This document shows, one piece after another, positions 1 through 51,236 of a stretch of DNA of 51,236 nt. The first letter of the stretch is position 1, and each line of letters begins with the position of its first letter. Both the position numbers and the translations under genes were made by a program. The notes under the pieces were generated by a model. The model saw only the letters and a program-made list of their open reading frames with translations. It did no database searches and was not told where the DNA came from. Where the stretch lies: assembly GCA_003599275.1 (NCBI GenBank), contig QZJG01000038.1, forward strand, positions 1 through 51,236, read 5' to 3'. Source of the stretch: Nitrospiraceae bacterium (GTDB taxonomy: Bacteria > Nitrospirota > Thermodesulfovibrionia > UBA6902).

Positions 1-308
1 ATGGAAAATAAATTTCAGAGAAGATTTTTCTTGAAGTCACCGGGAAGACCCAGAAAAGTAAGATGATGAGTTGGAAATATGGGATGTGTCCCCATTTATC
101 CAGAGGGATCAACTCCAGGTCGTCCTGGATAAATATCAAACGTCATCCTTCTGGGATAAATCAAATCAAGTGAGAATTGGCAGATATGATACAAAATTTT
201 ATAACACAGAAGCGGTGAGTCATATCGACTCTATTGATGTGCGTGTAAACCCAGTAGGGCATCTTGTTTGCGATTACATGCAGCTCTGCCATTAGGAGAG
301 ATACGAAA
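1..308. other. AT-rich stretch at the window edge, no confident gene
   Basis: No recognisable coding region. An open frame from base 1 stops at 64-66 and encodes a very basic 21-residue peptide; it may be the 3' tail of a gene that begins outside the window, but nothing identifies it. A 74-codon frame at 71-295 has a TTG start and no familiar motif. The words CTGGATAAAT or close variants occur three times between about 92 and 162 in both orientations, which suggests a small degenerate repeat rather than coding sequence. A weak ribosome binding site (around 294-300) serves the lipoprotein gene that follows. Confidence 0.4.
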
Positions 309-971
309 ATGAGAACAAAGTTCAACTTCCTGAGTTTGTCTATTATCTTTATTTGCTTAATAGCGGGTTGTAGTGTATCCATGCAATATACCACCCCTAA
401 TAAAGCGGCCTCCCCTTTGACAGATGAAGATAAGTTCCCATCAATTGATGTTGGTTTATGCTCGAGCTGCTTTAAATATACAGAAGGAGCTATTTCAAAG
501 GATTTTATATATCGGGATGTTAAATTACATGTTTCGCCAACTCAGAAATGTACAACTTGGCTGTTTTGGATTATTCCAATCAGTAATACGGCTTGTGAAT
601 TTTCACTGTATGGAGGGAAAGAATACAGAATATATTTGGATATTAAAAACATATCTTCTAAGCCGATTATCTTTTACGCTGATAAATTGTTGCTAATGGA
701 CGAAGAGGGGGGGATTGATTATAAATTGGAAAATGCTAATCACATGGTTTTAGAGAATGAAATAAAACAGGTTCATTTAGAGAAAGATGAAAAGCAAGTT
801 GCACTAATGCCAGATGATAATATTGAAATAGTCTTAATAGTGGAGGATTGGAACAAAATAGGCAGTAGACTCCAAATGGATTTAACCCAAGCCCTTTCTT
901 TAAATGAAGAAATCAAAATTGTGATGAGTCGCCTCACGGCTATTAAATACGGCTTAATAGTTTGGGAATAA
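309..971 (+). CDS. Hypothetical lipoprotein
   Basis: Protein of about 220 residues. The ATG at 309 is chosen because it begins a clear lipoprotein signal: a basic start (MRTKF), a hydrophobic run, and a lipobox LIAGC near residues 16-20. The mature part has four further Cys in two close groups (CSSC and later C residues around WLFW), then a stretch rich in acidic and aliphatic residues that looks like a beta-sandwich; the phrase 'YRIYLDIKNIS' resembles extracellular Ig-like or DUF4352-like folds, but I cannot assign a family. The gene is AT-rich compared with the genes that follow, and has no obvious operon partner. Likely anchored in the outer or inner membrane facing the periplasm. Function unknown. 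Confidence 0.7.
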   Translation: MRTKFNFLSLSIIFICLIAGCSVSMQYTTPNKAASPLTDEDKFPSIDVGLCSSCFKYTEGAISKDFIYRDVKLHVSPTQKCTTWLFWIIPISNTACEFSLYGGKEYRIYLDIKNISSKPIIFYADKLLLMDEEGGIDYKLENANHMVLENEIKQVHLEKDEKQVALMPDDNIEIVLIVEDWNKIGSRLQMDLTQALSLNEEIKIVMSRLTAIKYGLIVWE

Positions 972-1126
972 GTAAACGCAAAGGGTGTCAGCTCGAGCAT
1001 GTGGGGACAGCGGATGGGGTCAGGCTTGCTTTCGTGCAAGTAGGTCTGTTTGCATTCATCTGCAATGGCAAGACCACTGCGAATACAGTGTCCCGGGGCT
1101 TTTTATCATGCCTCGAAAATTGCTGC

Positions 1127-1393
1127 TTAAGTTTTTGTGGAATTACTGAAAATAGAATTCTTTAAATTATTCGCGCCGTCTTTAAACCGCTTCAATAATT
1201 TCCTGGCCCATACAAATTCAGTTGCGAGTATCGCAAGACCTGCGACGATTGTGACTATCCCCGGGCCCGGAAGCAGCAGCATCACGACACCGAGCATTAA
1301 AACGGTAAGCCCTATCACAAGTACGATAAGACGTTTTGCCTGCTGTATGGTCACAATTAAAGGGCTTCTTTTTTCTTTTGGTCTGTCTGTCAT
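1127..1393 (-). CDS. PGPGW-motif small transmembrane protein
   Basis: 88-residue membrane protein. Starting at 1393 (MTDRPKEKR) gives a basic cytoplasmic tail followed by two hydrophobic segments (about residues 23-41 and 45-60) joined by the LLPGPG turn at 40-45, then WARKLLKRF. This is the signature of the PGPGW / TIGR02611 family of putative transmembrane proteins, whose role is unknown. The upstream frame to 1429 adds a Pro-rich tail unlike the family, so the shorter start is preferred. It lies 110 bp downstream of the slipin gene on the same strand and may be cotranscribed with it. Family assignment is firm; function is not known. Confidence 0.8.
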   Translation of the reverse strand: MTDRPKEKRSPLIVTIQQAKRLIVLVIGLTVLMLGVVMLLLPGPGIVTIVAGLAILATEFVWARKLLKRFKDGANNLKNSIFSNSTKT

Positions 1394-1502
1394 TTCTCGA
1401 GGGATTAGGGGCGTCCAGGGACCCGGCATTCAAACCGGGGACCACTACGCATCCTGATTCCTGCTTCTTTCTTTCCGGACCCTTGCCCCTTTGCCCGTTT
1501 TT

Positions 1503-2273
1503 TTACTCAGCCTCTTTTTTCATTTTCTTCAGGAGCGGCTCAATAAGGTCTATCGGCACCGGGAAAATGATCGTTGAATTTTTCTCGGCAGAGATCTCCG
1601 TCAAGGTCTGTAGAAATCTCAATTGTATGGCTGAAGGCTGGGTGCCGATGATCGCAGCCGCATCTGCCAGCTTTTGCGACGCCTGAAATTCACCTTCTGC
1701 ATGAATGACCTTGGCCCTCCTCTCGCGTTCTGCCTCCGCCTGTTTTGCTATCGCCCGCTGCATCTCAACAGGCAGGTCCACATTTTTGACCTCTACCGTC
1801 GAAACTTTTACGCCCCACGGTTCTGTCTGCTCGTCGATAATTTTCTGGAGCTGCGCGTTTAATTCATCTCTTTTAGAAAGGAGGTCATCAAGCTGGCTTT
1901 GCCCAAGAACGCTCCTGAGAGTTGTTTGCGATATCAGAGAGGTCGCATATTCAAAGTCCGCGACCTCGGTGATCGCCTTTATCGGTTCGACGACCCTGAA
2001 ATAAACGACCGCATTCACTTTTACGGTCACATTGTCTTTTGTGATGATGTCCTGCGAAGGTACATCCATTGTGACGGTCCGCAGGCTGACTTTTACGAGC
2101 TTGTCGATTATGGGCCAGATAATTACAAGTCCCGGCCCTTTGACCGGGATTATCCTGCCGAGCCTGAAGACAACGCCCCTTTCATATTCACGGAGAATCT
2201 TGATGGCGCTCGAAAGAAAATAAACGATAAGCAGTACGGCCAATATCAAACCTGAAAAACCTACCTGAAACAT
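1503..2273 (-). CDS. Slipin family (stomatin-like, SPFH/band 7) membrane protein
   Basis: 256 residues, normal for bacterial slipins. One N-terminal membrane segment (about 8-26) is followed by the SPFH/PHB domain: '[13 protein letters not shown]', 'KGPGL', '[23 protein letters not shown]', then the Ala/Glu-rich helix '[22 protein letters not shown]' that drives oligomerisation. Slipins form ring-like assemblies on the inner membrane, and their gene is usually cotranscribed with an NfeD protease that cleaves the slipin C-terminus. Here the nfeD-like gene lies on the same strand but 4.6 kb upstream, with a four-gene export operon between them. Identification is firm. Confidence 0.93.
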
Positions 2274-2296
2274 AGTGCCCTCCTTGTTAAGGTTAA

Positions 2297-2326
2297 TTGT
2301 TAAATAAATTATAGCACTGGTATAAT
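2297..2326 (+). promoter_or_regulatory. Candidate sigma-70 promoter for the MacA-like operon
   Basis: TTGTTA, 18 bp spacer, then a perfect TATAAT (2321-2326), about 75 bp before the ATG at 2403. On the opposite strand a TATAAT (2308-2313) could serve the slipin gene, but its -35 is poor. Sequence match only. Confidence 0.5.
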
Positions 2327-2402
2327 AATCGAGTTTACTGGGGAAATCAATTTAAACCTTATAAGGCTATTTCCTGCATATCATTCAATCCGGATAACGG
2401 TT

Positions 2403-3611
2403 ATGGCAAATGAAGACATATCGAAACTGAGAATAGATAAATCCGCGCCGTCAGCCTATCCGGCAAGACGAAGAAAGGCGCTTTATCCGTTAATTGCGCT
2501 GATAGCCATTGTTTCGATTGCGGTATTTTATTTTACAGGCCGGGCGGTCGAAGTCGAGGTCGTCGGTGTTTCGCATGTCTATCCTTCACAGACTTTCACG
2601 TTGTTGAACGCGAGCGGCTATGTAGCGGCCCAGCGCAAGGCAGCAGTTGCCTCTAAGATTACAGGACGCCTTGTATCAATAAATGTTGAAGAAGGGAATC
2701 GCGTAAAAAAAGGGGATTTAATCGCCCGGCTTGAAAATGAGGATGTGACCGCCGCAAGGGACCAGGCTGTTGCCAACGTGGACGCGGCGCGTGCAAACGT
2801 CGAAAAGGCAAAGGCGGAATTAAATGACGCGGCAGTTAATTTTGACCGGTACAAAGAATTATTGGGCGGCGGGCTGGTGTCGAAGAACGACTATGATGCT
2901 TCAGAGGCGAGGTATAAAAAAGCGGTCGCAGCGGTTGCAGAGGCGGAGGCCGCTGTCAGGGCCGGCCAGGCTGCGCTCAACAATGCGGAGGTGTCTCTTG
3001 AATATACATTCATCCGCGCCCCTTTTGACGCCGTAGTCCTGACCAAGAATGCGGACATCGGAGACATCGTCACCCCGCTCGGCGCAGCGGCAAATGCAAA
3101 GGCCGCGGTCGTCACAATAGCCGATATGGATTCATTGCAGGTTGAGGCCGATGTATCGGAATCAAACCTGCAATATGTAAAAGCGGGTCAACCGTGCGAG
3201 ATACAATTGGATGCATTCCCTGATTTGCGGCTTCGCGGAGAAGTGCATATGATCGTGCCCACAGCCGACAGGAGCAAGGCGTCAGTGATGATAAAAGTGC
3301 GTTTCCTCGATAAGGACAGCAGGATACTTCCGGAAATGAGCGCAAAGGTCGCTTTTCTTGAGCGCCCGGTGAAGCCTGAAGAACAAAGACCGCGTGCGGT
3401 CATTAATCCGGCTGCCGTTATCAGCAAAGACGGGAGACAGTTTGTCTTCCTTGTAAAGGATGACCGCGTGGTCGAGACCCCGATAAGCACGGGAGAGAAA
3501 TTGGGCGAAATGATAGAAGTATTGAGCGGAGTAAATACGGGGGACAGGGTTGTGCTGAAGCCGCTTGAAAAGTTAAAAAACGGGAGCAGGGTGAAAGTTG
3601 CGGAGAAGTGA
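2403..3611 (+). CDS. MacA-like periplasmic adaptor (membrane fusion protein)
   Basis: 402 residues. Cytoplasmic N-terminus, one membrane anchor (about 27-46), then the HlyD/MacA layout: first half of the lipoyl domain ('NASGYVAAQRKAAVASKITGRL'), an Ala-rich coiled-coil hairpin (about 110-200), second lipoyl half ('TFIRAPFDAVVLTKNADIGDIVTP'), beta-barrel and membrane-proximal domain ending in 'NGSRVKVAEK'. It should link an inner-membrane ABC exporter to an outer-membrane channel. The ATPase and two permeases that follow on the same strand are its partners; no TolC-like gene is present in the window. The stop codon abuts one arm of a GTCATTGCGAG-type palindrome. Confidence 0.9.
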   Translation: MANEDISKLRIDKSAPSAYPARRRKALYPLIALIAIVSIAVFYFTGRAVEVEVVGVSHVYPSQTFTLLNASGYVAAQRKAAVASKITGRLVSINVEEGNRVKKGDLIARLENEDVTAARDQAVANVDAARANVEKAKAELNDAAVNFDRYKELLGGGLVSKNDYDASEARYKKAVAAVAEAEAAVRAGQAALNNAEVSLEYTFIRAPFDAVVLTKNADIGDIVTPLGAAANAKAAVVTIADMDSLQVEADVSESNLQYVKAGQPCEIQLDAFPDLRLRGEVHMIVPTADRSKASVMIKVRFLDKDSRILPEMSAKVAFLERPVKPEEQRPRAVINPAAVISKDGRQFVFLVKDDRVVETPISTGEKLGEMIEVLSGVNTGDRVVLKPLEKLKNGSRVKVAEK

Positions 3612-3685
3612 GATTGCTTCGTCGTTGAAGCTCCTCGCAATGACAAAAACGTGACATTGGTCATTGCGAGCAAAGTGAAGCAATC
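3612..3685. repeat. GTCATTGCGAG-type imperfect palindrome
   Basis: Inverted arms GATTGCTTC...CTCGCAATGAC (3612-3644) and GTCATTGCGAG...GAAGCAATC (3660-3685). The same arms recur at 37876-37951. It fills the gap between the adaptor and ATPase genes, so in the transcript it would form a long hairpin inside the operon. Confidence 0.8.
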
Positions 3686-3723
3686 TTTTCTGAATCAACA
3701 AAAACTCACTCATCTTTTAATCA

Positions 3724-4422
3724 ATGGAAAAACAACCGATTGTCGAAATAAAAAATCTCTATAAATCCTACAGGCGCGCTGGCCAGGAAATTCCCGTCTT
3801 GCAGGACATTAATCTCGATATCGCAGAGAGTGAATTTCTTGCCTTGATGGGGCCGTCGGGTTCGGGCAAGAGTACGCTCCTTAACCTCATCGCAGGTATT
3901 GACAAGGCAGACAGCGGCCTGATAAAAGTTGTCGGCACGGATATAACTTCTCTTTCCGAGACGGAGCTTGCGCACTGGCGGGCGACCAATGTCGGGTTCA
4001 TATTCCAGTTTTACAACCTGATCCCGGTGCTTACGGCCTTTGAAAACGTCGAGCTGCCACTGCTGCTGACGGGTCTTTCAGGCAAGGAAAGAAGGGGCCA
4101 TGTGGAAACGGCGATGAGTGTTGTAAACCTCTCAGACCGGATGGACCATTATCCGGGCCAATTATCGGGCGGTCAGCAGCAGCGCGTCGCCATTGCAAGG
4201 GCGGTTGTCACCGACCCGACCATAATAGTGGCGGATGAACCGACCGGCGACCTTGACAGGGTTTCGGCCGAGGATATACTGGAGCTTATGGAACGGCTCG
4301 TTCACGAGCTCGGCAAGACCATTGTCATGGTCACTCATGACCCAAGGGCCGCCGGGAAGGCCCATATTATCAGGAACCTCGATAAGGGTGTTTTGAATGC
4401 ATATCCTCAAACTCATATTTAA
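3724..4422 (+). CDS. MacB/LolD-type ABC transporter ATPase
   Basis: 232 residues, the usual size for a free-standing MacB-family ATPase. Walker A GPSGSGKST (43-51), Q-loop 'FIFQFYNL' (92-99), signature LSGGQQQR (147-154), Walker B IIVADE (167-172) and D-loop 'GDLD', and the H-loop in 'VMVTHD'. It powers the two FtsX-like permeases encoded just after it; the 3' end overlaps the first permease gene by 26 bp, so the two are translationally linked. The transported substrate is unknown; relatives export macrolides, lipoproteins or peptides through a MacA-like adaptor. Confidence 0.93.
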   Translation: MEKQPIVEIKNLYKSYRRAGQEIPVLQDINLDIAESEFLALMGPSGSGKSTLLNLIAGIDKADSGLIKVVGTDITSLSETELAHWRATNVGFIFQFYNLIPVLTAFENVELPLLLTGLSGKERRGHVETAMSVVNLSDRMDHYPGQLSGGQQQRVAIARAVVTDPTIIVADEPTGDLDRVSAEDILELMERLVHELGKTIVMVTHDPRAAGKAHIIRNLDKGVLNAYPQTHI

Positions 4423-5554
4423 AAACGCCTTTCGCCACAAATTACGCACCTTTCTTACCATCGCAGGAATAACCATAGCAATACTCGCCTTCGGACTTTT
4501 ACGCACAGTGATCAATGCATGGTACGCAGGCGTTGAGGCCTCAGCGGCCAACCGTCTTGTTACAAGAAATTCGATATCCCTGATATTCCCGCTCCCTATT
4601 TCCTATAAAGACAAGATCCGTCAGATAGAGGGGGTGACAAACGTTTCTTATGGAAACTGGTTCGGCGGAATTTACATCGACGAAAAAAACTTCTTCGCCA
4701 ATTTTGCCGTGGAGCCTGAGAGTTATCTGAAACTGTATCCCGAATACGTCCTTCCTCCGGACCAAAAGGCCGCATTCTTACGGGACAGAAAAGGGTTCTT
4801 TGCAGGAAGAAAGCTCGCTGAAAAATACAAATGGAAACTCGGCGACACCGTTGTTCTCAAAGGCACCATTTTCCCGGGGGAATGGGATTTTGTACTTCGC
4901 GCTATTTATAAGGGCCGAGACAAAAACATAGATGAAACACAGTTTATCTTCCACTGGGATTACCTCAATGAGACCATGAAAAAGACCGCGCCGCTTCGCG
5001 CGGACCAGGTCGGCTTTTACATGATCAGCGTAAAGGACCCGGCCCTTGCCGCGGACGTATCGGTGGCTGTAGATAAAACATTCAAGAACTCTCTTGCCGA
5101 AACACTCACCGAGACGGAGAAGGCGTTTCAGATGGGTTTTATTTCCATGAGCGAGGCGATAGTAGTCGCCATCCGGATGGTTTCTTTTGTTGTGATAATC
5201 ATAATCATGGCGGTGATGGCCAACACAATGGCCATGTCCACGAGGGAGCGTTTTGCGGAGTATGCGGTATTGAAGACGCTCGGTTTCGGCGGGACATATA
5301 TAGCCGGATTGATATTCGGAGAATCGCTGTTTATCACAACTGCCGGCTGCGTCACCGGGACAATCCTGACCTTTCCCGCAGCAAAGGCCTTCGGCGATGC
5401 CATGAGTCAATTCTTTCCGATATTCAACGTATCGGTGAATACAATCTACATGGATGCGGCGGCGTCAGTGGTTGTCGGCGTCGTATCGGCGATTATACCT
5501 GCGTACAGGGCTGTCAGTATCCGCATAGCGGATGGGCTGAGGAGGATAGGGTGA
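4397..5554 (+). CDS. FtsX-like ABC permease (MacB family), first subunit
   Basis: 385 residues with MacB layout: an N-terminal membrane helix (about 13-33, 'TFLTIAGITIAILAFGLL'), a large periplasmic MacB_PCD domain (about 40-255) and three C-terminal helices with the FtsX consensus ('MAMSTRERFAEYAVLKTLGFGG' followed by two hydrophobic segments). No fused ATPase; energy comes from the upstream ATPase gene, which this gene overlaps. A second permease follows, so the exporter is probably a heterodimer rather than the MacB homodimer. Confidence 0.9.
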   Translation: MHILKLIFKNAFRHKLRTFLTIAGITIAILAFGLLRTVINAWYAGVEASAANRLVTRNSISLIFPLPISYKDKIRQIEGVTNVSYGNWFGGIYIDEKNFFANFAVEPESYLKLYPEYVLPPDQKAAFLRDRKGFFAGRKLAEKYKWKLGDTVVLKGTIFPGEWDFVLRAIYKGRDKNIDETQFIFHWDYLNETMKKTAPLRADQVGFYMISVKDPALAADVSVAVDKTFKNSLAETLTETEKAFQMGFISMSEAIVVAIRMVSFVVIIIIMAVMANTMAMSTRERFAEYAVLKTLGFGGTYIAGLIFGESLFITTAGCVTGTILTFPAAKAFGDAMSQFFPIFNVSVNTIYMDAAASVVVGVVSAIIPAYRAVSIRIADGLRRIG

Positions 5555-5567
5555 ATGACAAAAAAAA

Positions 5568-5668
5568 TCACCACAGAGTACACAGAGAAGAAATGGAGAA
5601 TAGAAAATTCAAAGTAAAATCTTTTTTGTCTTTTATTTTCATCCGTGCCTCTGTGCTCTCTGTGGTTA
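5568..5668. repeat. ACCACAGAG-type imperfect palindrome between permease genes
   Basis: Left arm (5568-5587) reads ACCACAGAGTACACAGAG; right arm (5649-5668) is its near complement, CTCTGTGCTCTCTGTGGT. The two are separated by about 60 bp of AT-rich sequence. The layout resembles a miniature mobile or REP-type element. It separates the two permease genes of one operon. Confidence 0.75.
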
Positions 5669-5679
5669 AGTCGTGATTT

Positions 5680-6840
5680 ATGAAAATTCCGATCTCATAC
5701 AGCGTTCGCAATCTCCGGACAAGGAGGCTTACTACGGTCCTGACCGCCACCGGTATAGCTCTTGTCGTATTTGTTTTTGCGGCAATACTGATGCTCGCCG
5801 AGGGGCTGCAGAAGGCCCTTGTTGAGACCGGCTCATATGATAATGCCGTTATTATCCGGAAAGGTTCAGCATCGGAAGTACAGAGCGGTATCGAGCGTGA
5901 GCAGGCTGCGGTAGTAGAGACGCAGCCGGAAATATTAATTGGGCCAAACGGCGCAAGGCTACTTGCAAAAGAGCTGGTCGTGCTCATCAGCCTTCCGAAA
6001 CGGGGAAGCGATAAACCGTCGAATGTAACGATAAGGGGAGTAACCGGGAATTCGCTGCTTTTACGCCCGCAGGTGAAAATTATTTCCGGAAGATTGCCGC
6101 GCACGGGCTCGTCCGAAATAATTGCGGGCAGCAGTATCGCAAAACGGTTCAAAGGCGGCGGTCCCGGCGAAACGCTCCGGTTCGGCATGAGAGACTGGAA
6201 TGTGGTAGGAGTATTTGATGCGGGTAATACGGGTTTCAGCTCTGAAATATGGGGGGATGTCGATCAGATGATGCATGCATTCAGGCGTCCCGTTTATTCA
6301 TCGATTATATTCAAACTCCGTGATTCATCCGAATTTGAGAAGATGAAATCACGCATCGAAAGCGATCCCCGTCTGACACTGGAAGCCAGGAGGGAAACTG
6401 CATACTACAGGGAACAGTCCGAGATGATGGCGAAGTTTATTCGCATACTCGGATTGTCTTTGACGATGATATTCTCTCTCGGCGCAATCATAGGCGCGAT
6501 GATTACCATGTATTCGGCAGTCGCCAACCGCACGGCGGAGATCGGAACACTCAGGGCGCTCGGTTTTCAAAGAAGGGACATCCTGTTGTCTTTTATATTT
6601 GAATCATTGGCCCTCAGCTTCACAGGCGGATGCGCCGGTTTGTTCTTTGCGTCATTCATGCAGCTTCTCACTATCTCGACCATGAACTTCCAGACGTTCT
6701 CCGAGCTTGCCTTTACCTTTGCGCTGACGTTTGAGATTGTTTATAAGGCCCTCGTGTTCTCGCTGGTAATGGGATTTATCGGAGGGGTGCTTCCAGCAGC
6801 AAGGGCGTCAAGGATGAATATTGTGGACGCGTTAAGGTAG
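5680..6840 (+). CDS. FtsX-like ABC permease (MacB family), second subunit
   Basis: 386 residues. N-terminal helix (about 19-40, 'TVLTATGIALVVFVFAAIL'), periplasmic MacB_PCD domain, then the FtsX domain with 'NRTAEIGTLRALGFQRRDILLSFIFESL' and three C-terminal helices. Similar in plan but not closely similar in sequence to the preceding permease, which fits a heterodimeric exporter driven by the ATPase at 3724. Its stop is 21 bp from the convergent NfeD stop. Confidence 0.9.
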   Translation: MKIPISYSVRNLRTRRLTTVLTATGIALVVFVFAAILMLAEGLQKALVETGSYDNAVIIRKGSASEVQSGIEREQAAVVETQPEILIGPNGARLLAKELVVLISLPKRGSDKPSNVTIRGVTGNSLLLRPQVKIISGRLPRTGSSEIIAGSSIAKRFKGGGPGETLRFGMRDWNVVGVFDAGNTGFSSEIWGDVDQMMHAFRRPVYSSIIFKLRDSSEFEKMKSRIESDPRLTLEARRETAYYREQSEMMAKFIRILGLSLTMIFSLGAIIGAMITMYSAVANRTAEIGTLRALGFQRRDILLSFIFESLALSFTGGCAGLFFASFMQLLTISTMNFQTFSELAFTFALTFEIVYKALVFSLVMGFIGGVLPAARASRMNIVDALR

Positions 6841-6848
6841 GAGTTAGG

Positions 6849-6860
6849 CAGGGGCCCCTG
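6849..6860. repeat. 12-bp perfect palindrome between convergent genes
   Basis: CAGGGGCCCCTG fills most of the 21-bp gap between the permease stop (6840) and the NfeD stop (6862). It could help end transcription from either side, but there is no T-run, so a terminator role is unproven. Confidence 0.4.
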
Positions 6861-6861
6861 A

Positions 6862-8136
6862 TTAAGAACGCCTCACCTTCAGTTTTAGTCCGTCGACTTT
6901 TTCCACCACAACCTTCTCCCCGGCTTTCATAGGTTCGTCGCTCCAGGCCTTCCATGTTTCCCCATGGACAAACACCAGGCCTTCATTATGAACATCTGTT
7001 TTGGCAGTGCCCTCAAGACCGACGAGTCCTTCGACTCCTGTTACAGGTTTGCGCCTGTAGGCCTTCACTGCAAGAGATACGGTGAGGAAGAAAAACAGGG
7101 CGGTAATGATAACGGCAGGAAGGACAACCTTGAGGGAAACTTTTAAAAAAGGCAGAGGAGATTCAAAGAGCATGAGGGAGCCGATGGTCATGGAGATTAT
7201 TCCGCCGATTGTCAGAAGACCGAAGGACGTTATTTTTATCTCGAGGATGAAAAGGATTATGGCGAGGACAATCAGGAGCAGGCCGGCGTAATTAACGGGC
7301 AGTGTCTGGAAAGAGTAAAAGGCGAGTATCAGGCAGATCGCGCCGAAGACGCCCGGGAATATGGCGCCCGGACTCGTCAGCTCGAAGAACAGGCCGTAAA
7401 AGCCGAGGAGCATTAGCAGGTAGGCGACGTTGGGATCGCTTATAAAGTCCAGTATCTTGTACCTGATGCCCATTTCCCCGTAGCGGACATTGACCCCTTT
7501 TGTATTTATGGTCTTTTCCCCGGCAGCGGTATCGACAGTCACCCGGTCAATTTTTTCAAGCAACGTCTTTATATCAGGGGCGATCAGGTCGATGACTTTT
7601 AATTTCAGGGCCTCCTCTTCCGTAATGGAGACGCTTTCTCTCACCGCTTTTTCCGCCCATTCCGCGTTCCTCCCGTGTTTTCCGGCAATCGTTTTTATGT
7701 ACGCAGCGGCATCGTTGACCGCTTTTTCGGCCATGGTCTTGTCCATTTTTTCTCCGATACCCACAGGATGAGCAGCGCCGATATTCGTACCGGGGGCCAT
7801 TGCGGCAATATGTGCTGAGAGGGTAATAAATACGCCTGCCGAGGCTGCGCGTGCGCCGCCCGGAGATACATAGACTGCAACGGGGACTTCGCTTGCCGTT
7901 ATCCTCTTGACTATCGACCTCATCGAGGTGTCGAGACCGCCTGGCGTGTCGAGATTAATTACGAGCGCCTCCGACCTTGCCTTTTCCGCTTCGTCGATTT
8001 GTCTGGTGATAAACTCCGACATGACAGGGTTTACGACGCCATCCACCTTGATTACGAGAATATCGGCGAATGAAGGCATGACAAAAACGACGGTGAGCAA
8101 GAGAATGACTGAAAGGAGAAAAATATTTTTTATCAT
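6862..8136 (-). CDS. NfeD membrane-bound ClpP-class serine protease
   Basis: 424 residues from the start at 8136: signal peptide (about 1-24), a ClpP-like protease domain with 'LDTPGG' (63-67 region) and the nucleophile in 'ARAASAGVFI' (Ser near 99; family member PH1510 uses Ser97 with a Lys later), about four membrane helices (about 220-360) and a C-terminal OB-fold NfeD domain ('VEGLVGLEGTAKT'). The family cleaves the C-terminal region of slipins; a slipin is encoded at 1503-2273. An upstream ATG at 8184 is open, but a consensus promoter lies between the two starts and the 8136 start gives a proper signal peptide. Long-form NfeD, firm identification. Confidence 0.92.
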   Translation of the reverse strand: MIKNIFLLSVILLLTVVFVMPSFADILVIKVDGVVNPVMSEFITRQIDEAEKARSEALVINLDTPGGLDTSMRSIVKRITASEVPVAVYVSPGGARAASAGVFITLSAHIAAMAPGTNIGAAHPVGIGEKMDKTMAEKAVNDAAAYIKTIAGKHGRNAEWAEKAVRESVSITEEEALKLKVIDLIAPDIKTLLEKIDRVTVDTAAGEKTINTKGVNVRYGEMGIRYKILDFISDPNVAYLLMLLGFYGLFFELTSPGAIFPGVFGAICLILAFYSFQTLPVNYAGLLLIVLAIILFILEIKITSFGLLTIGGIISMTIGSLMLFESPLPFLKVSLKVVLPAVIITALFFFLTVSLAVKAYRRKPVTGVEGLVGLEGTAKTDVHNEGLVFVHGETWKAWSDEPMKAGEKVVVEKVDGLKLKVRRS

Positions 8137-8143
8137 TTGTGGA

Positions 8144-8174
8144 ATTATAACCGCAGCGGCCTTGCAATTGTCAA
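8144..8174 (-). promoter_or_regulatory. Consensus -35/-10 boxes just before the NfeD start
   Basis: On the minus strand TTGACA (8174-8169), 19-bp spacer, TATAAT (8149-8144). Both boxes are perfect, the spacer is 2 bp long. Predicted transcription start would be within a base or two of the ATG at 8136, giving a leaderless message. Confidence 0.45.
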
Positions 8175-8310
8175 TGTTTTTCATGGTATGATATTACTAA
8201 CCTGAAACCGGAAAACGGATAATGCATCGTAATTTGATCACAAATAAATTTTCTCACAGGGTCTGCCTTAATGCAAATATTTTTTCCGGGCCTTCGCAGG
8301 CTGGGACTAT

Positions 8311-8958
8311 ATGCTGAAAATCAACGAGATATTCAAAAGCATCCAGGGAGAATCTTCTTATGCCGGGCTGCCCTGCACATTTGTGAGGCTCGCGGGCTGC
8401 AATCTGAGATGTACATACTGCGATACCAATTATGCTTATTATCACGGGAAAGAAATTTCGGATGAAGAGGTAATCGCCAAGATAGAAGAATACGGCGTCA
8501 AATGCGTGGAGTTTACGGGCGGAGAGCCCCTGCTTCAGGAAGAGACCCCTCATCTGCTCAAGGTCCTTCTTGATAAAGGTTATAAAGTGCTCATCGAAAC
8601 AAACGGCTCCATCTGCATCGGCTGTCTCGACAAAAGGCTTACCATAATCATGGACATGAAGACCCCGAAGAGCGGGATGAGCGAGAGGATGAGGACAAAG
8701 AACCTCGATTTCCTGAAAAGCACCGATGAAATTAAATTTGTGGTCATGGATGAATCGGATTATCTGTGGGCGAAAGATATGATTATGGAAAACAGGATGT
8801 TCGACAAGTTCCAGAACATTCTTATGGCGCCTGCTTATGACGTGCTTTCTCCCAAAGCCCTTGTAGACTGGGTGCTGCGGGACAACCTTCCTGTAAGGGT
8901 CCAATTGCAAATCCACAAATACATATGGGCCCCCGACGAACGCGAAGGGGTCTATTAA
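8311..8958 (+). CDS. queE: 7-carboxy-7-deazaguanine synthase (radical SAM)
   Basis: 215 residues. Converts 6-carboxytetrahydropterin to 7-carboxy-7-deazaguanine in the queuosine/7-deazapurine pathway. The N-terminus 'INEIFKSIQGES' is diagnostic, the cluster motif is C30-x3-C34-x2-C37 ('CNLRCTYC'), and 'FTGGEPLL' (68-75) is the radical SAM GGE motif; the C-terminus 'QLQIHKYIW' is also typical of QueE. No queC, queD or queF is nearby. No preQ1 riboswitch could be recognised upstream. Cytoplasmic. Confidence 0.95.
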   Translation: MLKINEIFKSIQGESSYAGLPCTFVRLAGCNLRCTYCDTNYAYYHGKEISDEEVIAKIEEYGVKCVEFTGGEPLLQEETPHLLKVLLDKGYKVLIETNGSICIGCLDKRLTIIMDMKTPKSGMSERMRTKNLDFLKSTDEIKFVVMDESDYLWAKDMIMENRMFDKFQNILMAPAYDVLSPKALVDWVLRDNLPVRVQLQIHKYIWAPDEREGVY

Positions 8959-8989
8959 TGAGTTTCAGGGCCGAGAGTTAAGTGATTAA

Positions 8990-10192
8990 GTGAAGGAGTT
9001 CCGCGAAGAACTTAACATACTCAAAGAAAAAAATCTCCTCAGGAAATTTACCTGCATTGATTCATCTTCCGGTCCAAAGATTGCAGTCAACGGAAAGACC
9101 TGTTTAAACTTCTCCTCAAACGACTATCTCAATTTGTCAGCTCATCCGGAGATTGTGAGGGCGGCAATCGGCGCCTTGAAGAAATACGGCTTCGGCTCCG
9201 GCGCATCAAGGCTTATGAGCGGCACATACTTGCCTCATGTAAAACTTGAAGAAAGGATAGCGGACTTCAAGAAAACGCAGGCTGCGCTGGTATTTAATAC
9301 AGGTTATGCCGCCAATACCGGGATTATTCCCGCAGTGGCCGGAGATGATGCGCTAATTTTCAGCGACGAGCTGAATCATGCGAGCATCGTAGACGGAATA
9401 AGGCTTTCAAAGGCAGGGACAAAGATTTACAGGCACAGAGACATTGACCACCTTGAGTCTCTTTTGAGGAAAAGTCAGGGGAATAAAACAATCAGAAGAA
9501 GGCTGATAATCACGGACACGGTTTTCAGTATGGACGGAGACATCGCGCCACTCGGAGATATTGTTTCTTTGTGCGAAAAATATGATGCGCTGTTGATGAT
9601 CGATGATGCGCACGGGACAGGTGTTCTCGGAGAGAAGGGCAGGGGAGGGCTGGAGCATTTCGGCGTCAGGAAGAGGGACCGCATAATCCAGATGGGGACC
9701 CTGAGTAAGGCGCTTGGATGTTTCGGGGCATTTGTTGCCGGCCCAAAGGAACTGATAAATCTGGTGATGAGCAAAGCAAGGAGTTTTATCTATTCAACGG
9801 CGCTTCCTCCCGCGGTTTGCGAAGCAGGGATAACGGCGTTTGATATTGTTGAGTTTGGATCAGGGCAGCGAAGAAAGAGACTGTGGGAAAACAGGAGGCG
9901 TCTGCATGAAGGTCTTAAGGGTATGGGTTATGAGACGCTCCATTCAGAGACTCCGATAATTCCGGTCCTGATAGGAGATTCGAAAGATGCGCTGCAATTC
10001 GGGAAATATCTTTTACGGGAAAAAATATTTGTGCCCGCGATAAGACCGCCGACAGTTCCGGAGGGAACGTGCAGGCTGCGGCTTTCAGTAACGGCAGCGC
10101 ATTCGGATGATGATATTGATATGATTCTTGAGAAATTGTTGGGACCGGGGGAAAAACTAAATAACGGGAAACTAACCGGGAGGTACTTATGA
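8990..10192 (+). CDS. bioF: 8-amino-7-oxononanoate synthase
   Basis: 400 residues; PLP enzyme that condenses pimeloyl-ACP or -CoA with alanine in biotin synthesis. The frame starts with GTG at 8990. Motifs seen: 'NFSSNDYLNLS', 'GSGASRLMSGTYLPHVKLEERIADF', 'DELNHASIVDGIRLS', 'DDAHGTGVLGEKGRG', and the PLP lysine K240 in 'GTLSKALGCFG'. Sequence 'RLMSGTYLPHVKLE' favours BioF over the related Kbl. The gene's stop overlaps the next start (ATGA), so it is translationally coupled with a small lipoprotein gene. No other bio genes are in the window. Confidence 0.93.
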   Translation: MKEFREELNILKEKNLLRKFTCIDSSSGPKIAVNGKTCLNFSSNDYLNLSAHPEIVRAAIGALKKYGFGSGASRLMSGTYLPHVKLEERIADFKKTQAALVFNTGYAANTGIIPAVAGDDALIFSDELNHASIVDGIRLSKAGTKIYRHRDIDHLESLLRKSQGNKTIRRRLIITDTVFSMDGDIAPLGDIVSLCEKYDALLMIDDAHGTGVLGEKGRGGLEHFGVRKRDRIIQMGTLSKALGCFGAFVAGPKELINLVMSKARSFIYSTALPPAVCEAGITAFDIVEFGSGQRRKRLWENRRRLHEGLKGMGYETLHSETPIIPVLIGDSKDALQFGKYLLREKIFVPAIRPPTVPEGTCRLRLSVTAAHSDDDIDMILEKLLGPGEKLNNGKLTGRYL

Positions 10193-10413
10193 AAAACGCA
10201 ATATTGATTCTGTTGATGGTTGCAGTTGTGGCTTTAACAGCCTGTTCGGGAAACAATGCTTCGGAGTTGTTTGAGACCGCAAAATTTGAGGAGTTGCAGA
10301 ACAACAAAGAACACGCAGTCCAATTATATGAAGAGATTGTAAAAAAATACCCTCAAAGCGAATATGCCGATAAGGCAAAAGAAAGACTGGCCGGACTAAA
10401 AGCAAATCAATAA
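10189..10413 (+). CDS. Small TPR-like lipoprotein
   Basis: 74 residues. Signal 'NAILILLMVAVVALTAC' gives a lipobox LTAC with Cys near residue 19. The mature part holds a single TPR/YfiO-like repeat, 'HAVQLYEEIVKKYPQSEYADKAKERLAGL'. The start has a good ribosome binding site (GGGAGG) and overlaps the bioF stop by 4 bp. A one-repeat lipoprotein is too short to be BamD; it may be an adaptor of envelope complexes. Function unknown. Confidence 0.8.
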   Translation: MKNAILILLMVAVVALTACSGNNASELFETAKFEELQNNKEHAVQLYEEIVKKYPQSEYADKAKERLAGLKANQ

Positions 10414-10488
10414 AATTGTCGGCCATACAAAGGGAAGCAAGGCCCGGGATTTCCATAATCGACGAATGAAGAACGCGGGGTCAGATCT

Positions 10489-11232
10489 ATGGTCTGCTTA
10501 ATCACAGGTTCATCAAGAGGCTTGGGTAAAGCTGTCGCTCTTGCTTTCGGAAAGAAAGGGCATAGGGTAGTTATTCATTATAAAGAAAGAAAAGAAGAAG
10601 CGGAAGAAGTTGTCCTGCAAATAAGAGAGTCGATGGCGCTGAAAGCTGATGTCGGAAATTTCAATGAAGTAAAGACCCTCGTTGATGAAGTTGCGGCAAA
10701 GTGGGGCGGGATCGACGTGCTTGTGAACAATGCAGGCATTACAAAGGAGGCGCTGCTGCTAAAGACATCCGAGAGGGATTTTGATGAAGTGATGGAGACA
10801 AACCTCAAGGGTGCGTTTAATTTCATCCGGGCCGTTCTTCCTTCCATGCTAACTCCTCATTTTGAAAAAAAGGGGGAGGTCTTAAAAGGTCGGATTACAG
10901 GGCACATCATCAATATCTCTTCTATTGCCGGTTTGAAAGGTAAATCAGGACTGTCGGCTTACTCCGCCTCGAAGGCCGCCCTCATCGGATTGACAATGTG
11001 CGCTGCGAGGGAATTGAGCGTACATAACATTATGGTCAATGCCGTTCTGCCCGGTTACATGATGACCGACATGGGGACAGCATCAACCGGCGCTGCAAAG
11101 GAAAAGGCCTTGCAGGAGAGTGTTGTGAAAAACTATTCCGATCCAAATAATGTTGCAGAGTTCATCTGCTATCTTTCCGGGACATCCGGGACAACGGGAC
11201 AGGTCTTTAATTTAGACAGCAGGATGCTTTGA
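10489..11232 (+). CDS. SDR-family NAD(P)-dependent reductase, FabG-like
   Basis: 247 residues. Rossmann motif GSSRGLG (7-13), 'LVNNAG' (78-83), catalytic Ser at 144/145, Tyr158 and Lys162 in 'YSASKAAL', and C-terminal 'YLSGTSGTTGQVFNLD', all as in 3-oxoacyl-ACP reductases. The N-terminus is a few residues shorter than usual FabG, and residues about 121-135 ('LTPHFEKKGEVLKGR') form an insertion before the NISS strand that FabG lacks. It lies shortly after bioF, so a role in the pimeloyl part of biotin synthesis is conceivable but not shown. The 3' end overlaps the convergent GH3 gene by 21 bp. The sequence GGGGTCAG just before the ATG is a word often found in interspersed repeats. Confidence 0.85.
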   Translation: MVCLITGSSRGLGKAVALAFGKKGHRVVIHYKERKEEAEEVVLQIRESMALKADVGNFNEVKTLVDEVAAKWGGIDVLVNNAGITKEALLLKTSERDFDEVMETNLKGAFNFIRAVLPSMLTPHFEKKGEVLKGRITGHIINISSIAGLKGKSGLSAYSASKAALIGLTMCAARELSVHNIMVNAVLPGYMMTDMGTASTGAAKEKALQESVVKNYSDPNNVAEFICYLSGTSGTTGQVFNLDSRML

Positions 11233-12708
11233 GTCGAGCGCAACAGGCAGCCTGCCCCGGGAACCTGTTTCCCCTTTTAAATGCCTTATGACTGAAAGCT
11301 GCGCCTGTCCGGTTGTATCGTATGCGGCAATAAGCATGTCCGCTTCCATGAAATGCCTGAGCACATAGGGGCTCCCGAATGAAATAACGATTGAATGGCG
11401 TGATGAACGTATGATTTCCTTTATGGAATGTATATCTTCTTCCCTGATGCCCGAACTCCCTCTCCATGCCGCTACAGTTGTGAAGACGGCGAAGATGACG
11501 GTTTTCCGCGAAAGGTCCTGAGCTGCAGAAATGGGGAGGACCTCAGGGACAAAGCTTCTGAGCGGCGATATTTTACCCATATCCTCATCGCCGGCAAACA
11601 TAAGGCAAACATTCTGCACATTGTTGAGCGGCAGCAGGCCGGCTGGATCCTTAATGAGCGTAACGGATTTGTCGGAGAGCATGGCAGAAAGCGCGGCATG
11701 TCTCTCGTAGTTGATTTGAGGTTTTTCAGTTTTTATTTTTGCCTTAAATCTCAAAATCCTCTTTACGGCAGCGTCTATTCTGCCCTCTTCAACTTCTCCG
11801 GACGCCACGGCGGCTTTCAATTCTTCAACAACCGAATCTGCATCAGCCGGGTGAAGAAGGATGTCAACACCTGCATTTATACATTTCGCGGGAACGTGAT
11901 TAAGCTTACTCAGCGCGCTCATGTTTAACGCGTCGGTGAGCACAAGCCCTTCAAAGCCGAGATCCTTTCTCAATACGCCGGTGATCATTTTTTCCGAGAG
12001 AGAGGCGGGCAGTGTATCGATTGCAGGAATGACCAGATGTCCGATCATGATGCTGCTCACTCCTGCCTTTACGGCCTCTCTGAAAGGCATTATGTCTACG
12101 GCATTCAGCTCCTTCACGGATTTTGAGATAACGGGGAGTTCCATATGGGAATCAATAGATGTGTCGCCGTGTCCGGGGAAATGTTTTGCGCAGCTTATCA
12201 GGCCCCTGTCTTCAAGTCCGGTGATGTAAATGCCGCCGTACCACGCGACTTCTTCAGGGTCATCGGAAAAGGCCCTCGTGCAGATTATCGGATTATCAGG
12301 ATTTGTGTTTACGTCCAACACCGGGATGAACGGCATATTGATCCCCAAACCGAGCGCCTCATCGGCAACGGCATCAATTGCATCCCGGAGGATAGTTACG
12401 TCATTGGGCTTGTTCCTGTCGATCGCCGCTGCAATTGCCATCGCGGAAGGGAAACGGGTGGCCCCCGCTACCTGTTGCCCTGCGCCGCGTTCGATATCAG
12501 ACGCAATAAACAGAGGTATTTCAGAAACGGACTGAAGCCTGTCAATGAAACTTCTTACCTCGTCCTTTCCCCCCCCGAAGAGGATAAACCCGCCGATCCC
12601 TTTTCCGGCAAGCCTGACAGCCTTTTCCCTGTATGAAGCTGAGGAAAGTTTTTCTCCGTCGAGCCTGCTGATGATCAGTTGGTAGAGTTTCCGTTCCATG
12701 TTCTGCAC
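11212..12708 (-). CDS. Glycoside hydrolase family 3, beta-N-acetylhexosaminidase-like
   Basis: 498 residues: GH3 N-terminal barrel (about 1-330) plus a smaller C-terminal GH3 domain. Signature 'KHFPGHGDTSIDSHMELPVI' is the NagZ/GH3 catalytic loop (His on the loop as acid/base), 'FIASDIERGAGQQV' and the nucleophile Asp in 'LVLTDALNMSAL'. Bacterial members of this two-domain type remove N-acetylglucosamine from muropeptides or glycans. No signal peptide is evident, pointing to cytoplasmic muropeptide recycling. The C-terminal domain is relatively degenerate, and the exact substrate is uncertain. Confidence 0.88.
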   Translation of the reverse strand: MQNMERKLYQLIISRLDGEKLSSASYREKAVRLAGKGIGGFILFGGGKDEVRSFIDRLQSVSEIPLFIASDIERGAGQQVAGATRFPSAMAIAAAIDRNKPNDVTILRDAIDAVADEALGLGINMPFIPVLDVNTNPDNPIICTRAFSDDPEEVAWYGGIYITGLEDRGLISCAKHFPGHGDTSIDSHMELPVISKSVKELNAVDIMPFREAVKAGVSSIMIGHLVIPAIDTLPASLSEKMITGVLRKDLGFEGLVLTDALNMSALSKLNHVPAKCINAGVDILLHPADADSVVEELKAAVASGEVEEGRIDAAVKRILRFKAKIKTEKPQINYERHAALSAMLSDKSVTLIKDPAGLLPLNNVQNVCLMFAGDEDMGKISPLRSFVPEVLPISAAQDLSRKTVIFAVFTTVAAWRGSSGIREEDIHSIKEIIRSSRHSIVISFGSPYVLRHFMEADMLIAAYDTTGQAQLSVIRHLKGETGSRGRLPVALDSKHPAV

Positions 12709-12736
12709 AGGACATTATAAACTACCTCTTTGCATG

Positions 12737-12766
12737 TTGACAAAAGTGGCCGTAGCCATTAATAAT
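12737..12766 (+). promoter_or_regulatory. Candidate sigma-70 promoter
   Basis: Perfect TTGACA (12737-12742), then AATAAT (12761-12766) after 18 bp. It lies about 85 bp upstream of the ATG at 12851 in the gap after the divergent GH3 gene. Sequence match only. Confidence 0.5.
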
Positions 12767-12850
12767 TGACTGCACTAATTTCAAACAAGAAGGCATTCCG
12801 CCCTGTTGAATTATCTGTTTTGACAGATGTATTCCGGTTGAAAAATTTAA

Positions 12851-13474
12851 ATGGAGAAACAAGTGGACAAGAAAAGTATTTTTTTAAAAAAACGCATAAT
12901 CCTGTCTCAATTCTTTATGGCAGGGTTGGGCGCGCTAATATTGTTTGGGGGCAGTTACTGGGAAGAAAAAAATTTCATCGGAGGCCTGCTTTTTTTTGCT
13001 GGCGCTGTACTCGCAAGTATTGCAACGGTAGGCAGGATGTGGTGTTCCATTTATATCTCCGGCTACAAAAAAGATTTATTGATCACGACGGGGCCTTATT
13101 CAATGTGCCGGAACCCGCTGTACTTTTTCAGCCTGCTGGGTGCGGTAGGGGTCGGAGTGGCAACGAAAACACTGTCAATCCCCGCCGTCATATTTATTGC
13201 CTTTGCGATCTATTATCCCTTTGTAATCAGAAGGGAGGAAAGACGTCTGACCGGTCTTCACGGAGAGGCCTTTGAACGCTACCGTAAAAAGACGCCGGGA
13301 TTTGTCCCTTCATTCTCATCATATAATGAGCCTGAGGAATACACAATAAAACCCAAATTTCTCAGGGGAAGGTTTATTGATTCCCTCTGGTTTGCAGGGA
13401 TGATAGGGGCGCTTGGGCTGATAGAGGCCTTGCATCGGCATGGTGTCATTCCCACCTTTTTTAAATTGTACTGA
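12851..13474 (+). CDS. Isoprenylcysteine carboxyl methyltransferase-like membrane protein
   Basis: 207 residues with about four to five membrane segments. The C-terminal half carries the ICMT/PEMT fold signature 'TTGPYSMCRNPLYFFSLLGAVG' followed by 'FVIRREERRLTGLHGEAFERYRKKTPGFVPSF', where the RNP and EE motifs bind S-adenosylmethionine. Bacterial members methylate small lipids or unknown membrane substrates. The gene stands alone behind a good promoter. Its 3' end overlaps a small minus-strand ORF by 14 bp. Family firm, substrate unknown. Confidence 0.88.
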   Translation: MEKQVDKKSIFLKKRIILSQFFMAGLGALILFGGSYWEEKNFIGGLLFFAGAVLASIATVGRMWCSIYISGYKKDLLITTGPYSMCRNPLYFFSLLGAVGVGVATKTLSIPAVIFIAFAIYYPFVIRREERRLTGLHGEAFERYRKKTPGFVPSFSSYNEPEEYTIKPKFLRGRFIDSLWFAGMIGALGLIEALHRHGVIPTFFKLY

Positions 13475-13670
13475 AAAGCAGGAAGAAATTACTCCTGATA
13501 CTTCTCAAATATCCAATTAAACTCATCAACAGTTTTTTGAAGGCTTTTAGACCCTGCGGGTCGTGGTAGCTTTCATTGATTTTACTTTCAGCCTTTTTCA
13601 GCTCATCGATATCAATGTCTGTGCGCTGCGCTATCTGATTAAAATTACGGCGTAATGGGATTTTACACAT
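13461..13670 (-). CDS. Small hypothetical ORF overlapping the cyclase gene
   Basis: 69 residues starting MCKIPLRRNFNQ; the ATG overlaps the last 8 bp of the cyclase gene (ATGTGTAA), an arrangement that permits coupled translation. The peptide has an acidic/basic helix ('DIDELKKAESKINESYHDPQ') and a hydrophobic C-terminal part ('KLLMSLIGYLRS'). No family recognised. It overlaps the convergent methyltransferase gene by 14 bp at its 3' end. It could be a real partner of the cyclase or a chance ORF. Confidence 0.45.
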   Translation of the reverse strand: MCKIPLRRNFNQIAQRTDIDIDELKKAESKINESYHDPQGLKAFKKLLMSLIGYLRSIRSNFFLLFSTI

Positions 13671-15054
13671 GGGCCACCTCGACCCGGTTCCTGCCTTTCT
13701 TTTTAGCCATGTACAGTGCTTCATCAGCTTTTTTAATAATCTTCCCCAGTTTCTTTATCTTCAGATTGTAAGAAGCTACTCCTATACTTACTGTAGTCGG
13801 TAAGGTTGATTCAATAAATCCTCTTATCCTTTCAGCCGTTTCAGACGCCTTCAGCAGATCAGTTTCGGGGAGCAGGATGAGAAACTCCTCCCCTCCGTAT
13901 CTGACTGCGAGGTCTGCTTCCCGTATTTCTTTTAACAGTAATTTACCGAGCTGGGCGAGAAGTTTGTCGCCTGTATCATGACCGTATGTGTCATTGTATT
14001 TTTTAAAGTGGTCGATATCCAGCATAATGACCGACAATGGTGTTCCCGATCGCTGTGTGCCTGCAAGATATTTCTCAAAAAGGATATCCATCATGCGTCT
14101 GTTTGCGAGTCCCGTAAGGGGATCAAGAAGCGACAGCGCCCGTGTCTCTTCATAGAGCTTTGCGTTATCAATCGCTACCCCTATCTGGTTCCCTATCGAG
14201 GTGAGAAGATTCAACATGCTTTCATCAATATCAAAATCAGCCGGAAGATACAGATATAAAACACCTACAATTGTGTATCTCGCCTTAAGAGGAATAATGA
14301 TGTGTCCATGAGAATGTATCCCTGGGTATCTGACCGTGTGCCTCATATCGTCATCTGAATTTTTGGATATAATAATTTCCCCTGTTTTTGCGGCAAGACC
14401 GCACAGGCAATCGCCTACCTTCATATCTTTGTGAAGATCCAGGAAGATGTCCGGATGCCCGAGATGGGAAACGAGCTTCATTATGCTGCCTTCAACAATG
14501 AATATCCCCCCTTTCCGTTCAGCATTAAATATGTCAAGTCCTGTAACTGTCTCCAGTACAATATCAAATAATCTATCCATGCTTATTGTCCGGCTGATCG
14601 CCGCCGAGACACTGTAAAGGGTCGAGAGATTTGAGTGGCTCTTACGCAATTCTTCTTCAGCCTGTTTGTTCCCCGTTATGTCGCGTATCGCGGCTACTCT
14701 TGCCATACGCCCGCAATATGAAATACTCCTGCCCCGAACTTCAGCAATAAAGGTCGAACCGTCTTTCCTGAGACATACGGCTTCATAAGGCCCTTCATAG
14801 CCTGAGACAATCTTCTGCAATACCAGATCACGGGACTCCGGAGCTGTAAGCTGCAACGCATGCATTCCGATTATTTCCGGATAGTAATAGCCGAACATCT
14901 CCGCGAATACCCGGTTGATTTCGATAATCATTCCTTTCTCGTGGACGGCAATCCCTTCAAAAGAGGCCTCGGAGAGACAGCGAAGCCGTTCCTCTTTCTT
15001 AATATCTTCCGTGGCCTCTTCAGATTTTTGCATTGACAACATCGTTTTTTTCAC
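13663..15054 (-). CDS. PAS-GAF-GGDEF diguanylate cyclase
   Basis: 463 residues in three modules: PAS (about 27-140, 'EGIAVHEKGMIIEINRVFAEMFGY' to the PAC motif 'AAIRDITGNKQAEEELR'), GAF (about 150-300, 'DRLFDIVLETVTGLDI' on) and GGDEF (about 305-463). The active site reads GGEEF near residues 386-390, which is catalytically competent, and the feedback I-site RxxD ('READ') lies five residues upstream. Makes cyclic-di-GMP from GTP in response to signals read by PAS and GAF. No transmembrane segment, so cytoplasmic. A promoter-like element shared with the neighbouring phosphate-binding gene lies upstream. Confidence 0.93.
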   Translation of the reverse strand: MKKTMLSMQKSEEATEDIKKEERLRCLSEASFEGIAVHEKGMIIEINRVFAEMFGYYYPEIIGMHALQLTAPESRDLVLQKIVSGYEGPYEAVCLRKDGSTFIAEVRGRSISYCGRMARVAAIRDITGNKQAEEELRKSHSNLSTLYSVSAAISRTISMDRLFDIVLETVTGLDIFNAERKGGIFIVEGSIMKLVSHLGHPDIFLDLHKDMKVGDCLCGLAAKTGEIIISKNSDDDMRHTVRYPGIHSHGHIIIPLKARYTIVGVLYLYLPADFDIDESMLNLLTSIGNQIGVAIDNAKLYEETRALSLLDPLTGLANRRMMDILFEKYLAGTQRSGTPLSVIMLDIDHFKKYNDTYGHDTGDKLLAQLGKLLLKEIREADLAVRYGGEEFLILLPETDLLKASETAERIRGFIESTLPTTVSIGVASYNLKIKKLGKIIKKADEALYMAKKKGRNRVEVAHV

Positions 15055-15158
15055 CGGTGTAATTTTCGCGCTTATTTTTAAATGACTCCATTTTCGGGCA
15101 GTGTTCCCTGCGATTTGAATCGTTAATTATTATAACGGAGAACCGCCTTAGCTAATAA

Positions 15159-15203
15159 ATAGGATTTTGGCTGATTCTTCTGTAAGATTTTGTCCTACAG
15201 AAG
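15159..15203 (-). promoter_or_regulatory. 45-bp operator/promoter-like element, copy A
   Basis: Aligns without gaps to copy B (16145-16189) with 35 of 45 identical positions. It contains the dyad TGTARG-N7-CCTACA (here TGTAAG and CCTACA). It ends 104 bp upstream of the cyclase start. A TATAAT (15134-15129) on the minus strand lies just downstream of the element. Probably a shared regulator binding site; regulator unknown. Confidence 0.55.
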
Positions 15204-15210
15204 GAGGAGC

Positions 15211-15253
15211 TAAAAAAGCCCCGCTGCCCTGTCTTCCGGCAGGTTGCAGCGGG
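15211..15253 (-). terminator. Rho-independent terminator of the PstS-like gene
   Basis: On the minus strand: CCCGCTGC, an 18-nt loop region, GCAGCGGG, then GC and a run of six T. The stem (15246-15253 with 15220-15227) is perfect. It sits 49 bp past the stop of the phosphate-binding gene. Confidence 0.85.
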
Positions 15254-15273
15254 AGGATGGATGGCATGTAAGT

Positions 15274-15292
15274 GGAAGGCCGCAGGCCTTCC
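15274..15292. repeat. GGAAGGCC/GGCCTTCC hairpin
   Basis: Perfect 8-bp inverted repeat with a 3-base loop, just after the stop of the phosphate-binding gene and upstream of its terminator. No T-run of its own; possibly an RNA-stabilising stem. Confidence 0.5.
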
Positions 15293-15301
15293 TTGAAGTC
15301 G

Positions 15302-16087
15302 TTATTCTTTTATATACTGTTTCCCTTCACCGGTAAAGAAATCCAGTACCTTTTTTACATCCGGGGAAGGAGATCCTTTTGTTATAAGCATAAGGGGTCT
15401 CGATATTTCGACGGTTTCGACGACTTTCACCTTTTCCTTATTTCCCGGAAGGCTTATAAAACCCTGGCTCACGGCGCCGATGCCTTCAGGAAAAAAATTC
15501 ACTGTGTCGACCTCTTTCCGTGTGGTCTCAACCTCGATTGCCTCGCGGGAATAAGGCTCTCCGTCCATGATCGTTTTTTGAAAAACCTTTTTCGTTGCCG
15601 AGCCGAGATGCGATGTTACCACTATTACAGGCATATCAGCGCCACCGACTTCTTTCCAGTTGGTGATCTTTCCGCTGTGGAGACCTTTTAACTGCTCCTT
15701 TGAAAGTTTTGTAACAGGATTTGAAGGATGGACGATTACCTTTATTACATCGGACGTAATTGTATTACCCTTAATATCCGGCGGGGCATCCAGTCCGGTT
15801 GCAGCCTTCATGCTTGCAACTGCATCGGCAAGCTCCTCGGATGCCATAGAGGCGTGGCATTTTCCTTCCACCAAATCCTCAAGACCGTTTCCGGTGCCGT
15901 TTCCGATAAGGATGAGCTTTATCCCGGTAGTCTTTTCCAGAGCGTCTTTGCCCGGCTCCATGACTCTTTTCTGGACGGTAGTCGAACCGTGAAGCCTGAC
16001 TTCATCAGCCCGGACATCAAATGATAATGAGGTTAAAAACATTATCAATGTCAGGGGGAACAATAATATTTTCAAAATCTTTCCCAC
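15302..16087 (-). CDS. PstS-like periplasmic phosphate/anion-binding protein
   Basis: 261 residues. Signal peptide about 1-27 ('LLFPLTLIMFLTSLSFDVRA'). The mature part begins 'DEVRLHGSTTVQKRVMEPGKDALEKTTGIKL', the PBP-like phosphate-binding pattern (S-T-T near the ligand pocket), with 'GNGTGNGLEDLVEGK' and 'GKITNWKEVGG' typical of PstS relatives and 'TSHLGSATKKVFQ' in place of the usual RSDGSGT-type loop. No pstCAB or phoU is nearby, so it may sense phosphate or another oxyanion rather than feed a transporter. Strong Shine-Dalgarno (AAGGAGG). It has its own terminator and an upstream element shared with the cyclase gene. Confidence 0.88.
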   Translation of the reverse strand: MGKILKILLFPLTLIMFLTSLSFDVRADEVRLHGSTTVQKRVMEPGKDALEKTTGIKLILIGNGTGNGLEDLVEGKCHASMASEELADAVASMKAATGLDAPPDIKGNTITSDVIKVIVHPSNPVTKLSKEQLKGLHSGKITNWKEVGGADMPVIVVTSHLGSATKKVFQKTIMDGEPYSREAIEVETTRKEVDTVNFFPEGIGAVSQGFISLPGNKEKVKVVETVEISRPLMLITKGSPSPDVKKVLDFFTGEGKQYIKE

Positions 16088-16144
16088 GTTATCCTCCTTT
16101 AGAAAATTTATACTTACTTTACGGATAATTGATGTACGAGATAT

Positions 16145-16189
16145 ATAGGTTTTAATCTGATTTTTTTGTAGGTAATTGTCCTACAGAAG
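16145..16189 (-). promoter_or_regulatory. 45-bp operator/promoter-like element, copy B
   Basis: Second copy of the element at 15159-15203. The dyad TGTAGG-N7-CCTACA is perfect here (16167-16185). It ends 57 bp upstream of the start of the phosphate-binding gene, and TATATA follows it on the minus strand. Confidence 0.55.
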
Positions 16190-16343
16190 AAAAGGCGGGT
16201 TTTTGCCTGACAATACAGTAAATTTCAAAATTGGTATGAAATGATTCGGGTTCTGGACTAATTTATTTTATTTGGTTAATATGAAACAGTTAATATCCTT
16301 TCATAATTCAATTTTATATCTAATACCGGGGTGACTTGGAAAC

Positions 16344-17783
16344 ATGAACATTCTTCTCATTAATCCTGATTTAAGCGTTTCTGAAAGATATGGCATGCTC
16401 GCCAAAGTGGGACCGACAACGGAACCCATGGGGTTGACATATATAGCAGCCGTTTTACTTGAAAGAGGACATAAAGTAAGGATTATTGATGCTGCTCCTA
16501 TTCACTTTAAGCCTTCGGATTTGGCAAGAGAAATAGAAAAAGAGAAATTCGATCTTGTCGGGATTACTTTTATGACGCCGATGTATCTCTGCGCAATGGA
16601 TGTTGCAAAGTCTATAAGAAAGGCCAACAGGGAAATAACCATTGTAATCGGCGGCCCGCATGTAACGATCATGCCGGAGGAGACATTAAAAAACAACAGA
16701 GAGATTGATTTCGCCGTCCTGGGCGAAGGGGAATATACGATGCTCGAGCTTGTCGATGCGCTTGAGAAAGGGGCGAATGACTTCACTGGAATCAAAGGCA
16801 TCGCTTTTCTTGATAAGGAAAATAAATTTATTATAACTCCTCCGAGGGAGCCTGAAAAAGACATTGACAAATTCCCTCTTCCTGCAAGACACCTGCTGCC
16901 GATGAAATTATACAGGCCGACTCCCACGTATTATCAGAAACTGCCTGCTCATATTATTTTAACCACAAGAGGCTGTCCGTTCAGGTGCAGTTATTGTTCA
17001 AAGATATTCGGGAACCTGGTGAGATTCCATTCCGTTGAAAGGATCATAAAAGAGATTAATATACTGATAGAAGAGCATGGAGCAAAAGAAATAATTTTCC
17101 GCGATGATACCTTTACCATAAACAAGAAACACACTACACAGCTTTGCAACGAAATGATCAAACAGGGGATACATAAAAAGATCAGATGGATGTGCATGAC
17201 CAGGGTAAACCTGATAGACGAGGAGCTGTTAAAAATAATGAAAAAAGCAGGCTGCTGGAGCATGCATTTTGGGGTGGAATCCGGCTCACAGAGACTTCTT
17301 GATTTAGTCCGGAAAGATATTACAATCGAGCAGATAAAAAAGGCGTTCTACCTGACGAAAAAAGTCGGCATAAAAACAAAAGCGTTCTTCATGATTGGAC
17401 TCCCGACGGAAACCCCGGAAGAGAGTTTACTAACAATTGGACTTGCCAAAGAGCTGGACCCGGATGGGGCACAATTCACCATTACTGTCCCTTTCCCGGG
17501 CACTAAATTGTTTGACCTGGCAAAGACATCTGGACATATGAAATCCTTCAGATGGGAAGACTATCAATCATGGGCAGGATGGACCAATAAAGACCTTGTG
17601 TATGTTACAGAGGGGAGAACACAGGAAGAATTGAAACAGTTTCAAAAACGTGCATTAAGAGAGTTTTATTTGAGACCCGGAATGGTTTTCAGAAATATCC
17701 TGGCTGTCAGATCATTAGATATTTTCAGGGCATATTTTCACGGGGGGCTTGCACTGCTCCGGTCGGCGCTGAATAAGAATTGA
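16344..17783 (+). CDS. B12-binding-domain radical SAM protein
   Basis: 479 residues. N-terminal cobalamin-binding-like Rossmann domain (about 2-140, 'MNILLINPDL', 'GLTYIAAVLLERGH', 'VIGGPHVTIMPEETL') and a radical SAM barrel with C211-x3-C215-x2-C218 ('CPFRCSYC'), 'FRDDTFTIN' and 'FGVESGSQRLLDLVRK'. The B12 DxHxxG motif is absent, as in many of this class. Relatives do methyl transfers, ring formation or lipid and hopanoid modification; no precise reaction can be assigned. It heads a row of plus-strand genes and overlaps the next start (TTGA). Confidence 0.88.
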   Translation: MNILLINPDLSVSERYGMLAKVGPTTEPMGLTYIAAVLLERGHKVRIIDAAPIHFKPSDLAREIEKEKFDLVGITFMTPMYLCAMDVAKSIRKANREITIVIGGPHVTIMPEETLKNNREIDFAVLGEGEYTMLELVDALEKGANDFTGIKGIAFLDKENKFIITPPREPEKDIDKFPLPARHLLPMKLYRPTPTYYQKLPAHIILTTRGCPFRCSYCSKIFGNLVRFHSVERIIKEINILIEEHGAKEIIFRDDTFTINKKHTTQLCNEMIKQGIHKKIRWMCMTRVNLIDEELLKIMKKAGCWSMHFGVESGSQRLLDLVRKDITIEQIKKAFYLTKKVGIKTKAFFMIGLPTETPEESLLTIGLAKELDPDGAQFTITVPFPGTKLFDLAKTSGHMKSFRWEDYQSWAGWTNKDLVYVTEGRTQEELKQFQKRALREFYLRPGMVFRNILAVRSLDIFRAYFHGGLALLRSALNKN

Positions 17784-18667
17784 ATAATTCAAAAAATATG
17801 AGTCCAGAAAACACAAGTATTTTTAGTGTAATCATACCGGCATACAATGAAGAAAAAGGGATTGTCGAGGTGCTTGACAATTTGAAGTTTCTGGATGCGA
17901 ATTACGAGATTATTGTAGTTGATGACGGGTCCGTGGACAAGACGTCTGAAGCGGTCAGGAAATATGCAAATGTAAGACTGATAACCCATAGCAGAAACTC
18001 AGGGTACGGGGCTTCATTGAAAACAGGAATTAAACATTCGTCCGGCGATATAATTATTATTACAGATGCAGACAGCACGTATCCTGTCGAAAGAATCCCC
18101 GAATTTGTCAGTATTCTTGCCGATAATGATTTTGATATGGTTGTAGGCGCTCGCACAGGAGAAAATGTCAATATCCCGCCGATAAGAAAACCGGCTAAAT
18201 GGATGATTTCCAGGCTTGCCAATTACCTTGCAGGCATAAACATCCCCGATTTGAATTCAGGTTTCCGGATAATAAAAAAAGAAGCGGTTAAAAATTTTAT
18301 TTCAATCCTGCCGAATGGCTATTCATTTACTACAACAATTACTTTGGCGATGACAACTAACGCATATAACGTCAAATACGTCCCGATTAATTATCTTAAA
18401 AGGACCGGAAAATCAAAAATCAGACCGATAAAAGACACATTGAATTTTATTCAACTGATTGTAAGAACGACGTTGTACTTCGATCCGCTGAAAATTTTTA
18501 TTCCGGTAAGTCTCGCGATGTTCGGAGCGAGTTTCCTTGTCTTCATTTACAGTTATTTTTTTATTCCAACCTTAATGGATACCACCGTTGCAATTTTTTT
18601 TATAAGCGGTATTCAAATTCTGGCAATCGGCATGGTTGCAGACCTGATTAACAGGAAGATGAAATAG
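17780..18667 (+). CDS. Family 2 glycosyltransferase, polyprenyl-phosphate sugar synthase-like
   Basis: 295 residues. GT-A fold: 'FSVIIPAYNEEKGIVEVL', 'EIIVVDDGSVDKT', and the metal-binding DxD in 'IIITDADSTYPV'; then 'DLNSGFRIIKKEAV'. Two hydrophobic segments follow (about 235-290). This layout matches dolichyl/undecaprenyl-phosphate mannose- or glucose-synthase-like enzymes. It would make the lipid-linked sugar donor used by GT-C enzymes encoded nearby. Start is TTG at 17780 overlapping the previous stop, or ATG at 17798; no clear ribosome binding site decides. Confidence 0.9.
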   Translation: MNNSKNMSPENTSIFSVIIPAYNEEKGIVEVLDNLKFLDANYEIIVVDDGSVDKTSEAVRKYANVRLITHSRNSGYGASLKTGIKHSSGDIIIITDADSTYPVERIPEFVSILADNDFDMVVGARTGENVNIPPIRKPAKWMISRLANYLAGINIPDLNSGFRIIKKEAVKNFISILPNGYSFTTTITLAMTTNAYNVKYVPINYLKRTGKSKIRPIKDTLNFIQLIVRTTLYFDPLKIFIPVSLAMFGASFLVFIYSYFFIPTLMDTTVAIFFISGIQILAIGMVADLINRKMK

Positions 18668-18681
18668 CCGTCATTTGACCA

Positions 18682-19467
18682 ATGAAGGAAGACAATTCAT
18701 ATCAGCAAGACCAGAAAGAACTCCATAAAACACTGGCTTTTTATTACGGCGAGAGATATCGTTACAGATTTTCCAGGATTTTCCATGACTTTTGGAACAG
18801 CGAAATATTGTCTTTAAGCCCTCCTTCTGAAGACGGACTGATAGTTGATTTTGGTTGTGGAACAGGGATTTTATTCCCGAGTCTGGCAAAAAGATATTCT
18901 TCGATTGTAGGGTTGGATCTTTCATACGATATGATTAAAAATGCGCCAAGGGGCATTAACGAAGTTAAAGGTTGTATTGTTGCTGATGGAGGAAGGCTGC
19001 CGTTTCACGATAACTCCGTCAATCTCGTGATCTGCAGGGGGAGCATGCACCATCTTCCAGATTTGGACAAGACGCTGATTGAAATAAAAAGGATACTTAA
19101 TAATAATGGACTCCTTATATTTTCAGAACCGAGCAATGACAATCTCCTGATCAGATTTGGCAGGTTTTTAATGTATAAACTCTCTTCAAGATTTGATGAA
19201 CGAGATACCGCTTTTATTACATCAGAGCTTGTACTGAAGCTTACAAAAGCAGGCCTTTCAGTTGAAGCGATTAAACGGTTCGGTTTCTTTTCGTATTTGT
19301 TCGGTGTGGCTCCGGACCACTTTCCGTTGATGATCTATATACCTTTTAATGTACAGATTATCAAATTATTTATCTTTATTGATAAACTCCTTGCAAGAGT
19401 GCCTTTAATCAAAGACCAGAGTTTTCATGTAATCTTCAAGGCAAGAAAATTCGGAGAAGTCAAATAG
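18682..19467 (+). CDS. Class I SAM-dependent methyltransferase
   Basis: 261 residues, methyltransferase_11 type. Motif I 'LIVDFGCGTGILFPSLAK' (54-70), acidic end of beta 2 'IVGLDLSYDMIKNA', 'GRLPFHDNSVNLVICRGSMHHLPD' and 'RILNNNGLLIFSEP'. Sits between a GT2 and a GT-C-like gene, so the likely substrate is a glycan, a lipid-linked sugar or a lipid. Cytoplasmic; the C-terminal part is hydrophobic and may touch the membrane. Confidence 0.9.
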   Translation: MKEDNSYQQDQKELHKTLAFYYGERYRYRFSRIFHDFWNSEILSLSPPSEDGLIVDFGCGTGILFPSLAKRYSSIVGLDLSYDMIKNAPRGINEVKGCIVADGGRLPFHDNSVNLVICRGSMHHLPDLDKTLIEIKRILNNNGLLIFSEPSNDNLLIRFGRFLMYKLSSRFDERDTAFITSELVLKLTKAGLSVEAIKRFGFFSYLFGVAPDHFPLMIYIPFNVQIIKLFIFIDKLLARVPLIKDQSFHVIFKARKFGEVK

Positions 19468-19496
19468 ATTGAAATATTCATTTGGAGGTCTGCTTT

Positions 19497-20777
19497 GTGA
19501 TTATGCTGAATAAGGTAAATTACAATAAAATTGCTAAAGTCGTTATCATTCTCATCATTGTGCTTCTTGGCGCTAAAGAAATTTACCAGGCCCAGAAGCA
19601 TTCCGATAAACCCTCCTATGTAGCCGGGGACGGCTCCGAAGTCAATGTGATCAGGGGAGGAGCATGTTATGCCAGAGACGGTTTTTTTTCCAATGCGGGC
19701 TTGCCGGACATCTGGTGCGGCGGTCGCTTCTTTCCCGAACAGGGCGGGCAGCTTTGCGGGGTAAAGTTTACAACTAATATTTATAAGACATATCCTCCGG
19801 GGTCGCATATGCTCGGAGGCGTTTATGCCAAGATATGCGGAGAGTATAATTTGGGCTGTTATCGCATGTTCCCGGTCGGGTTGGGTGTTTTTTCACTTGT
19901 GGTATTCGCGCTCTTGCTCCTTCGCAGCCTTACTCCAGTAAAAGCGGCCTTAATAATGCTGGCTATAGCGGTAATACCCATGACGAGTAATAAGATGCAT
20001 GGCCTTCAATTCCAGTCTTATACATTACCACTGTTCCTTATGTATCTGGCAAGCTTGATTATTTTTTTCAAACACAAGAGAAGATTCAATATACGTTATT
20101 TTATTTTTTTCTTCCTCTTCGGGGCCTTTCAGGGATTTCTTTCGTTTGACGAGGTCTTTCTGACGACTCTTTCGGGCATTCCAGTTGCCTTGCTGTATAC
20201 GCCGTTGAACAATAAAGAAGATATAAAGCGTTTGGCTCTTGTTGTCACAACCGTTTCAGCGGGATTGTTTCTATCCTACGCTCTGCATTTTATTCAGGTA
20301 ATTATTTATGATGGAAGCGCAGGGCAATCATATGATTTTCTTAAGATGATGTTCAAAGAGCGATATAATGATACGGGTGGCGGTGATACACTTGAAATAA
20401 ACAGTATGAAATTGGCATTCGAGATGTTCTCCCAAGTCGGCCGAAGCAAAGAACATTTTATAATAAATCTGCCTATTTTTCTTGGAGCAGTTCTTTTACT
20501 TTTGCTTATAAAGAAGGGCGTATTGACTTTGACCCTGCATAAGCCGATGCAACTCTGCTTGCAGTGGGCATCTTCAAGACGTAATTTTATCGTTATATTG
20601 TCAGCTCTTCTTATTTCTTTTTTGTGGATAATCTTAATGAAGCAGCATGTATTGTTTCATCAAAGGTATTTTGCAAGGCATTTCTTTTTGTTTTATTTTA
20701 TGTCTATTTTAACAATAATCGAAAACACCAGCCTTCTTGAGCTAAAAGCGCCGTCAAATGAGGAAAACCAGGAATAA
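19497..20777 (+). CDS. Polytopic membrane protein, GT-C glycosyltransferase-like
   Basis: About 426 residues with some nine to ten hydrophobic segments. The GTG at 19497 is chosen because GGAGG (19484-19488) lies 8 bases before it; an ATG at 19503 is also in frame, while the TTG at 19482 would swallow the ribosome binding site. The first loop after the N-terminal helix is long and Cys-containing ('GGACYARDGFF', 'KTYPPGSHMLGGVYAKICGEYN') as in GT39/ArnT-like enzymes, whose catalytic acid lies in that loop. No family can be named with certainty. Confidence 0.75.
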   Translation: MIMLNKVNYNKIAKVVIILIIVLLGAKEIYQAQKHSDKPSYVAGDGSEVNVIRGGACYARDGFFSNAGLPDIWCGGRFFPEQGGQLCGVKFTTNIYKTYPPGSHMLGGVYAKICGEYNLGCYRMFPVGLGVFSLVVFALLLLRSLTPVKAALIMLAIAVIPMTSNKMHGLQFQSYTLPLFLMYLASLIIFFKHKRRFNIRYFIFFFLFGAFQGFLSFDEVFLTTLSGIPVALLYTPLNNKEDIKRLALVVTTVSAGLFLSYALHFIQVIIYDGSAGQSYDFLKMMFKERYNDTGGGDTLEINSMKLAFEMFSQVGRSKEHFIINLPIFLGAVLLLLLIKKGVLTLTLHKPMQLCLQWASSRRNFIVILSALLISFLWIILMKQHVLFHQRYFARHFFLFYFMSILTIIENTSLLELKAPSNEENQE

Positions 20778-20797
20778 TTAGTCCGAGTAATATAAAA

Positions 20798-21850
20798 GTG
20801 ATGTTGCATCAAATGCTCCCGTCAGAGACTAATAAACGTATCTATTTTCTTGATGGCTTCCGGGCACTGGCAATTTTAATGGTTGTCGCAATTCATGCCG
20901 TACCATACAGCCATCCTTTGGACCCCGGCATCTCCGAGATCATTCAGTTTGTTATCCGCACAATTGCTGTCCCCGCGTTTTTTTTGAGTGACGGTTTTTT
21001 GTTTATTTTAAAAAAACCCTATAGCAATAATCTGCAATATATGAAATATGTCATTAAGAGCGCTCAGCGACTGCTTATTCCCTGGTTTGTTTTTACCATA
21101 ATATATTTAGTTGCAAGATCCATCTCGGAAGAATTAAATATAGTACAAAATAAAATAATAATGGGGAATTCCTTGCCATCCATTATTCAGGCAGCATATG
21201 CATCCACCATTGCCCCCCAGATGTATTTTCTGCTGTCCCTGTTTATTATCAGGACGCTGTCTTTTGGAATGAAGTACATGGAAAAACTGCATGTACTTCA
21301 TGTCGTTATCATTTTTATTTCATATGTGGTCCTGTATCATTTTTGCATTATTCCCTATTTGACGCCGCTATTGTCTGATGGAAACGGTTTTGATCCTTTT
21401 TTAAATGCCTTATGGGGGATGCAATTTTATCTGGCCGGAACGATCTTTGCCAATTACTATAAAGAGTTCTTCCGACATTCTTTGGTAATTATGATCGTAT
21501 CAACAGTTGTATTTATTGTTTTCAAATTTTATTGTGATGCGGGTACGTTAAATGAGACTGTCATTGCTTTTGCATATTTAACAGCTATATTTACTTTATT
21601 CTTAAAGAAGATGGACAAAAATAATATATTAAGCACGATTGGGAAAGATACTATGGGAATTTATCTGGTACATGCGCCAGTCATGGTAAATATTATCTCC
21701 TTGTTGATGCTTACATTGGTTGCAAATGCACTCCTGTCATATATATTAGTTACGTTGCTGACGTTTTTGTTTTCATTGTTAATAGTAAGGGTTATTTATA
21801 CTATTCCGTATGGTGTTTTACTTTTTGGAACGGCCCCACCAAGGGAATAG
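20798..21850 (+). CDS. Acyltransferase-3 family membrane protein
   Basis: 350 residues, about ten membrane segments. 'RIYFLDGFRALAILMVVAIHA' is the family's N-terminal motif with the catalytic-type His, and 'GKDTMGIYLVHAPV' is the characteristic C-terminal motif. These proteins move acyl groups (usually acetyl) across the inner membrane onto sugars, working with a periplasmic SGNH hydrolase. Three SGNH genes are found nearby, though not directly adjacent. Start codon GTG at 20798; later ATGs at 20801 and 20813 are possible. Confidence 0.88.
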   Translation: MMLHQMLPSETNKRIYFLDGFRALAILMVVAIHAVPYSHPLDPGISEIIQFVIRTIAVPAFFLSDGFLFILKKPYSNNLQYMKYVIKSAQRLLIPWFVFTIIYLVARSISEELNIVQNKIIMGNSLPSIIQAAYASTIAPQMYFLLSLFIIRTLSFGMKYMEKLHVLHVVIIFISYVVLYHFCIIPYLTPLLSDGNGFDPFLNALWGMQFYLAGTIFANYYKEFFRHSLVIMIVSTVVFIVFKFYCDAGTLNETVIAFAYLTAIFTLFLKKMDKNNILSTIGKDTMGIYLVHAPVMVNIISLLMLTLVANALLSYILVTLLTFLFSLLIVRVIYTIPYGVLLFGTAPPRE

Positions 21851-21875
21851 TCTAATAAACTGCTTTTGTATTAGT

Positions 21876-21911
21876 CGTCATTGCACGCCTCATGATTATA
21901 TGCAAATGACG
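21876..21911. terminator. Imperfect inverted repeat between convergent genes
   Basis: CGTCATTGCA (21876-21885) and TGCAAATGACG (21901-21911) could pair in the 103-bp gap between the acyltransferase and the HGSNAT-like gene. It may end transcription from one side, but a strong T-run is missing. Confidence 0.35.
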
Positions 21912-21953
21912 AGTATTCCTTCTCAGGGAGCGACAATATTCCATTTTTCAAAT

Positions 21954-23087
21954 TCAGATTTTGATGAAAATCTTTTTACGATACAAAATCGCGGCAAGTC
22001 CGAGCCAGATCAACAGGACTGTCAGGGAATATATAAGTGACGCATTGACCGGGCTTGACCATGATGCAAAGATATTCCTGAGAAGGTAGGCGTTCATTTT
22101 TATTCTGGAACCATCGGCAAGTGTGGTTCCCCATTCCCACAGCAATTTCTCAAGCAGTGTGGACAGTACATATACGCCGAGGGCGTTGGCTCCAAACATA
22201 ACAAATACCTTACTCCAGCGGCGCACATTTATTACATCTACAATCCAGTAAATGAAACCGAGCAAGACAGCGGCTGCCCCGGCAGTAAATAGCACATATG
22301 AGCTGCTCCATATGTATTTATTAATGGGGAACCACACATCTGCTGTCAGTCCTGATATGACCCCTGCGCTTCCATAAATTAAAAGAAGGAAGGTCTTCCC
22401 GGCTGGACTCTTACTCAACCGTAGCACGTGACCTGTCAATGCCCCCAGTAATGTAGTTGAAAGAGCGGGGACCGTACTTAGCAGTCCTTCCGGGTCCCAT
22501 GTGGGCTCAAACATGTGTCCGTGCATAAAGAAGTTGTCAATATATGCAGCCAGGTTCTTCCCAGGTTCTAAAATAACAGTATCGTATCCCGGCACCGGGA
22601 CCAGTTTCATAATCAACCAGTAAAATATCAGCAAACCTGCAGAGATAAGTGCCTGTGCTCTAATCCCTGACTTGAGCATTATAAGCGAAGCGAAAAAGTA
22701 GCATATGCCTATCCGCTGCAAAACGCCCGGGATCCTCAGGGAAGACAAGGAGAAATATGGGAAAGCATTTATGAACAGACCGAGGCCGACGATAATCAGT
22801 GTGCGTTTGATTATATGATAAAGCAGTTCTCTTTTGCTCTGGCCTTTATCCAATCGATTGGCAACTGAAAAAGGGATTACAGCTCCGACGATAAACAAAA
22901 AAAACGGAAATATCAGATCGGCCATGGTCCAGTCATTCCATCGGGCGTGATCAAGGTGATAGTAGATATCATCTCCGACCTGATTGTTCACAAGAATCAT
23001 CGCGGCGATTACTATTCCGCGGAATACATCCAGAGAACATAATCGCGCGGAATCCGATATTACGATATTACTGTTGAGGCGGTGCAA
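21954..23087 (-). CDS. HGSNAT-like / DUF5009 membrane acetyltransferase
   Basis: 377 residues, about ten membrane segments. Motifs 'SLDVFRGIVIAAMILVNN', 'WTMADLIFPFFLFIVGAVIPFSV' and 'RIPGVLQRIGICYF' match the heparan-alpha-glucosaminide N-acetyltransferase / NagX family, which takes acetyl from cytoplasmic acetyl-CoA and acetylates an amino sugar on the other side of the membrane. Its start is 26 bp after the GT-C-like gene at 23114 on the same strand, so the two form an operon. Likely modifies the glycan made by this region. Confidence 0.88.
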   Translation of the reverse strand: MHRLNSNIVISDSARLCSLDVFRGIVIAAMILVNNQVGDDIYYHLDHARWNDWTMADLIFPFFLFIVGAVIPFSVANRLDKGQSKRELLYHIIKRTLIIVGLGLFINAFPYFSLSSLRIPGVLQRIGICYFFASLIMLKSGIRAQALISAGLLIFYWLIMKLVPVPGYDTVILEPGKNLAAYIDNFFMHGHMFEPTWDPEGLLSTVPALSTTLLGALTGHVLRLSKSPAGKTFLLLIYGSAGVISGLTADVWFPINKYIWSSSYVLFTAGAAAVLLGFIYWIVDVINVRRWSKVFVMFGANALGVYVLSTLLEKLLWEWGTTLADGSRIKMNAYLLRNIFASWSSPVNASLIYSLTVLLIWLGLAAILYRKKIFIKI

Positions 23088-23113
23088 TTTTCGGCATCCT
23101 GAAATTCATAATA

Positions 23114-24691
23114 TCACCAGAAGTAGCCTGCGATTGTCTGCATCACGGCAGTTTGTATTCCGGTTGTAACCAAAAGAATGCGAAGCCATCTTTCCTGCAA
23201 TTTTGTCAATATCAGAACAAAGAATAAATACATGAACAGGCATATTCGCGCAATCTCTCCGGTATAAAGACCTCCCATAAGCAGGAAGGGAACGAGAGGC
23301 GCAATGCCATAGACGAATACCATATTAACATCATTACGCCAATCGAATATGCGGTTATTCAGTATGGAAGGATGAAAGAACAATGCAAGGATAGCAAGAG
23401 AAAGGAATATCGCAAACATGGTCCCATTTTCCAGTCGCGTCATTATGTACATAACGGGATTATCGAGAATTGAGGTGGTATCTTCAAAACTCGATGCAGT
23501 AAGAAAGGCCTTTATGTGGCTGTAGCCATAATAATAATCTAAGAACAAATGCACAAATAGCATCAACAGGAGACAGATCACAAGCGCCTTGAATAAACCG
23601 AACTTTCTGTGGACGATAATCATATGCATGGCGACTATGCCCGATGTACCAAGCAGAAACAAGCCGAGATATGTATGTAAATTTACAAGCAGCAATCCTG
23701 CGAAAAACATCATAAACCCGGGCAGGCTCAATCCACGTTTCAGAATATGTATAAAGCCTGTCAAAAATAAGGCGCCAAACGATATTATTGCCCCATCAAG
23801 AGATATGGCGCTGAAAATGTTATATGCCGGAATTACAGAAAACAATATTGCAACCAGAAAACGCTGCCTTTCCGGAACATCCAGAAGTTTCATGATTTGA
23901 TAAACAAAAGCTATCGACGCACTCGATAATCCGATAAAAAGCCCCGACATTACAGGCAGGTTGTGGTTCGATAGTTTAATGAAAAAATAATGCAGCAGGA
24001 CCGCAAGCGGAGGGTGTGTCCTGGCGTGGATTTTTAAATGCAGCAGATTGGCATTAAAATTACCAAGCCACTCCCGCCAGTCGGTTATCCCGATCGCTTC
24101 ATGATAATATTGCTCATAATAATAGATTCCCTCATGAAAATAATCAGATGCTGTTATAGGTTTGTAAAAAGCTTCTTCCGGACCTCCCTGCGCAAGGTTG
24201 CCAAAGATTATTAAAAAGGTCCCGAACACCCATGCAGAGGTTAAATTAAAAAATTTATACCTTAACGAAACAAACAGGGTCAACAAAAATAACAGGGAAT
24301 ATGGCAAACCTGAGATGCGTATTCTTGGCCCAAAGACCTCGGACAAAGGGAAAAAATCAGGGGTACCGGGCCCCATGCCGGCCAGCTTCAGTAACAAATT
24401 AATAAATACCAGCACGGTCCAGCAAAAAATTATGAGTAGTATGGTGCCCACAGGATGACTGATAAGTTTCCGCATATGGTCCTGATACCGTGATGATAAA
24501 AACCCTGCTGTCAGCATAAGACCGCCGATGAGCATCGAAAGAAATCTGATCCACTGGAGGCCTTTATTAACTTCGGGTGAGACGACATGATCGGATGAAA
24601 TATGTATTGCAATAAAGTCTGGAGAAATTATAATCCCGGTCAGAATGGCGATAATCCCTGCTGAGATGAGGGTAAGATGTAAGGGTCTCAA
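23114..24691 (-). CDS. GT-C-like polytopic membrane protein (GT39-related)
   Basis: 525 residues, about twelve hydrophobic segments. The N-terminal half has a loop with 'FNANLLHLKIHARTHPPLAVLLHYFF', resembling the His-Pro-Pro-type motif of protein O-mannosyltransferase-like GT-C proteins. Long hydrophobic repeats follow. Expected to transfer a sugar from a polyprenyl-phosphate donor on the outer face of the inner membrane. It precedes the HGSNAT-like gene in a two-gene operon. Exact activity unknown. Confidence 0.78.
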   Translation of the reverse strand: MRPLHLTLISAGIIAILTGIIISPDFIAIHISSDHVVSPEVNKGLQWIRFLSMLIGGLMLTAGFLSSRYQDHMRKLISHPVGTILLIIFCWTVLVFINLLLKLAGMGPGTPDFFPLSEVFGPRIRISGLPYSLLFLLTLFVSLRYKFFNLTSAWVFGTFLIIFGNLAQGGPEEAFYKPITASDYFHEGIYYYEQYYHEAIGITDWREWLGNFNANLLHLKIHARTHPPLAVLLHYFFIKLSNHNLPVMSGLFIGLSSASIAFVYQIMKLLDVPERQRFLVAILFSVIPAYNIFSAISLDGAIISFGALFLTGFIHILKRGLSLPGFMMFFAGLLLVNLHTYLGLFLLGTSGIVAMHMIIVHRKFGLFKALVICLLLMLFVHLFLDYYYGYSHIKAFLTASSFEDTTSILDNPVMYIMTRLENGTMFAIFLSLAILALFFHPSILNNRIFDWRNDVNMVFVYGIAPLVPFLLMGGLYTGEIARICLFMYLFFVLILTKLQERWLRILLVTTGIQTAVMQTIAGYFW

Positions 24692-24782
24692 ATGCGAATC
24701 CTTTCCATGGTAACGGAATAATTCATATTATAAGATATAGGCAGTCATTTAAGCATTAGCATGCCGTTTTAAATACGTAAAA

Positions 24783-24812
24783 TAGACAAGCTCCCCTTAT
24801 AAGGCTTATAAT
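24783..24812 (+). promoter_or_regulatory. Candidate sigma-70 promoter for the SGNH gene
   Basis: TAGACA (24783-24788), 18 bp, TATAAT (24807-24812), about 41 bp upstream of the ATG at 24854. A hairpin (ACCGTT-4 nt-AACGGT, 24838-24853) then abuts the start codon. Confidence 0.5.
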
Positions 24813-24853
24813 TAAGAACATAATTCCCTTGAAACGGACCGTTCTCAAACGGT

Positions 24854-26134
24854 ATGACTGTAATTATGCGTAACACACTGAAACTATCTGTATTAATATT
24901 AATGCAAGTTATCGTTTTACTTATTGTTGCCGATATAGGTTTGCATTATACATCTTATAATCACTTCGGAAGATCTTTTGATAATGACAGGAGATTTTTT
25001 TATACGTATGACTCTGCATTGGGTTATGATATGGCAATTAGCGCACCACTTCTGGAAAGAGAAACTCCGTCAGGAGTAAAGTACAAAGCCTGGACGAATA
25101 ATATCGGGTGTTATGATCATGAGTATGCCGCAAATCAAGACTATATATTGCTTGTGGGCGATAGTTTTACGGAATCCACTGCTCCATTTGATAAGAAATG
25201 GGGGACGTTGCTGGAGAAACTATTAAAACATCGTGTTCTTAAATGCGGTATTGTGGGTTACGGGACAAAAGCAGAGCTTATGAAGGCAAATAAAACAATT
25301 GACAGGACAGGGAAATCACCGAAGCTTATAATTGTCGGATACTATATGAACGATCTTGAAAACGATTATATTTTTCCCAGTGCTACGGTAATTGACGGTT
25401 ATTTTATGAGCACAAAAATGCTAAACAGGACTACGGGGGCTATTGAGGGGTATCCGGTACAATCCATAGACTATATAAAATGGCAAAGAGATTACTGCTC
25501 GGACGAGCCTGTTACAGGTCATTACAATAAAATAATCAAGAGAACCGGGTGTTATCTGTCGAGGAACAGCATTATATTGAACATGATGAAAAAGGCGAAA
25601 GAACGTATTTCAGAGATGGTCCAAAATATGCCTGGAGACAATGACCGTCATACTATTTTACCCGTACAAATGGACATTTCCTTCTTTCCATCTGATCACG
25701 GATGGATCCTGGAAAACAAATTATGGAACAACCATTTTGCAAATATAAAAGAATTTCAAAAGCTCGCGATGCATCATAACGCAAAACTATTATTCGTTTT
25801 GATACCAACAAGAGAACAGGTATATCCTTATCTCCTGAGTAAACAATATAGAAACAGTATTAATCTTTTTCAGCCTAATGAAATATTGGCTGAATTTTTC
25901 AGGAGAGAGTCTATCGGTTATCTGGATCTACTTCCATTGTTCTCCGAATTTGCCGATAAGACGGAAAGAAACCATCTTGACAATGAAAAAGATCTCTACT
26001 GGCGCAATGATAGTCACTGGTCCAATAAGGGAGATCGACTCGCGAGCGTTTTTGTTGCAAAAAAACTGATCGAGTCTGGAATAATAACCTCAGGCGACAG
26101 CAAACGTATCCTGGCTGAATTAAATAATTTTTAA
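24854..26134 (+). CDS. AlgX/AlgJ-like SGNH hydrolase, membrane anchored
   Basis: 426 residues. One N-terminal membrane helix (about 10-27), then SGNH domain: 'YILLVGDSFTEST' gives block I (G102-D-S104), the Gly and Asn blocks lie in 'CGIVGYGTKAEL' and 'IIVGYYMNDLEND', and the Asp-His block is 'RNDSHWSNKGDRLA' near residue 385, similar to the D-T-H-W motif of AlgX/AlgJ sugar O-acetyltransferases. It faces the periplasm. A role in O-acylation of an exported glycan fits the neighbouring acyltransferase-3 genes. ATG at 24854 or 24866; no ribosome binding site is clear. Confidence 0.85.
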   Translation: MTVIMRNTLKLSVLILMQVIVLLIVADIGLHYTSYNHFGRSFDNDRRFFYTYDSALGYDMAISAPLLERETPSGVKYKAWTNNIGCYDHEYAANQDYILLVGDSFTESTAPFDKKWGTLLEKLLKHRVLKCGIVGYGTKAELMKANKTIDRTGKSPKLIIVGYYMNDLENDYIFPSATVIDGYFMSTKMLNRTTGAIEGYPVQSIDYIKWQRDYCSDEPVTGHYNKIIKRTGCYLSRNSIILNMMKKAKERISEMVQNMPGDNDRHTILPVQMDISFFPSDHGWILENKLWNNHFANIKEFQKLAMHHNAKLLFVLIPTREQVYPYLLSKQYRNSINLFQPNEILAEFFRRESIGYLDLLPLFSEFADKTERNHLDNEKDLYWRNDSHWSNKGDRLASVFVAKKLIESGIITSGDSKRILAELNNF

Positions 26135-26160
26135 CCGATATCAGAGAATAAGATCCCCAT

Positions 26161-27504
26161 TTGAAAGATATGACAGTTACAAAGATCCTCCATGTGGATA
26201 CGCTAAATCAAAATAAACGATTATTTAATATCCTGTTATTAGTCATTATCGGGGCCTACGTATACCTGCAGGTGTACCATTTTCTGGCCATTCCGGACCC
26301 GCTGCTGTTTCCCGATTCTGCCAGATATCTGAAGACCACCACGGTTTTCAGTGACGCCCTACTGCCTGAACATGGCGTTACTCCGCCTGTAGTGCCGCTT
26401 ATTTATAAACTTCTGGGCGAAGATATTAATGTCATAGCATTTTCCCAGCTCGTCCTTTCCATCCTTTCATGGGTTTTTTTGTCTTATGCGGTTTCAAGGA
26501 CCATGAAGAGCGTTTGGATATCGCTTATTGCTTTTATCGCAATCCTGACCTTCAGTCTCAGCAGCGCAATTTCTTTATGGAATGGCGTGATATTGAGTGA
26601 ATCACTCAGTCTGTCAATTTTTGCGTGCTTTATTGGAAGCTGGATTTTAATGTTCGAGAAACAGTCCTTAAAGAGAAGTTTATTATTGATAACAGCATCT
26701 GTCCTCTTCGCTCTTTCGCGTACTGCTCATGTTTACCTGCTGCTTATGCTGGGGTGTATTCTCGGCGTAGCCGGACTCTTCAATCTGCGTGCTGTCAAGC
26801 GCAAATACTGTCTTGCCTTCTCGGTTATTTATATCGTCATGTCTCTGCTGTCAAATGTTTCTGCCAATGTCGGAACACAATGGACAGTCTACTTTGTTGA
26901 TGTATTGTCGACAAGAATATTACCGGATCCTGAGAAGAGGGAATATTTTGAAAAACATGGAATGCCTGTTGATGAGAATTTAATGAAATTGGAGGGTAAA
27001 TTCGCTCAGGAAGGTAACTGGGCTTTCCATAATGATCCCAACCTCGAAGAATTCAGGAAGTGGCTCTATTCCAGTGGAAAATCAACATATGTCCGGTTTT
27101 TGCTGACGCATCCGCACTTTTTAATAACCGGGCCTTTTGAGGATTTCCTGCAAATGATGTACGGATACAGATTGATATACTATGCCCCGAAAGGGTATTC
27201 AAGTCCCCTGGGAGCATTGTTTGATTACATGGATTCTCCGCTGATATTCCCAATCTATATTTTTGCTGCAGGCATTCTTGCAGGCATGAACCTTATTTTT
27301 GCAGGTTCGGGGAAATCGACCGTATCGTTGGTGCCGATTATAATGATGCTTCTCGTTTATCCTCTTATGGCTTTAGTCTGGCATGCCGATTCCCATGAAC
27401 TGGAGCGACATGTACTTACTTTCTCAGTGCAGGCCCGTTTGAGTTATATTCTGCTTGGATTGTTTACCATTAATGCACTATTCTCAACCTCATCCCAAAA
27501 TTAG
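26161..27504 (+). CDS. GT-C-like polytopic membrane protein
   Basis: 447 residues, about ten to eleven hydrophobic segments. After the first helix comes 'FPDSARYLKTTTVFSDALLPEHGVTPPVVPLIYKL', with a conserved Asp in the first periplasmic loop and a Thr-Pro-Pro stretch, as in ArnT/PMT-like GT-C proteins. Start TTG at 26161 or ATG at 26170. It follows the SGNH gene by 26 bp on the same strand, so an operon of two is likely. No family can be named with certainty. Confidence 0.75.
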   Translation: MKDMTVTKILHVDTLNQNKRLFNILLLVIIGAYVYLQVYHFLAIPDPLLFPDSARYLKTTTVFSDALLPEHGVTPPVVPLIYKLLGEDINVIAFSQLVLSILSWVFLSYAVSRTMKSVWISLIAFIAILTFSLSSAISLWNGVILSESLSLSIFACFIGSWILMFEKQSLKRSLLLITASVLFALSRTAHVYLLLMLGCILGVAGLFNLRAVKRKYCLAFSVIYIVMSLLSNVSANVGTQWTVYFVDVLSTRILPDPEKREYFEKHGMPVDENLMKLEGKFAQEGNWAFHNDPNLEEFRKWLYSSGKSTYVRFLLTHPHFLITGPFEDFLQMMYGYRLIYYAPKGYSSPLGALFDYMDSPLIFPIYIFAAGILAGMNLIFAGSGKSTVSLVPIIMMLLVYPLMALVWHADSHELERHVLTFSVQARLSYILLGLFTINALFSTSSQN

Positions 27505-27527
27505 ACAATATCTTCATTTAAGTATCC

Positions 27528-28487
27528 TCACGTTCTTTTCTCAATTAAATTTAATAATAATTGAGTTGTTTTTTTAAGAAGAAAGGCTGATAACAAAGAT
27601 AACACTATATAAAGTAACGTTTGTTGCAATAAGCTCATTCCACCTAAAAAACCGAATATACAACTATGAGTCAAATATAATTCATAAGATATAAAGCCTA
27701 ATAAGCCCGGGACCATTAATGCTTTCGATGAGACTACTTTTACAAAAAAAAGCATAATTGCAATGCTGGCGAAACAAGTCAGTCCTATATCTATCATTCC
27801 CACATATTTCAAGGGCAGATTGTCTCCGATAAGTGGAACTTGTTGAAATCCAAAAATTAATATAGATATCGAGAGAAAAAATAATGTGAGATGGAATGAA
27901 TTGCTTTTACCGAGATATGCTGCTATTTTTTCTTTATGCGATGATATCATCAATCCTGCAAATACGGAAAAAGACTGTGTCCTCCAGATTTCATCCCGCG
28001 TAAAAATCATAAGGGTAAATGAGACAAGCAAAAACATTAGCAACCTATGGTTCGGAGTTTTTAATAACGAACACGTAATGAAGAAGTATGCATAGGTGAA
28101 AACAATGAACTGTAGAAACCATCCGGGGAAATGGGGCGGGTATTCAATTAGAAATACATAAGAAAAGATATCGCTGATATTTATTTTATTGAAAAGCACC
28201 AGGAGAAGAATGATTAACCAATAAGGTAAAAAAATCTTCTTTAATCTTTTGGAGAGGAAATTTTTAAGCCCGTCTCTGGTAAACCGTTCATTTAATCCAT
28301 AGCCCGAAAGCACCAGGAATAAACAAACGGCAATCATATTAAAGTGGAAACATAAATATCTTAAATAAGTTCTGTCAGGCGTGATCCATTGGTAATAATG
28401 ACAAATAAAAATTATGAAAATAGCAATTCCTCTTAAGCTGTTTGATAGTTCAAAAGTTATTAAGGCTTTATTCTTATTATTGTTCAT
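27528..28487 (-). CDS. Acyltransferase-3 family membrane protein
   Basis: 319 residues from ATG 28487 (a GTG at 28514 would add nine residues; no ribosome binding site helps). N-terminal motif 'SNSLRGIAIFIIFICHYYQWITPDR' with the His that is essential in this family, about ten membrane segments, and the motif 'YELYLTHSCIFGF'. Presumed to acylate a sugar at the inner membrane. Last gene of a five-gene minus-strand operon that also encodes two SGNH hydrolases and an alkaline-phosphatase-superfamily enzyme. AT-rich. Confidence 0.87.
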   Translation of the reverse strand: MNNNKNKALITFELSNSLRGIAIFIIFICHYYQWITPDRTYLRYLCFHFNMIAVCLFLVLSGYGLNERFTRDGLKNFLSKRLKKIFLPYWLIILLLVLFNKINISDIFSYVFLIEYPPHFPGWFLQFIVFTYAYFFITCSLLKTPNHRLLMFLLVSFTLMIFTRDEIWRTQSFSVFAGLMISSHKEKIAAYLGKSNSFHLTLFFLSISILIFGFQQVPLIGDNLPLKYVGMIDIGLTCFASIAIMLFFVKVVSSKALMVPGLLGFISYELYLTHSCIFGFLGGMSLLQQTLLYIVLSLLSAFLLKKTTQLLLNLIEKRT

Positions 28488-28527
28488 GAGTTGACTGTTT
28501 AGAGCGATTTCCACGGTTTGAACCGGT

Positions 28528-30540
28528 TTATTTCATTGATAATTCTGAAGATTGTATGATGCTTTTATTAGCAAGAGCAAGTTTGTCGTCAAGTAAGCTT
28601 TTAAGCCTGCGTGCGATTTCCGGTTGCTCATCAAAAATATTTTGTGTTTCATTAGGGTCGGTCTTGAGATTGAAAAGCAGAGATTTATTGTCTTCCAAGT
28701 AATGAATGAGTTTATAGTTACCTTCCCATACCGCGAATGTGCCTTTGGTAATTTGTTGATATTCAATAGCAGGGTTACTGATAAGCTGCATGGAAAACAC
28801 TGGCAATGACTGTCTGGTCTCCCCGTTAGTTAATGGAAATAAGGATGACCCTTCCATCCATGACGGCACAGGGATATTCGCAAGTTCAAGGATGGTTGGT
28901 GCAATATCTGTCTGTTCAACTGGTACATTTATTACAGCGCCATTTTTTTCCCCTGGCGTTTTAATTACGAGAGGAATGTGCACTAATTCCTCATAAAGAT
29001 GAGGACCACTATGGCCAAGGTAACCATGTGAAAAAATTTCTCCATGATCAGATGTGAAAACAATAATTGTGTTTGAAATATCAATCAGTTCAGAGAGACT
29101 GGATATAAATGACTTAAAGAGGTCATCAGAATATAGAATGAATTCATCGTAGCGTTCCCTGAGAATATCTATATTTTTTTGCCTTTCAGGTATGTATTCT
29201 GGTAGTTCAAATTCAACTGATTGTTTTCGTTTAGTATTAAACTCATTATGATTCCCCAATATTCCTGTCTGAAGATTTGAGGGCAAGTAAGGATGATGAG
29301 GTGGAAGGACATGTAAATATGCAAAAAAAGGAAGACGAGAATGGTTTTTGGGGTTAATTTCAGATATTTTTTTGAGAAAACGATTATAAACAATATCTGG
29401 TGGAAATATTGTGGTATATGTATCAGGGCGATATTTTCGCAACACATTAGATATATACTCATTATTTATAATCCAGTCTCGCGCCAAGTCGTTTTTTACA
29501 TGACTTATGGTCCTGTCTAACCACCAGTTTTTGGGCAAACTTAGTGTATTCGACGGATCTTGCACTAAAAAAGCATCACTCATTCCTAAACCGGCAGGAT
29601 GCGCAATACTGTTTTGTACAAGCCCATAAATTATGTAACCATTATCCTTAAGTATACTCGGTAAATTTCTTCCGTATTTTTTGTTTCTTAAATAGAAAGG
29701 ACGATAATGCCAGGCACGATGAGTCCATGGCCTTTGTCCGGTCAACAAACTCATGGTAGAAGGATATGTCCAGTTGCACGAGGCATAAGCCTTCTCAAAA
29801 ACTATTGCATCTTTTGACCACTCGGACAAGAAAGGAGTTGTCGGGCGGTTGTATCCATACATGCTCATATCTTGCGCAGTTAATGTATCCCATACTACCA
29901 TGATGATATCAGGTCTTTTTTTGAATTGGTCTTCGGTTTTGATCTTCGAAAGCTGAACTGATTCGCTTTTGATTTCTGAAGTGTTCTTCTGAAATGCCGT
30001 GAATAATACGGCGAAAATGAATAATAAAGCAAACAACGAGGCAACAGGTGTAATACGTTGAGCTATTCCAATAAGCACGCGTTCAACATATTCACTTATT
30101 TTCAATCTGTGCAGGATTTTTTCAATATGCTTATGAAAAAACCATATAACAAGCGCTGTAAAAACAATGATAATTGTGTAAGTTGTAAAATTATCTAAAC
30201 CGGTCAGACGCTGGAAAGAAAAGTGGAAGAATTTTGTTTTTATGTAATAAATAAATCCGCAGCCCAACAGTCCCGCTATCAGATGTTCAAAACGAATAAA
30301 TTTTAAAGGCTTCGGCATTATTATGGTAATCCCATATACTGCGAACCAAAAAACAGAAGCTAACAAGATTCCCATAATTGACCAAATGATAAATACTAAC
30401 GATAAATCGGGCAGGAAATCCGTAAATTTCATGTAAAAGGAATATCCATCCCATTTATAAAACGCATCCCTGATAAACATGAGAGAAAACACAACGAAAA
30501 ATATTCGAAGAATTACAAGATAAGATTTTTTAGCCGTCAT
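28528..30540 (-). CDS. Membrane-anchored alkaline-phosphatase-superfamily enzyme, sulfatase-like
   Basis: 670 residues: about five membrane helices (about 10-190) and an exported sulfatase domain (about 205-660). It has the metal Asp in 'DIIMVVWDTLTAQDM', the active-site region 'SCNWTYPSTMSLLTG', and the second metal site 'VFTSDHGEIFSHGYLGHSGPH'. The position used by formylglycine in true sulfatases (Cys/Ser-x-Pro-Ser) is Thr258 here (T-Y-P-S). Thr at that position is used by LtaS and phosphoethanolamine transferases, so this is more likely a phospho-group transferase than a sulfatase. Between an SGNH gene and an acyltransferase in one operon, it may decorate the surface glycan. Confidence 0.85.
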   Translation of the reverse strand: MTAKKSYLVILRIFFVVFSLMFIRDAFYKWDGYSFYMKFTDFLPDLSLVFIIWSIMGILLASVFWFAVYGITIIMPKPLKFIRFEHLIAGLLGCGFIYYIKTKFFHFSFQRLTGLDNFTTYTIIIVFTALVIWFFHKHIEKILHRLKISEYVERVLIGIAQRITPVASLFALLFIFAVLFTAFQKNTSEIKSESVQLSKIKTEDQFKKRPDIIMVVWDTLTAQDMSMYGYNRPTTPFLSEWSKDAIVFEKAYASCNWTYPSTMSLLTGQRPWTHRAWHYRPFYLRNKKYGRNLPSILKDNGYIIYGLVQNSIAHPAGLGMSDAFLVQDPSNTLSLPKNWWLDRTISHVKNDLARDWIINNEYISNVLRKYRPDTYTTIFPPDIVYNRFLKKISEINPKNHSRLPFFAYLHVLPPHHPYLPSNLQTGILGNHNEFNTKRKQSVEFELPEYIPERQKNIDILRERYDEFILYSDDLFKSFISSLSELIDISNTIIVFTSDHGEIFSHGYLGHSGPHLYEELVHIPLVIKTPGEKNGAVINVPVEQTDIAPTILELANIPVPSWMEGSSLFPLTNGETRQSLPVFSMQLISNPAIEYQQITKGTFAVWEGNYKLIHYLEDNKSLLFNLKTDPNETQNIFDEQPEIARRLKSLLDDKLALANKSIIQSSELSMK

Positions 30541-30634
30541 CGTTTTTTTTGGTTATAAATTTTAATAATACAATTTGAGTATTTGAATGCAGGTTTAATA
30601 ATAAAATAAATTTAATTTAATCTCTATGTGGTGA

Positions 30635-31705
30635 TTACAGTAAATCAATATATCCACTATCAACAAGATAACGCTTGATTGCCTCGGCAGCGGTGAAGTG
30701 GCCTTCCGGGCCCCAGTGTCCTTTTGTCTTGAAAATTATTTTCTGCGATATTTTTTCTGCAAAATATTGACGAGTTGACATACATTTTGCTTTTTTACTT
30801 GCCTCACATATGGAAAATAAATATTTTTCTCCATCTGTAAAATCAGAGATAGTATTGATTTCGTTTCCAGACGGTAAATATGCAAATATTGGAATTGCAT
30901 TAATACTTAGAGTCGATTCTATTATTTCATGTAAAATAGTCCTCGTAATAGCTTCTTCATCTTTTTTGAGGAGTCCGTGTGATCTCTTGAAGTTATGATG
31001 CATTATTGCAAGAAGATGTAAAAACTTGGAATTTGCCCAATCCCATTTGAGAATGTTTTCAGGAGATGGAATTGGGACACCTGTAAGCTTGAGTTCACCA
31101 TCGTCTAATACAAATTTTGGTTTTGCATAATCTCTGAAAGCAAGCAAATTTCTTGACATGTCCATAGGAAGAAAACCTAATATTACAATATCCGGCTTAT
31201 ATTTCAGGCCTTCTTCTCTGAGGAGAATTAGCATTTGATCATGTCCGTAGCCGTGTACCCCCATGTTTATAACTTCAACTTGAGGTAACATCTGCTGAAG
31301 GTAATAAGAATACGTCTCATTATCGCTTACTTCATCGCCGAAGGTGAAAGAGTCTCCGATAGTAATTATGCGAAGTTTATTGGGATTTTTGATATAAGAA
31401 TAATCCTTGTCTCCTCTAAATCCATTTGAATTGGTATTTAGAGTCTTATTCCCGAATACCGTCATATTTCTTATATTAGACTTTGATCTCCATCCCCTCG
31501 AAGGGTCATAAGTGTCAAAGTTATAAAATATTTTTTCCCCGGAGGTTTGATGTCTGCTAACCCAGATGCTACGCCATCCATATTCTTCATCTTCCCATAA
31601 ACGTTCAGCAGGCATTAATAGAAAGGCAAGTCTTGCGGAAACCTCAATGGTAATGATTAAAAATGCAATATATATTGAAATGTAACCAATCTTTTTTTTT
31701 ATCAT
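30635..31705 (-). CDS. SGNH/GDSL hydrolase, membrane anchored
   Basis: 356 residues with one N-terminal helix (about 6-24). Block I 'RIITIGDSFTFGDEVSD', Gly block 'INMGVHGYGHDQM', Asn block is replaced by 'FLPMDMSRN', and the C-terminal His lies in 'KGHWGPEGHFTAAEAI'. Periplasmic face. Probably removes or transfers acyl groups on a glycan. It starts 20 bp after a 43-codon membrane peptide gene and ends 94 bp before the sulfatase-like gene. Confidence 0.85.
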   Translation of the reverse strand: MIKKKIGYISIYIAFLIITIEVSARLAFLLMPAERLWEDEEYGWRSIWVSRHQTSGEKIFYNFDTYDPSRGWRSKSNIRNMTVFGNKTLNTNSNGFRGDKDYSYIKNPNKLRIITIGDSFTFGDEVSDNETYSYYLQQMLPQVEVINMGVHGYGHDQMLILLREEGLKYKPDIVILGFLPMDMSRNLLAFRDYAKPKFVLDDGELKLTGVPIPSPENILKWDWANSKFLHLLAIMHHNFKRSHGLLKKDEEAITRTILHEIIESTLSINAIPIFAYLPSGNEINTISDFTDGEKYLFSICEASKKAKCMSTRQYFAEKISQKIIFKTKGHWGPEGHFTAAEAIKRYLVDSGYIDLL

Positions 31706-31725
31706 TTAATAATGGGGTGCCGGTA

Positions 31726-31857
31726 TTAAAATATCTGATAATTAAAGCCCCCCATTTGGGGCCCCCCGGAAGTCATTACCAGAGCAATTGTCAACAACGT
31801 GAAAATTAAAAACAAAATAATAAAATAATACTTATACTTTGACAAGAAATTTTTCAT
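31726..31857 (-). CDS. 43-residue membrane peptide, DUF5989-like
   Basis: A short gene not obvious from ORF length alone. MKNFLSKYKYYF is followed by a single hydrophobic helix (about 12-28) and a short tail ending 'GGFNYQIF'. The ATG overlaps the stop of the upstream SGNH gene (ATGA, 31857-31854) and the stop is 20 bp from the next SGNH start, so it is embedded in the operon. Size, single helix and final pattern (hydrophobic helix, T-x-G, terminal F-x-Y-x-x-F) resemble DUF5989 peptides, which are found next to SGNH and sugar-modifying genes; this is a resemblance, not proven. Likely a subunit of the SGNH/acyltransferase machine. Confidence 0.65.
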   Translation of the reverse strand: MKNFLSKYKYYFIILFLIFTLLTIALVMTSGGPQMGGFNYQIF

Positions 31858-32831
31858 CGAGATACATCCCCTTTCAATAAAACAAAGTCTAAGGTTTTTT
31901 CTGCTATGATTTTATGGGCCAATTTATTTGGATGAGCATCATCATAACTGACCCACAAGTCTATCGGGTTTTTATAAGAAGAGAATGTACCAGCCAGATT
32001 CAAATTGCTGATTCCGTTATCTGATAGAAATCCTGAAACCTTATCATATATATCGTTAAATATGGTATTGTCGACATCGTGAAGCTCGGGGAGCAAAACC
32101 ACCTGCAGTTCAATTTTTTCTTTCCGGCAGATTTCTTTCAAGTCAAGAAACGCTTTTTTAGTTCTAATCCATCCTTCATGGTCATCCGCATAAAGTTCGG
32201 AATAGAAGGATTTGAAGCTTTTGGACTCAACCTGCCTGTTCAGAAGGGCGTGAATTCTTGACCAGTAAAACGATATGAAGCGCGAATAGCCGAGAAACCA
32301 TAACTTCGATTTTTTCGGGGTAACCTCAGCATCGTTAATAAAATAAAAGGCTATTACTTTATCAGGTTTGTATTTCAGACCCTTTTCAAGAAACAGGTTT
32401 ACCTCCTGCTCCGTATTGTAATTGCCTGCTCCGAAATTAATTAATTCGACAGGATATCGCTTGTTGATCTCAGTTTCAAGGATATTTTCAAAAGAATCTT
32501 CATGTTCTACGCCCCACCCGAAAGTCAGTGAATCACCTAATACAGCGATTCTGTATGAGTCACCCTTTGCAATGGGATATTCTCTGTCGCGCAACCCATC
32601 TGAATTGATTTTTACCGTTGAATTCATCAAATGTTTCGTAACATTGGGCCTGTGAATATGGCCGATTAAAGGATTATCAGAGTCTTTCTTGACAGACATC
32701 GCATACTTCGTCATCTCAATGTCATACACTGTTTTATAATTCAGATAGACCCTTATGATTATCTCTCCGAAAATAAAAAATACAATCATGGAAAATATAA
32801 AAGCAAGGAATATTTTGCCTGTATTATTCAT
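31854..32831 (-). CDS. SGNH/GDSL hydrolase, membrane anchored
   Basis: 325 residues; N-terminal helix (about 8-26), block I 'RIAVLGDSLTFGWGVEHEDS', Gly block 'LINFGAGNYNTEQEVN', Asn block 'AFYFINDAEV' and the Asp-His pair in 'YDDAHPNKLAHKIIAEK'. All four SGNH blocks are intact, unlike the following SGNH gene, so this is the better candidate for an active esterase or acyltransferase. First gene of the minus-strand operon that ends with the acyltransferase-3 gene. Confidence 0.87.
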   Translation of the reverse strand: MNNTGKIFLAFIFSMIVFFIFGEIIIRVYLNYKTVYDIEMTKYAMSVKKDSDNPLIGHIHRPNVTKHLMNSTVKINSDGLRDREYPIAKGDSYRIAVLGDSLTFGWGVEHEDSFENILETEINKRYPVELINFGAGNYNTEQEVNLFLEKGLKYKPDKVIAFYFINDAEVTPKKSKLWFLGYSRFISFYWSRIHALLNRQVESKSFKSFYSELYADDHEGWIRTKKAFLDLKEICRKEKIELQVVLLPELHDVDNTIFNDIYDKVSGFLSDNGISNLNLAGTFSSYKNPIDLWVSYDDAHPNKLAHKIIAEKTLDFVLLKGDVSR

Positions 32832-33060
32832 TTTAGTTTTACCCTTGTTTTTGTTTTGAATTTTGAATGTGACAAATTATTTGTATGTATTTGAAAGAGG
32901 TTAAATGGCATGATTTTCAGTTAGGTTATATTATCATAACTTGGAGGAAATTATACAGTTTCTTCGTTTGTTCTTAAATGTTGATTGATGTATTTTCAGG
33001 AGATTTTGTATAATGAACGTCAATCGAAAGACTGGAACGCTGCAATTATTGAGGAGGTTG

Positions 33061-33417
33061 ATGATGATTAAAATAATTCTGGTAGTGATGGTTTTGTCGG
33101 TGGCGCTTTTTCAAGGTGCTGCATTTGCAGTAGAAACCGAAGGAGAAGTGATTTTCAGGGACACGCTTTATGGCGCTGCCATAGGGGCCGTGTTAGGGAC
33201 TGCCGTTTATCTGGTCGATACAGATGATTTTGCCGGGAAGGTCGGGGCGGGAGTGCTGGTTGGGTCCGTCGGGGGTCTGTTATATGGCCTAAAAGAGACA
33301 AGAAGTTTTGTGGAAATAGAAAAAGACAATATAAGGTTTGCCGTTCCTGCGCCTGCAATTGAAAAAAGAGACAACAGCGTCATGTATTCGGTTTCCCTTT
33401 TAAAGACTAAATTCTAA
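33061..33417 (+). CDS. Small glycine-rich exported protein
   Basis: About 118 residues from ATG 33061 (an ATG at 33064 is equally possible), with a GGAGG-type ribosome binding site just upstream; the upstream frame to 33013 lacks support. Signal peptide 'MIKIILVVMVLSVALFQGAAFA', then a Gly/Ala-rich hydrophobic segment with glycine-zipper spacing ('LYGAAIGAVLGTAVYLVD' and 'GAGVLVGSVGGLLYGL') and a beta-rich C-terminus ending in an aromatic residue (KTKF). Could be a membrane or outer-membrane associated protein. Family unknown. Confidence 0.65.
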   Translation: MMIKIILVVMVLSVALFQGAAFAVETEGEVIFRDTLYGAAIGAVLGTAVYLVDTDDFAGKVGAGVLVGSVGGLLYGLKETRSFVEIEKDNIRFAVPAPAIEKRDNSVMYSVSLLKTKF

Positions 33418-33436
33418 GATATCCTGTTTCTTTTCT

Positions 33437-33524
33437 GTCATTGCGGCTTGTCCGCAATCCGTCATCTCAGCCTCGGTTGATTCGCTTGGCATAAAAAAAA
33501 AGATTCCCGACAAGCGGGAATGAC
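33437..33524. repeat. GTCATTSCSGCTTGTC-type palindrome, copy 1
   Basis: Left arm (33437-33460) and right arm (33502-33524) are inverted copies of one sequence, each itself a small hairpin (TTGCGG-CTTGT-CCGCAA and TCCCG-ACAAG-CGGGA). The same pair of arms occurs at 35756-35814. It lies between the convergent 33417 and 33559 gene ends and could act as a bidirectional terminator. Confidence 0.8.
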
Positions 33525-33558
33525 GGATTTTGTGTGGTTTTATTTATAAACTCTTTAG

Positions 33559-34128
33559 CTAATATTTCAGTTTTAAAAAATTTCCCAGCAAATCCTTCCC
33601 TGCTTTTGTCAGTATCGATTCGGGATGAAACTGAACACCTTCGAGGATAAATTTCTTGTGCCTGACCCCCATGATCTCGTCCTGGTCCGTCCAGGCGGTT
33701 ATTTCGAATTCGTCGGAGAGGGTGTCTTTTTTGATAATCAACGAGTGATACCTCGTCGCCTCAAAGGGGTGGGGCAGACCTTTAAAAATTGTCTTTCCGT
33801 CATGGTATATCATTGAGGTCTTGCCGTGCATCAATCTGGGTGCATTCACAATCTCTGCTCCATATGCGGCGCCGATTGACTGATGGCCGAGGCACACGCC
33901 GAGGATGGGGATTTTTCCTGCAAAATGCCTGATTACTTCTATTGAGATGCCGGCTTCTTTGGGGGTGCAGGGTCCCGGAGAAATTACAATCTTCCCGGGA
34001 TGGAGCCTCTCAATACCTGGAATTGTAATTTTGTCATTTCTGAATACCCGAATATCCTCACCAAGTTCTCCAAGGTACTGAACAAGGTTATACGTAAATG
34101 AATCATAGTTGTCAATCATTAATAGCAT
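33559..34128 (-). CDS. trpG: Anthranilate synthase component II, glutamine amidotransferase
   Basis: 189 residues, standard length. Class I amidotransferase: '[23 protein letters not shown]', nucleophile Cys in '[16 protein letters not shown]' (about residue 79), catalytic His-x-Glu in '[11 protein letters not shown]'. Supplies ammonia to TrpE for anthranilate synthesis. It can serve as PabA as well in organisms that lack a separate pabA. Encoded 50 bp after trpE; the rest of the trp genes is not in the window. Confidence 0.93.
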
Positions 34129-34129
34129 A

Positions 34130-34151
34130 ACTCTTAACTCCTAACTCTTAG
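34130..34151. repeat. Heptamer tandem repeat between trpE and trpG
   Basis: Read on the minus strand, tandem heptamers close to AAGAGTT. The same unit appears at 35712-35739 (four heptamers of AAAGTTA type), as a 12-bp inverted pair at 35931-35942 and 35981-35992, and near 8975-8990. A low-complexity repeat family of the intergenic regions. Confidence 0.6.
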
Positions 34152-34178
34152 TTCTGCAGGGCGCATTGCAATATGCCA

Positions 34179-35654
34179 CTACAATTCTTTCTCCGCCATC
34201 TCTATCGCCTTGAACATCCCTTTTGCCTTGTTGATCGTTTCCATATATTCTTTTTCAGGGTCGGAGTCGGCAACTATTCCTGCGCCTGCCTGGATGAATG
34301 CCTTTTTGTCTTTAAACAGAATTGTTCTTATTGTGATGCACATATCCATATTTCCCGAAAATCCAAAGTAACCTACAGATCCGGCGTAGGGCCCGCGCCT
34401 CGTCGGCTCCATTTCCTCGATAATCTCCATGGCCCGTATCTTCGGAGCGCCGGTCACCGTGCCTGCGGGAAATGACGCCCTGAGCACACTGAATGCGTCA
34501 TGTCCGCTTTTTAATTTTCCGACAACATTCGATACGAGATGCATGACATGAGAATATCTTTCAACCGTCATCAGTTCGGTAACCTTAACGCTGCCTGTAG
34601 CCGCAACTTTTCCGACGTCATTTCTTCCGAGATCAACGAGCATTATGTGTTCCGCAATTTCCTTCGGGTCGGCCTTGAGCTCTTTTTCAAATGCCGAATC
34701 CTCTTCTTTTGACCTGCCCCTTCTTCTTGTCCCTGCAATAGGTCTCAATTCAACGATGTCTCCTTCGAGCCTTACTAATATCTCTGGCGAGGAACCGGCG
34801 AGAGTGCATTTTCCCGTCTCAATGTAAAACATGTACGGCGATGGATTGATGACCCTGAGCGCCCTGTAGGCATTTATCGGAGGGATATCCGTGTCTCTCT
34901 GGAAGTTCTGTGAAATCACCGTCTGAATGATGTCGCCTGCATGGATATATTCCTTGGTCTTTTCCACTGCCTTGCGGAAATCTTCTTGTGAGAAGTTCGA
35001 GGAGAAATTTACTTGCCGCGGCAATTTGCCGTCAGACACCCTTTTGGGTGTGACCGTTTTTGATTGAAGCTTCCTGACTATGTTACTAATTTTGCCTGCT
35101 GCATTTTCATATGCTTTTTCAACGCTGTCCTCTATGTGCGCATTGGATATCACCTTGATCCTGTGAGTCAGATTATCAAAGACCACAAGAGTATCGGTGA
35201 ACATCAGAAATATATCCGGGAGATTTAATCCGGGGTGACGCATGTTCGGCAGCTTCTCGAAATGGCGTACCGCATCGTATCCGATGTAGCCTACAAAACC
35301 GCCAAAGAACCTCGGCAATCCGGGCATGATAACAGGTTTGTATTTTTTTAACTCAGCCGAGATGACTTCAAAAGGGTCATGCACGAACTCCTTTTTCTCT
35401 TTCTGAGCGCCTTTTTTAATCGTCAGGCTTTTTCCTTTGCCCTCAATTATCAAAGACGGATTGCTTCCGATGAAAGAGTATCTTGCCCATTTCTCTCCGC
35501 CTTCGAGGCTTTCAAGCAGGAAGCCCGTCTTTCCTTTCAACTTGAGAAACGCCGATAAGGGTGTTTCGAGGTCTGCAAGGATCTCCCTGTAAACAGGAAT
35601 GAGGTTGCCTTCCCGCGCTTTCTCTTTAAACTCGTTATAATCCGGATACAGCAT
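34179..35654 (-). CDS. trpE: Anthranilate synthase component I
   Basis: 491 residues, normal length. N-terminal 'FLLESLEGGEKWARYSFIG' includes the tryptophan-feedback LLES motif; the chorismate-binding half has 'NPSPYMFYIETGKCTLAGSSPEILVR', 'IAGTRRRGRSKEEDSAFEKELKADPKEIAEHIMLVDLGRNDVG' and 'PAGTVTGAPKIRAMEIIEEMEPTRRGPYAGSVGYF'. Makes anthranilate from chorismate with TrpG. The LLES motif suggests feedback inhibition by tryptophan. A -10 box TATAAT lies about 43 bp upstream; no leader peptide or attenuator is seen. Confidence 0.94.
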   Translation of the reverse strand: MLYPDYNEFKEKAREGNLIPVYREILADLETPLSAFLKLKGKTGFLLESLEGGEKWARYSFIGSNPSLIIEGKGKSLTIKKGAQKEKKEFVHDPFEVISAELKKYKPVIMPGLPRFFGGFVGYIGYDAVRHFEKLPNMRHPGLNLPDIFLMFTDTLVVFDNLTHRIKVISNAHIEDSVEKAYENAAGKISNIVRKLQSKTVTPKRVSDGKLPRQVNFSSNFSQEDFRKAVEKTKEYIHAGDIIQTVISQNFQRDTDIPPINAYRALRVINPSPYMFYIETGKCTLAGSSPEILVRLEGDIVELRPIAGTRRRGRSKEEDSAFEKELKADPKEIAEHIMLVDLGRNDVGKVAATGSVKVTELMTVERYSHVMHLVSNVVGKLKSGHDAFSVLRASFPAGTVTGAPKIRAMEIIEEMEPTRRGPYAGSVGYFGFSGNMDMCITIRTILFKDKKAFIQAGAGIVADSDPEKEYMETINKAKGMFKAIEMAEKEL

Positions 35655-35696
35655 ATTGACAAGACTCTCTTTATTTCATTACTATGTTAGTTGTCT

Positions 35697-35702
35697 ATTA
35701 TA
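35697..35702 (-). promoter_or_regulatory. trpE: Candidate -10 box for trpE
   Basis: TATAAT on the minus strand, 43 bp upstream of the trpE ATG. The -35 is weak and lies inside heptamer repeats (35712-35739), so promoter strength may depend on the repeat. Confidence 0.35.
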
Positions 35703-35711
35703 ATGAAGTTG

Positions 35712-35739
35712 AAAGTTAAAAGTTAAGTGTTAAAAGTTA
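35712..35739. repeat. Four tandem heptamers upstream of trpE
   Basis: AAAGTTA, AAAGTTA, AGTGTTA, AAAGTTA in a row. Copy-number change here would move the weak -35 region of trpE. Confidence 0.7.
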
Positions 35740-35755
35740 TTTAATAATAAACTAT

Positions 35756-35814
35756 GTCATTGCGGCTTGTCCGCAATCCTTCTTGAGGAAAGATTCCCGA
35801 CAAGCGGGAATGAC
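35756..35814. repeat. GTCATTSCSGCTTGTC-type palindrome, copy 2
   Basis: Arms 35756-35779 and 35792-35814 match those of the copy at 33437-33524; only the spacer (12 bp instead of 41 bp) differs. The two copies flank the trpE-trpG operon. Confidence 0.8.
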
Positions 35815-35847
35815 GAATGCCCTTTTAACCCTGAATTTTTTTTAATT

Positions 35848-35922
35848 GCGGGTGTAGCTCAGTGGTAGAGCACAACCTTGCCAAGGTTGGGGTCGCGGGT
35901 TCGAATCCCGTCGCCCGCTCCA
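35848..35922 (+). tRNA. tRNA-Gly (anticodon GCC)
   Basis: 75-nt cloverleaf with encoded CCA. Acceptor stem GCGGGTG pairs with CGCCCGC (one T-G pair), D-arm AGCTCAGTGGTAGAGC, anticodon loop TTGCCAA (anticodon at 35880-35882), T-arm with GTTCGAATC, discriminator T. Encoded 83 bp before tRNA-Cys. Confidence 0.97.
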
Positions 35923-35930
35923 TATTTTTC

Positions 35931-35992
35931 AGAGTTAAGAGTACAGAGTCAAGAAATTTTAATATTCCAACATTGACTTAACTCTTAACTCT
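35931..35992. repeat. 12-bp perfect inverted repeat between tRNA genes
   Basis: AGAGTTAAGAGT (35931-35942) and its exact complement ACTCTTAACTCT (35981-35992). Made of the same heptamer unit as 34130-34151. Confidence 0.7.
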
Positions 35993-36004
35993 AAACTCCA
36001 GAAC

Positions 36005-36079
36005 GGCGACGTACCCAAGTGGCAAGGGGGAGGTCTGCAAAACCTTTATTCAGCGGTTCGAATCCGCTCGTCGCCTCCA
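36005..36079 (+). tRNA. tRNA-Cys (anticodon GCA)
   Basis: 75-nt cloverleaf with encoded CCA. Acceptor GGCGACG pairs with CGTCGCC, anticodon loop CTGCAAA (anticodon at 36037-36039), T-arm with GGTTCGAATCC, discriminator T. The 3' half is overlapped on the other strand by the end of the HlyD-like gene. Confidence 0.96.
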
Positions 36080-37107
36080 CTTTCCTGCCGGATAATCCTA
36101 ACATCCACTGTCATGCCCAGTCTGAAAGGGGTCTTCTCTGTGGTCGCAATTTTTACCTGAATGACCTTCATGTCCACGTTCTTGGCGGGGTCGTTAGGTT
36201 TTACATTTCTTGGGCCGACATATTCCGAAATCTCCCTGACTTCTCCCTTAAATATTTTGCCGGGATATGCCTCTGATGTTACTTCGGCGGGATAACCAAC
36301 CCGAATCCTTCCTGAGTCCGTTTCATCCACCTCGGCATTTATCCAGACTTTTTCAATATCTGCAACAGCCGCAAGGGATATCAGCATCTCTTTGCTTATC
36401 ATCTCCCCCTTTTGAAGATATTTGCGGATGACCTTCCCCGGGATTGGTGATGTTATGGAGGTTTTTCCAAGGAGGCTTTTGAAATATTCTACATTGGCCA
36501 TGGCGCGTCGAACAGAGTCTTCGTGGAATTGCAGGGTCTCCGGCTTCGGTCCCTTTTCAAGAAGTCTCTTCTCTTCTTCGGCTTCCCTTACCCTGGCTTC
36601 TGAGACTTTAAAGCCGGCCACTTTCTCATCGTAGAGCGCGATCGGGACCAACCCTTCATCAATAAGCTCTTTGTGTCTATTCAGGCTTGTCTTTGCAAAC
36701 TCCATATCTGCCAAAGCGGAAGCAAGAGCGGCATCTGCTTTTTTTATTTCTTCCTCTCTCGCTCCTGACGCCACTTCCTTAAGCCTTGCCCTTTCTACTG
36801 CCAACTCAGCCTCTGACTCTTTCAATCGGGCCAGAATGTCTTTGTTCTCAAGGGTAGCTATCAATTGCCCCTTTTTAACCTCATCCCCCTCGTCAACAAA
36901 GAATTCGGCTATCCTGCCGTCAATCTCGCTGCCTATCTCTACTTCAAAACCCGGCATTGCCTCAACCTTTCCCTCGGCAGCTACATATCTTTGCACAGCG
37001 CTTTGCGGGATATCGGTCTTTGATTTCTCATTCTTGTTTTTTGAAAAAATTACATACCCAGCTATTACAAGAAATATCAACATGATTCCTGCGACTGTTT
37101 TCTTCAT
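36046..37107 (-). CDS. HlyD/DevB-like periplasmic adaptor
   Basis: 353 residues: N-terminal anchor (about 6-22), lipoyl halves ('GKVEAMPGFEVEIGSEIDGRIAEFFVDEGDEVKKGQLIATLEN' and 'SITSPIPGKVIRKYLQKGEMISKEM') around a coiled-coil hairpin, then the beta-barrel. Third gene of a permease-ATPase-adaptor operon, the DevBCA layout. The last residues (GGDERIRTAE) are read from the antisense of tRNA-Cys, so the true C-terminus has been extended by readthrough into the tRNA gene; the original stop was probably before 36079. Confidence 0.88.
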   Translation of the reverse strand: MKKTVAGIMLIFLVIAGYVIFSKNKNEKSKTDIPQSAVQRYVAAEGKVEAMPGFEVEIGSEIDGRIAEFFVDEGDEVKKGQLIATLENKDILARLKESEAELAVERARLKEVASGAREEEIKKADAALASALADMEFAKTSLNRHKELIDEGLVPIALYDEKVAGFKVSEARVREAEEEKRLLEKGPKPETLQFHEDSVRRAMANVEYFKSLLGKTSITSPIPGKVIRKYLQKGEMISKEMLISLAAVADIEKVWINAEVDETDSGRIRVGYPAEVTSEAYPGKIFKGEVREISEYVGPRNVKPNDPAKNVDMKVIQVKIATTEKTPFRLGMTVDVRIIRQESGGDERIRTAE

Positions 37108-37132
37108 GGTTATAACCCCTGTCTTTTTACGT

Positions 37133-37825
37133 TCAAGTCTTTTTAATTTTACCGTCTTCCAGATAGACTATCCTGTCCGCCGTCGTCTCTGCCTTGGGAT
37201 CATGACTGACAATAACGACCGCTTTACCGGCCTCTGATAATCCCCTTAAAAGACCCAATACTTCAAGCCCCGTCTTTGAATCGAGGTTTGCCGTGGGCTC
37301 GTCCGCCAGAATGATCGGAGGGTCTCCGGCCAGCGCCCTTGCAAGGGCGACCCTCTGTTTTTCCCCGCCGCTCATATCGGCAGGATAAAAGCCGGCCCTT
37401 TTTGCAAGGCCGAATCTCTCTATTAATTTTAACGCTTCCGAATTTATCTCCTTCCCGTCCCGTTTTTTGAGTCTCAATATCAGCCCGACATTCTCAACGG
37501 CAGTAAGTGACGGGAAGAGGTTGAAGGACTGGAATACGAAGCCGAAGTATTCCTTTCTGATGTCCGGAAGGACATCTTCGGGACGGCTGTACGGCGAGGC
37601 CCCGCCGATTATCTTTTTACCGTCTACCGTCACATCTCCTTCTGTAGGCAGAAGTATGCACCCCATGATCGAAAGCAGGGTGGTCTTTCCGGAGCCGGAA
37701 GGGCCCATTACAAGAAGCATTTCTCCTCTTCCGATAGTGAGGGTCACATCGTCCACCGCGACTATCCTGTTGTCTTCTTTGCCATAGACCTTCGTTATTC
37801 CTTTTAATTCAAGTATCGGCGTCAT
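37133..37825 (-). CDS. DevA/LolD-like ABC transporter ATPase
   Basis: 230 residues. Walker A 'GPSGSGKTT', 'FVFQSFNLFPSLTAVENV', signature 'MSGGEKQRVALARAL', Walker B 'IILADEPTANLD', H-loop 'VIVSHD'. Powers the adjacent permease (37970-39100) and adaptor (36046-37107). The three-gene order permease, ATPase, adaptor matches DevBCA exporters, which in cyanobacteria export glycolipids; substrate unknown here. Confidence 0.92.
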   Translation of the reverse strand: MTPILELKGITKVYGKEDNRIVAVDDVTLTIGRGEMLLVMGPSGSGKTTLLSIMGCILLPTEGDVTVDGKKIIGGASPYSRPEDVLPDIRKEYFGFVFQSFNLFPSLTAVENVGLILRLKKRDGKEINSEALKLIERFGLAKRAGFYPADMSGGEKQRVALARALAGDPPIILADEPTANLDSKTGLEVLGLLRGLSEAGKAVVIVSHDPKAETTADRIVYLEDGKIKKT

Positions 37826-37875
37826 AATAATGCTAACAATTCATAATTCCTTTGCCATAAACCCGGCGAAGGGCT

Positions 37876-37951
37876 GTCATTGCGAGTGAAATGAAGCAAT
37901 CCAGTTTTTCTCAAAAAGATTGCCACGCACCCTTCGGGTACTCGCAATGAC
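37876..37951. repeat. GTCATTGCGAG-type imperfect palindrome, second copy
   Basis: Arms 37876-37902 and 37918-37951 match those at 3612-3685. It separates the ATPase and permease genes of the DevBCA-like operon, so here too the element sits inside an exporter operon. Confidence 0.8.
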
Positions 37952-37969
37952 AAATGAGATGGTTTTCCC

Positions 37970-39100
37970 TCAAGTTCTGAATACTGTCACAGGGTCGAGC
38001 GTCCTTACTTTTCTCACCGAAAAGTAGGCGGACAGAAGGCATGTCAAAAGAATTAATAAAAACAGGGCCGCGAACAGACCGGGGCTTAAATAGAGGCTTA
38101 CTCCCGCTTTTTCAATTCCGTCCTTCGCAAGCAGGATAATGACCGCGCCTGCCGAATAACCTATTACCGTGCTGGTCCCCACCTGTCCGAAGATGATCTG
38201 GTAAATTTCCCTGTTCCTTGCGCCTAATGCCTTAAGTGTGCCGTACTCTCTCAGATGTTCCATGGTGTTTGAGTAAACGGTCTGTCCTACAATAGCTCCG
38301 CCGACGATCAGTCCGAGGAGGGCCGTCAGGAAGAACCCCATTCCCATGCCTGTCTGGACCGTCCAGTACATGACGGTCTTGTATATGAAATCTTCCTTTG
38401 TGAATATGTCGTTGTCTTTCATGGAAGCTTTGAGTATTTTCACTACATCCCGGCTGCTCTTGCCGTCCCTCAGCTTTGCCACAATATAAGATGTATCGCC
38501 CTGCCGGACAGTACCTGAAAAAAAATTCCGGGCCTGCTTAAAAGACATAAAGACCACAGGCGCTGTAGTAAAGCTCCGTATGCCGTCCGATATCCCCGTG
38601 AGTTTGAACCTCTTCCTGTTCAGCTCCCAGAGTGTGTCGGTTTCGAGTCTGCCGAGCCTCTGCTCCGATGTTTTGTCCGCGATCATATACCTGCCGCCCT
38701 TTACTTCCCATGTGTTCCCTGTGACCATATTCCAGGGCGCGCCTGTTCCTGTGTCGGGGTTGAAGCCGATTATCTGCACCTGCTCCTGCCCCCCGTTGGC
38801 AAGTTTCAGGAAACCCCAGGTGAGTATGAGCTTGTCCGCCCACAGGACTTCGGGCAATGCCTTGACCCTGTTTATCCTTTGTTCCGGGAACGGATTTGCG
38901 AAGTCGAAATTCTGGACATTTTTGGATGTTATCCATATGTCTGCGTCGGTGTGCCTGATTATGGCAGTGGCATTTCCCATCATGCCGAGATACATGGATA
39001 CCTGTGTGAGTGAAAGGACGGTGGAAAATATTGTCCCGATGAGGGTGATCACGAGCCGTCCCTTTTCATGAAAAAGCGTTTTTAATGCCAACCAAAACAT
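37970..39100 (-). CDS. DevC-like ABC permease (FtsX family)
   Basis: 376 residues: N-terminal helix (about 15-35), periplasmic domain, then three helices with 'YSNTMEHLREYGTLKALGARNREIYQIIFGQ' as in FtsX/DevC. The N-terminal start 'FWLALKTLFHEKGRLVITLIGTIFS' is DevC-like. With the ATPase and adaptor it forms a tripartite exporter; the outer-membrane channel would be an unlinked TolC. Confidence 0.9.
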   Translation of the reverse strand: MFWLALKTLFHEKGRLVITLIGTIFSTVLSLTQVSMYLGMMGNATAIIRHTDADIWITSKNVQNFDFANPFPEQRINRVKALPEVLWADKLILTWGFLKLANGGQEQVQIIGFNPDTGTGAPWNMVTGNTWEVKGGRYMIADKTSEQRLGRLETDTLWELNRKRFKLTGISDGIRSFTTAPVVFMSFKQARNFFSGTVRQGDTSYIVAKLRDGKSSRDVVKILKASMKDNDIFTKEDFIYKTVMYWTVQTGMGMGFFLTALLGLIVGGAIVGQTVYSNTMEHLREYGTLKALGARNREIYQIIFGQVGTSTVIGYSAGAVIILLAKDGIEKAGVSLYLSPGLFAALFLLILLTCLLSAYFSVRKVRTLDPVTVFRT

Positions 39101-39222
39101 ATGCCGGGTTATATCAGTTTTAAAAAAGGTTTAAAATTCCAGTATATTTTAGCACGAAGCCGGGGGAATTCCCGGTTTAATCCGGCTATTGTTTAGAAAG
39201 ACGAATTAGGCTAATATAAATC

Positions 39223-41364
39223 ATGTTGTCGTTCGTAAAAAAGACACTGTCTGCCGTTATATTTTCCCTGCTTGCAGTTATACTGCCCGCCGTATGTAAT
39301 GCCGCTTCCAAACCTGACGCTGACGGCGCCGAACATCACCAGTCTGCCGAAGCCGGGGAGCAACTGAAAAAGGCGACGGATTTTATCAATTCACGCTCTT
39401 ATAAAAAAGCGGAGGATGTACTGCTCGATATCGTAAAAAACAATCTCCACGAAAAGGACAAGGCACTCTTTTTGTTAGGCAGACTGTACATGGAAGACGG
39501 TCCTGCAGGGAAGGCCGAAAATTATTTTTTGATGGCCTCCGAGGCTTGGCCGCTGCTGAAAGATTACGCCCTTAAATCGCTATGTGATATTTACATCGGG
39601 AACGGAAAATATGAAAAGGCGCTCAAGACCGCCCGGCAGATCAGGAACGGCGTTTTATTGCAGTACGCGAAACAGTCTGAAATAAAGGCGCTGCTTGCCA
39701 TGAAGTCAAATAAGGAAGCGAGGGACGCGCTTTTTAAGTATGTCAAAGATTATCCGTCCGACTGGGACCACAAGTTGAGTCTCGGCGCCTTGTTGGCCGG
39801 CCGGGGAGAGAAAGAACAGGCGGTCGGGGTGTTGAAGGAGATTTATATTAACGCCGTACCCGCGTCAAACAGCGCTTTGAATGAGCTGAAGCGCTTAAAG
39901 GCGGATTCTTTTACGATCGGGGAAATTCTGAAAAGGGCCGACAGGCTTTTTGAAAAAAACAACTTTCAGAGGGCCGAGGCTGAATACAGGGAGGCACTGA
40001 AACTTCTTGATGCCTCTGAAAAGGACAGGGCGAGATTTTCCATAGCCATGTGCCAGTTTAAATTAAAGCAGTATTCAATATGCGCCGAGAGTTTCGCGGC
40101 GATCAATACCCCTGAAGCGCTATATTGGCAGACGTACTCTTTTTACAGGACCGATGACAGGGAAGGTTTTGAAAGGACAAAGAAGGAATTTCAAAAAAAA
40201 TATCCGGGTGACGAGAGACTCGCGCTCATATTGCTCATGCAGGCCGAAGATCTCAGGAGACTGGGGGACTCTGATGAGGCGGGAAAGGCGTTTAAAGAGG
40301 TGCTGAACAATTTCCCATCAAAATCCGAAGACGCCCTCTGGGGGCTCGGATGGACAAATTATACGTCCGGCAATTACAGGGACGCAGCGTATTATTTCTC
40401 GCAGCTTGCCGCCAATGACAAAAGTGAGAATTATTACAAAAATCTTTACTGGAAAGCGAGAAGCCTTGAGAAGGCGGACGAAGCGTGCCTTATGCAAAAG
40501 GCGTCCCTGCAGATAAACGGCAGGGAGACGTGCGGAGGCGGCAATGATTATTTCAGCGGTCTTCCCTCTGACAGGAGTTTTTACGGTTATCTCATAAAGA
40601 TGCGCTCTTCTTCATACGCGCTGCCGGAGAAGATCGGGGCCGCAAGGCCTGCGAGACCGGAAGGAGAGGCCTATGACAGGATAGATGCGCTGGCCCTCCT
40701 CGGTATGAAGGACGAGGCAATAAATGAAATAATCGCGTCACTGAAACACGTAAGCAAAAAGGAAGAGTTTTTGTATCTCAGCAATGCAGCGATGAAAATG
40801 GACGAATACAGGAAGGTCATCGCTTTTGCGGAAAAAGAGACGGACACGGAATTCCTTCCTTTGGCATACCCCTTAGGTTTCGGCGATATCATAGAAGAGG
40901 CCGCCGGTCCGGTCAATGTGGACAAGTATCTCGTGGCCGCCGTAATAAGGGAAGAGAGCCGTTTTGATCCGAAGGTTGTTTCATGGGCAGGCGCAGTCGG
41001 GCTTATGCAGCTTATGCCTGCGACCGCGTACAGGCTGCAGAAGGATGTAAATATCCAGCTCAAAGACCGCTCGGAGATCCATGACGTCAACAAAAATATT
41101 CTGCTCGGGACCCACTATTTATCACAGCTCATCAAGGAATTTGGAGATATACCCCTCGCCCTCGCTGCCTATAACGCGGGGGAAAATGCACTGAGGAAAT
41201 GGATGGTCAAATATGATCGCGACGATATGATCGAGTTTATCGAAAACATACCGTACAGGGAAACAAGGTTTTATGTAAAAAGGGTATTGAAAAGTTACTG
41301 GCGGTACCGCTCGATATACGGCCTGCCTCTTGAAGATTCTCAGATAGTCGCCCAGGAGAAATAG
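39223..41364 (+). CDS. Slt-type lytic transglycosylase with TPR-like N-terminal region
   Basis: 713 residues. Signal peptide about 1-28 ('LSAVIFSLLAVILPAVCNA'). Residues 40-480 form many helical repeats (TPR/Slt superhelix, e.g. 'AEAEYREALKLLDASEKDRARFSIAMCQFKLKQYSICAESFAAI'). The C-terminal SLT domain (about 560-700) has 'AAVIREESRFDPKVVSWAGAVGLMQLMPATA' with the catalytic Glu near 578 and 'LAAYNAGENALRKW'. Cleaves peptidoglycan glycan strands in the periplasm. Longer TPR part than E. coli Slt70. Confidence 0.92.
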   Translation: MLSFVKKTLSAVIFSLLAVILPAVCNAASKPDADGAEHHQSAEAGEQLKKATDFINSRSYKKAEDVLLDIVKNNLHEKDKALFLLGRLYMEDGPAGKAENYFLMASEAWPLLKDYALKSLCDIYIGNGKYEKALKTARQIRNGVLLQYAKQSEIKALLAMKSNKEARDALFKYVKDYPSDWDHKLSLGALLAGRGEKEQAVGVLKEIYINAVPASNSALNELKRLKADSFTIGEILKRADRLFEKNNFQRAEAEYREALKLLDASEKDRARFSIAMCQFKLKQYSICAESFAAINTPEALYWQTYSFYRTDDREGFERTKKEFQKKYPGDERLALILLMQAEDLRRLGDSDEAGKAFKEVLNNFPSKSEDALWGLGWTNYTSGNYRDAAYYFSQLAANDKSENYYKNLYWKARSLEKADEACLMQKASLQINGRETCGGGNDYFSGLPSDRSFYGYLIKMRSSSYALPEKIGAARPARPEGEAYDRIDALALLGMKDEAINEIIASLKHVSKKEEFLYLSNAAMKMDEYRKVIAFAEKETDTEFLPLAYPLGFGDIIEEAAGPVNVDKYLVAAVIREESRFDPKVVSWAGAVGLMQLMPATAYRLQKDVNIQLKDRSEIHDVNKNILLGTHYLSQLIKEFGDIPLALAAYNAGENALRKWMVKYDRDDMIEFIENIPYRETRFYVKRVLKSYWRYRSIYGLPLEDSQIVAQEK

Positions 41365-41508
41365 CAGGCAACCGGCACATCCCTCCTCATTCTGCCTTAT
41401 TACTGCACGTCATCCGGCGAGAATTCGGGGTTTACTTTTTGGGACGGTTTTGATAATTTACATGCAATGCAAGAAGGACTGTTCAATATTTTTAAGGAGG
41501 TTTCATCT

Positions 41509-41778
41509 GTGGAGAAGATACAGATGCTTGAAGAAAAGATAACAAAGGTCATCGAAAAGATCAAAACCCTTACCGAAGATAATGATAAATTGACCGGCAA
41601 GATGGAAAAACTTCGCGAAGAGATCGCAGGAAAAGACGAGGAAATAGCCTCGCTCAGGCGCGAACTGAAAAGCTCCGAGGCCTTGAAAACCGACATCGAG
41701 AAGCTGAACAGCGAGCGTGAGACGGTCAAGTCCCAGTTGGAGAACCTGATCAGGGAACTTGAATCAGTGGAGTTATAA
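41509..41778 (+). CDS. Coiled-coil protein, ZapB-like
   Basis: 89 residues from the GTG at 41509, chosen because GGAGG (41496-41500) precedes it by 8 bases; the frame is open back to 41467 but there is no other ribosome binding site. Almost the whole protein is a heptad coiled coil ('MLEEKITKVIEKIKTLTEDNDKLTGKMEKLREEIAGKDEEIASL'). Directly upstream of zapA, where ZapB-like coiled coils often sit. Probably a division or cell-wall scaffold. Confidence 0.75.
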   Translation: MEKIQMLEEKITKVIEKIKTLTEDNDKLTGKMEKLREEIAGKDEEIASLRRELKSSEALKTDIEKLNSERETVKSQLENLIRELESVEL

Positions 41779-41789
41779 GGTGGTTGCCG

Positions 41790-42056
41790 ATGCATTCTGT
41801 TGAGGTACAAATACTCGGCCAGAGTTACTCGATAAAGACCGACGAGGACGAGGCCTACATAAAATCTCTGGCGCAATATATTGACGGCAAGCTGAAAGAG
41901 ATATACAGCGTTGCGCCCAATATAAACCAGTCGAGGGCGATGGTAATGACCGCCTTCGGCATAGCCGACGAATTTTTTAAAGTAAAGATCGAATTGCAAA
42001 AGATTGACAGAATGATCGATGAGAAGACGAAAATTCTGTCGAGTTTTCTGGAATGA
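41790..42056 (+). CDS. zapA: Cell division protein ZapA
   Basis: 88 residues from ATG 41790 (AGGTGG 6 bases upstream). ZapA fold: 'HSVEVQILGQSYSIKTDEDEAYIKSLAQYIDGKLKEI' and a C-terminal coiled coil ('DEFFKVKIELQKIDRMIDEKTKIL'). Binds and bundles FtsZ filaments at midcell. In many bacteria 6S RNA or other genes follow; here lysS starts 58 bp later. Confidence 0.9.
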   Translation: MHSVEVQILGQSYSIKTDEDEAYIKSLAQYIDGKLKEIYSVAPNINQSRAMVMTAFGIADEFFKVKIELQKIDRMIDEKTKILSSFLE

Positions 42057-42114
42057 AAATCAGGAACTGAGCAATCCCATGCGCTCCTGGCGCAGGTTCT
42101 CAACAAGGTGACCG

Positions 42115-43599
42115 ATGGAAGAAATTAACGACTTAGTGCAGGAGAGGCTCAAAAAACTTGAGCGGCTCAGGGAATCAGGGATTGAACCCTATGGGGCGCC
42201 CTTTGCCGCAGAGGACAAGGCGTCGGATATAACAAGTAAGTTTGGCGGACGGAGCAGGGAGGAGCTTGAAGCCGGGAAAGAGAGATGTTCTGTTGCCGGC
42301 CGCATCATATCCTTCAGGGATTTCGGCAAGACGGCGTTTGCCCATATCCAGGATGCATCGGGAAGGGTACAGGTTTATTTCTCCAAAGAAGTAATAGCCG
42401 GCAATCAGGATATCTTCAGGAACCTCGACATAGGTGATATAGTCGGGGTGGCCGGGCAATTGTTCAGGACGAAAACCAATGAGCTCACCATTCATGCAGA
42501 CGGCATCACGTTGCTTTGCAAATCCCTCAGGCCGCTTCCGGAGAAATGGCATGGCCTCAAGGACATCGAGACCCGCTGCAGGCAGAGGTATGTGGACCTC
42601 ATCGTCAACCCGCACGTCAGGGAGCTTTTCATCAAACGCAGCAGGCTTGTCAGGGCGATAAGGAACTATTTCGACGACAGGGGATTTATAGAAGTAGAGA
42701 CCCCGATGATGCACCAGATACCCGGAGGGGCCGCTGCGCGTCCTTTTAAAACCCACCACAATGCGCTGGGACTTGACCTTTATCTCAGGATAGCCCCCGA
42801 GCTTTATTTAAAGAAGCTTCTTGTCGGCGGTTACGAAAGGGTTTATGAGATCAACAAGAATTTCAGGAATGAGGGGATATCCGCCAAACATAACCCTGAA
42901 TTTACCATGCTTGAATTTTACATCTCCTACGAGGATTACAACTATCTGATGAAATTCACGGAAGAGCTTATCCCCCATCTCTGCAAAGAAATCAACGGGG
43001 ACCTGCGCGTTCCTTTCGGTGAAGAGGGCGGAGAGGTCATCGACTTCACTCCCCCGTGGCCGAGGCTGACCATAGCGGACGCAATGGCGAGGGAAGGCGT
43101 TGATCCGGGCGTTTTCAGGGACGTGGAAAAGGCGAGACAGTTTGCCCTCGACAATAAAATTGACGTCGATAAAAAGACAACCCACGGAAAAATACTCGAT
43201 GAGATATTCAAAAAGAAGGTCGAAACAAAGCTCATTCAACCCACTTTCATCACCGACTATCCTGTTGAGCTCTCGCCTTTGGCCAGGAGAAAAAAAGACA
43301 ACCCTGAACTGGTGGAGAGGTTCGAGCTGTTTATCGGCGGAAGGGAAGTCGCAAACGCTTTTTCAGAGCTCAATGACCCGGCGGACCAGAGGGGAAGGTT
43401 CCTGGAGCAGGTAGAGGCCCGAAAGCAGGGCGATGAAGAGGCCGGGTTTATGGACGAGGATTTTGTCAGGGCGCTTGAGTTCGGTATGCCTCCGGCTGCA
43501 GGAGAGGGGATAGGCATAGACAGGATATTCATGCTTTTGACGAATACGTCTTCAATCAGGGACGTGATACTCTTTCCGCAGTTGAAACCGGAGCAATAG
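42115..43599 (+). CDS. lysS: Lysyl-tRNA synthetase, class II
   Basis: 494 residues, standard length. N-terminal OB-fold anticodon-binding domain ('VAGRIISFRDFGKTAFAHIQDASGRVQVYF'), then catalytic core: motif 1 'RNYFDDRGFIEVETPMMHQIPGGAAARPF', motif 2 'LYLRIAPELYLKKLLVGGYERVYEINKNFRNEG', motif 3 'PAAGEGIGIDRIFMLLTNTSSIRDVI'. Charges tRNA-Lys. Next gene (lolC) starts 7 bp after the stop. Confidence 0.97.
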   Translation: MEEINDLVQERLKKLERLRESGIEPYGAPFAAEDKASDITSKFGGRSREELEAGKERCSVAGRIISFRDFGKTAFAHIQDASGRVQVYFSKEVIAGNQDIFRNLDIGDIVGVAGQLFRTKTNELTIHADGITLLCKSLRPLPEKWHGLKDIETRCRQRYVDLIVNPHVRELFIKRSRLVRAIRNYFDDRGFIEVETPMMHQIPGGAAARPFKTHHNALGLDLYLRIAPELYLKKLLVGGYERVYEINKNFRNEGISAKHNPEFTMLEFYISYEDYNYLMKFTEELIPHLCKEINGDLRVPFGEEGGEVIDFTPPWPRLTIADAMAREGVDPGVFRDVEKARQFALDNKIDVDKKTTHGKILDEIFKKKVETKLIQPTFITDYPVELSPLARRKKDNPELVERFELFIGGREVANAFSELNDPADQRGRFLEQVEARKQGDEEAGFMDEDFVRALEFGMPPAAGEGIGIDRIFMLLTNTSSIRDVILFPQLKPEQ

Positions 43600-43606
43600 A
43601 GAATGT

Positions 43607-44836
43607 ATGAACTTTCCCTACCCCTTTTTGATAGCCTTCCGTTATTTCAGATCTAAAAAAAAGCACAGCGGCATTTCGATCAACACACTTATATCGGTCG
43701 CAGGGGTCGCGCTCGGGGTGATGACGCTTCTGACCGTTCTCGCCGTAATGAGCGGTTTTCAGGATGACCTGCAAAAGAAGATACTCGGCGCAAACGCGCA
43801 TGTCATAGTGCAGAGTTACGACGGCAACATAAGGGACCATGAGTCGGTAAGGGAAAAGATAAACGGGATCAGGGGGGTAACCGCTTCCTCTCCGGTTGTT
43901 TACGGGCAGGTCATGCTGAGGTCAGGCAGCAGGGCCTCAGGCGTTGTCGTCAGAGGCATAGATCCTGTGATAGAGCTCCAAACAACCGATATTCTTAATA
44001 AGCTCAAGGCCGGCAGCATCGATAATCTGAAGGAAGGCGATGGGACCCCGGGAATCATCGTCGGCAAGGAACTGTTGAGAAATCTCGGCCTGTTTGTGGG
44101 AGACGAGATCGAGATGATATCTCCGCTCGGGGAAATGGGCCCGCTGGGCATGATACCAAAAATGAGGAAGTTCAGGGTGGCCGGTTTCTTCGAGGCCGGC
44201 ATGTTTGAATATGATTCAAGTCTTGCCTTTATTAATATTGGCGTCGCACAGAAATTTCTCGGACTTAATGACGCGGTCACAGCAATCGAGATAAAGCTGA
44301 CCGACCCCTATCTGGCGGAGGAAGTTGCCGGGACGGTCGGCGGATTGCTTGGCATTCCCTACATCGCGCGCGATTGGATGCAGATGAACAGGAACCTCTT
44401 TTCCGCGCTCAAACTCGAAAAGATAGTGATGTTTATTATCCTTACTCTGATAATACTGGTCGCTTCATTTAACATCATCAGCAATCTCATTATGACTGTC
44501 ATCGAAAAGTCACGGGAGATAGCAATCATTAAGGCCATGGGAGCGACCGGCAGGGGCATTATGTCCGTATTTATGATTCACGGGCTTATCATAGGTATTA
44601 CCGGCACGGCGGTCGGCGTTCTTGGCGGATATGCACTGTGTCAGGTACTGAAGACGTATAAATTCATAAACCTGCCTGCGGACGTCTACTATCTGAGTTA
44701 TCTCCCGGTGAAGATGGACCCCTTTGATTTCATCACCGTCCCGGCTGCTGCAATTTTGATAAGTTTCCTTGCGACAGTTTATCCATCGTGGCAGGCAGCA
44801 AGACTTGACCCTGTGGAGTCGCTCCGATATGAGTGA
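43607..44836 (+). CDS. lolC: Lipoprotein-releasing ABC permease (LolC/LolE family)
   Basis: 409 residues: N-terminal cytoplasmic start 'FPYPFLIAFRYFRSKKKHSGISINTLISVAGVALGVMTLLTVLAV', large periplasmic MacB_PCD domain, then three helices with 'KSREIAIIKAMGATGRGIMSVFMIHG'. This is a LolC/E-type permease. Only one such permease is seen, so it may act as a homodimer (LolF type). Releases lipoproteins from the inner membrane to LolA. LolD lies two genes downstream. Confidence 0.92.
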   Translation: MNFPYPFLIAFRYFRSKKKHSGISINTLISVAGVALGVMTLLTVLAVMSGFQDDLQKKILGANAHVIVQSYDGNIRDHESVREKINGIRGVTASSPVVYGQVMLRSGSRASGVVVRGIDPVIELQTTDILNKLKAGSIDNLKEGDGTPGIIVGKELLRNLGLFVGDEIEMISPLGEMGPLGMIPKMRKFRVAGFFEAGMFEYDSSLAFINIGVAQKFLGLNDAVTAIEIKLTDPYLAEEVAGTVGGLLGIPYIARDWMQMNRNLFSALKLEKIVMFIILTLIILVASFNIISNLIMTVIEKSREIAIIKAMGATGRGIMSVFMIHGLIIGITGTAVGVLGGYALCQVLKTYKFINLPADVYYLSYLPVKMDPFDFITVPAAAILISFLATVYPSWQAARLDPVESLRYE

Positions 44837-44861
44837 TGCAACTATGGAATAGGGTGGGCTT

Positions 44862-45119
44862 ATGTTCAGATTTTTATTCAGAACAATACTATTTATCGTC
44901 CTGGTAGTTTTTTTGTCGGCGGCGCTCGCGGTCTGGAAGGGGGGAGAGCCCTTCAGATGGTTAGGCGGAAAAACGGTAAACGCCGGGAGGGGAATAGAAA
45001 AATTCGGCGATTATGTCGATGATCTCAAAAAAGGGGGCCGCCAGATAAAAAAGACTTACGAATCGATCAAAGACGCCGTTACCTCTGAAAATGAAAAAGC
45101 AGCCGGCAAGGGTAAATAG
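44862..45119 (+). CDS. Small membrane protein with helical tail
   Basis: 85 residues: single membrane helix (about 5-26, 'FRTILFIVLVVFLSAALAVW'), then a Gly/Lys-rich part with helices ('GRGIEKFGDYVDDLKKGGRQIKKTYESIKDAV'). It is set between lolC and lolD; the stop codon overlaps the lolD GTG by one base (TAGTG), so it is cotranslated. Family unknown; it may be an accessory subunit of the Lol exporter. Confidence 0.75.
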   Translation: MFRFLFRTILFIVLVVFLSAALAVWKGGEPFRWLGGKTVNAGRGIEKFGDYVDDLKKGGRQIKKTYESIKDAVTSENEKAAGKGK

Positions 45120-45790
45120 TGGGGACCTTAATAAGCGTAAAAAATCTGAATAAGATATTTGCCACTCCCGGCAGCGCTCTTCATGTGCTTAAGGACATCA
45201 GCTTCGACGTCCCAAGAGGAGAGATGACTGCCCTCATGGGGCCTTCGGGAGTCGGCAAGAGCACGCTTATGCATATACTCGGGACACTCGACAGGCCTAC
45301 GTCCGGGAATGTGTATTACGAGGGACGTGATGTATTTGAATTGAGAGATGACGCCCTTGCCGGTTTCAGGTGCAGGACTATCGGCTTTGTATTCCAGTTC
45401 CATCATCTCCTGCCGGAATTCAACACCATCGAGAACGTGATGATGCCGGCGCTCATCGCGGGCATCAATCATAAAGAAGCAGGTGAAAAGGCAAAGAAGC
45501 TGCTTGAAGGCGTCGGCCTTTCCGCAAGATTGCTGCATAAACCCGGCGAACTTTCGGGCGGCGAGCAGCAGAGGGTCGCAGTCGCAAGGGCGCTCATGCC
45601 GGGGCCTGAGATAGTGCTGGCTGATGAGCCTACAGGGAATCTCGACACGCAGACGGGCGATGAATTGTTCTCGCTTCTTGAGGAATTAAACGGGAGCGGG
45701 ACAACCTTCATCATCGTTACGCATAATGAGAGTCTGGCTTCCCGCTGCGACAGGACCCTCAGGATGAGAGACGGAAGGATCATTGAGTGA
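45119..45790 (+). CDS. lolD: Lipoprotein-releasing ATPase LolD
   Basis: 223 residues, GTG start at 45119 sharing a base with the previous stop. Walker A 'GPSGVGKST', 'FVFQFHHLLPEFNTIENVMMPALIAG' (the LolD-type Q-loop region), signature 'LSGGEQQRVAVARAL', Walker B 'IVLADEPTGNLDTQTGD', H-loop 'FIIVTHN'. Partners LolC. The next gene overlaps it by four bases. Confidence 0.95.
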   Translation: MGTLISVKNLNKIFATPGSALHVLKDISFDVPRGEMTALMGPSGVGKSTLMHILGTLDRPTSGNVYYEGRDVFELRDDALAGFRCRTIGFVFQFHHLLPEFNTIENVMMPALIAGINHKEAGEKAKKLLEGVGLSARLLHKPGELSGGEQQRVAVARALMPGPEIVLADEPTGNLDTQTGDELFSLLEELNGSGTTFIIVTHNESLASRCDRTLRMRDGRIIE

Positions 45791-46635
45791 GCATGACTCA
45801 CCTTTCCGATGAAAATTTCGAGACCTTCTTTTTCAGCTTGATAAACCGGGATGCAATCGATTTGAGGGACATAACGTTCATTGATCCATGCGGCATGGTC
45901 GGGCTGCTCGATGCGGGAAGATATCTTTCACTCAATAACAAAAGGAAGACATTGGCGCTGCCCGCATCCGGAGACGTGCTCAAGTATCTTGAGCGGATGG
46001 ATTTTTTCAGGTTTGCGGGACGTTATTTCGACCTCGTGCCCGAAGCGCCGGACCTGTCCGGTAAATTTCTGAGGAGCTCCGGAACGGACGTCCTTCTTGA
46101 GATAACGCCGATTGAAAAATCGGACGACATACATTTCATCGTCGGCAAGGTAAAGAAAAGGGCGCACAAAATTCTTGAGAAGCACCTTCACTATGATGAC
46201 AACGCTATAAACGGTTTTATTGTAGCGCTTTCGGAAGTATGCCAGAACATCATCGAGCATAGTGAGAATACCGGTCTTGTAGGCATACAGAAATACCACT
46301 TTCAAAAACTCAATAAAAACGTTGTAAAGATCGCTGTTACGGACCTGGGTATAGGGTTCAGAAAGTCGCTTGCAACACGGTTCCCGATCAGGGATGATAT
46401 GGAAGCGCTGGAAAAAGCGCTCCTTCACGGCTTATCAAGGCATGTTGACGAAGGACGGGGTCATGGGCTTGCTGCGGTAAAACGGTTTGTCAACCGGTGG
46501 GACGGTAAACTTTCCATACGATCGGGAAACGCGAAGCTTTCCATAATACCTGATTGGGGATGGGGGAAAAAAAGAGAGACGGGTCTTGCTTATTTCCCCG
46601 GCTCATACATTAATATAATGCTGCTTGAAGTTTAA
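45787..46635 (+). CDS. STAS domain fused to an HATPase_c (RsbW/SpoIIAB-like) domain
   Basis: 282 residues. N-terminal STAS-like domain (about 15-80) with 'DLRDITFIDPCGMVGLLDAGRYL'; the phospho-Ser site of anti-anti-sigma factors (D-S/T-S-G) is D33-P-C35-G36 here, so phosphorylation at that Ser is not possible. C-terminal GHKL ATPase: N box 'SEVCQNIIEHS' (E150, N154), G1 'DLGIGF' (186-191), G2 'GRGHGLAAV' (223-231). GTG start overlaps lolD by four bases (an ATG at 45793 is in frame). It resembles anti-sigma/partner-switch proteins, or a standalone ATPase sensor. A place in the Lol operon is unusual. Confidence 0.8.
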   Translation: MSMTHLSDENFETFFFSLINRDAIDLRDITFIDPCGMVGLLDAGRYLSLNNKRKTLALPASGDVLKYLERMDFFRFAGRYFDLVPEAPDLSGKFLRSSGTDVLLEITPIEKSDDIHFIVGKVKKRAHKILEKHLHYDDNAINGFIVALSEVCQNIIEHSENTGLVGIQKYHFQKLNKNVVKIAVTDLGIGFRKSLATRFPIRDDMEALEKALLHGLSRHVDEGRGHGLAAVKRFVNRWDGKLSIRSGNAKLSIIPDWGWGKKRETGLAYFPGSYINIMLLEV

Positions 46636-46651
46636 AATATCGGAGAAATTT

Positions 46652-47134
46652 ATGCGAGCCAATATGTTGAAAAAGAACGTGATAATTCAGCCTGACCTTT
46701 TTGAAACGGGATTTGCCGTCATGCATTGCGACGGCGCATCGAGCGGTAACCCGGGGAAGTCCGGGATAGGGGTGGCAATTACCATCAATGAAGAGGACGC
46801 GGACCGTCTGGGAATAAAAGGCGATTACAGGATTTCGGAATATATCGGGATTGCCACGAACAATGTAGCTGAATACACGGCACTCATAAAGGGACTTGAA
46901 AAAGCGAGGTCTTTGGGGATAAGAAAAATAAAGGTCTTTATGGACTCGGAGCTGCTGGCAAGGCAGATAAATGGCCTCTACAGGGTCAGGAATGAAAAAT
47001 TAATACCTTTATGGGTACAGGCAAAAAATATCCTGAAGGACTTTGATTCATATACCGTTACTCACGTCCCGAGGGAGATGAATAAAGAAGCGGACTCGCT
47101 GGCAAGACGGGCTGTTTCCAGGGCAGCCTCGTAG
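46652..47134 (+). CDS. RNase HI-like (bacterial ribonuclease H family)
   Basis: 160 residues from ATG 46652, with GGAGAAATT before it; the TTG at 46625 overlaps the upstream gene and is disfavoured. Catalytic residues D27 ('MHCDGASSGNPGKSG'), E74 ('AEYTALIKGLEKA'), D98 ('FMDSELLARQINGLY') and D148 ('MNKEADSLARRA'). Cuts RNA in RNA-DNA hybrids. The N-terminal 20 residues are an extension relative to minimal RNase HI. Confidence 0.9.
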   Translation: MRANMLKKNVIIQPDLFETGFAVMHCDGASSGNPGKSGIGVAITINEEDADRLGIKGDYRISEYIGIATNNVAEYTALIKGLEKARSLGIRKIKVFMDSELLARQINGLYRVRNEKLIPLWVQAKNILKDFDSYTVTHVPREMNKEADSLARRAVSRAAS

Positions 47135-47275
47135 AGTTGTGACGGATTTTGAGGCTATTCCTGAAACTTCCCTTTTCTTCTCCTGACACTTCTTGTAACT
47201 CCTGTACTTCATTCCGATTCCTCTTTGCATTTTTTTTGTGACAAACGACTCAGGGAAGGGATTACCCCGGTGTAT

Positions 47276-47303
47276 AAAAAAACGCCCCCAATAAATGGGG
47301 GCG
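47276..47303 (-). terminator. Rho-independent terminator of the LamG-repeat gene
   Basis: On the minus strand CGCCCCCA (47303-47296), 5-nt loop, TGGGGGCG (47290-47283), then T7. Stem is perfect. It ends the 47337-49343 gene 33 bp past its stop. Confidence 0.9.
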
Positions 47304-47336
47304 CTAAGGTTTTTTATTTTGTGGTCGGAAGCTGTC

Positions 47337-49343
47337 TTACCTTACGCTGAAATTTTCAAAAAGGGCATGGCTCTGGCGCACTCCGAGTCCTGTTAAGCCT
47401 GTTCCCATCGAAGTATAATCCGCTTCGGTCTTATATACGTATCCGCTTCCCTGTTTGTCGTCTGCATAAAGCTTTACATTAGCTCCGTTTATCTCGACCT
47501 TCACCCGATACCACTTCGACGTGTCTATGGGCTCACTGAATGAAGCTATATCATGCCAGGTCCCGTCGCCGTTGTAATAACCGATTGTCCAATTGTCCAC
47601 CCCGTCTTTCAGTGCCGCGTATTTGAAGTCATCCGGACCGTTATAATCGAATATAATGACGCCGTTCTTATTCCACCCGTCGGGCTGGCTGGAGACGTCC
47701 GATTCGATTATCATGGATTCCGAGGTCTTGTAGCCGCTGTGGAGCGAGATGCCGAACGGCTCCGTAATATCCAGACCGTCGTATTGTATACCCGGGAGCC
47801 ATGTGCCTGAGACCGTCATCCATTGTGAAAAGATGAAGTCTTTAAAAAGCGCATGGCTCTGGCGTACTCCCAGACCGAGCCTGCCCTCTCCCATCTCAAG
47901 GAAGCCGATCCCTGTCTTATATACGTATCCGTTTCCTGTTTTATCGTCGACATAAAGCCTAACAAAACTGCCGCTTATTTCCGTCCTCATACGGTACCAT
48001 CTCGACGTGTCTATGGGCTCACTGAATGAAGCTGTATCATGCCAGGTCCCGTCGCCGTTGTAATAACCGATTGTCCACTTGTCCGCCCCGTCTTTCATGG
48101 CCGCGTATTTGAAGTCGTTCGGACTTTTATAATCAAATACAATGACCCCGTTCTTATTAACTCCATCGGGCTGACTGTTAATATCCGATTCAATTTCAAT
48201 TGTATAGGAATTGGAGGTCTTAGCGCCGTTGTGAAGCGAGATTCCGAACGGCCCTGTTGTATCGAGACCGTCGGATTGGCTGTCTCCAATCTGCCATGTG
48301 CCTGAGACCGGCGTCCACTCTGAAAAGGCAAAGTCTTTGAAAAGGGCCTGGCTCTGGCGCACTGCCAGGCCGAGTCCGCCTGTTCCCACAGAACTGAAGT
48401 CGGCTTCGGTCTTATACGCATATCCGCTTCCTTGTTTGTCGTCGACATAAAGCTTTACATTAACGCCGCTTATCTCCACCCTCATCCGGTACCATCTCGA
48501 TGTGTCTATGGTCTCGCTGAATGAGGCTACATCATGCCAGGTCCCATCGCCGTTGTAATAACCTAACGTCCATATATTTGCCCCGTCTTTCATGGCCGCG
48601 TATTTGAAGTCGTTCGGACCTTTATAATCAAATACAATGACGCCGTTCTTATTTAACCCGTCGGGGTTGCTGTAGATATCGGCTTCTATTGCAATCGATT
48701 GTGATGTCTGGGCATTACCATACAACATTATGCCGAAAGGCCCGGCAGCATCAGCGCCGCTGTAGTCGTCATTTACCTTCGTCCAGGTGCCGGACACGGA
48801 TGTAAACGGAAGCAAATCATAACTCATGTCATAACCCGCGCCTGCCCTTATTCCCACACCCGGCTCAGTTTCATATCCCCATGCTACTGCTTGTATTTTC
48901 TTCCTTGCCAAACCGTAATAAGCTATATCCATCTGTACCCAACCGTAACGGTTGCCGGGCAGCTTTATGCCGATATATTTGTCATCGAAGCTGCTACCAT
49001 AAGTCGAAGCAGAGGAAAAAATGCTGTCGCCTCCTATTACTTCACCGGCATTGAAAAGCTTAAGGTTAGTACCACTGCGGGCAACTTCATATCCTGTGCT
49101 CCCACCTGCATAATACCCCAAATATGTCCAAGCCCGTATTCCTTCTGTCCATACCTGCTCGGATTCAGGCATAGTGACATCCAAATATTTTGAAGAATAA
49201 CACCCCAGCGATGAACCGCCCTGACACAATGTAACCGGTCCGTCATACCTCACAACCTCTGCATAAGCCTCGGTGCCCGCAGCGAGCGCAGCCGCCCCTG
49301 CAAGCCCTGCCAGGCCGGCTACTGCTGCATTTTTCTTATTCAT
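47337..49343 (-). CDS. Secreted protein with three LamG-like repeats
   Basis: 668 residues. Signal peptide 1-28, Ala/Gly-rich with cleavage after 'AYA'. An N-terminal beta domain (about 30-175, ending 'YGWVQMDIAYYGLARKKIQAVAWGYETEPGVGIRAGAG') resembles the body of PEP-CTERM exported proteins, but no PEP-CTERM anchor is found. Then three tandem repeats of about 162-165 residues (about 182-346, 347-510, 511-668), each with 'KNGVIVFDYKGPNDFKYAAMKDG', 'IGYYNGDGTWHD', 'IDTSRWYRMRVEISG', 'KLYVDDKQGSGY' and 'LGLGVRQSHALFKDF'. This resembles concanavalin-like LamG/sugar-binding folds. Likely binds an extracellular polysaccharide. Confidence 0.85.
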   Translation of the reverse strand: MNKKNAAVAGLAGLAGAAALAAGTEAYAEVVRYDGPVTLCQGGSSLGCYSSKYLDVTMPESEQVWTEGIRAWTYLGYYAGGSTGYEVARSGTNLKLFNAGEVIGGDSIFSSASTYGSSFDDKYIGIKLPGNRYGWVQMDIAYYGLARKKIQAVAWGYETEPGVGIRAGAGYDMSYDLLPFTSVSGTWTKVNDDYSGADAAGPFGIMLYGNAQTSQSIAIEADIYSNPDGLNKNGVIVFDYKGPNDFKYAAMKDGANIWTLGYYNGDGTWHDVASFSETIDTSRWYRMRVEISGVNVKLYVDDKQGSGYAYKTEADFSSVGTGGLGLAVRQSQALFKDFAFSEWTPVSGTWQIGDSQSDGLDTTGPFGISLHNGAKTSNSYTIEIESDINSQPDGVNKNGVIVFDYKSPNDFKYAAMKDGADKWTIGYYNGDGTWHDTASFSEPIDTSRWYRMRTEISGSFVRLYVDDKTGNGYVYKTGIGFLEMGEGRLGLGVRQSHALFKDFIFSQWMTVSGTWLPGIQYDGLDITEPFGISLHSGYKTSESMIIESDVSSQPDGWNKNGVIIFDYNGPDDFKYAALKDGVDNWTIGYYNGDGTWHDIASFSEPIDTSKWYRVKVEINGANVKLYADDKQGSGYVYKTEADYTSMGTGLTGLGVRQSHALFENFSVR
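47340..48802 (-). repeat. Three tandem DNA repeats within the LamG-like gene
   Basis: Matching words recur at 47521, 48007 and 48502, i.e. 486 and 495 bp apart. The first two units share long identical stretches around 47521-47610 and 48007-48096, so the duplication is recent or maintained by recombination. Confidence 0.9.
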
Positions 49344-49606
49344 AAGCCCTCCCTCTTAATGAAAAGATAGCTCATACCCCATGAGTATGGTTAATATACG
49401 AAATGAAGCTTGTATCCTGAATTCTCTATCTAAGTTAAGGCTAAGAACTTTTCAGCTTAAGGCGTGTTAAATATGGTTATAAGTTATCATCATGGGGGGG
49501 GGAAGTCAAGAAAAAAAAGCTAACAGAAAAAAGCTAAGGGCTGGGGCTTGAAAACGGAAAAGCGAACGGGCCGGGACATTTTCAAGCCCCGACCCTGAGT
49601 CACTCT
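49344..49606. other. Upstream region of the LamG-like gene with a G9 tract
   Basis: No gene seen. It contains a run of nine G (49494-49502), about 150 bp upstream of the LamG-like start, and the inverted words CTCATACCCCATGAG near 49370-49384 just before it. The first 110 bases probably hold the LamG-like promoter; no strong -35/-10 pair was found. Confidence 0.5.
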
Positions 49607-49951
49607 TTGCGTCAGTCATCAGGGCTGGATTCCGCGATAGGGGATAAGGAGATTATTGTAGGGGATATTATCCTGACCGAGGTCTTACAGGGGTTTCAAA
49701 ACGATAATGACTTTAAAACTGCAGAAAAACTGTTGTTGGATTTCCCATTCATGGAGATGGCAGGCCGGGAACTTGCAATAAAGAGCGCCATGAATTATCG
49801 CTTTCTCAGAAAGCAGGGAGTCACTGTACGAAAAACTATCGATGTTATGATAGGAACTTTTTGTATTCATTATCGTTTCTCTCTGCTGCATGATGATAGG
49901 GATTTTGGACCCATGGAGAAGTATTTAAAACTGAAGGCTGTCAGAATCTAA
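49607..49951 (+). pseudogene. vapC: VapC-type PIN toxin, 5'-truncated
   Basis: 114 residues homologous to the middle and end of VapC-type PIN-domain RNases: 'GDIILTEVLQGFQNDNDFKTAEKLLLDFPFMEMAGRELAIKSAMNYRFLRKQGVTVRKTIDVMIGTFCI' and 'LLHDDRDFGPMEKYLKLK'. The catalytic Glu and two Asp of these segments remain, but the N-terminal part with the first Asp (the MILVDTSVWID part of relatives) is missing and is not found in any frame upstream. The start is only a TTG. No VapB antitoxin precedes it. Judged a remnant. Confidence 0.8.
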
Positions 49952-49957
49952 CACCAT

Positions 49958-50131
49958 ATGATGAAATTGAAAGATATAGGTTTTGATGAATGGTTCGAAA
50001 CACATTTTAATGCCTTACGTCAGGATGGTTACGATATAGCGCGTGTATTGGCGGTTGATCGTGGTTCATATCTTATCAGAAATGAACTCGGAGAGGTCAC
50101 GTCTGAACTGGCGTGGAAATCAATATCCGTA
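49958..50131 (+). pseudogene. rsgA: RsgA (ribosome-associated GTPase) 5' fragment
   Basis: Residues 1-53 look like the N-terminus of RsgA: 'KLKDIGFDEWFETHFNALRQDGYDIARVLAVDRGSYLIRNELGEVTSEL' (OB-fold start). Homology stops near 50115; the rest of the open frame to 50377 is only antisense of the rhodanese gene that ends at 50132. The GTPase domain is absent. The start ATG is intact, but there is no function left. Confidence 0.75.
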
Positions 50132-51220
50132 TCACTCCTCAGCAAAACCGCAACCGCTCTCTTCAAGAGGGTTCATCCAGCTTACTTCATCTTTAACCGA
50201 TGGTCCCTGTTCAGTCCCGTCTTCAGTCAGTTGCGCGTTCATTTTCTTCAGTTCGGAAATTTCCTTTGCCATCTTATCAATCGCCTTTTTCATCTTCTCC
50301 AGGACATCGAGATTTATCCACTGTTCGTTCTCTACAGGATAAGGCGGATTTACGCTGTTGCCGTAAACAATCCATGAATCGTCATAAACTGCAGGGTTTT
50401 TAAATCCGAGCAGCCTCATCGCAAGATATGTTACCGTCGACCTCGCCCCTGTCTGACAATATGAGATGGTCCTCTTGTCCCTGTCGAGAGTAGAATACAA
50501 CGGCAGTAATTTATCAGGGTATATCACCCCTGTCTTTTTATCGTAGTTGGAGGTTTCCGGCACATTTAATGTTGTATGTGGCAGTCTGCCTCCCCTTAAA
50601 GACCTGATGTCGAGTCCCGCGTATTCGTTTTCGCTCCGGGAATCCACAAGCTGAACGTCTTTTGTTTTTCTTTTTACAATCGCAAGTATTTCATCAGTTG
50701 TCGCAATTACAGATGCGTTGACCTTTGCATTAAACCTTGCATTTTTTACTTGAGGTACATCCTTATCTACAGGTTTGCCCCTCTTTTTCCACTCGTCAAA
50801 ACAACCGTTCAGAAAATGCGCCCTGTCGTGTCCGAGATACTCCAGTGCCCAGAACCCGATAGTCGCATGGTCAAGGTTTTTGGCGTCCGCATAAACCACT
50901 ACGTGTTTGTTGTTGTCTATGCCTGCATTGCCGAATACCTCTTCCAGTTCCCGGACCGGTTTTATCCTCTGCGTGCCGTCTTTGAGAATAAACCTGCACG
51001 AGTCGCCCAGTGTTACAGCGCCCCTGATGTGTCCGGCGTCATAAAGTTTTTTCGTGCGGCAATCAAGGACGACCCAATCAGGCCTGTCTATCACCCTTTC
51101 AACATCATCAATAGTCATGAGAATACCCGGACCGGTTCCTGCGAGGACAAAAACAGGCGATAATATGAACAGGCAGACTAAAAGACTAACTGCCGCTGAC
51201 AGCGGGGGTTGTTTTTTCAT
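50132..51220 (-). CDS. Exported two-domain rhodanese (thiosulfate sulfurtransferase)
   Basis: 362 residues. Signal peptide about 1-28 ('LSAAVSLLVCLFILSPVFVLA'). Domain 1 (about 35-155, 'TIDDVERVIDRPDWVVLDCRTKKLYDAGHIRGAV') lacks the active-site Cys ('VVVYADAKN'); domain 2 (about 175-290, 'LVDSRSENEYAGLD') has the catalytic loop 'SYCQTGARSTV' with C255. This inactive-active tandem is typical of exported thiosulfate:cyanide sulfurtransferases. A coiled coil (about 305-335, 'DVLEKMKKAIDKMAKEISELKKMNAQL') is added at the C-terminus. Confidence 0.92.
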   Translation of the reverse strand: MKKQPPLSAAVSLLVCLFILSPVFVLAGTGPGILMTIDDVERVIDRPDWVVLDCRTKKLYDAGHIRGAVTLGDSCRFILKDGTQRIKPVRELEEVFGNAGIDNNKHVVVYADAKNLDHATIGFWALEYLGHDRAHFLNGCFDEWKKRGKPVDKDVPQVKNARFNAKVNASVIATTDEILAIVKRKTKDVQLVDSRSENEYAGLDIRSLRGGRLPHTTLNVPETSNYDKKTGVIYPDKLLPLYSTLDRDKRTISYCQTGARSTVTYLAMRLLGFKNPAVYDDSWIVYGNSVNPPYPVENEQWINLDVLEKMKKAIDKMAKEISELKKMNAQLTEDGTEQGPSVKDEVSWMNPLEESGCGFAEE

Positions 51221-51236
51221 TCAGTAATTCCTCTTC

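Follow-up and report, generated by a model that had tools for sequence, protein, structure and literature searches.

The window, a stretch of 51,236 nucleotides of contig QZJG01000038.1 from a Nitrospiraceae bacterium, carries between positions 16344 and 32831 a compact group of 14 genes arranged in four tightly packed transcription units. Both coordinates coincide exactly with ORF ends (genes were called as the longest ORF), and with intact ORFs this long chance is no concern. The G+C content is 0.390 within the segment, compared to 0.472 and 0.476 in the left and right flanks (39.0% against 47%), which bears out the AT-rich 16.5-kb region, with its enzymes as named, reported in a preliminary description of this DNA. 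The protein families present also agree with the role in surface-glycan assembly and acylation proposed there.

Unit 1 lies on the forward strand. Its first gene (16344..17783) codes for a 479-residue protein with Pfam B12-binding and Radical_SAM domains. The best relative of this protein among the matches listed in 61 genomes is only 43% identical, so it has no close orthologue and was rejected as a marker of a pathway. It is followed by a GT2 protein of the polyprenyl-phosphate-sugar synthase type (17780..18667, 295 residues, TTG start; Glycos_transf_2, 1.4e-36), whose top NCBIfam hit, AglJ, is below cut-off, and by a class I methyltransferase (18682..19467, 261 residues; Methyltransf_11, 8.7e-22). 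The unit ends with a multi-pass membrane protein of 431 residues (19482..20777) and AT3a, a standalone acyltransferase-3 of 350 residues (20798..21850; Acyl_transf_3, 4.7e-27) with a DGFRALAILMVVAIH motif. The unit probably makes a lipid-linked sugar that would be used outside the cell.

In units 2 and 3 alike, a GT-C-like protein would be paired with one for acyl transfer. Unit 2, on the reverse strand, codes for a transmembrane acetyltransferase of the HGSNAT/DUF5009 type (21954..23087, 377 residues) and a multi-pass membrane protein of 525 residues (23114..24691). The former matches Pfam DUF5009 and solved human HGSNAT structures (E 2.6e-26), as expected from its earlier designation as HGSNAT-like, and falls in the HGSNAT branch of the TmAT superfamily. 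Unit 3, on the forward strand, codes for an AlgX/AlgJ-like SGNH protein of 426 residues (24854..26134; ALGX, 1.5e-11; GDSF102 and NDSHW385 motifs) and a WsfD-like GT-C protein of 447 residues (26161..27504), which matches NF051875 with 35.5 bits, below the cut-off of 80. It is the only one of the three proteins initially called GT-C-like for which a family match, itself sub-cut-off, was found. At E<=0.01 neither Pfam nor NCBIfam places the products of 19482..20777 and 23114..24691 in a family, so their likeness to GT-C proteins is one of appearance. Pfam searches of the island proteins gave no match to an MBOAT family, nor, in line with the preliminary description, to one of flippases, polymerases or ligases, but either of the unassigned membrane proteins might conceal such a function.

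Unit 4 is read from the reverse strand and starts with SGNH1 (31854..32831, 325 residues; Lipase_GDSL_2, 4e-10). Its gene is overlapped by 4 bp by that of a 43-residue microprotein with a single transmembrane segment, pep43 (31726..31857), and 20 bp separate the latter from SGNH2 (30635..31705, 356 residues). Then come a Thr-type membrane protein of the sulfatase superfamily (28528..30540, 670 residues) and, 13 bp behind it, AT3b (27528..28514, 328 residues; Acyl_transf_3, 1.2e-19), a second standalone acyltransferase-3 that keeps the TMH1-type and SxxxY motifs (NSLRGIAIFIIFICH and SYELY). Pfam thus supports the radical SAM, GT2, methyltransferase and two acyltransferase-3 assignments made initially, and likewise the three SGNH proteins, SGNH2 by a sub-threshold match: its Lipase_GDSL_2 score (2.3e-5, 25.4 bits) is below the curated cut-off of 32.9 and the Asp of the DxxH motif is absent, while GDSF117 is kept. 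In SGNH1 the GDSL99 and DDAH297-300 motifs are intact. Its AF2 model (pLDDT 88) has an N-terminal helix at residues 4-29, and its fold search retrieves SGNH esterases with CgnD first (cf. the available part of PMC10070186), a result that does not separate esterases from transferases. DltD and PatB are not among the fold matches listed, which says nothing either way. SGNH1, membrane-anchored and with an intact triad, is a putative SGNH transferase.

The Thr-type enzyme matches Sulfatase (3.7e-41) and SGSH_C (2.7e-21), and its closest PDB matches are sulfatases and phosphonate hydrolases. Its sulfatase core and N-terminal membrane part are shared with EptA/MCR phosphoethanolamine transferases and S1 sulfatases. 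S1 sulfatases, however, have Cys or Ser where this enzyme, Thr-type as the preliminary description had it, has Thr258 (in TYPST), a Thr in the four homologues aligned. The replacement of the Cys/Ser of CxPSR therefore argues against a formylglycine sulfatase. The score against the NCBIfam EptA model (41.9 bits) is far under the cut-off of 500. D218, T258, P260, D498 and H499 are invariant in the same 4/4 alignment. Matches to the enzyme occur in 33 of 61 genomes, its own included, and a scan of viral contigs with the Thr-type alignment found no relative. An AlphaFold model built from 2 sequences (mean pLDDT 40) was discarded.

The right border of the segment is followed on the chromosomal side by a conserved 134-aa gene downstream of trpG (33013..33417, forward strand). 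Its homologues (57-63% identical) adjoin trpG in three genomes (G004, G007 and G008), all of which lack the island, and none of eight same-genus genomes has the island beside trpG; the segment is therefore a lineage-specific island. It is also modular, because single genes reappear in other islands, ones that also encode the Thr-type enzyme. The two close homologues of 26161-27504, and the two of 21954-23087, share a contig with this enzyme in other islands, and a homologue of 19482..20777 adjoins it at another locus (L047). The rarer genes of the island thus reappear in different islands with their order changed. That the whole 16.5 kb forms one dedicated conserved pathway, as its compact, AT-rich and tightly packed units could suggest, is very improbable: the full set of 14 genes was found in none of 40 relative loci compared, the trpG site is without it in the genus relatives and its genes turn up singly elsewhere. 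The single system first proposed is upheld in part. Its conserved sub-unit is SGNH1 with the small peptide (and an SGNH gene), whereas the pairing of acyltransferase-3 and peptide, included in the gene-neighbourhood check first suggested, is not conserved.

The preliminary description listed the members of this sub-unit without explaining it, and the new element here is the 43-residue peptide. The pep43 ORF is real, as that description assumed, because a relative 53% identical is present in another genus (genome G018) with 18/8/25 differences at the three codon positions. The G018 gene has the same position behind that of an SGNH protein 63-64% identical. The two peptides end in FNYQIF and FVYQVF, respectively, and in pep43 the hexapeptide is at the very end of the 43 residues. 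This is the FxYxxF form, the "acyl shuttle" motif of DltX and PatA in the available part of PMC12148441. In an alignment of 10 peptides F47, Y49 and F52 are the sole invariant columns within the last ten.

Pfam contains a model for DltX. A Pfam scan with pep43 to E<=10 returned Ferlin_C only, and since there is no match to the curated DltX family the peptide is filed as DltX-like rather than DltX. The G018 peptide scores 26.4 bits (E 2.3e-5) against PF19451 (DUF5989), just below the Pfam cut-off of 27, while pep43 itself has no match to this model; the sub-cut-off score suggests that pep43 is related to DUF5989. The two share a similar length, a gapless tail, the invariant F-Y-F, SGNH neighbours and the SGNH-DUF5989-SGNH order, which is found at a distant locus, L198 (SGNH1 match 8.8e-51, Pfam GDSL_2). 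They differ in the MSK..EFW block at the N terminus and in RKKWW, both missing from pep43, which has KYKYY and SGGPQ. At L119 the order is SGNH-DUF5989-SGNH-DUF5989, the second SGNH being a weak match.

Only 13 of 3519 membrane-like small ORFs (77 sequences) end in FxYxxF; 12 are DUF5989-type, pep43 and the G018 peptide among them. The thirteenth is a 40-aa peptide at L057 whose gene overlaps a weakly SGNH-like gene, with an MBOAT gene nearby. The overlapping gene (L057:9202-10248) has no Pfam match, matches a home-made SGNH profile weakly and has GQSD and SDHLN; another protein of SGNH-like appearance, L281:8984-10054, has no Pfam match either. Of 18 MBOATs (17 of the 22 PF03062 matches and one from L222), 17 end in FxYxxF themselves, the sole exception being that of L057.

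From gene order, motif, conservation, the intact SGNH1 motifs and the relation to DUF5989, the reading we favour, and consider somewhat more likely than not, is a surface-glycan island in which pep43 acts as a DltX-like shuttle feeding SGNH1. Topology, acyl-Tyr chemistry and acceptor are the parts of this reading that we infer. Unit 4 would decorate the glycan, with SGNH1 and pep43 as its core. The microprotein would span the membrane with one helix, its C-terminal end on the outer side. On the periplasmic face, Tyr40 in the FNYQIF tail would receive an acyl-type group, which would then pass to Ser101 of SGNH1 and on to a sugar hydroxyl, by analogy with DltX handing D-Ala to DltD.

The Dlt system (DltB MBOAT, DltX microprotein, DltD SGNH) also encodes a single-TM FxYxxF microprotein with a membrane-anchored SGNH protein, but the window has no PF03062 (MBOAT) match and the surrounding genes are others. 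PatA/PatB and AlgIJFX share with the island the logic of an acyl-Tyr motif and an SGNH transferase; here, in contrast, the motif is on a separate peptide, and a separate MBOAT-SGNH set is found on contig C66 of the same genome. OafB and OatA combine AT3 and SGNH as the island does, but here both AT3 proteins are unfused (328 and 350 aa) and the tyrosine would sit on a third protein. According to a 2025 statement in the available part of PMC12148441, MBOAT/SGNH pathways other than Dlt have no DltX-like microprotein, and no further microprotein in MBOAT/SGNH acyl transfer appeared among the best open-access literature matches. The present data hint that FxYxxF hand-over across the membrane is more widespread than thought.

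An ordinary glycan island, in which AT3a, AT3b, the HGSNAT-type protein and the SGNH proteins O- or N-acetylate a glycan without a shuttle, is rather unlikely. Pep43 would then be a small subunit with a role in structure or assembly, and its FxYxxF-like tail would reflect common descent with a DUF5989 of another function. Standalone AT3 proteins are able to function with no partner known (PMC9833829) and TmAT enzymes acylate sugars directly (PMC12423673), both according to the available parts of these sources, and no DUF5989 function is recorded in the open-access literature searched. Yet F, Y and F persist while the remaining tail diverges, the SGNH-microprotein pairing is repeated, and the sole motif-less MBOAT examined has a motif-bearing microprotein nearby.

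The DUF5989 family extends the picture. All 80 named loci end in FxYxxF (a scan partly selected for that ending), as do the 28 of 28 that carry the N-terminal pattern and 21 of the 22 C termini examined among 23 PF19451 matches over cut-off, the exception being in G044. A canonical member occurs in the soil bacterium Azorhizobium oxalatiphilum (L240). Home-made profiles find a same-strand carbamoyltransferase no more than 6 kb away in 55 of the 80 loci, SxtJ in 47 and AT3 in none, the SGNH and AT3 profiles of this survey (which also included MBOAT) being narrow and their counts lower bounds. Within set distance limits, which leave 26 of the 80 loci without a downstream gene and 10 without an upstream one, the first upstream neighbour by Pfam is SxtJ in 40/70, carbamoyltransferase in 7/70 and GDSL_2 in 3/70; downstream, GDSL_2 and carbamoyltransferase each account for 9/54. 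We tentatively propose, at less than even confidence, that DUF5989 microproteins are a second widespread acyl-shuttle family outside Dlt. Their usual setting, carbamoyltransferase-SxtJ-DUF5989-SGNH in many phyla, would carry carbamoyl as a Dlt-like machine acting on extracellular glycans, and pep43 would be a divergent branch in which the operon's standalone AT3 may have assumed loading. Neither a glycan system with SxtJ, carbamoyltransferase and SGNH nor anything pertinent on carbamoyl and exopolysaccharide was found among the best open-access literature matches (for the former, titles and starts of abstracts). Should pep43 and DUF5989 prove to be shuttles, a concrete role would fall to a family that occurs in many phyla and has had no function assigned, and some standalone acyltransferases might be matched with the partner they lack. 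Such shuttles would also supply a mechanism by which glycans are O-carbamoylated outside the cytoplasm.

As to what would load pep43, AT3b in cis is possible, if doubtful: AT3, microprotein and SGNH would amount to a split OatA with its tyrosine moved to a DltX-like peptide. AT3b is the last gene of the pep43 operon with its motifs kept, and a partner for standalone AT3s is postulated in the available part of PMC9833829. Against it, the genes read in the 20-kb stretch around the G018 peptide (L114) include no AT3, contrary to the co-occurrence first suggested; the only PF01757 match of that genome is a fused 655-aa AT3-SGNH protein, and by the narrow profile the 80 DUF5989 loci lack a same-strand AT3 within 6 kb. 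The simple form of the idea is thereby weakened, and AT3b is retained as a rival. Loading by an MBOAT, the HGSNAT-type or another enzyme is given a similarly low probability. The only MBOAT match of the own genome (an 89%-complete assembly), on C66, ends in FLYVNF, in contrast to the Dlt-type MBOAT partner that lacks a motif of its own, and has a GDSL-type neighbour; it is set aside as a less probable loader, and its own motif favours AT3b. Ranked above these, at somewhat less than an even chance, is a carbamoyltransferase/SxtJ pair acting in trans. The island has the FIYTLF-type hexapeptide and SGNH context of DUF5989 loci but no carbamoyltransferase, nor is one present in the window; the own genome carries a carbamoyltransferase-SxtJ pair on contig C26, and G018, the other genome with the pep43 type, likewise has such a pair elsewhere.

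The 16.5-kb island (16344-32831) lies in contig C21 of a 3.05-Mb assembly that is 89% complete. It has 39.0% G+C versus 47.2 and 47.6% in its flanks and carries 14 genes in four transcription units with intra-unit gaps of -4 to 94 bp, which confirms the AT-rich region and the enzymes listed for it in the preliminary description. Unit 1 (forward strand) codes for a radical SAM protein, a GT2 protein, a methyltransferase, a membrane protein and the acyltransferase-3 protein AT3a, while unit 2 (reverse) codes for a membrane protein and an HGSNAT-type protein. Unit 3 (forward) has an AlgX-like SGNH gene and a WsfD-like GT-C gene. Unit 4 (reverse) has the order SGNH1-pep43-SGNH2-Thr-type enzyme-AT3b. 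SGNH2 (30635-31705) keeps the catalytic Ser and His and lacks the Asp of DxxH. The window flanks hold three Mac/Lol-type export gene clusters (2403-5554, 36046-39100 and 43607-45790), each with an ATPase of one family and an adaptor and/or FtsX-like permease.

The gene for the 43-residue peptide pep43 (31726..31857, reverse strand; MKNFLSKYKYYFIILFLIFTLLTIALVMTSGGPQMGGFNYQIF) starts 4 bp within that of SGNH1 (31854..32831, reverse strand). Because pep43 features a Lys-rich amino terminus, one helix and an uncharged tail, its carboxyl terminus should be outside. In G018, a genome of another genus with 100% completeness, an SGNH1 orthologue (63-64% identical) is followed by a 44-aa peptide that is 53% identical to pep43 and ends FVYQVF. 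Between window and G018 the peptide gene differs 18/8/25 times at the three codon positions and the SGNH1 gene 104/58/171 times, the pattern of selected coding genes. The small membrane peptide proposed before is thus a real gene. The G018 peptide scores 26.4 bits against DUF5989 (PF19451; cut-off 27), for which pep43 gives no reportable score. With a home-made HMM pep43 scores 9.6 bits, a value reached by 0/3000 full and 47/3000 segment shuffles. The last ten columns in an alignment of ten peptides keep only the F, Y and F of F-x-Y-x-x-F.

This motif has a described chemistry. In the Dlt pathway, according to the account in PMC12148441, the Tyr of FxYxxF at the carboxyl terminus of DltX receives D-Ala from an MBOAT, and DltX then hands it to a Ser of the SGNH protein DltD. 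DltX is a microprotein and pep43 likewise ends in FxYxxF. In PatA the motif, whose Tyr is auto-acetylated, is fused to the MBOAT (PMC12148441), whereas in the window it resides in a separate peptide. The same source states that a DltX-like microprotein is absent from other MBOAT/SGNH pathways. Our reading of pep43 as a DUF5989-type, DltX-like shuttle is the most valuable result of the analysis.

FxYxxF ends 16 of 9859 small ORFs (28-70 aa, 77 sequences): 12 are of DUF5989 type, including pep43 and its G018 relative, one is a peptide of locus L057, and three, not membrane-like, look like chance occurrences. Among membrane-like small ORFs the count is 13/3519, namely the 12 DUF5989-type peptides and that of L057. 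The motif also ends 17 of the 18 MBOATs read; the exception is the 399-aa MBOAT of L057, located ~2 kb from the 40-aa peptide, which ends FVYDKF. The peptide gene overlaps one for a 348-aa protein that has no Pfam match, a weak match to a home-made SGNH profile, and GQSD and SDHLN motifs. The three genes are on one strand (G038:C1, 9202-13435) in an island that holds a Thr-type enzyme, and possibly form a set, distinct from Dlt, that parallels DltB-DltX-DltD.

Scanning 84,980 species genomes gave at least 80 DUF5989 loci (L169-L248), which going by their record titles span Nitrospirota, Omnitrophota, KSB1, Cyanobacteria, Proteobacteria, Acidobacteria, Planctomycetes, Bacteroidetes and others. 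FxYxxF is carboxyl-terminal in 80/80 listed loci, one of the two scan patterns including that end, and in 28/28 listed loci with the amino-terminal pattern. Within 6 kb on the same strand, the 80 listed loci have carbamoyltransferase (55), SxtJ (47), SGNH (25, narrow profile) and MBOAT (1) genes; AT3 is found in none (narrow profile), with two matches on the opposite strand. Carbamoyl-phosphate synthase domains occur in 1/54 downstream and 2/70 upstream first neighbours of listed loci. Carbamoyltransferase-SxtJ-DUF5989-SGNH gene sets are present in many phyla, and our literature search found no function for them. Locus L198 has the window's order SGNH-DUF5989-SGNH, its first SGNH matching SGNH1 at 8.8e-51, and gives no carbamoyltransferase, SxtJ, MBOAT or AT3 match on the same strand within 6 kb. 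L119 has the order carbamoyltransferase-SxtJ-SGNH-DUF5989-SGNH-DUF5989, the second SGNH being a weak match. Its two successive SGNH-DUF5989 pairs (G004:C21, 13210-14809), with identical 52-aa peptides, are perhaps a recent duplication. In L088 (G044:C105) the DUF5989 frame extends beyond its normal stop position and the motif is missing, a broken copy or an assembly error.

Two candidates emerge for loading pep43. AT3b is linked in cis within the window, which holds two of the three AT3 genes of its genome; the single AT3 of G018 is fused to SGNH. Carbamoyltransferase/SxtJ is common to both genomes and linked to DUF5989 elsewhere. Of the two carbamoyltransferase genes in the own genome, one precedes SxtJ and an SGNH gene, and the stretch read there contains no peptide ending FxYxxF. 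G018 has one carbamoyltransferase-SxtJ pair adjoining Thr-type genes. The sole MBOAT found in the own genome ends FLYVNF and lies between a GDSL-type gene and an unassigned 356-aa gene, a separate MBOAT-SGNH set (G000:C66, 6420-10054). G018 codes for one MBOAT ending FIYRFF and one distant HGSNAT-type protein.

The DNA that adjoins the island on the right is chromosomal, with trpE-trpG and a 134-aa gene (33013-33417). trpG is present in 13/13 genomes searched, and among eight same-genus regions read the 134-aa gene adjoins it in G004, G007 and G008. The island is absent behind trpG in all eight (5 to 19 kb read each). The surface-glycan assignment proposed earlier is partly supported, but not as one operon system. 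A survey of 61 genomes shows two close relatives for each of two island proteins, at 48% for the WsfD-like protein and at 55-57% for the HGSNAT-type one. All four relatives are encoded on contigs with a Thr-type enzyme as well. The island thus samples a common pool of glycan genes.

The Thr-type enzyme (28528..30540, reverse strand) has a sulfatase core and an amino-terminal membrane region, its formylglycine site replaced by Thr258-Tyr-Pro-Ser-Thr. D218, D498 and H499, invariant in 4/4 aligned proteins, are taken for metal ligands; a phospho-group transferase or phosphodiesterase working outside is the natural guess. The family has matches in 33/61 genomes, own included, with tandem runs of up to five copies, a strong lineage expansion. 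Such runs have five copies in L046 (G011:C7), four in L035 (G007:C97) and three in L032 (G019:C10), 37-50% identical to the window copy.
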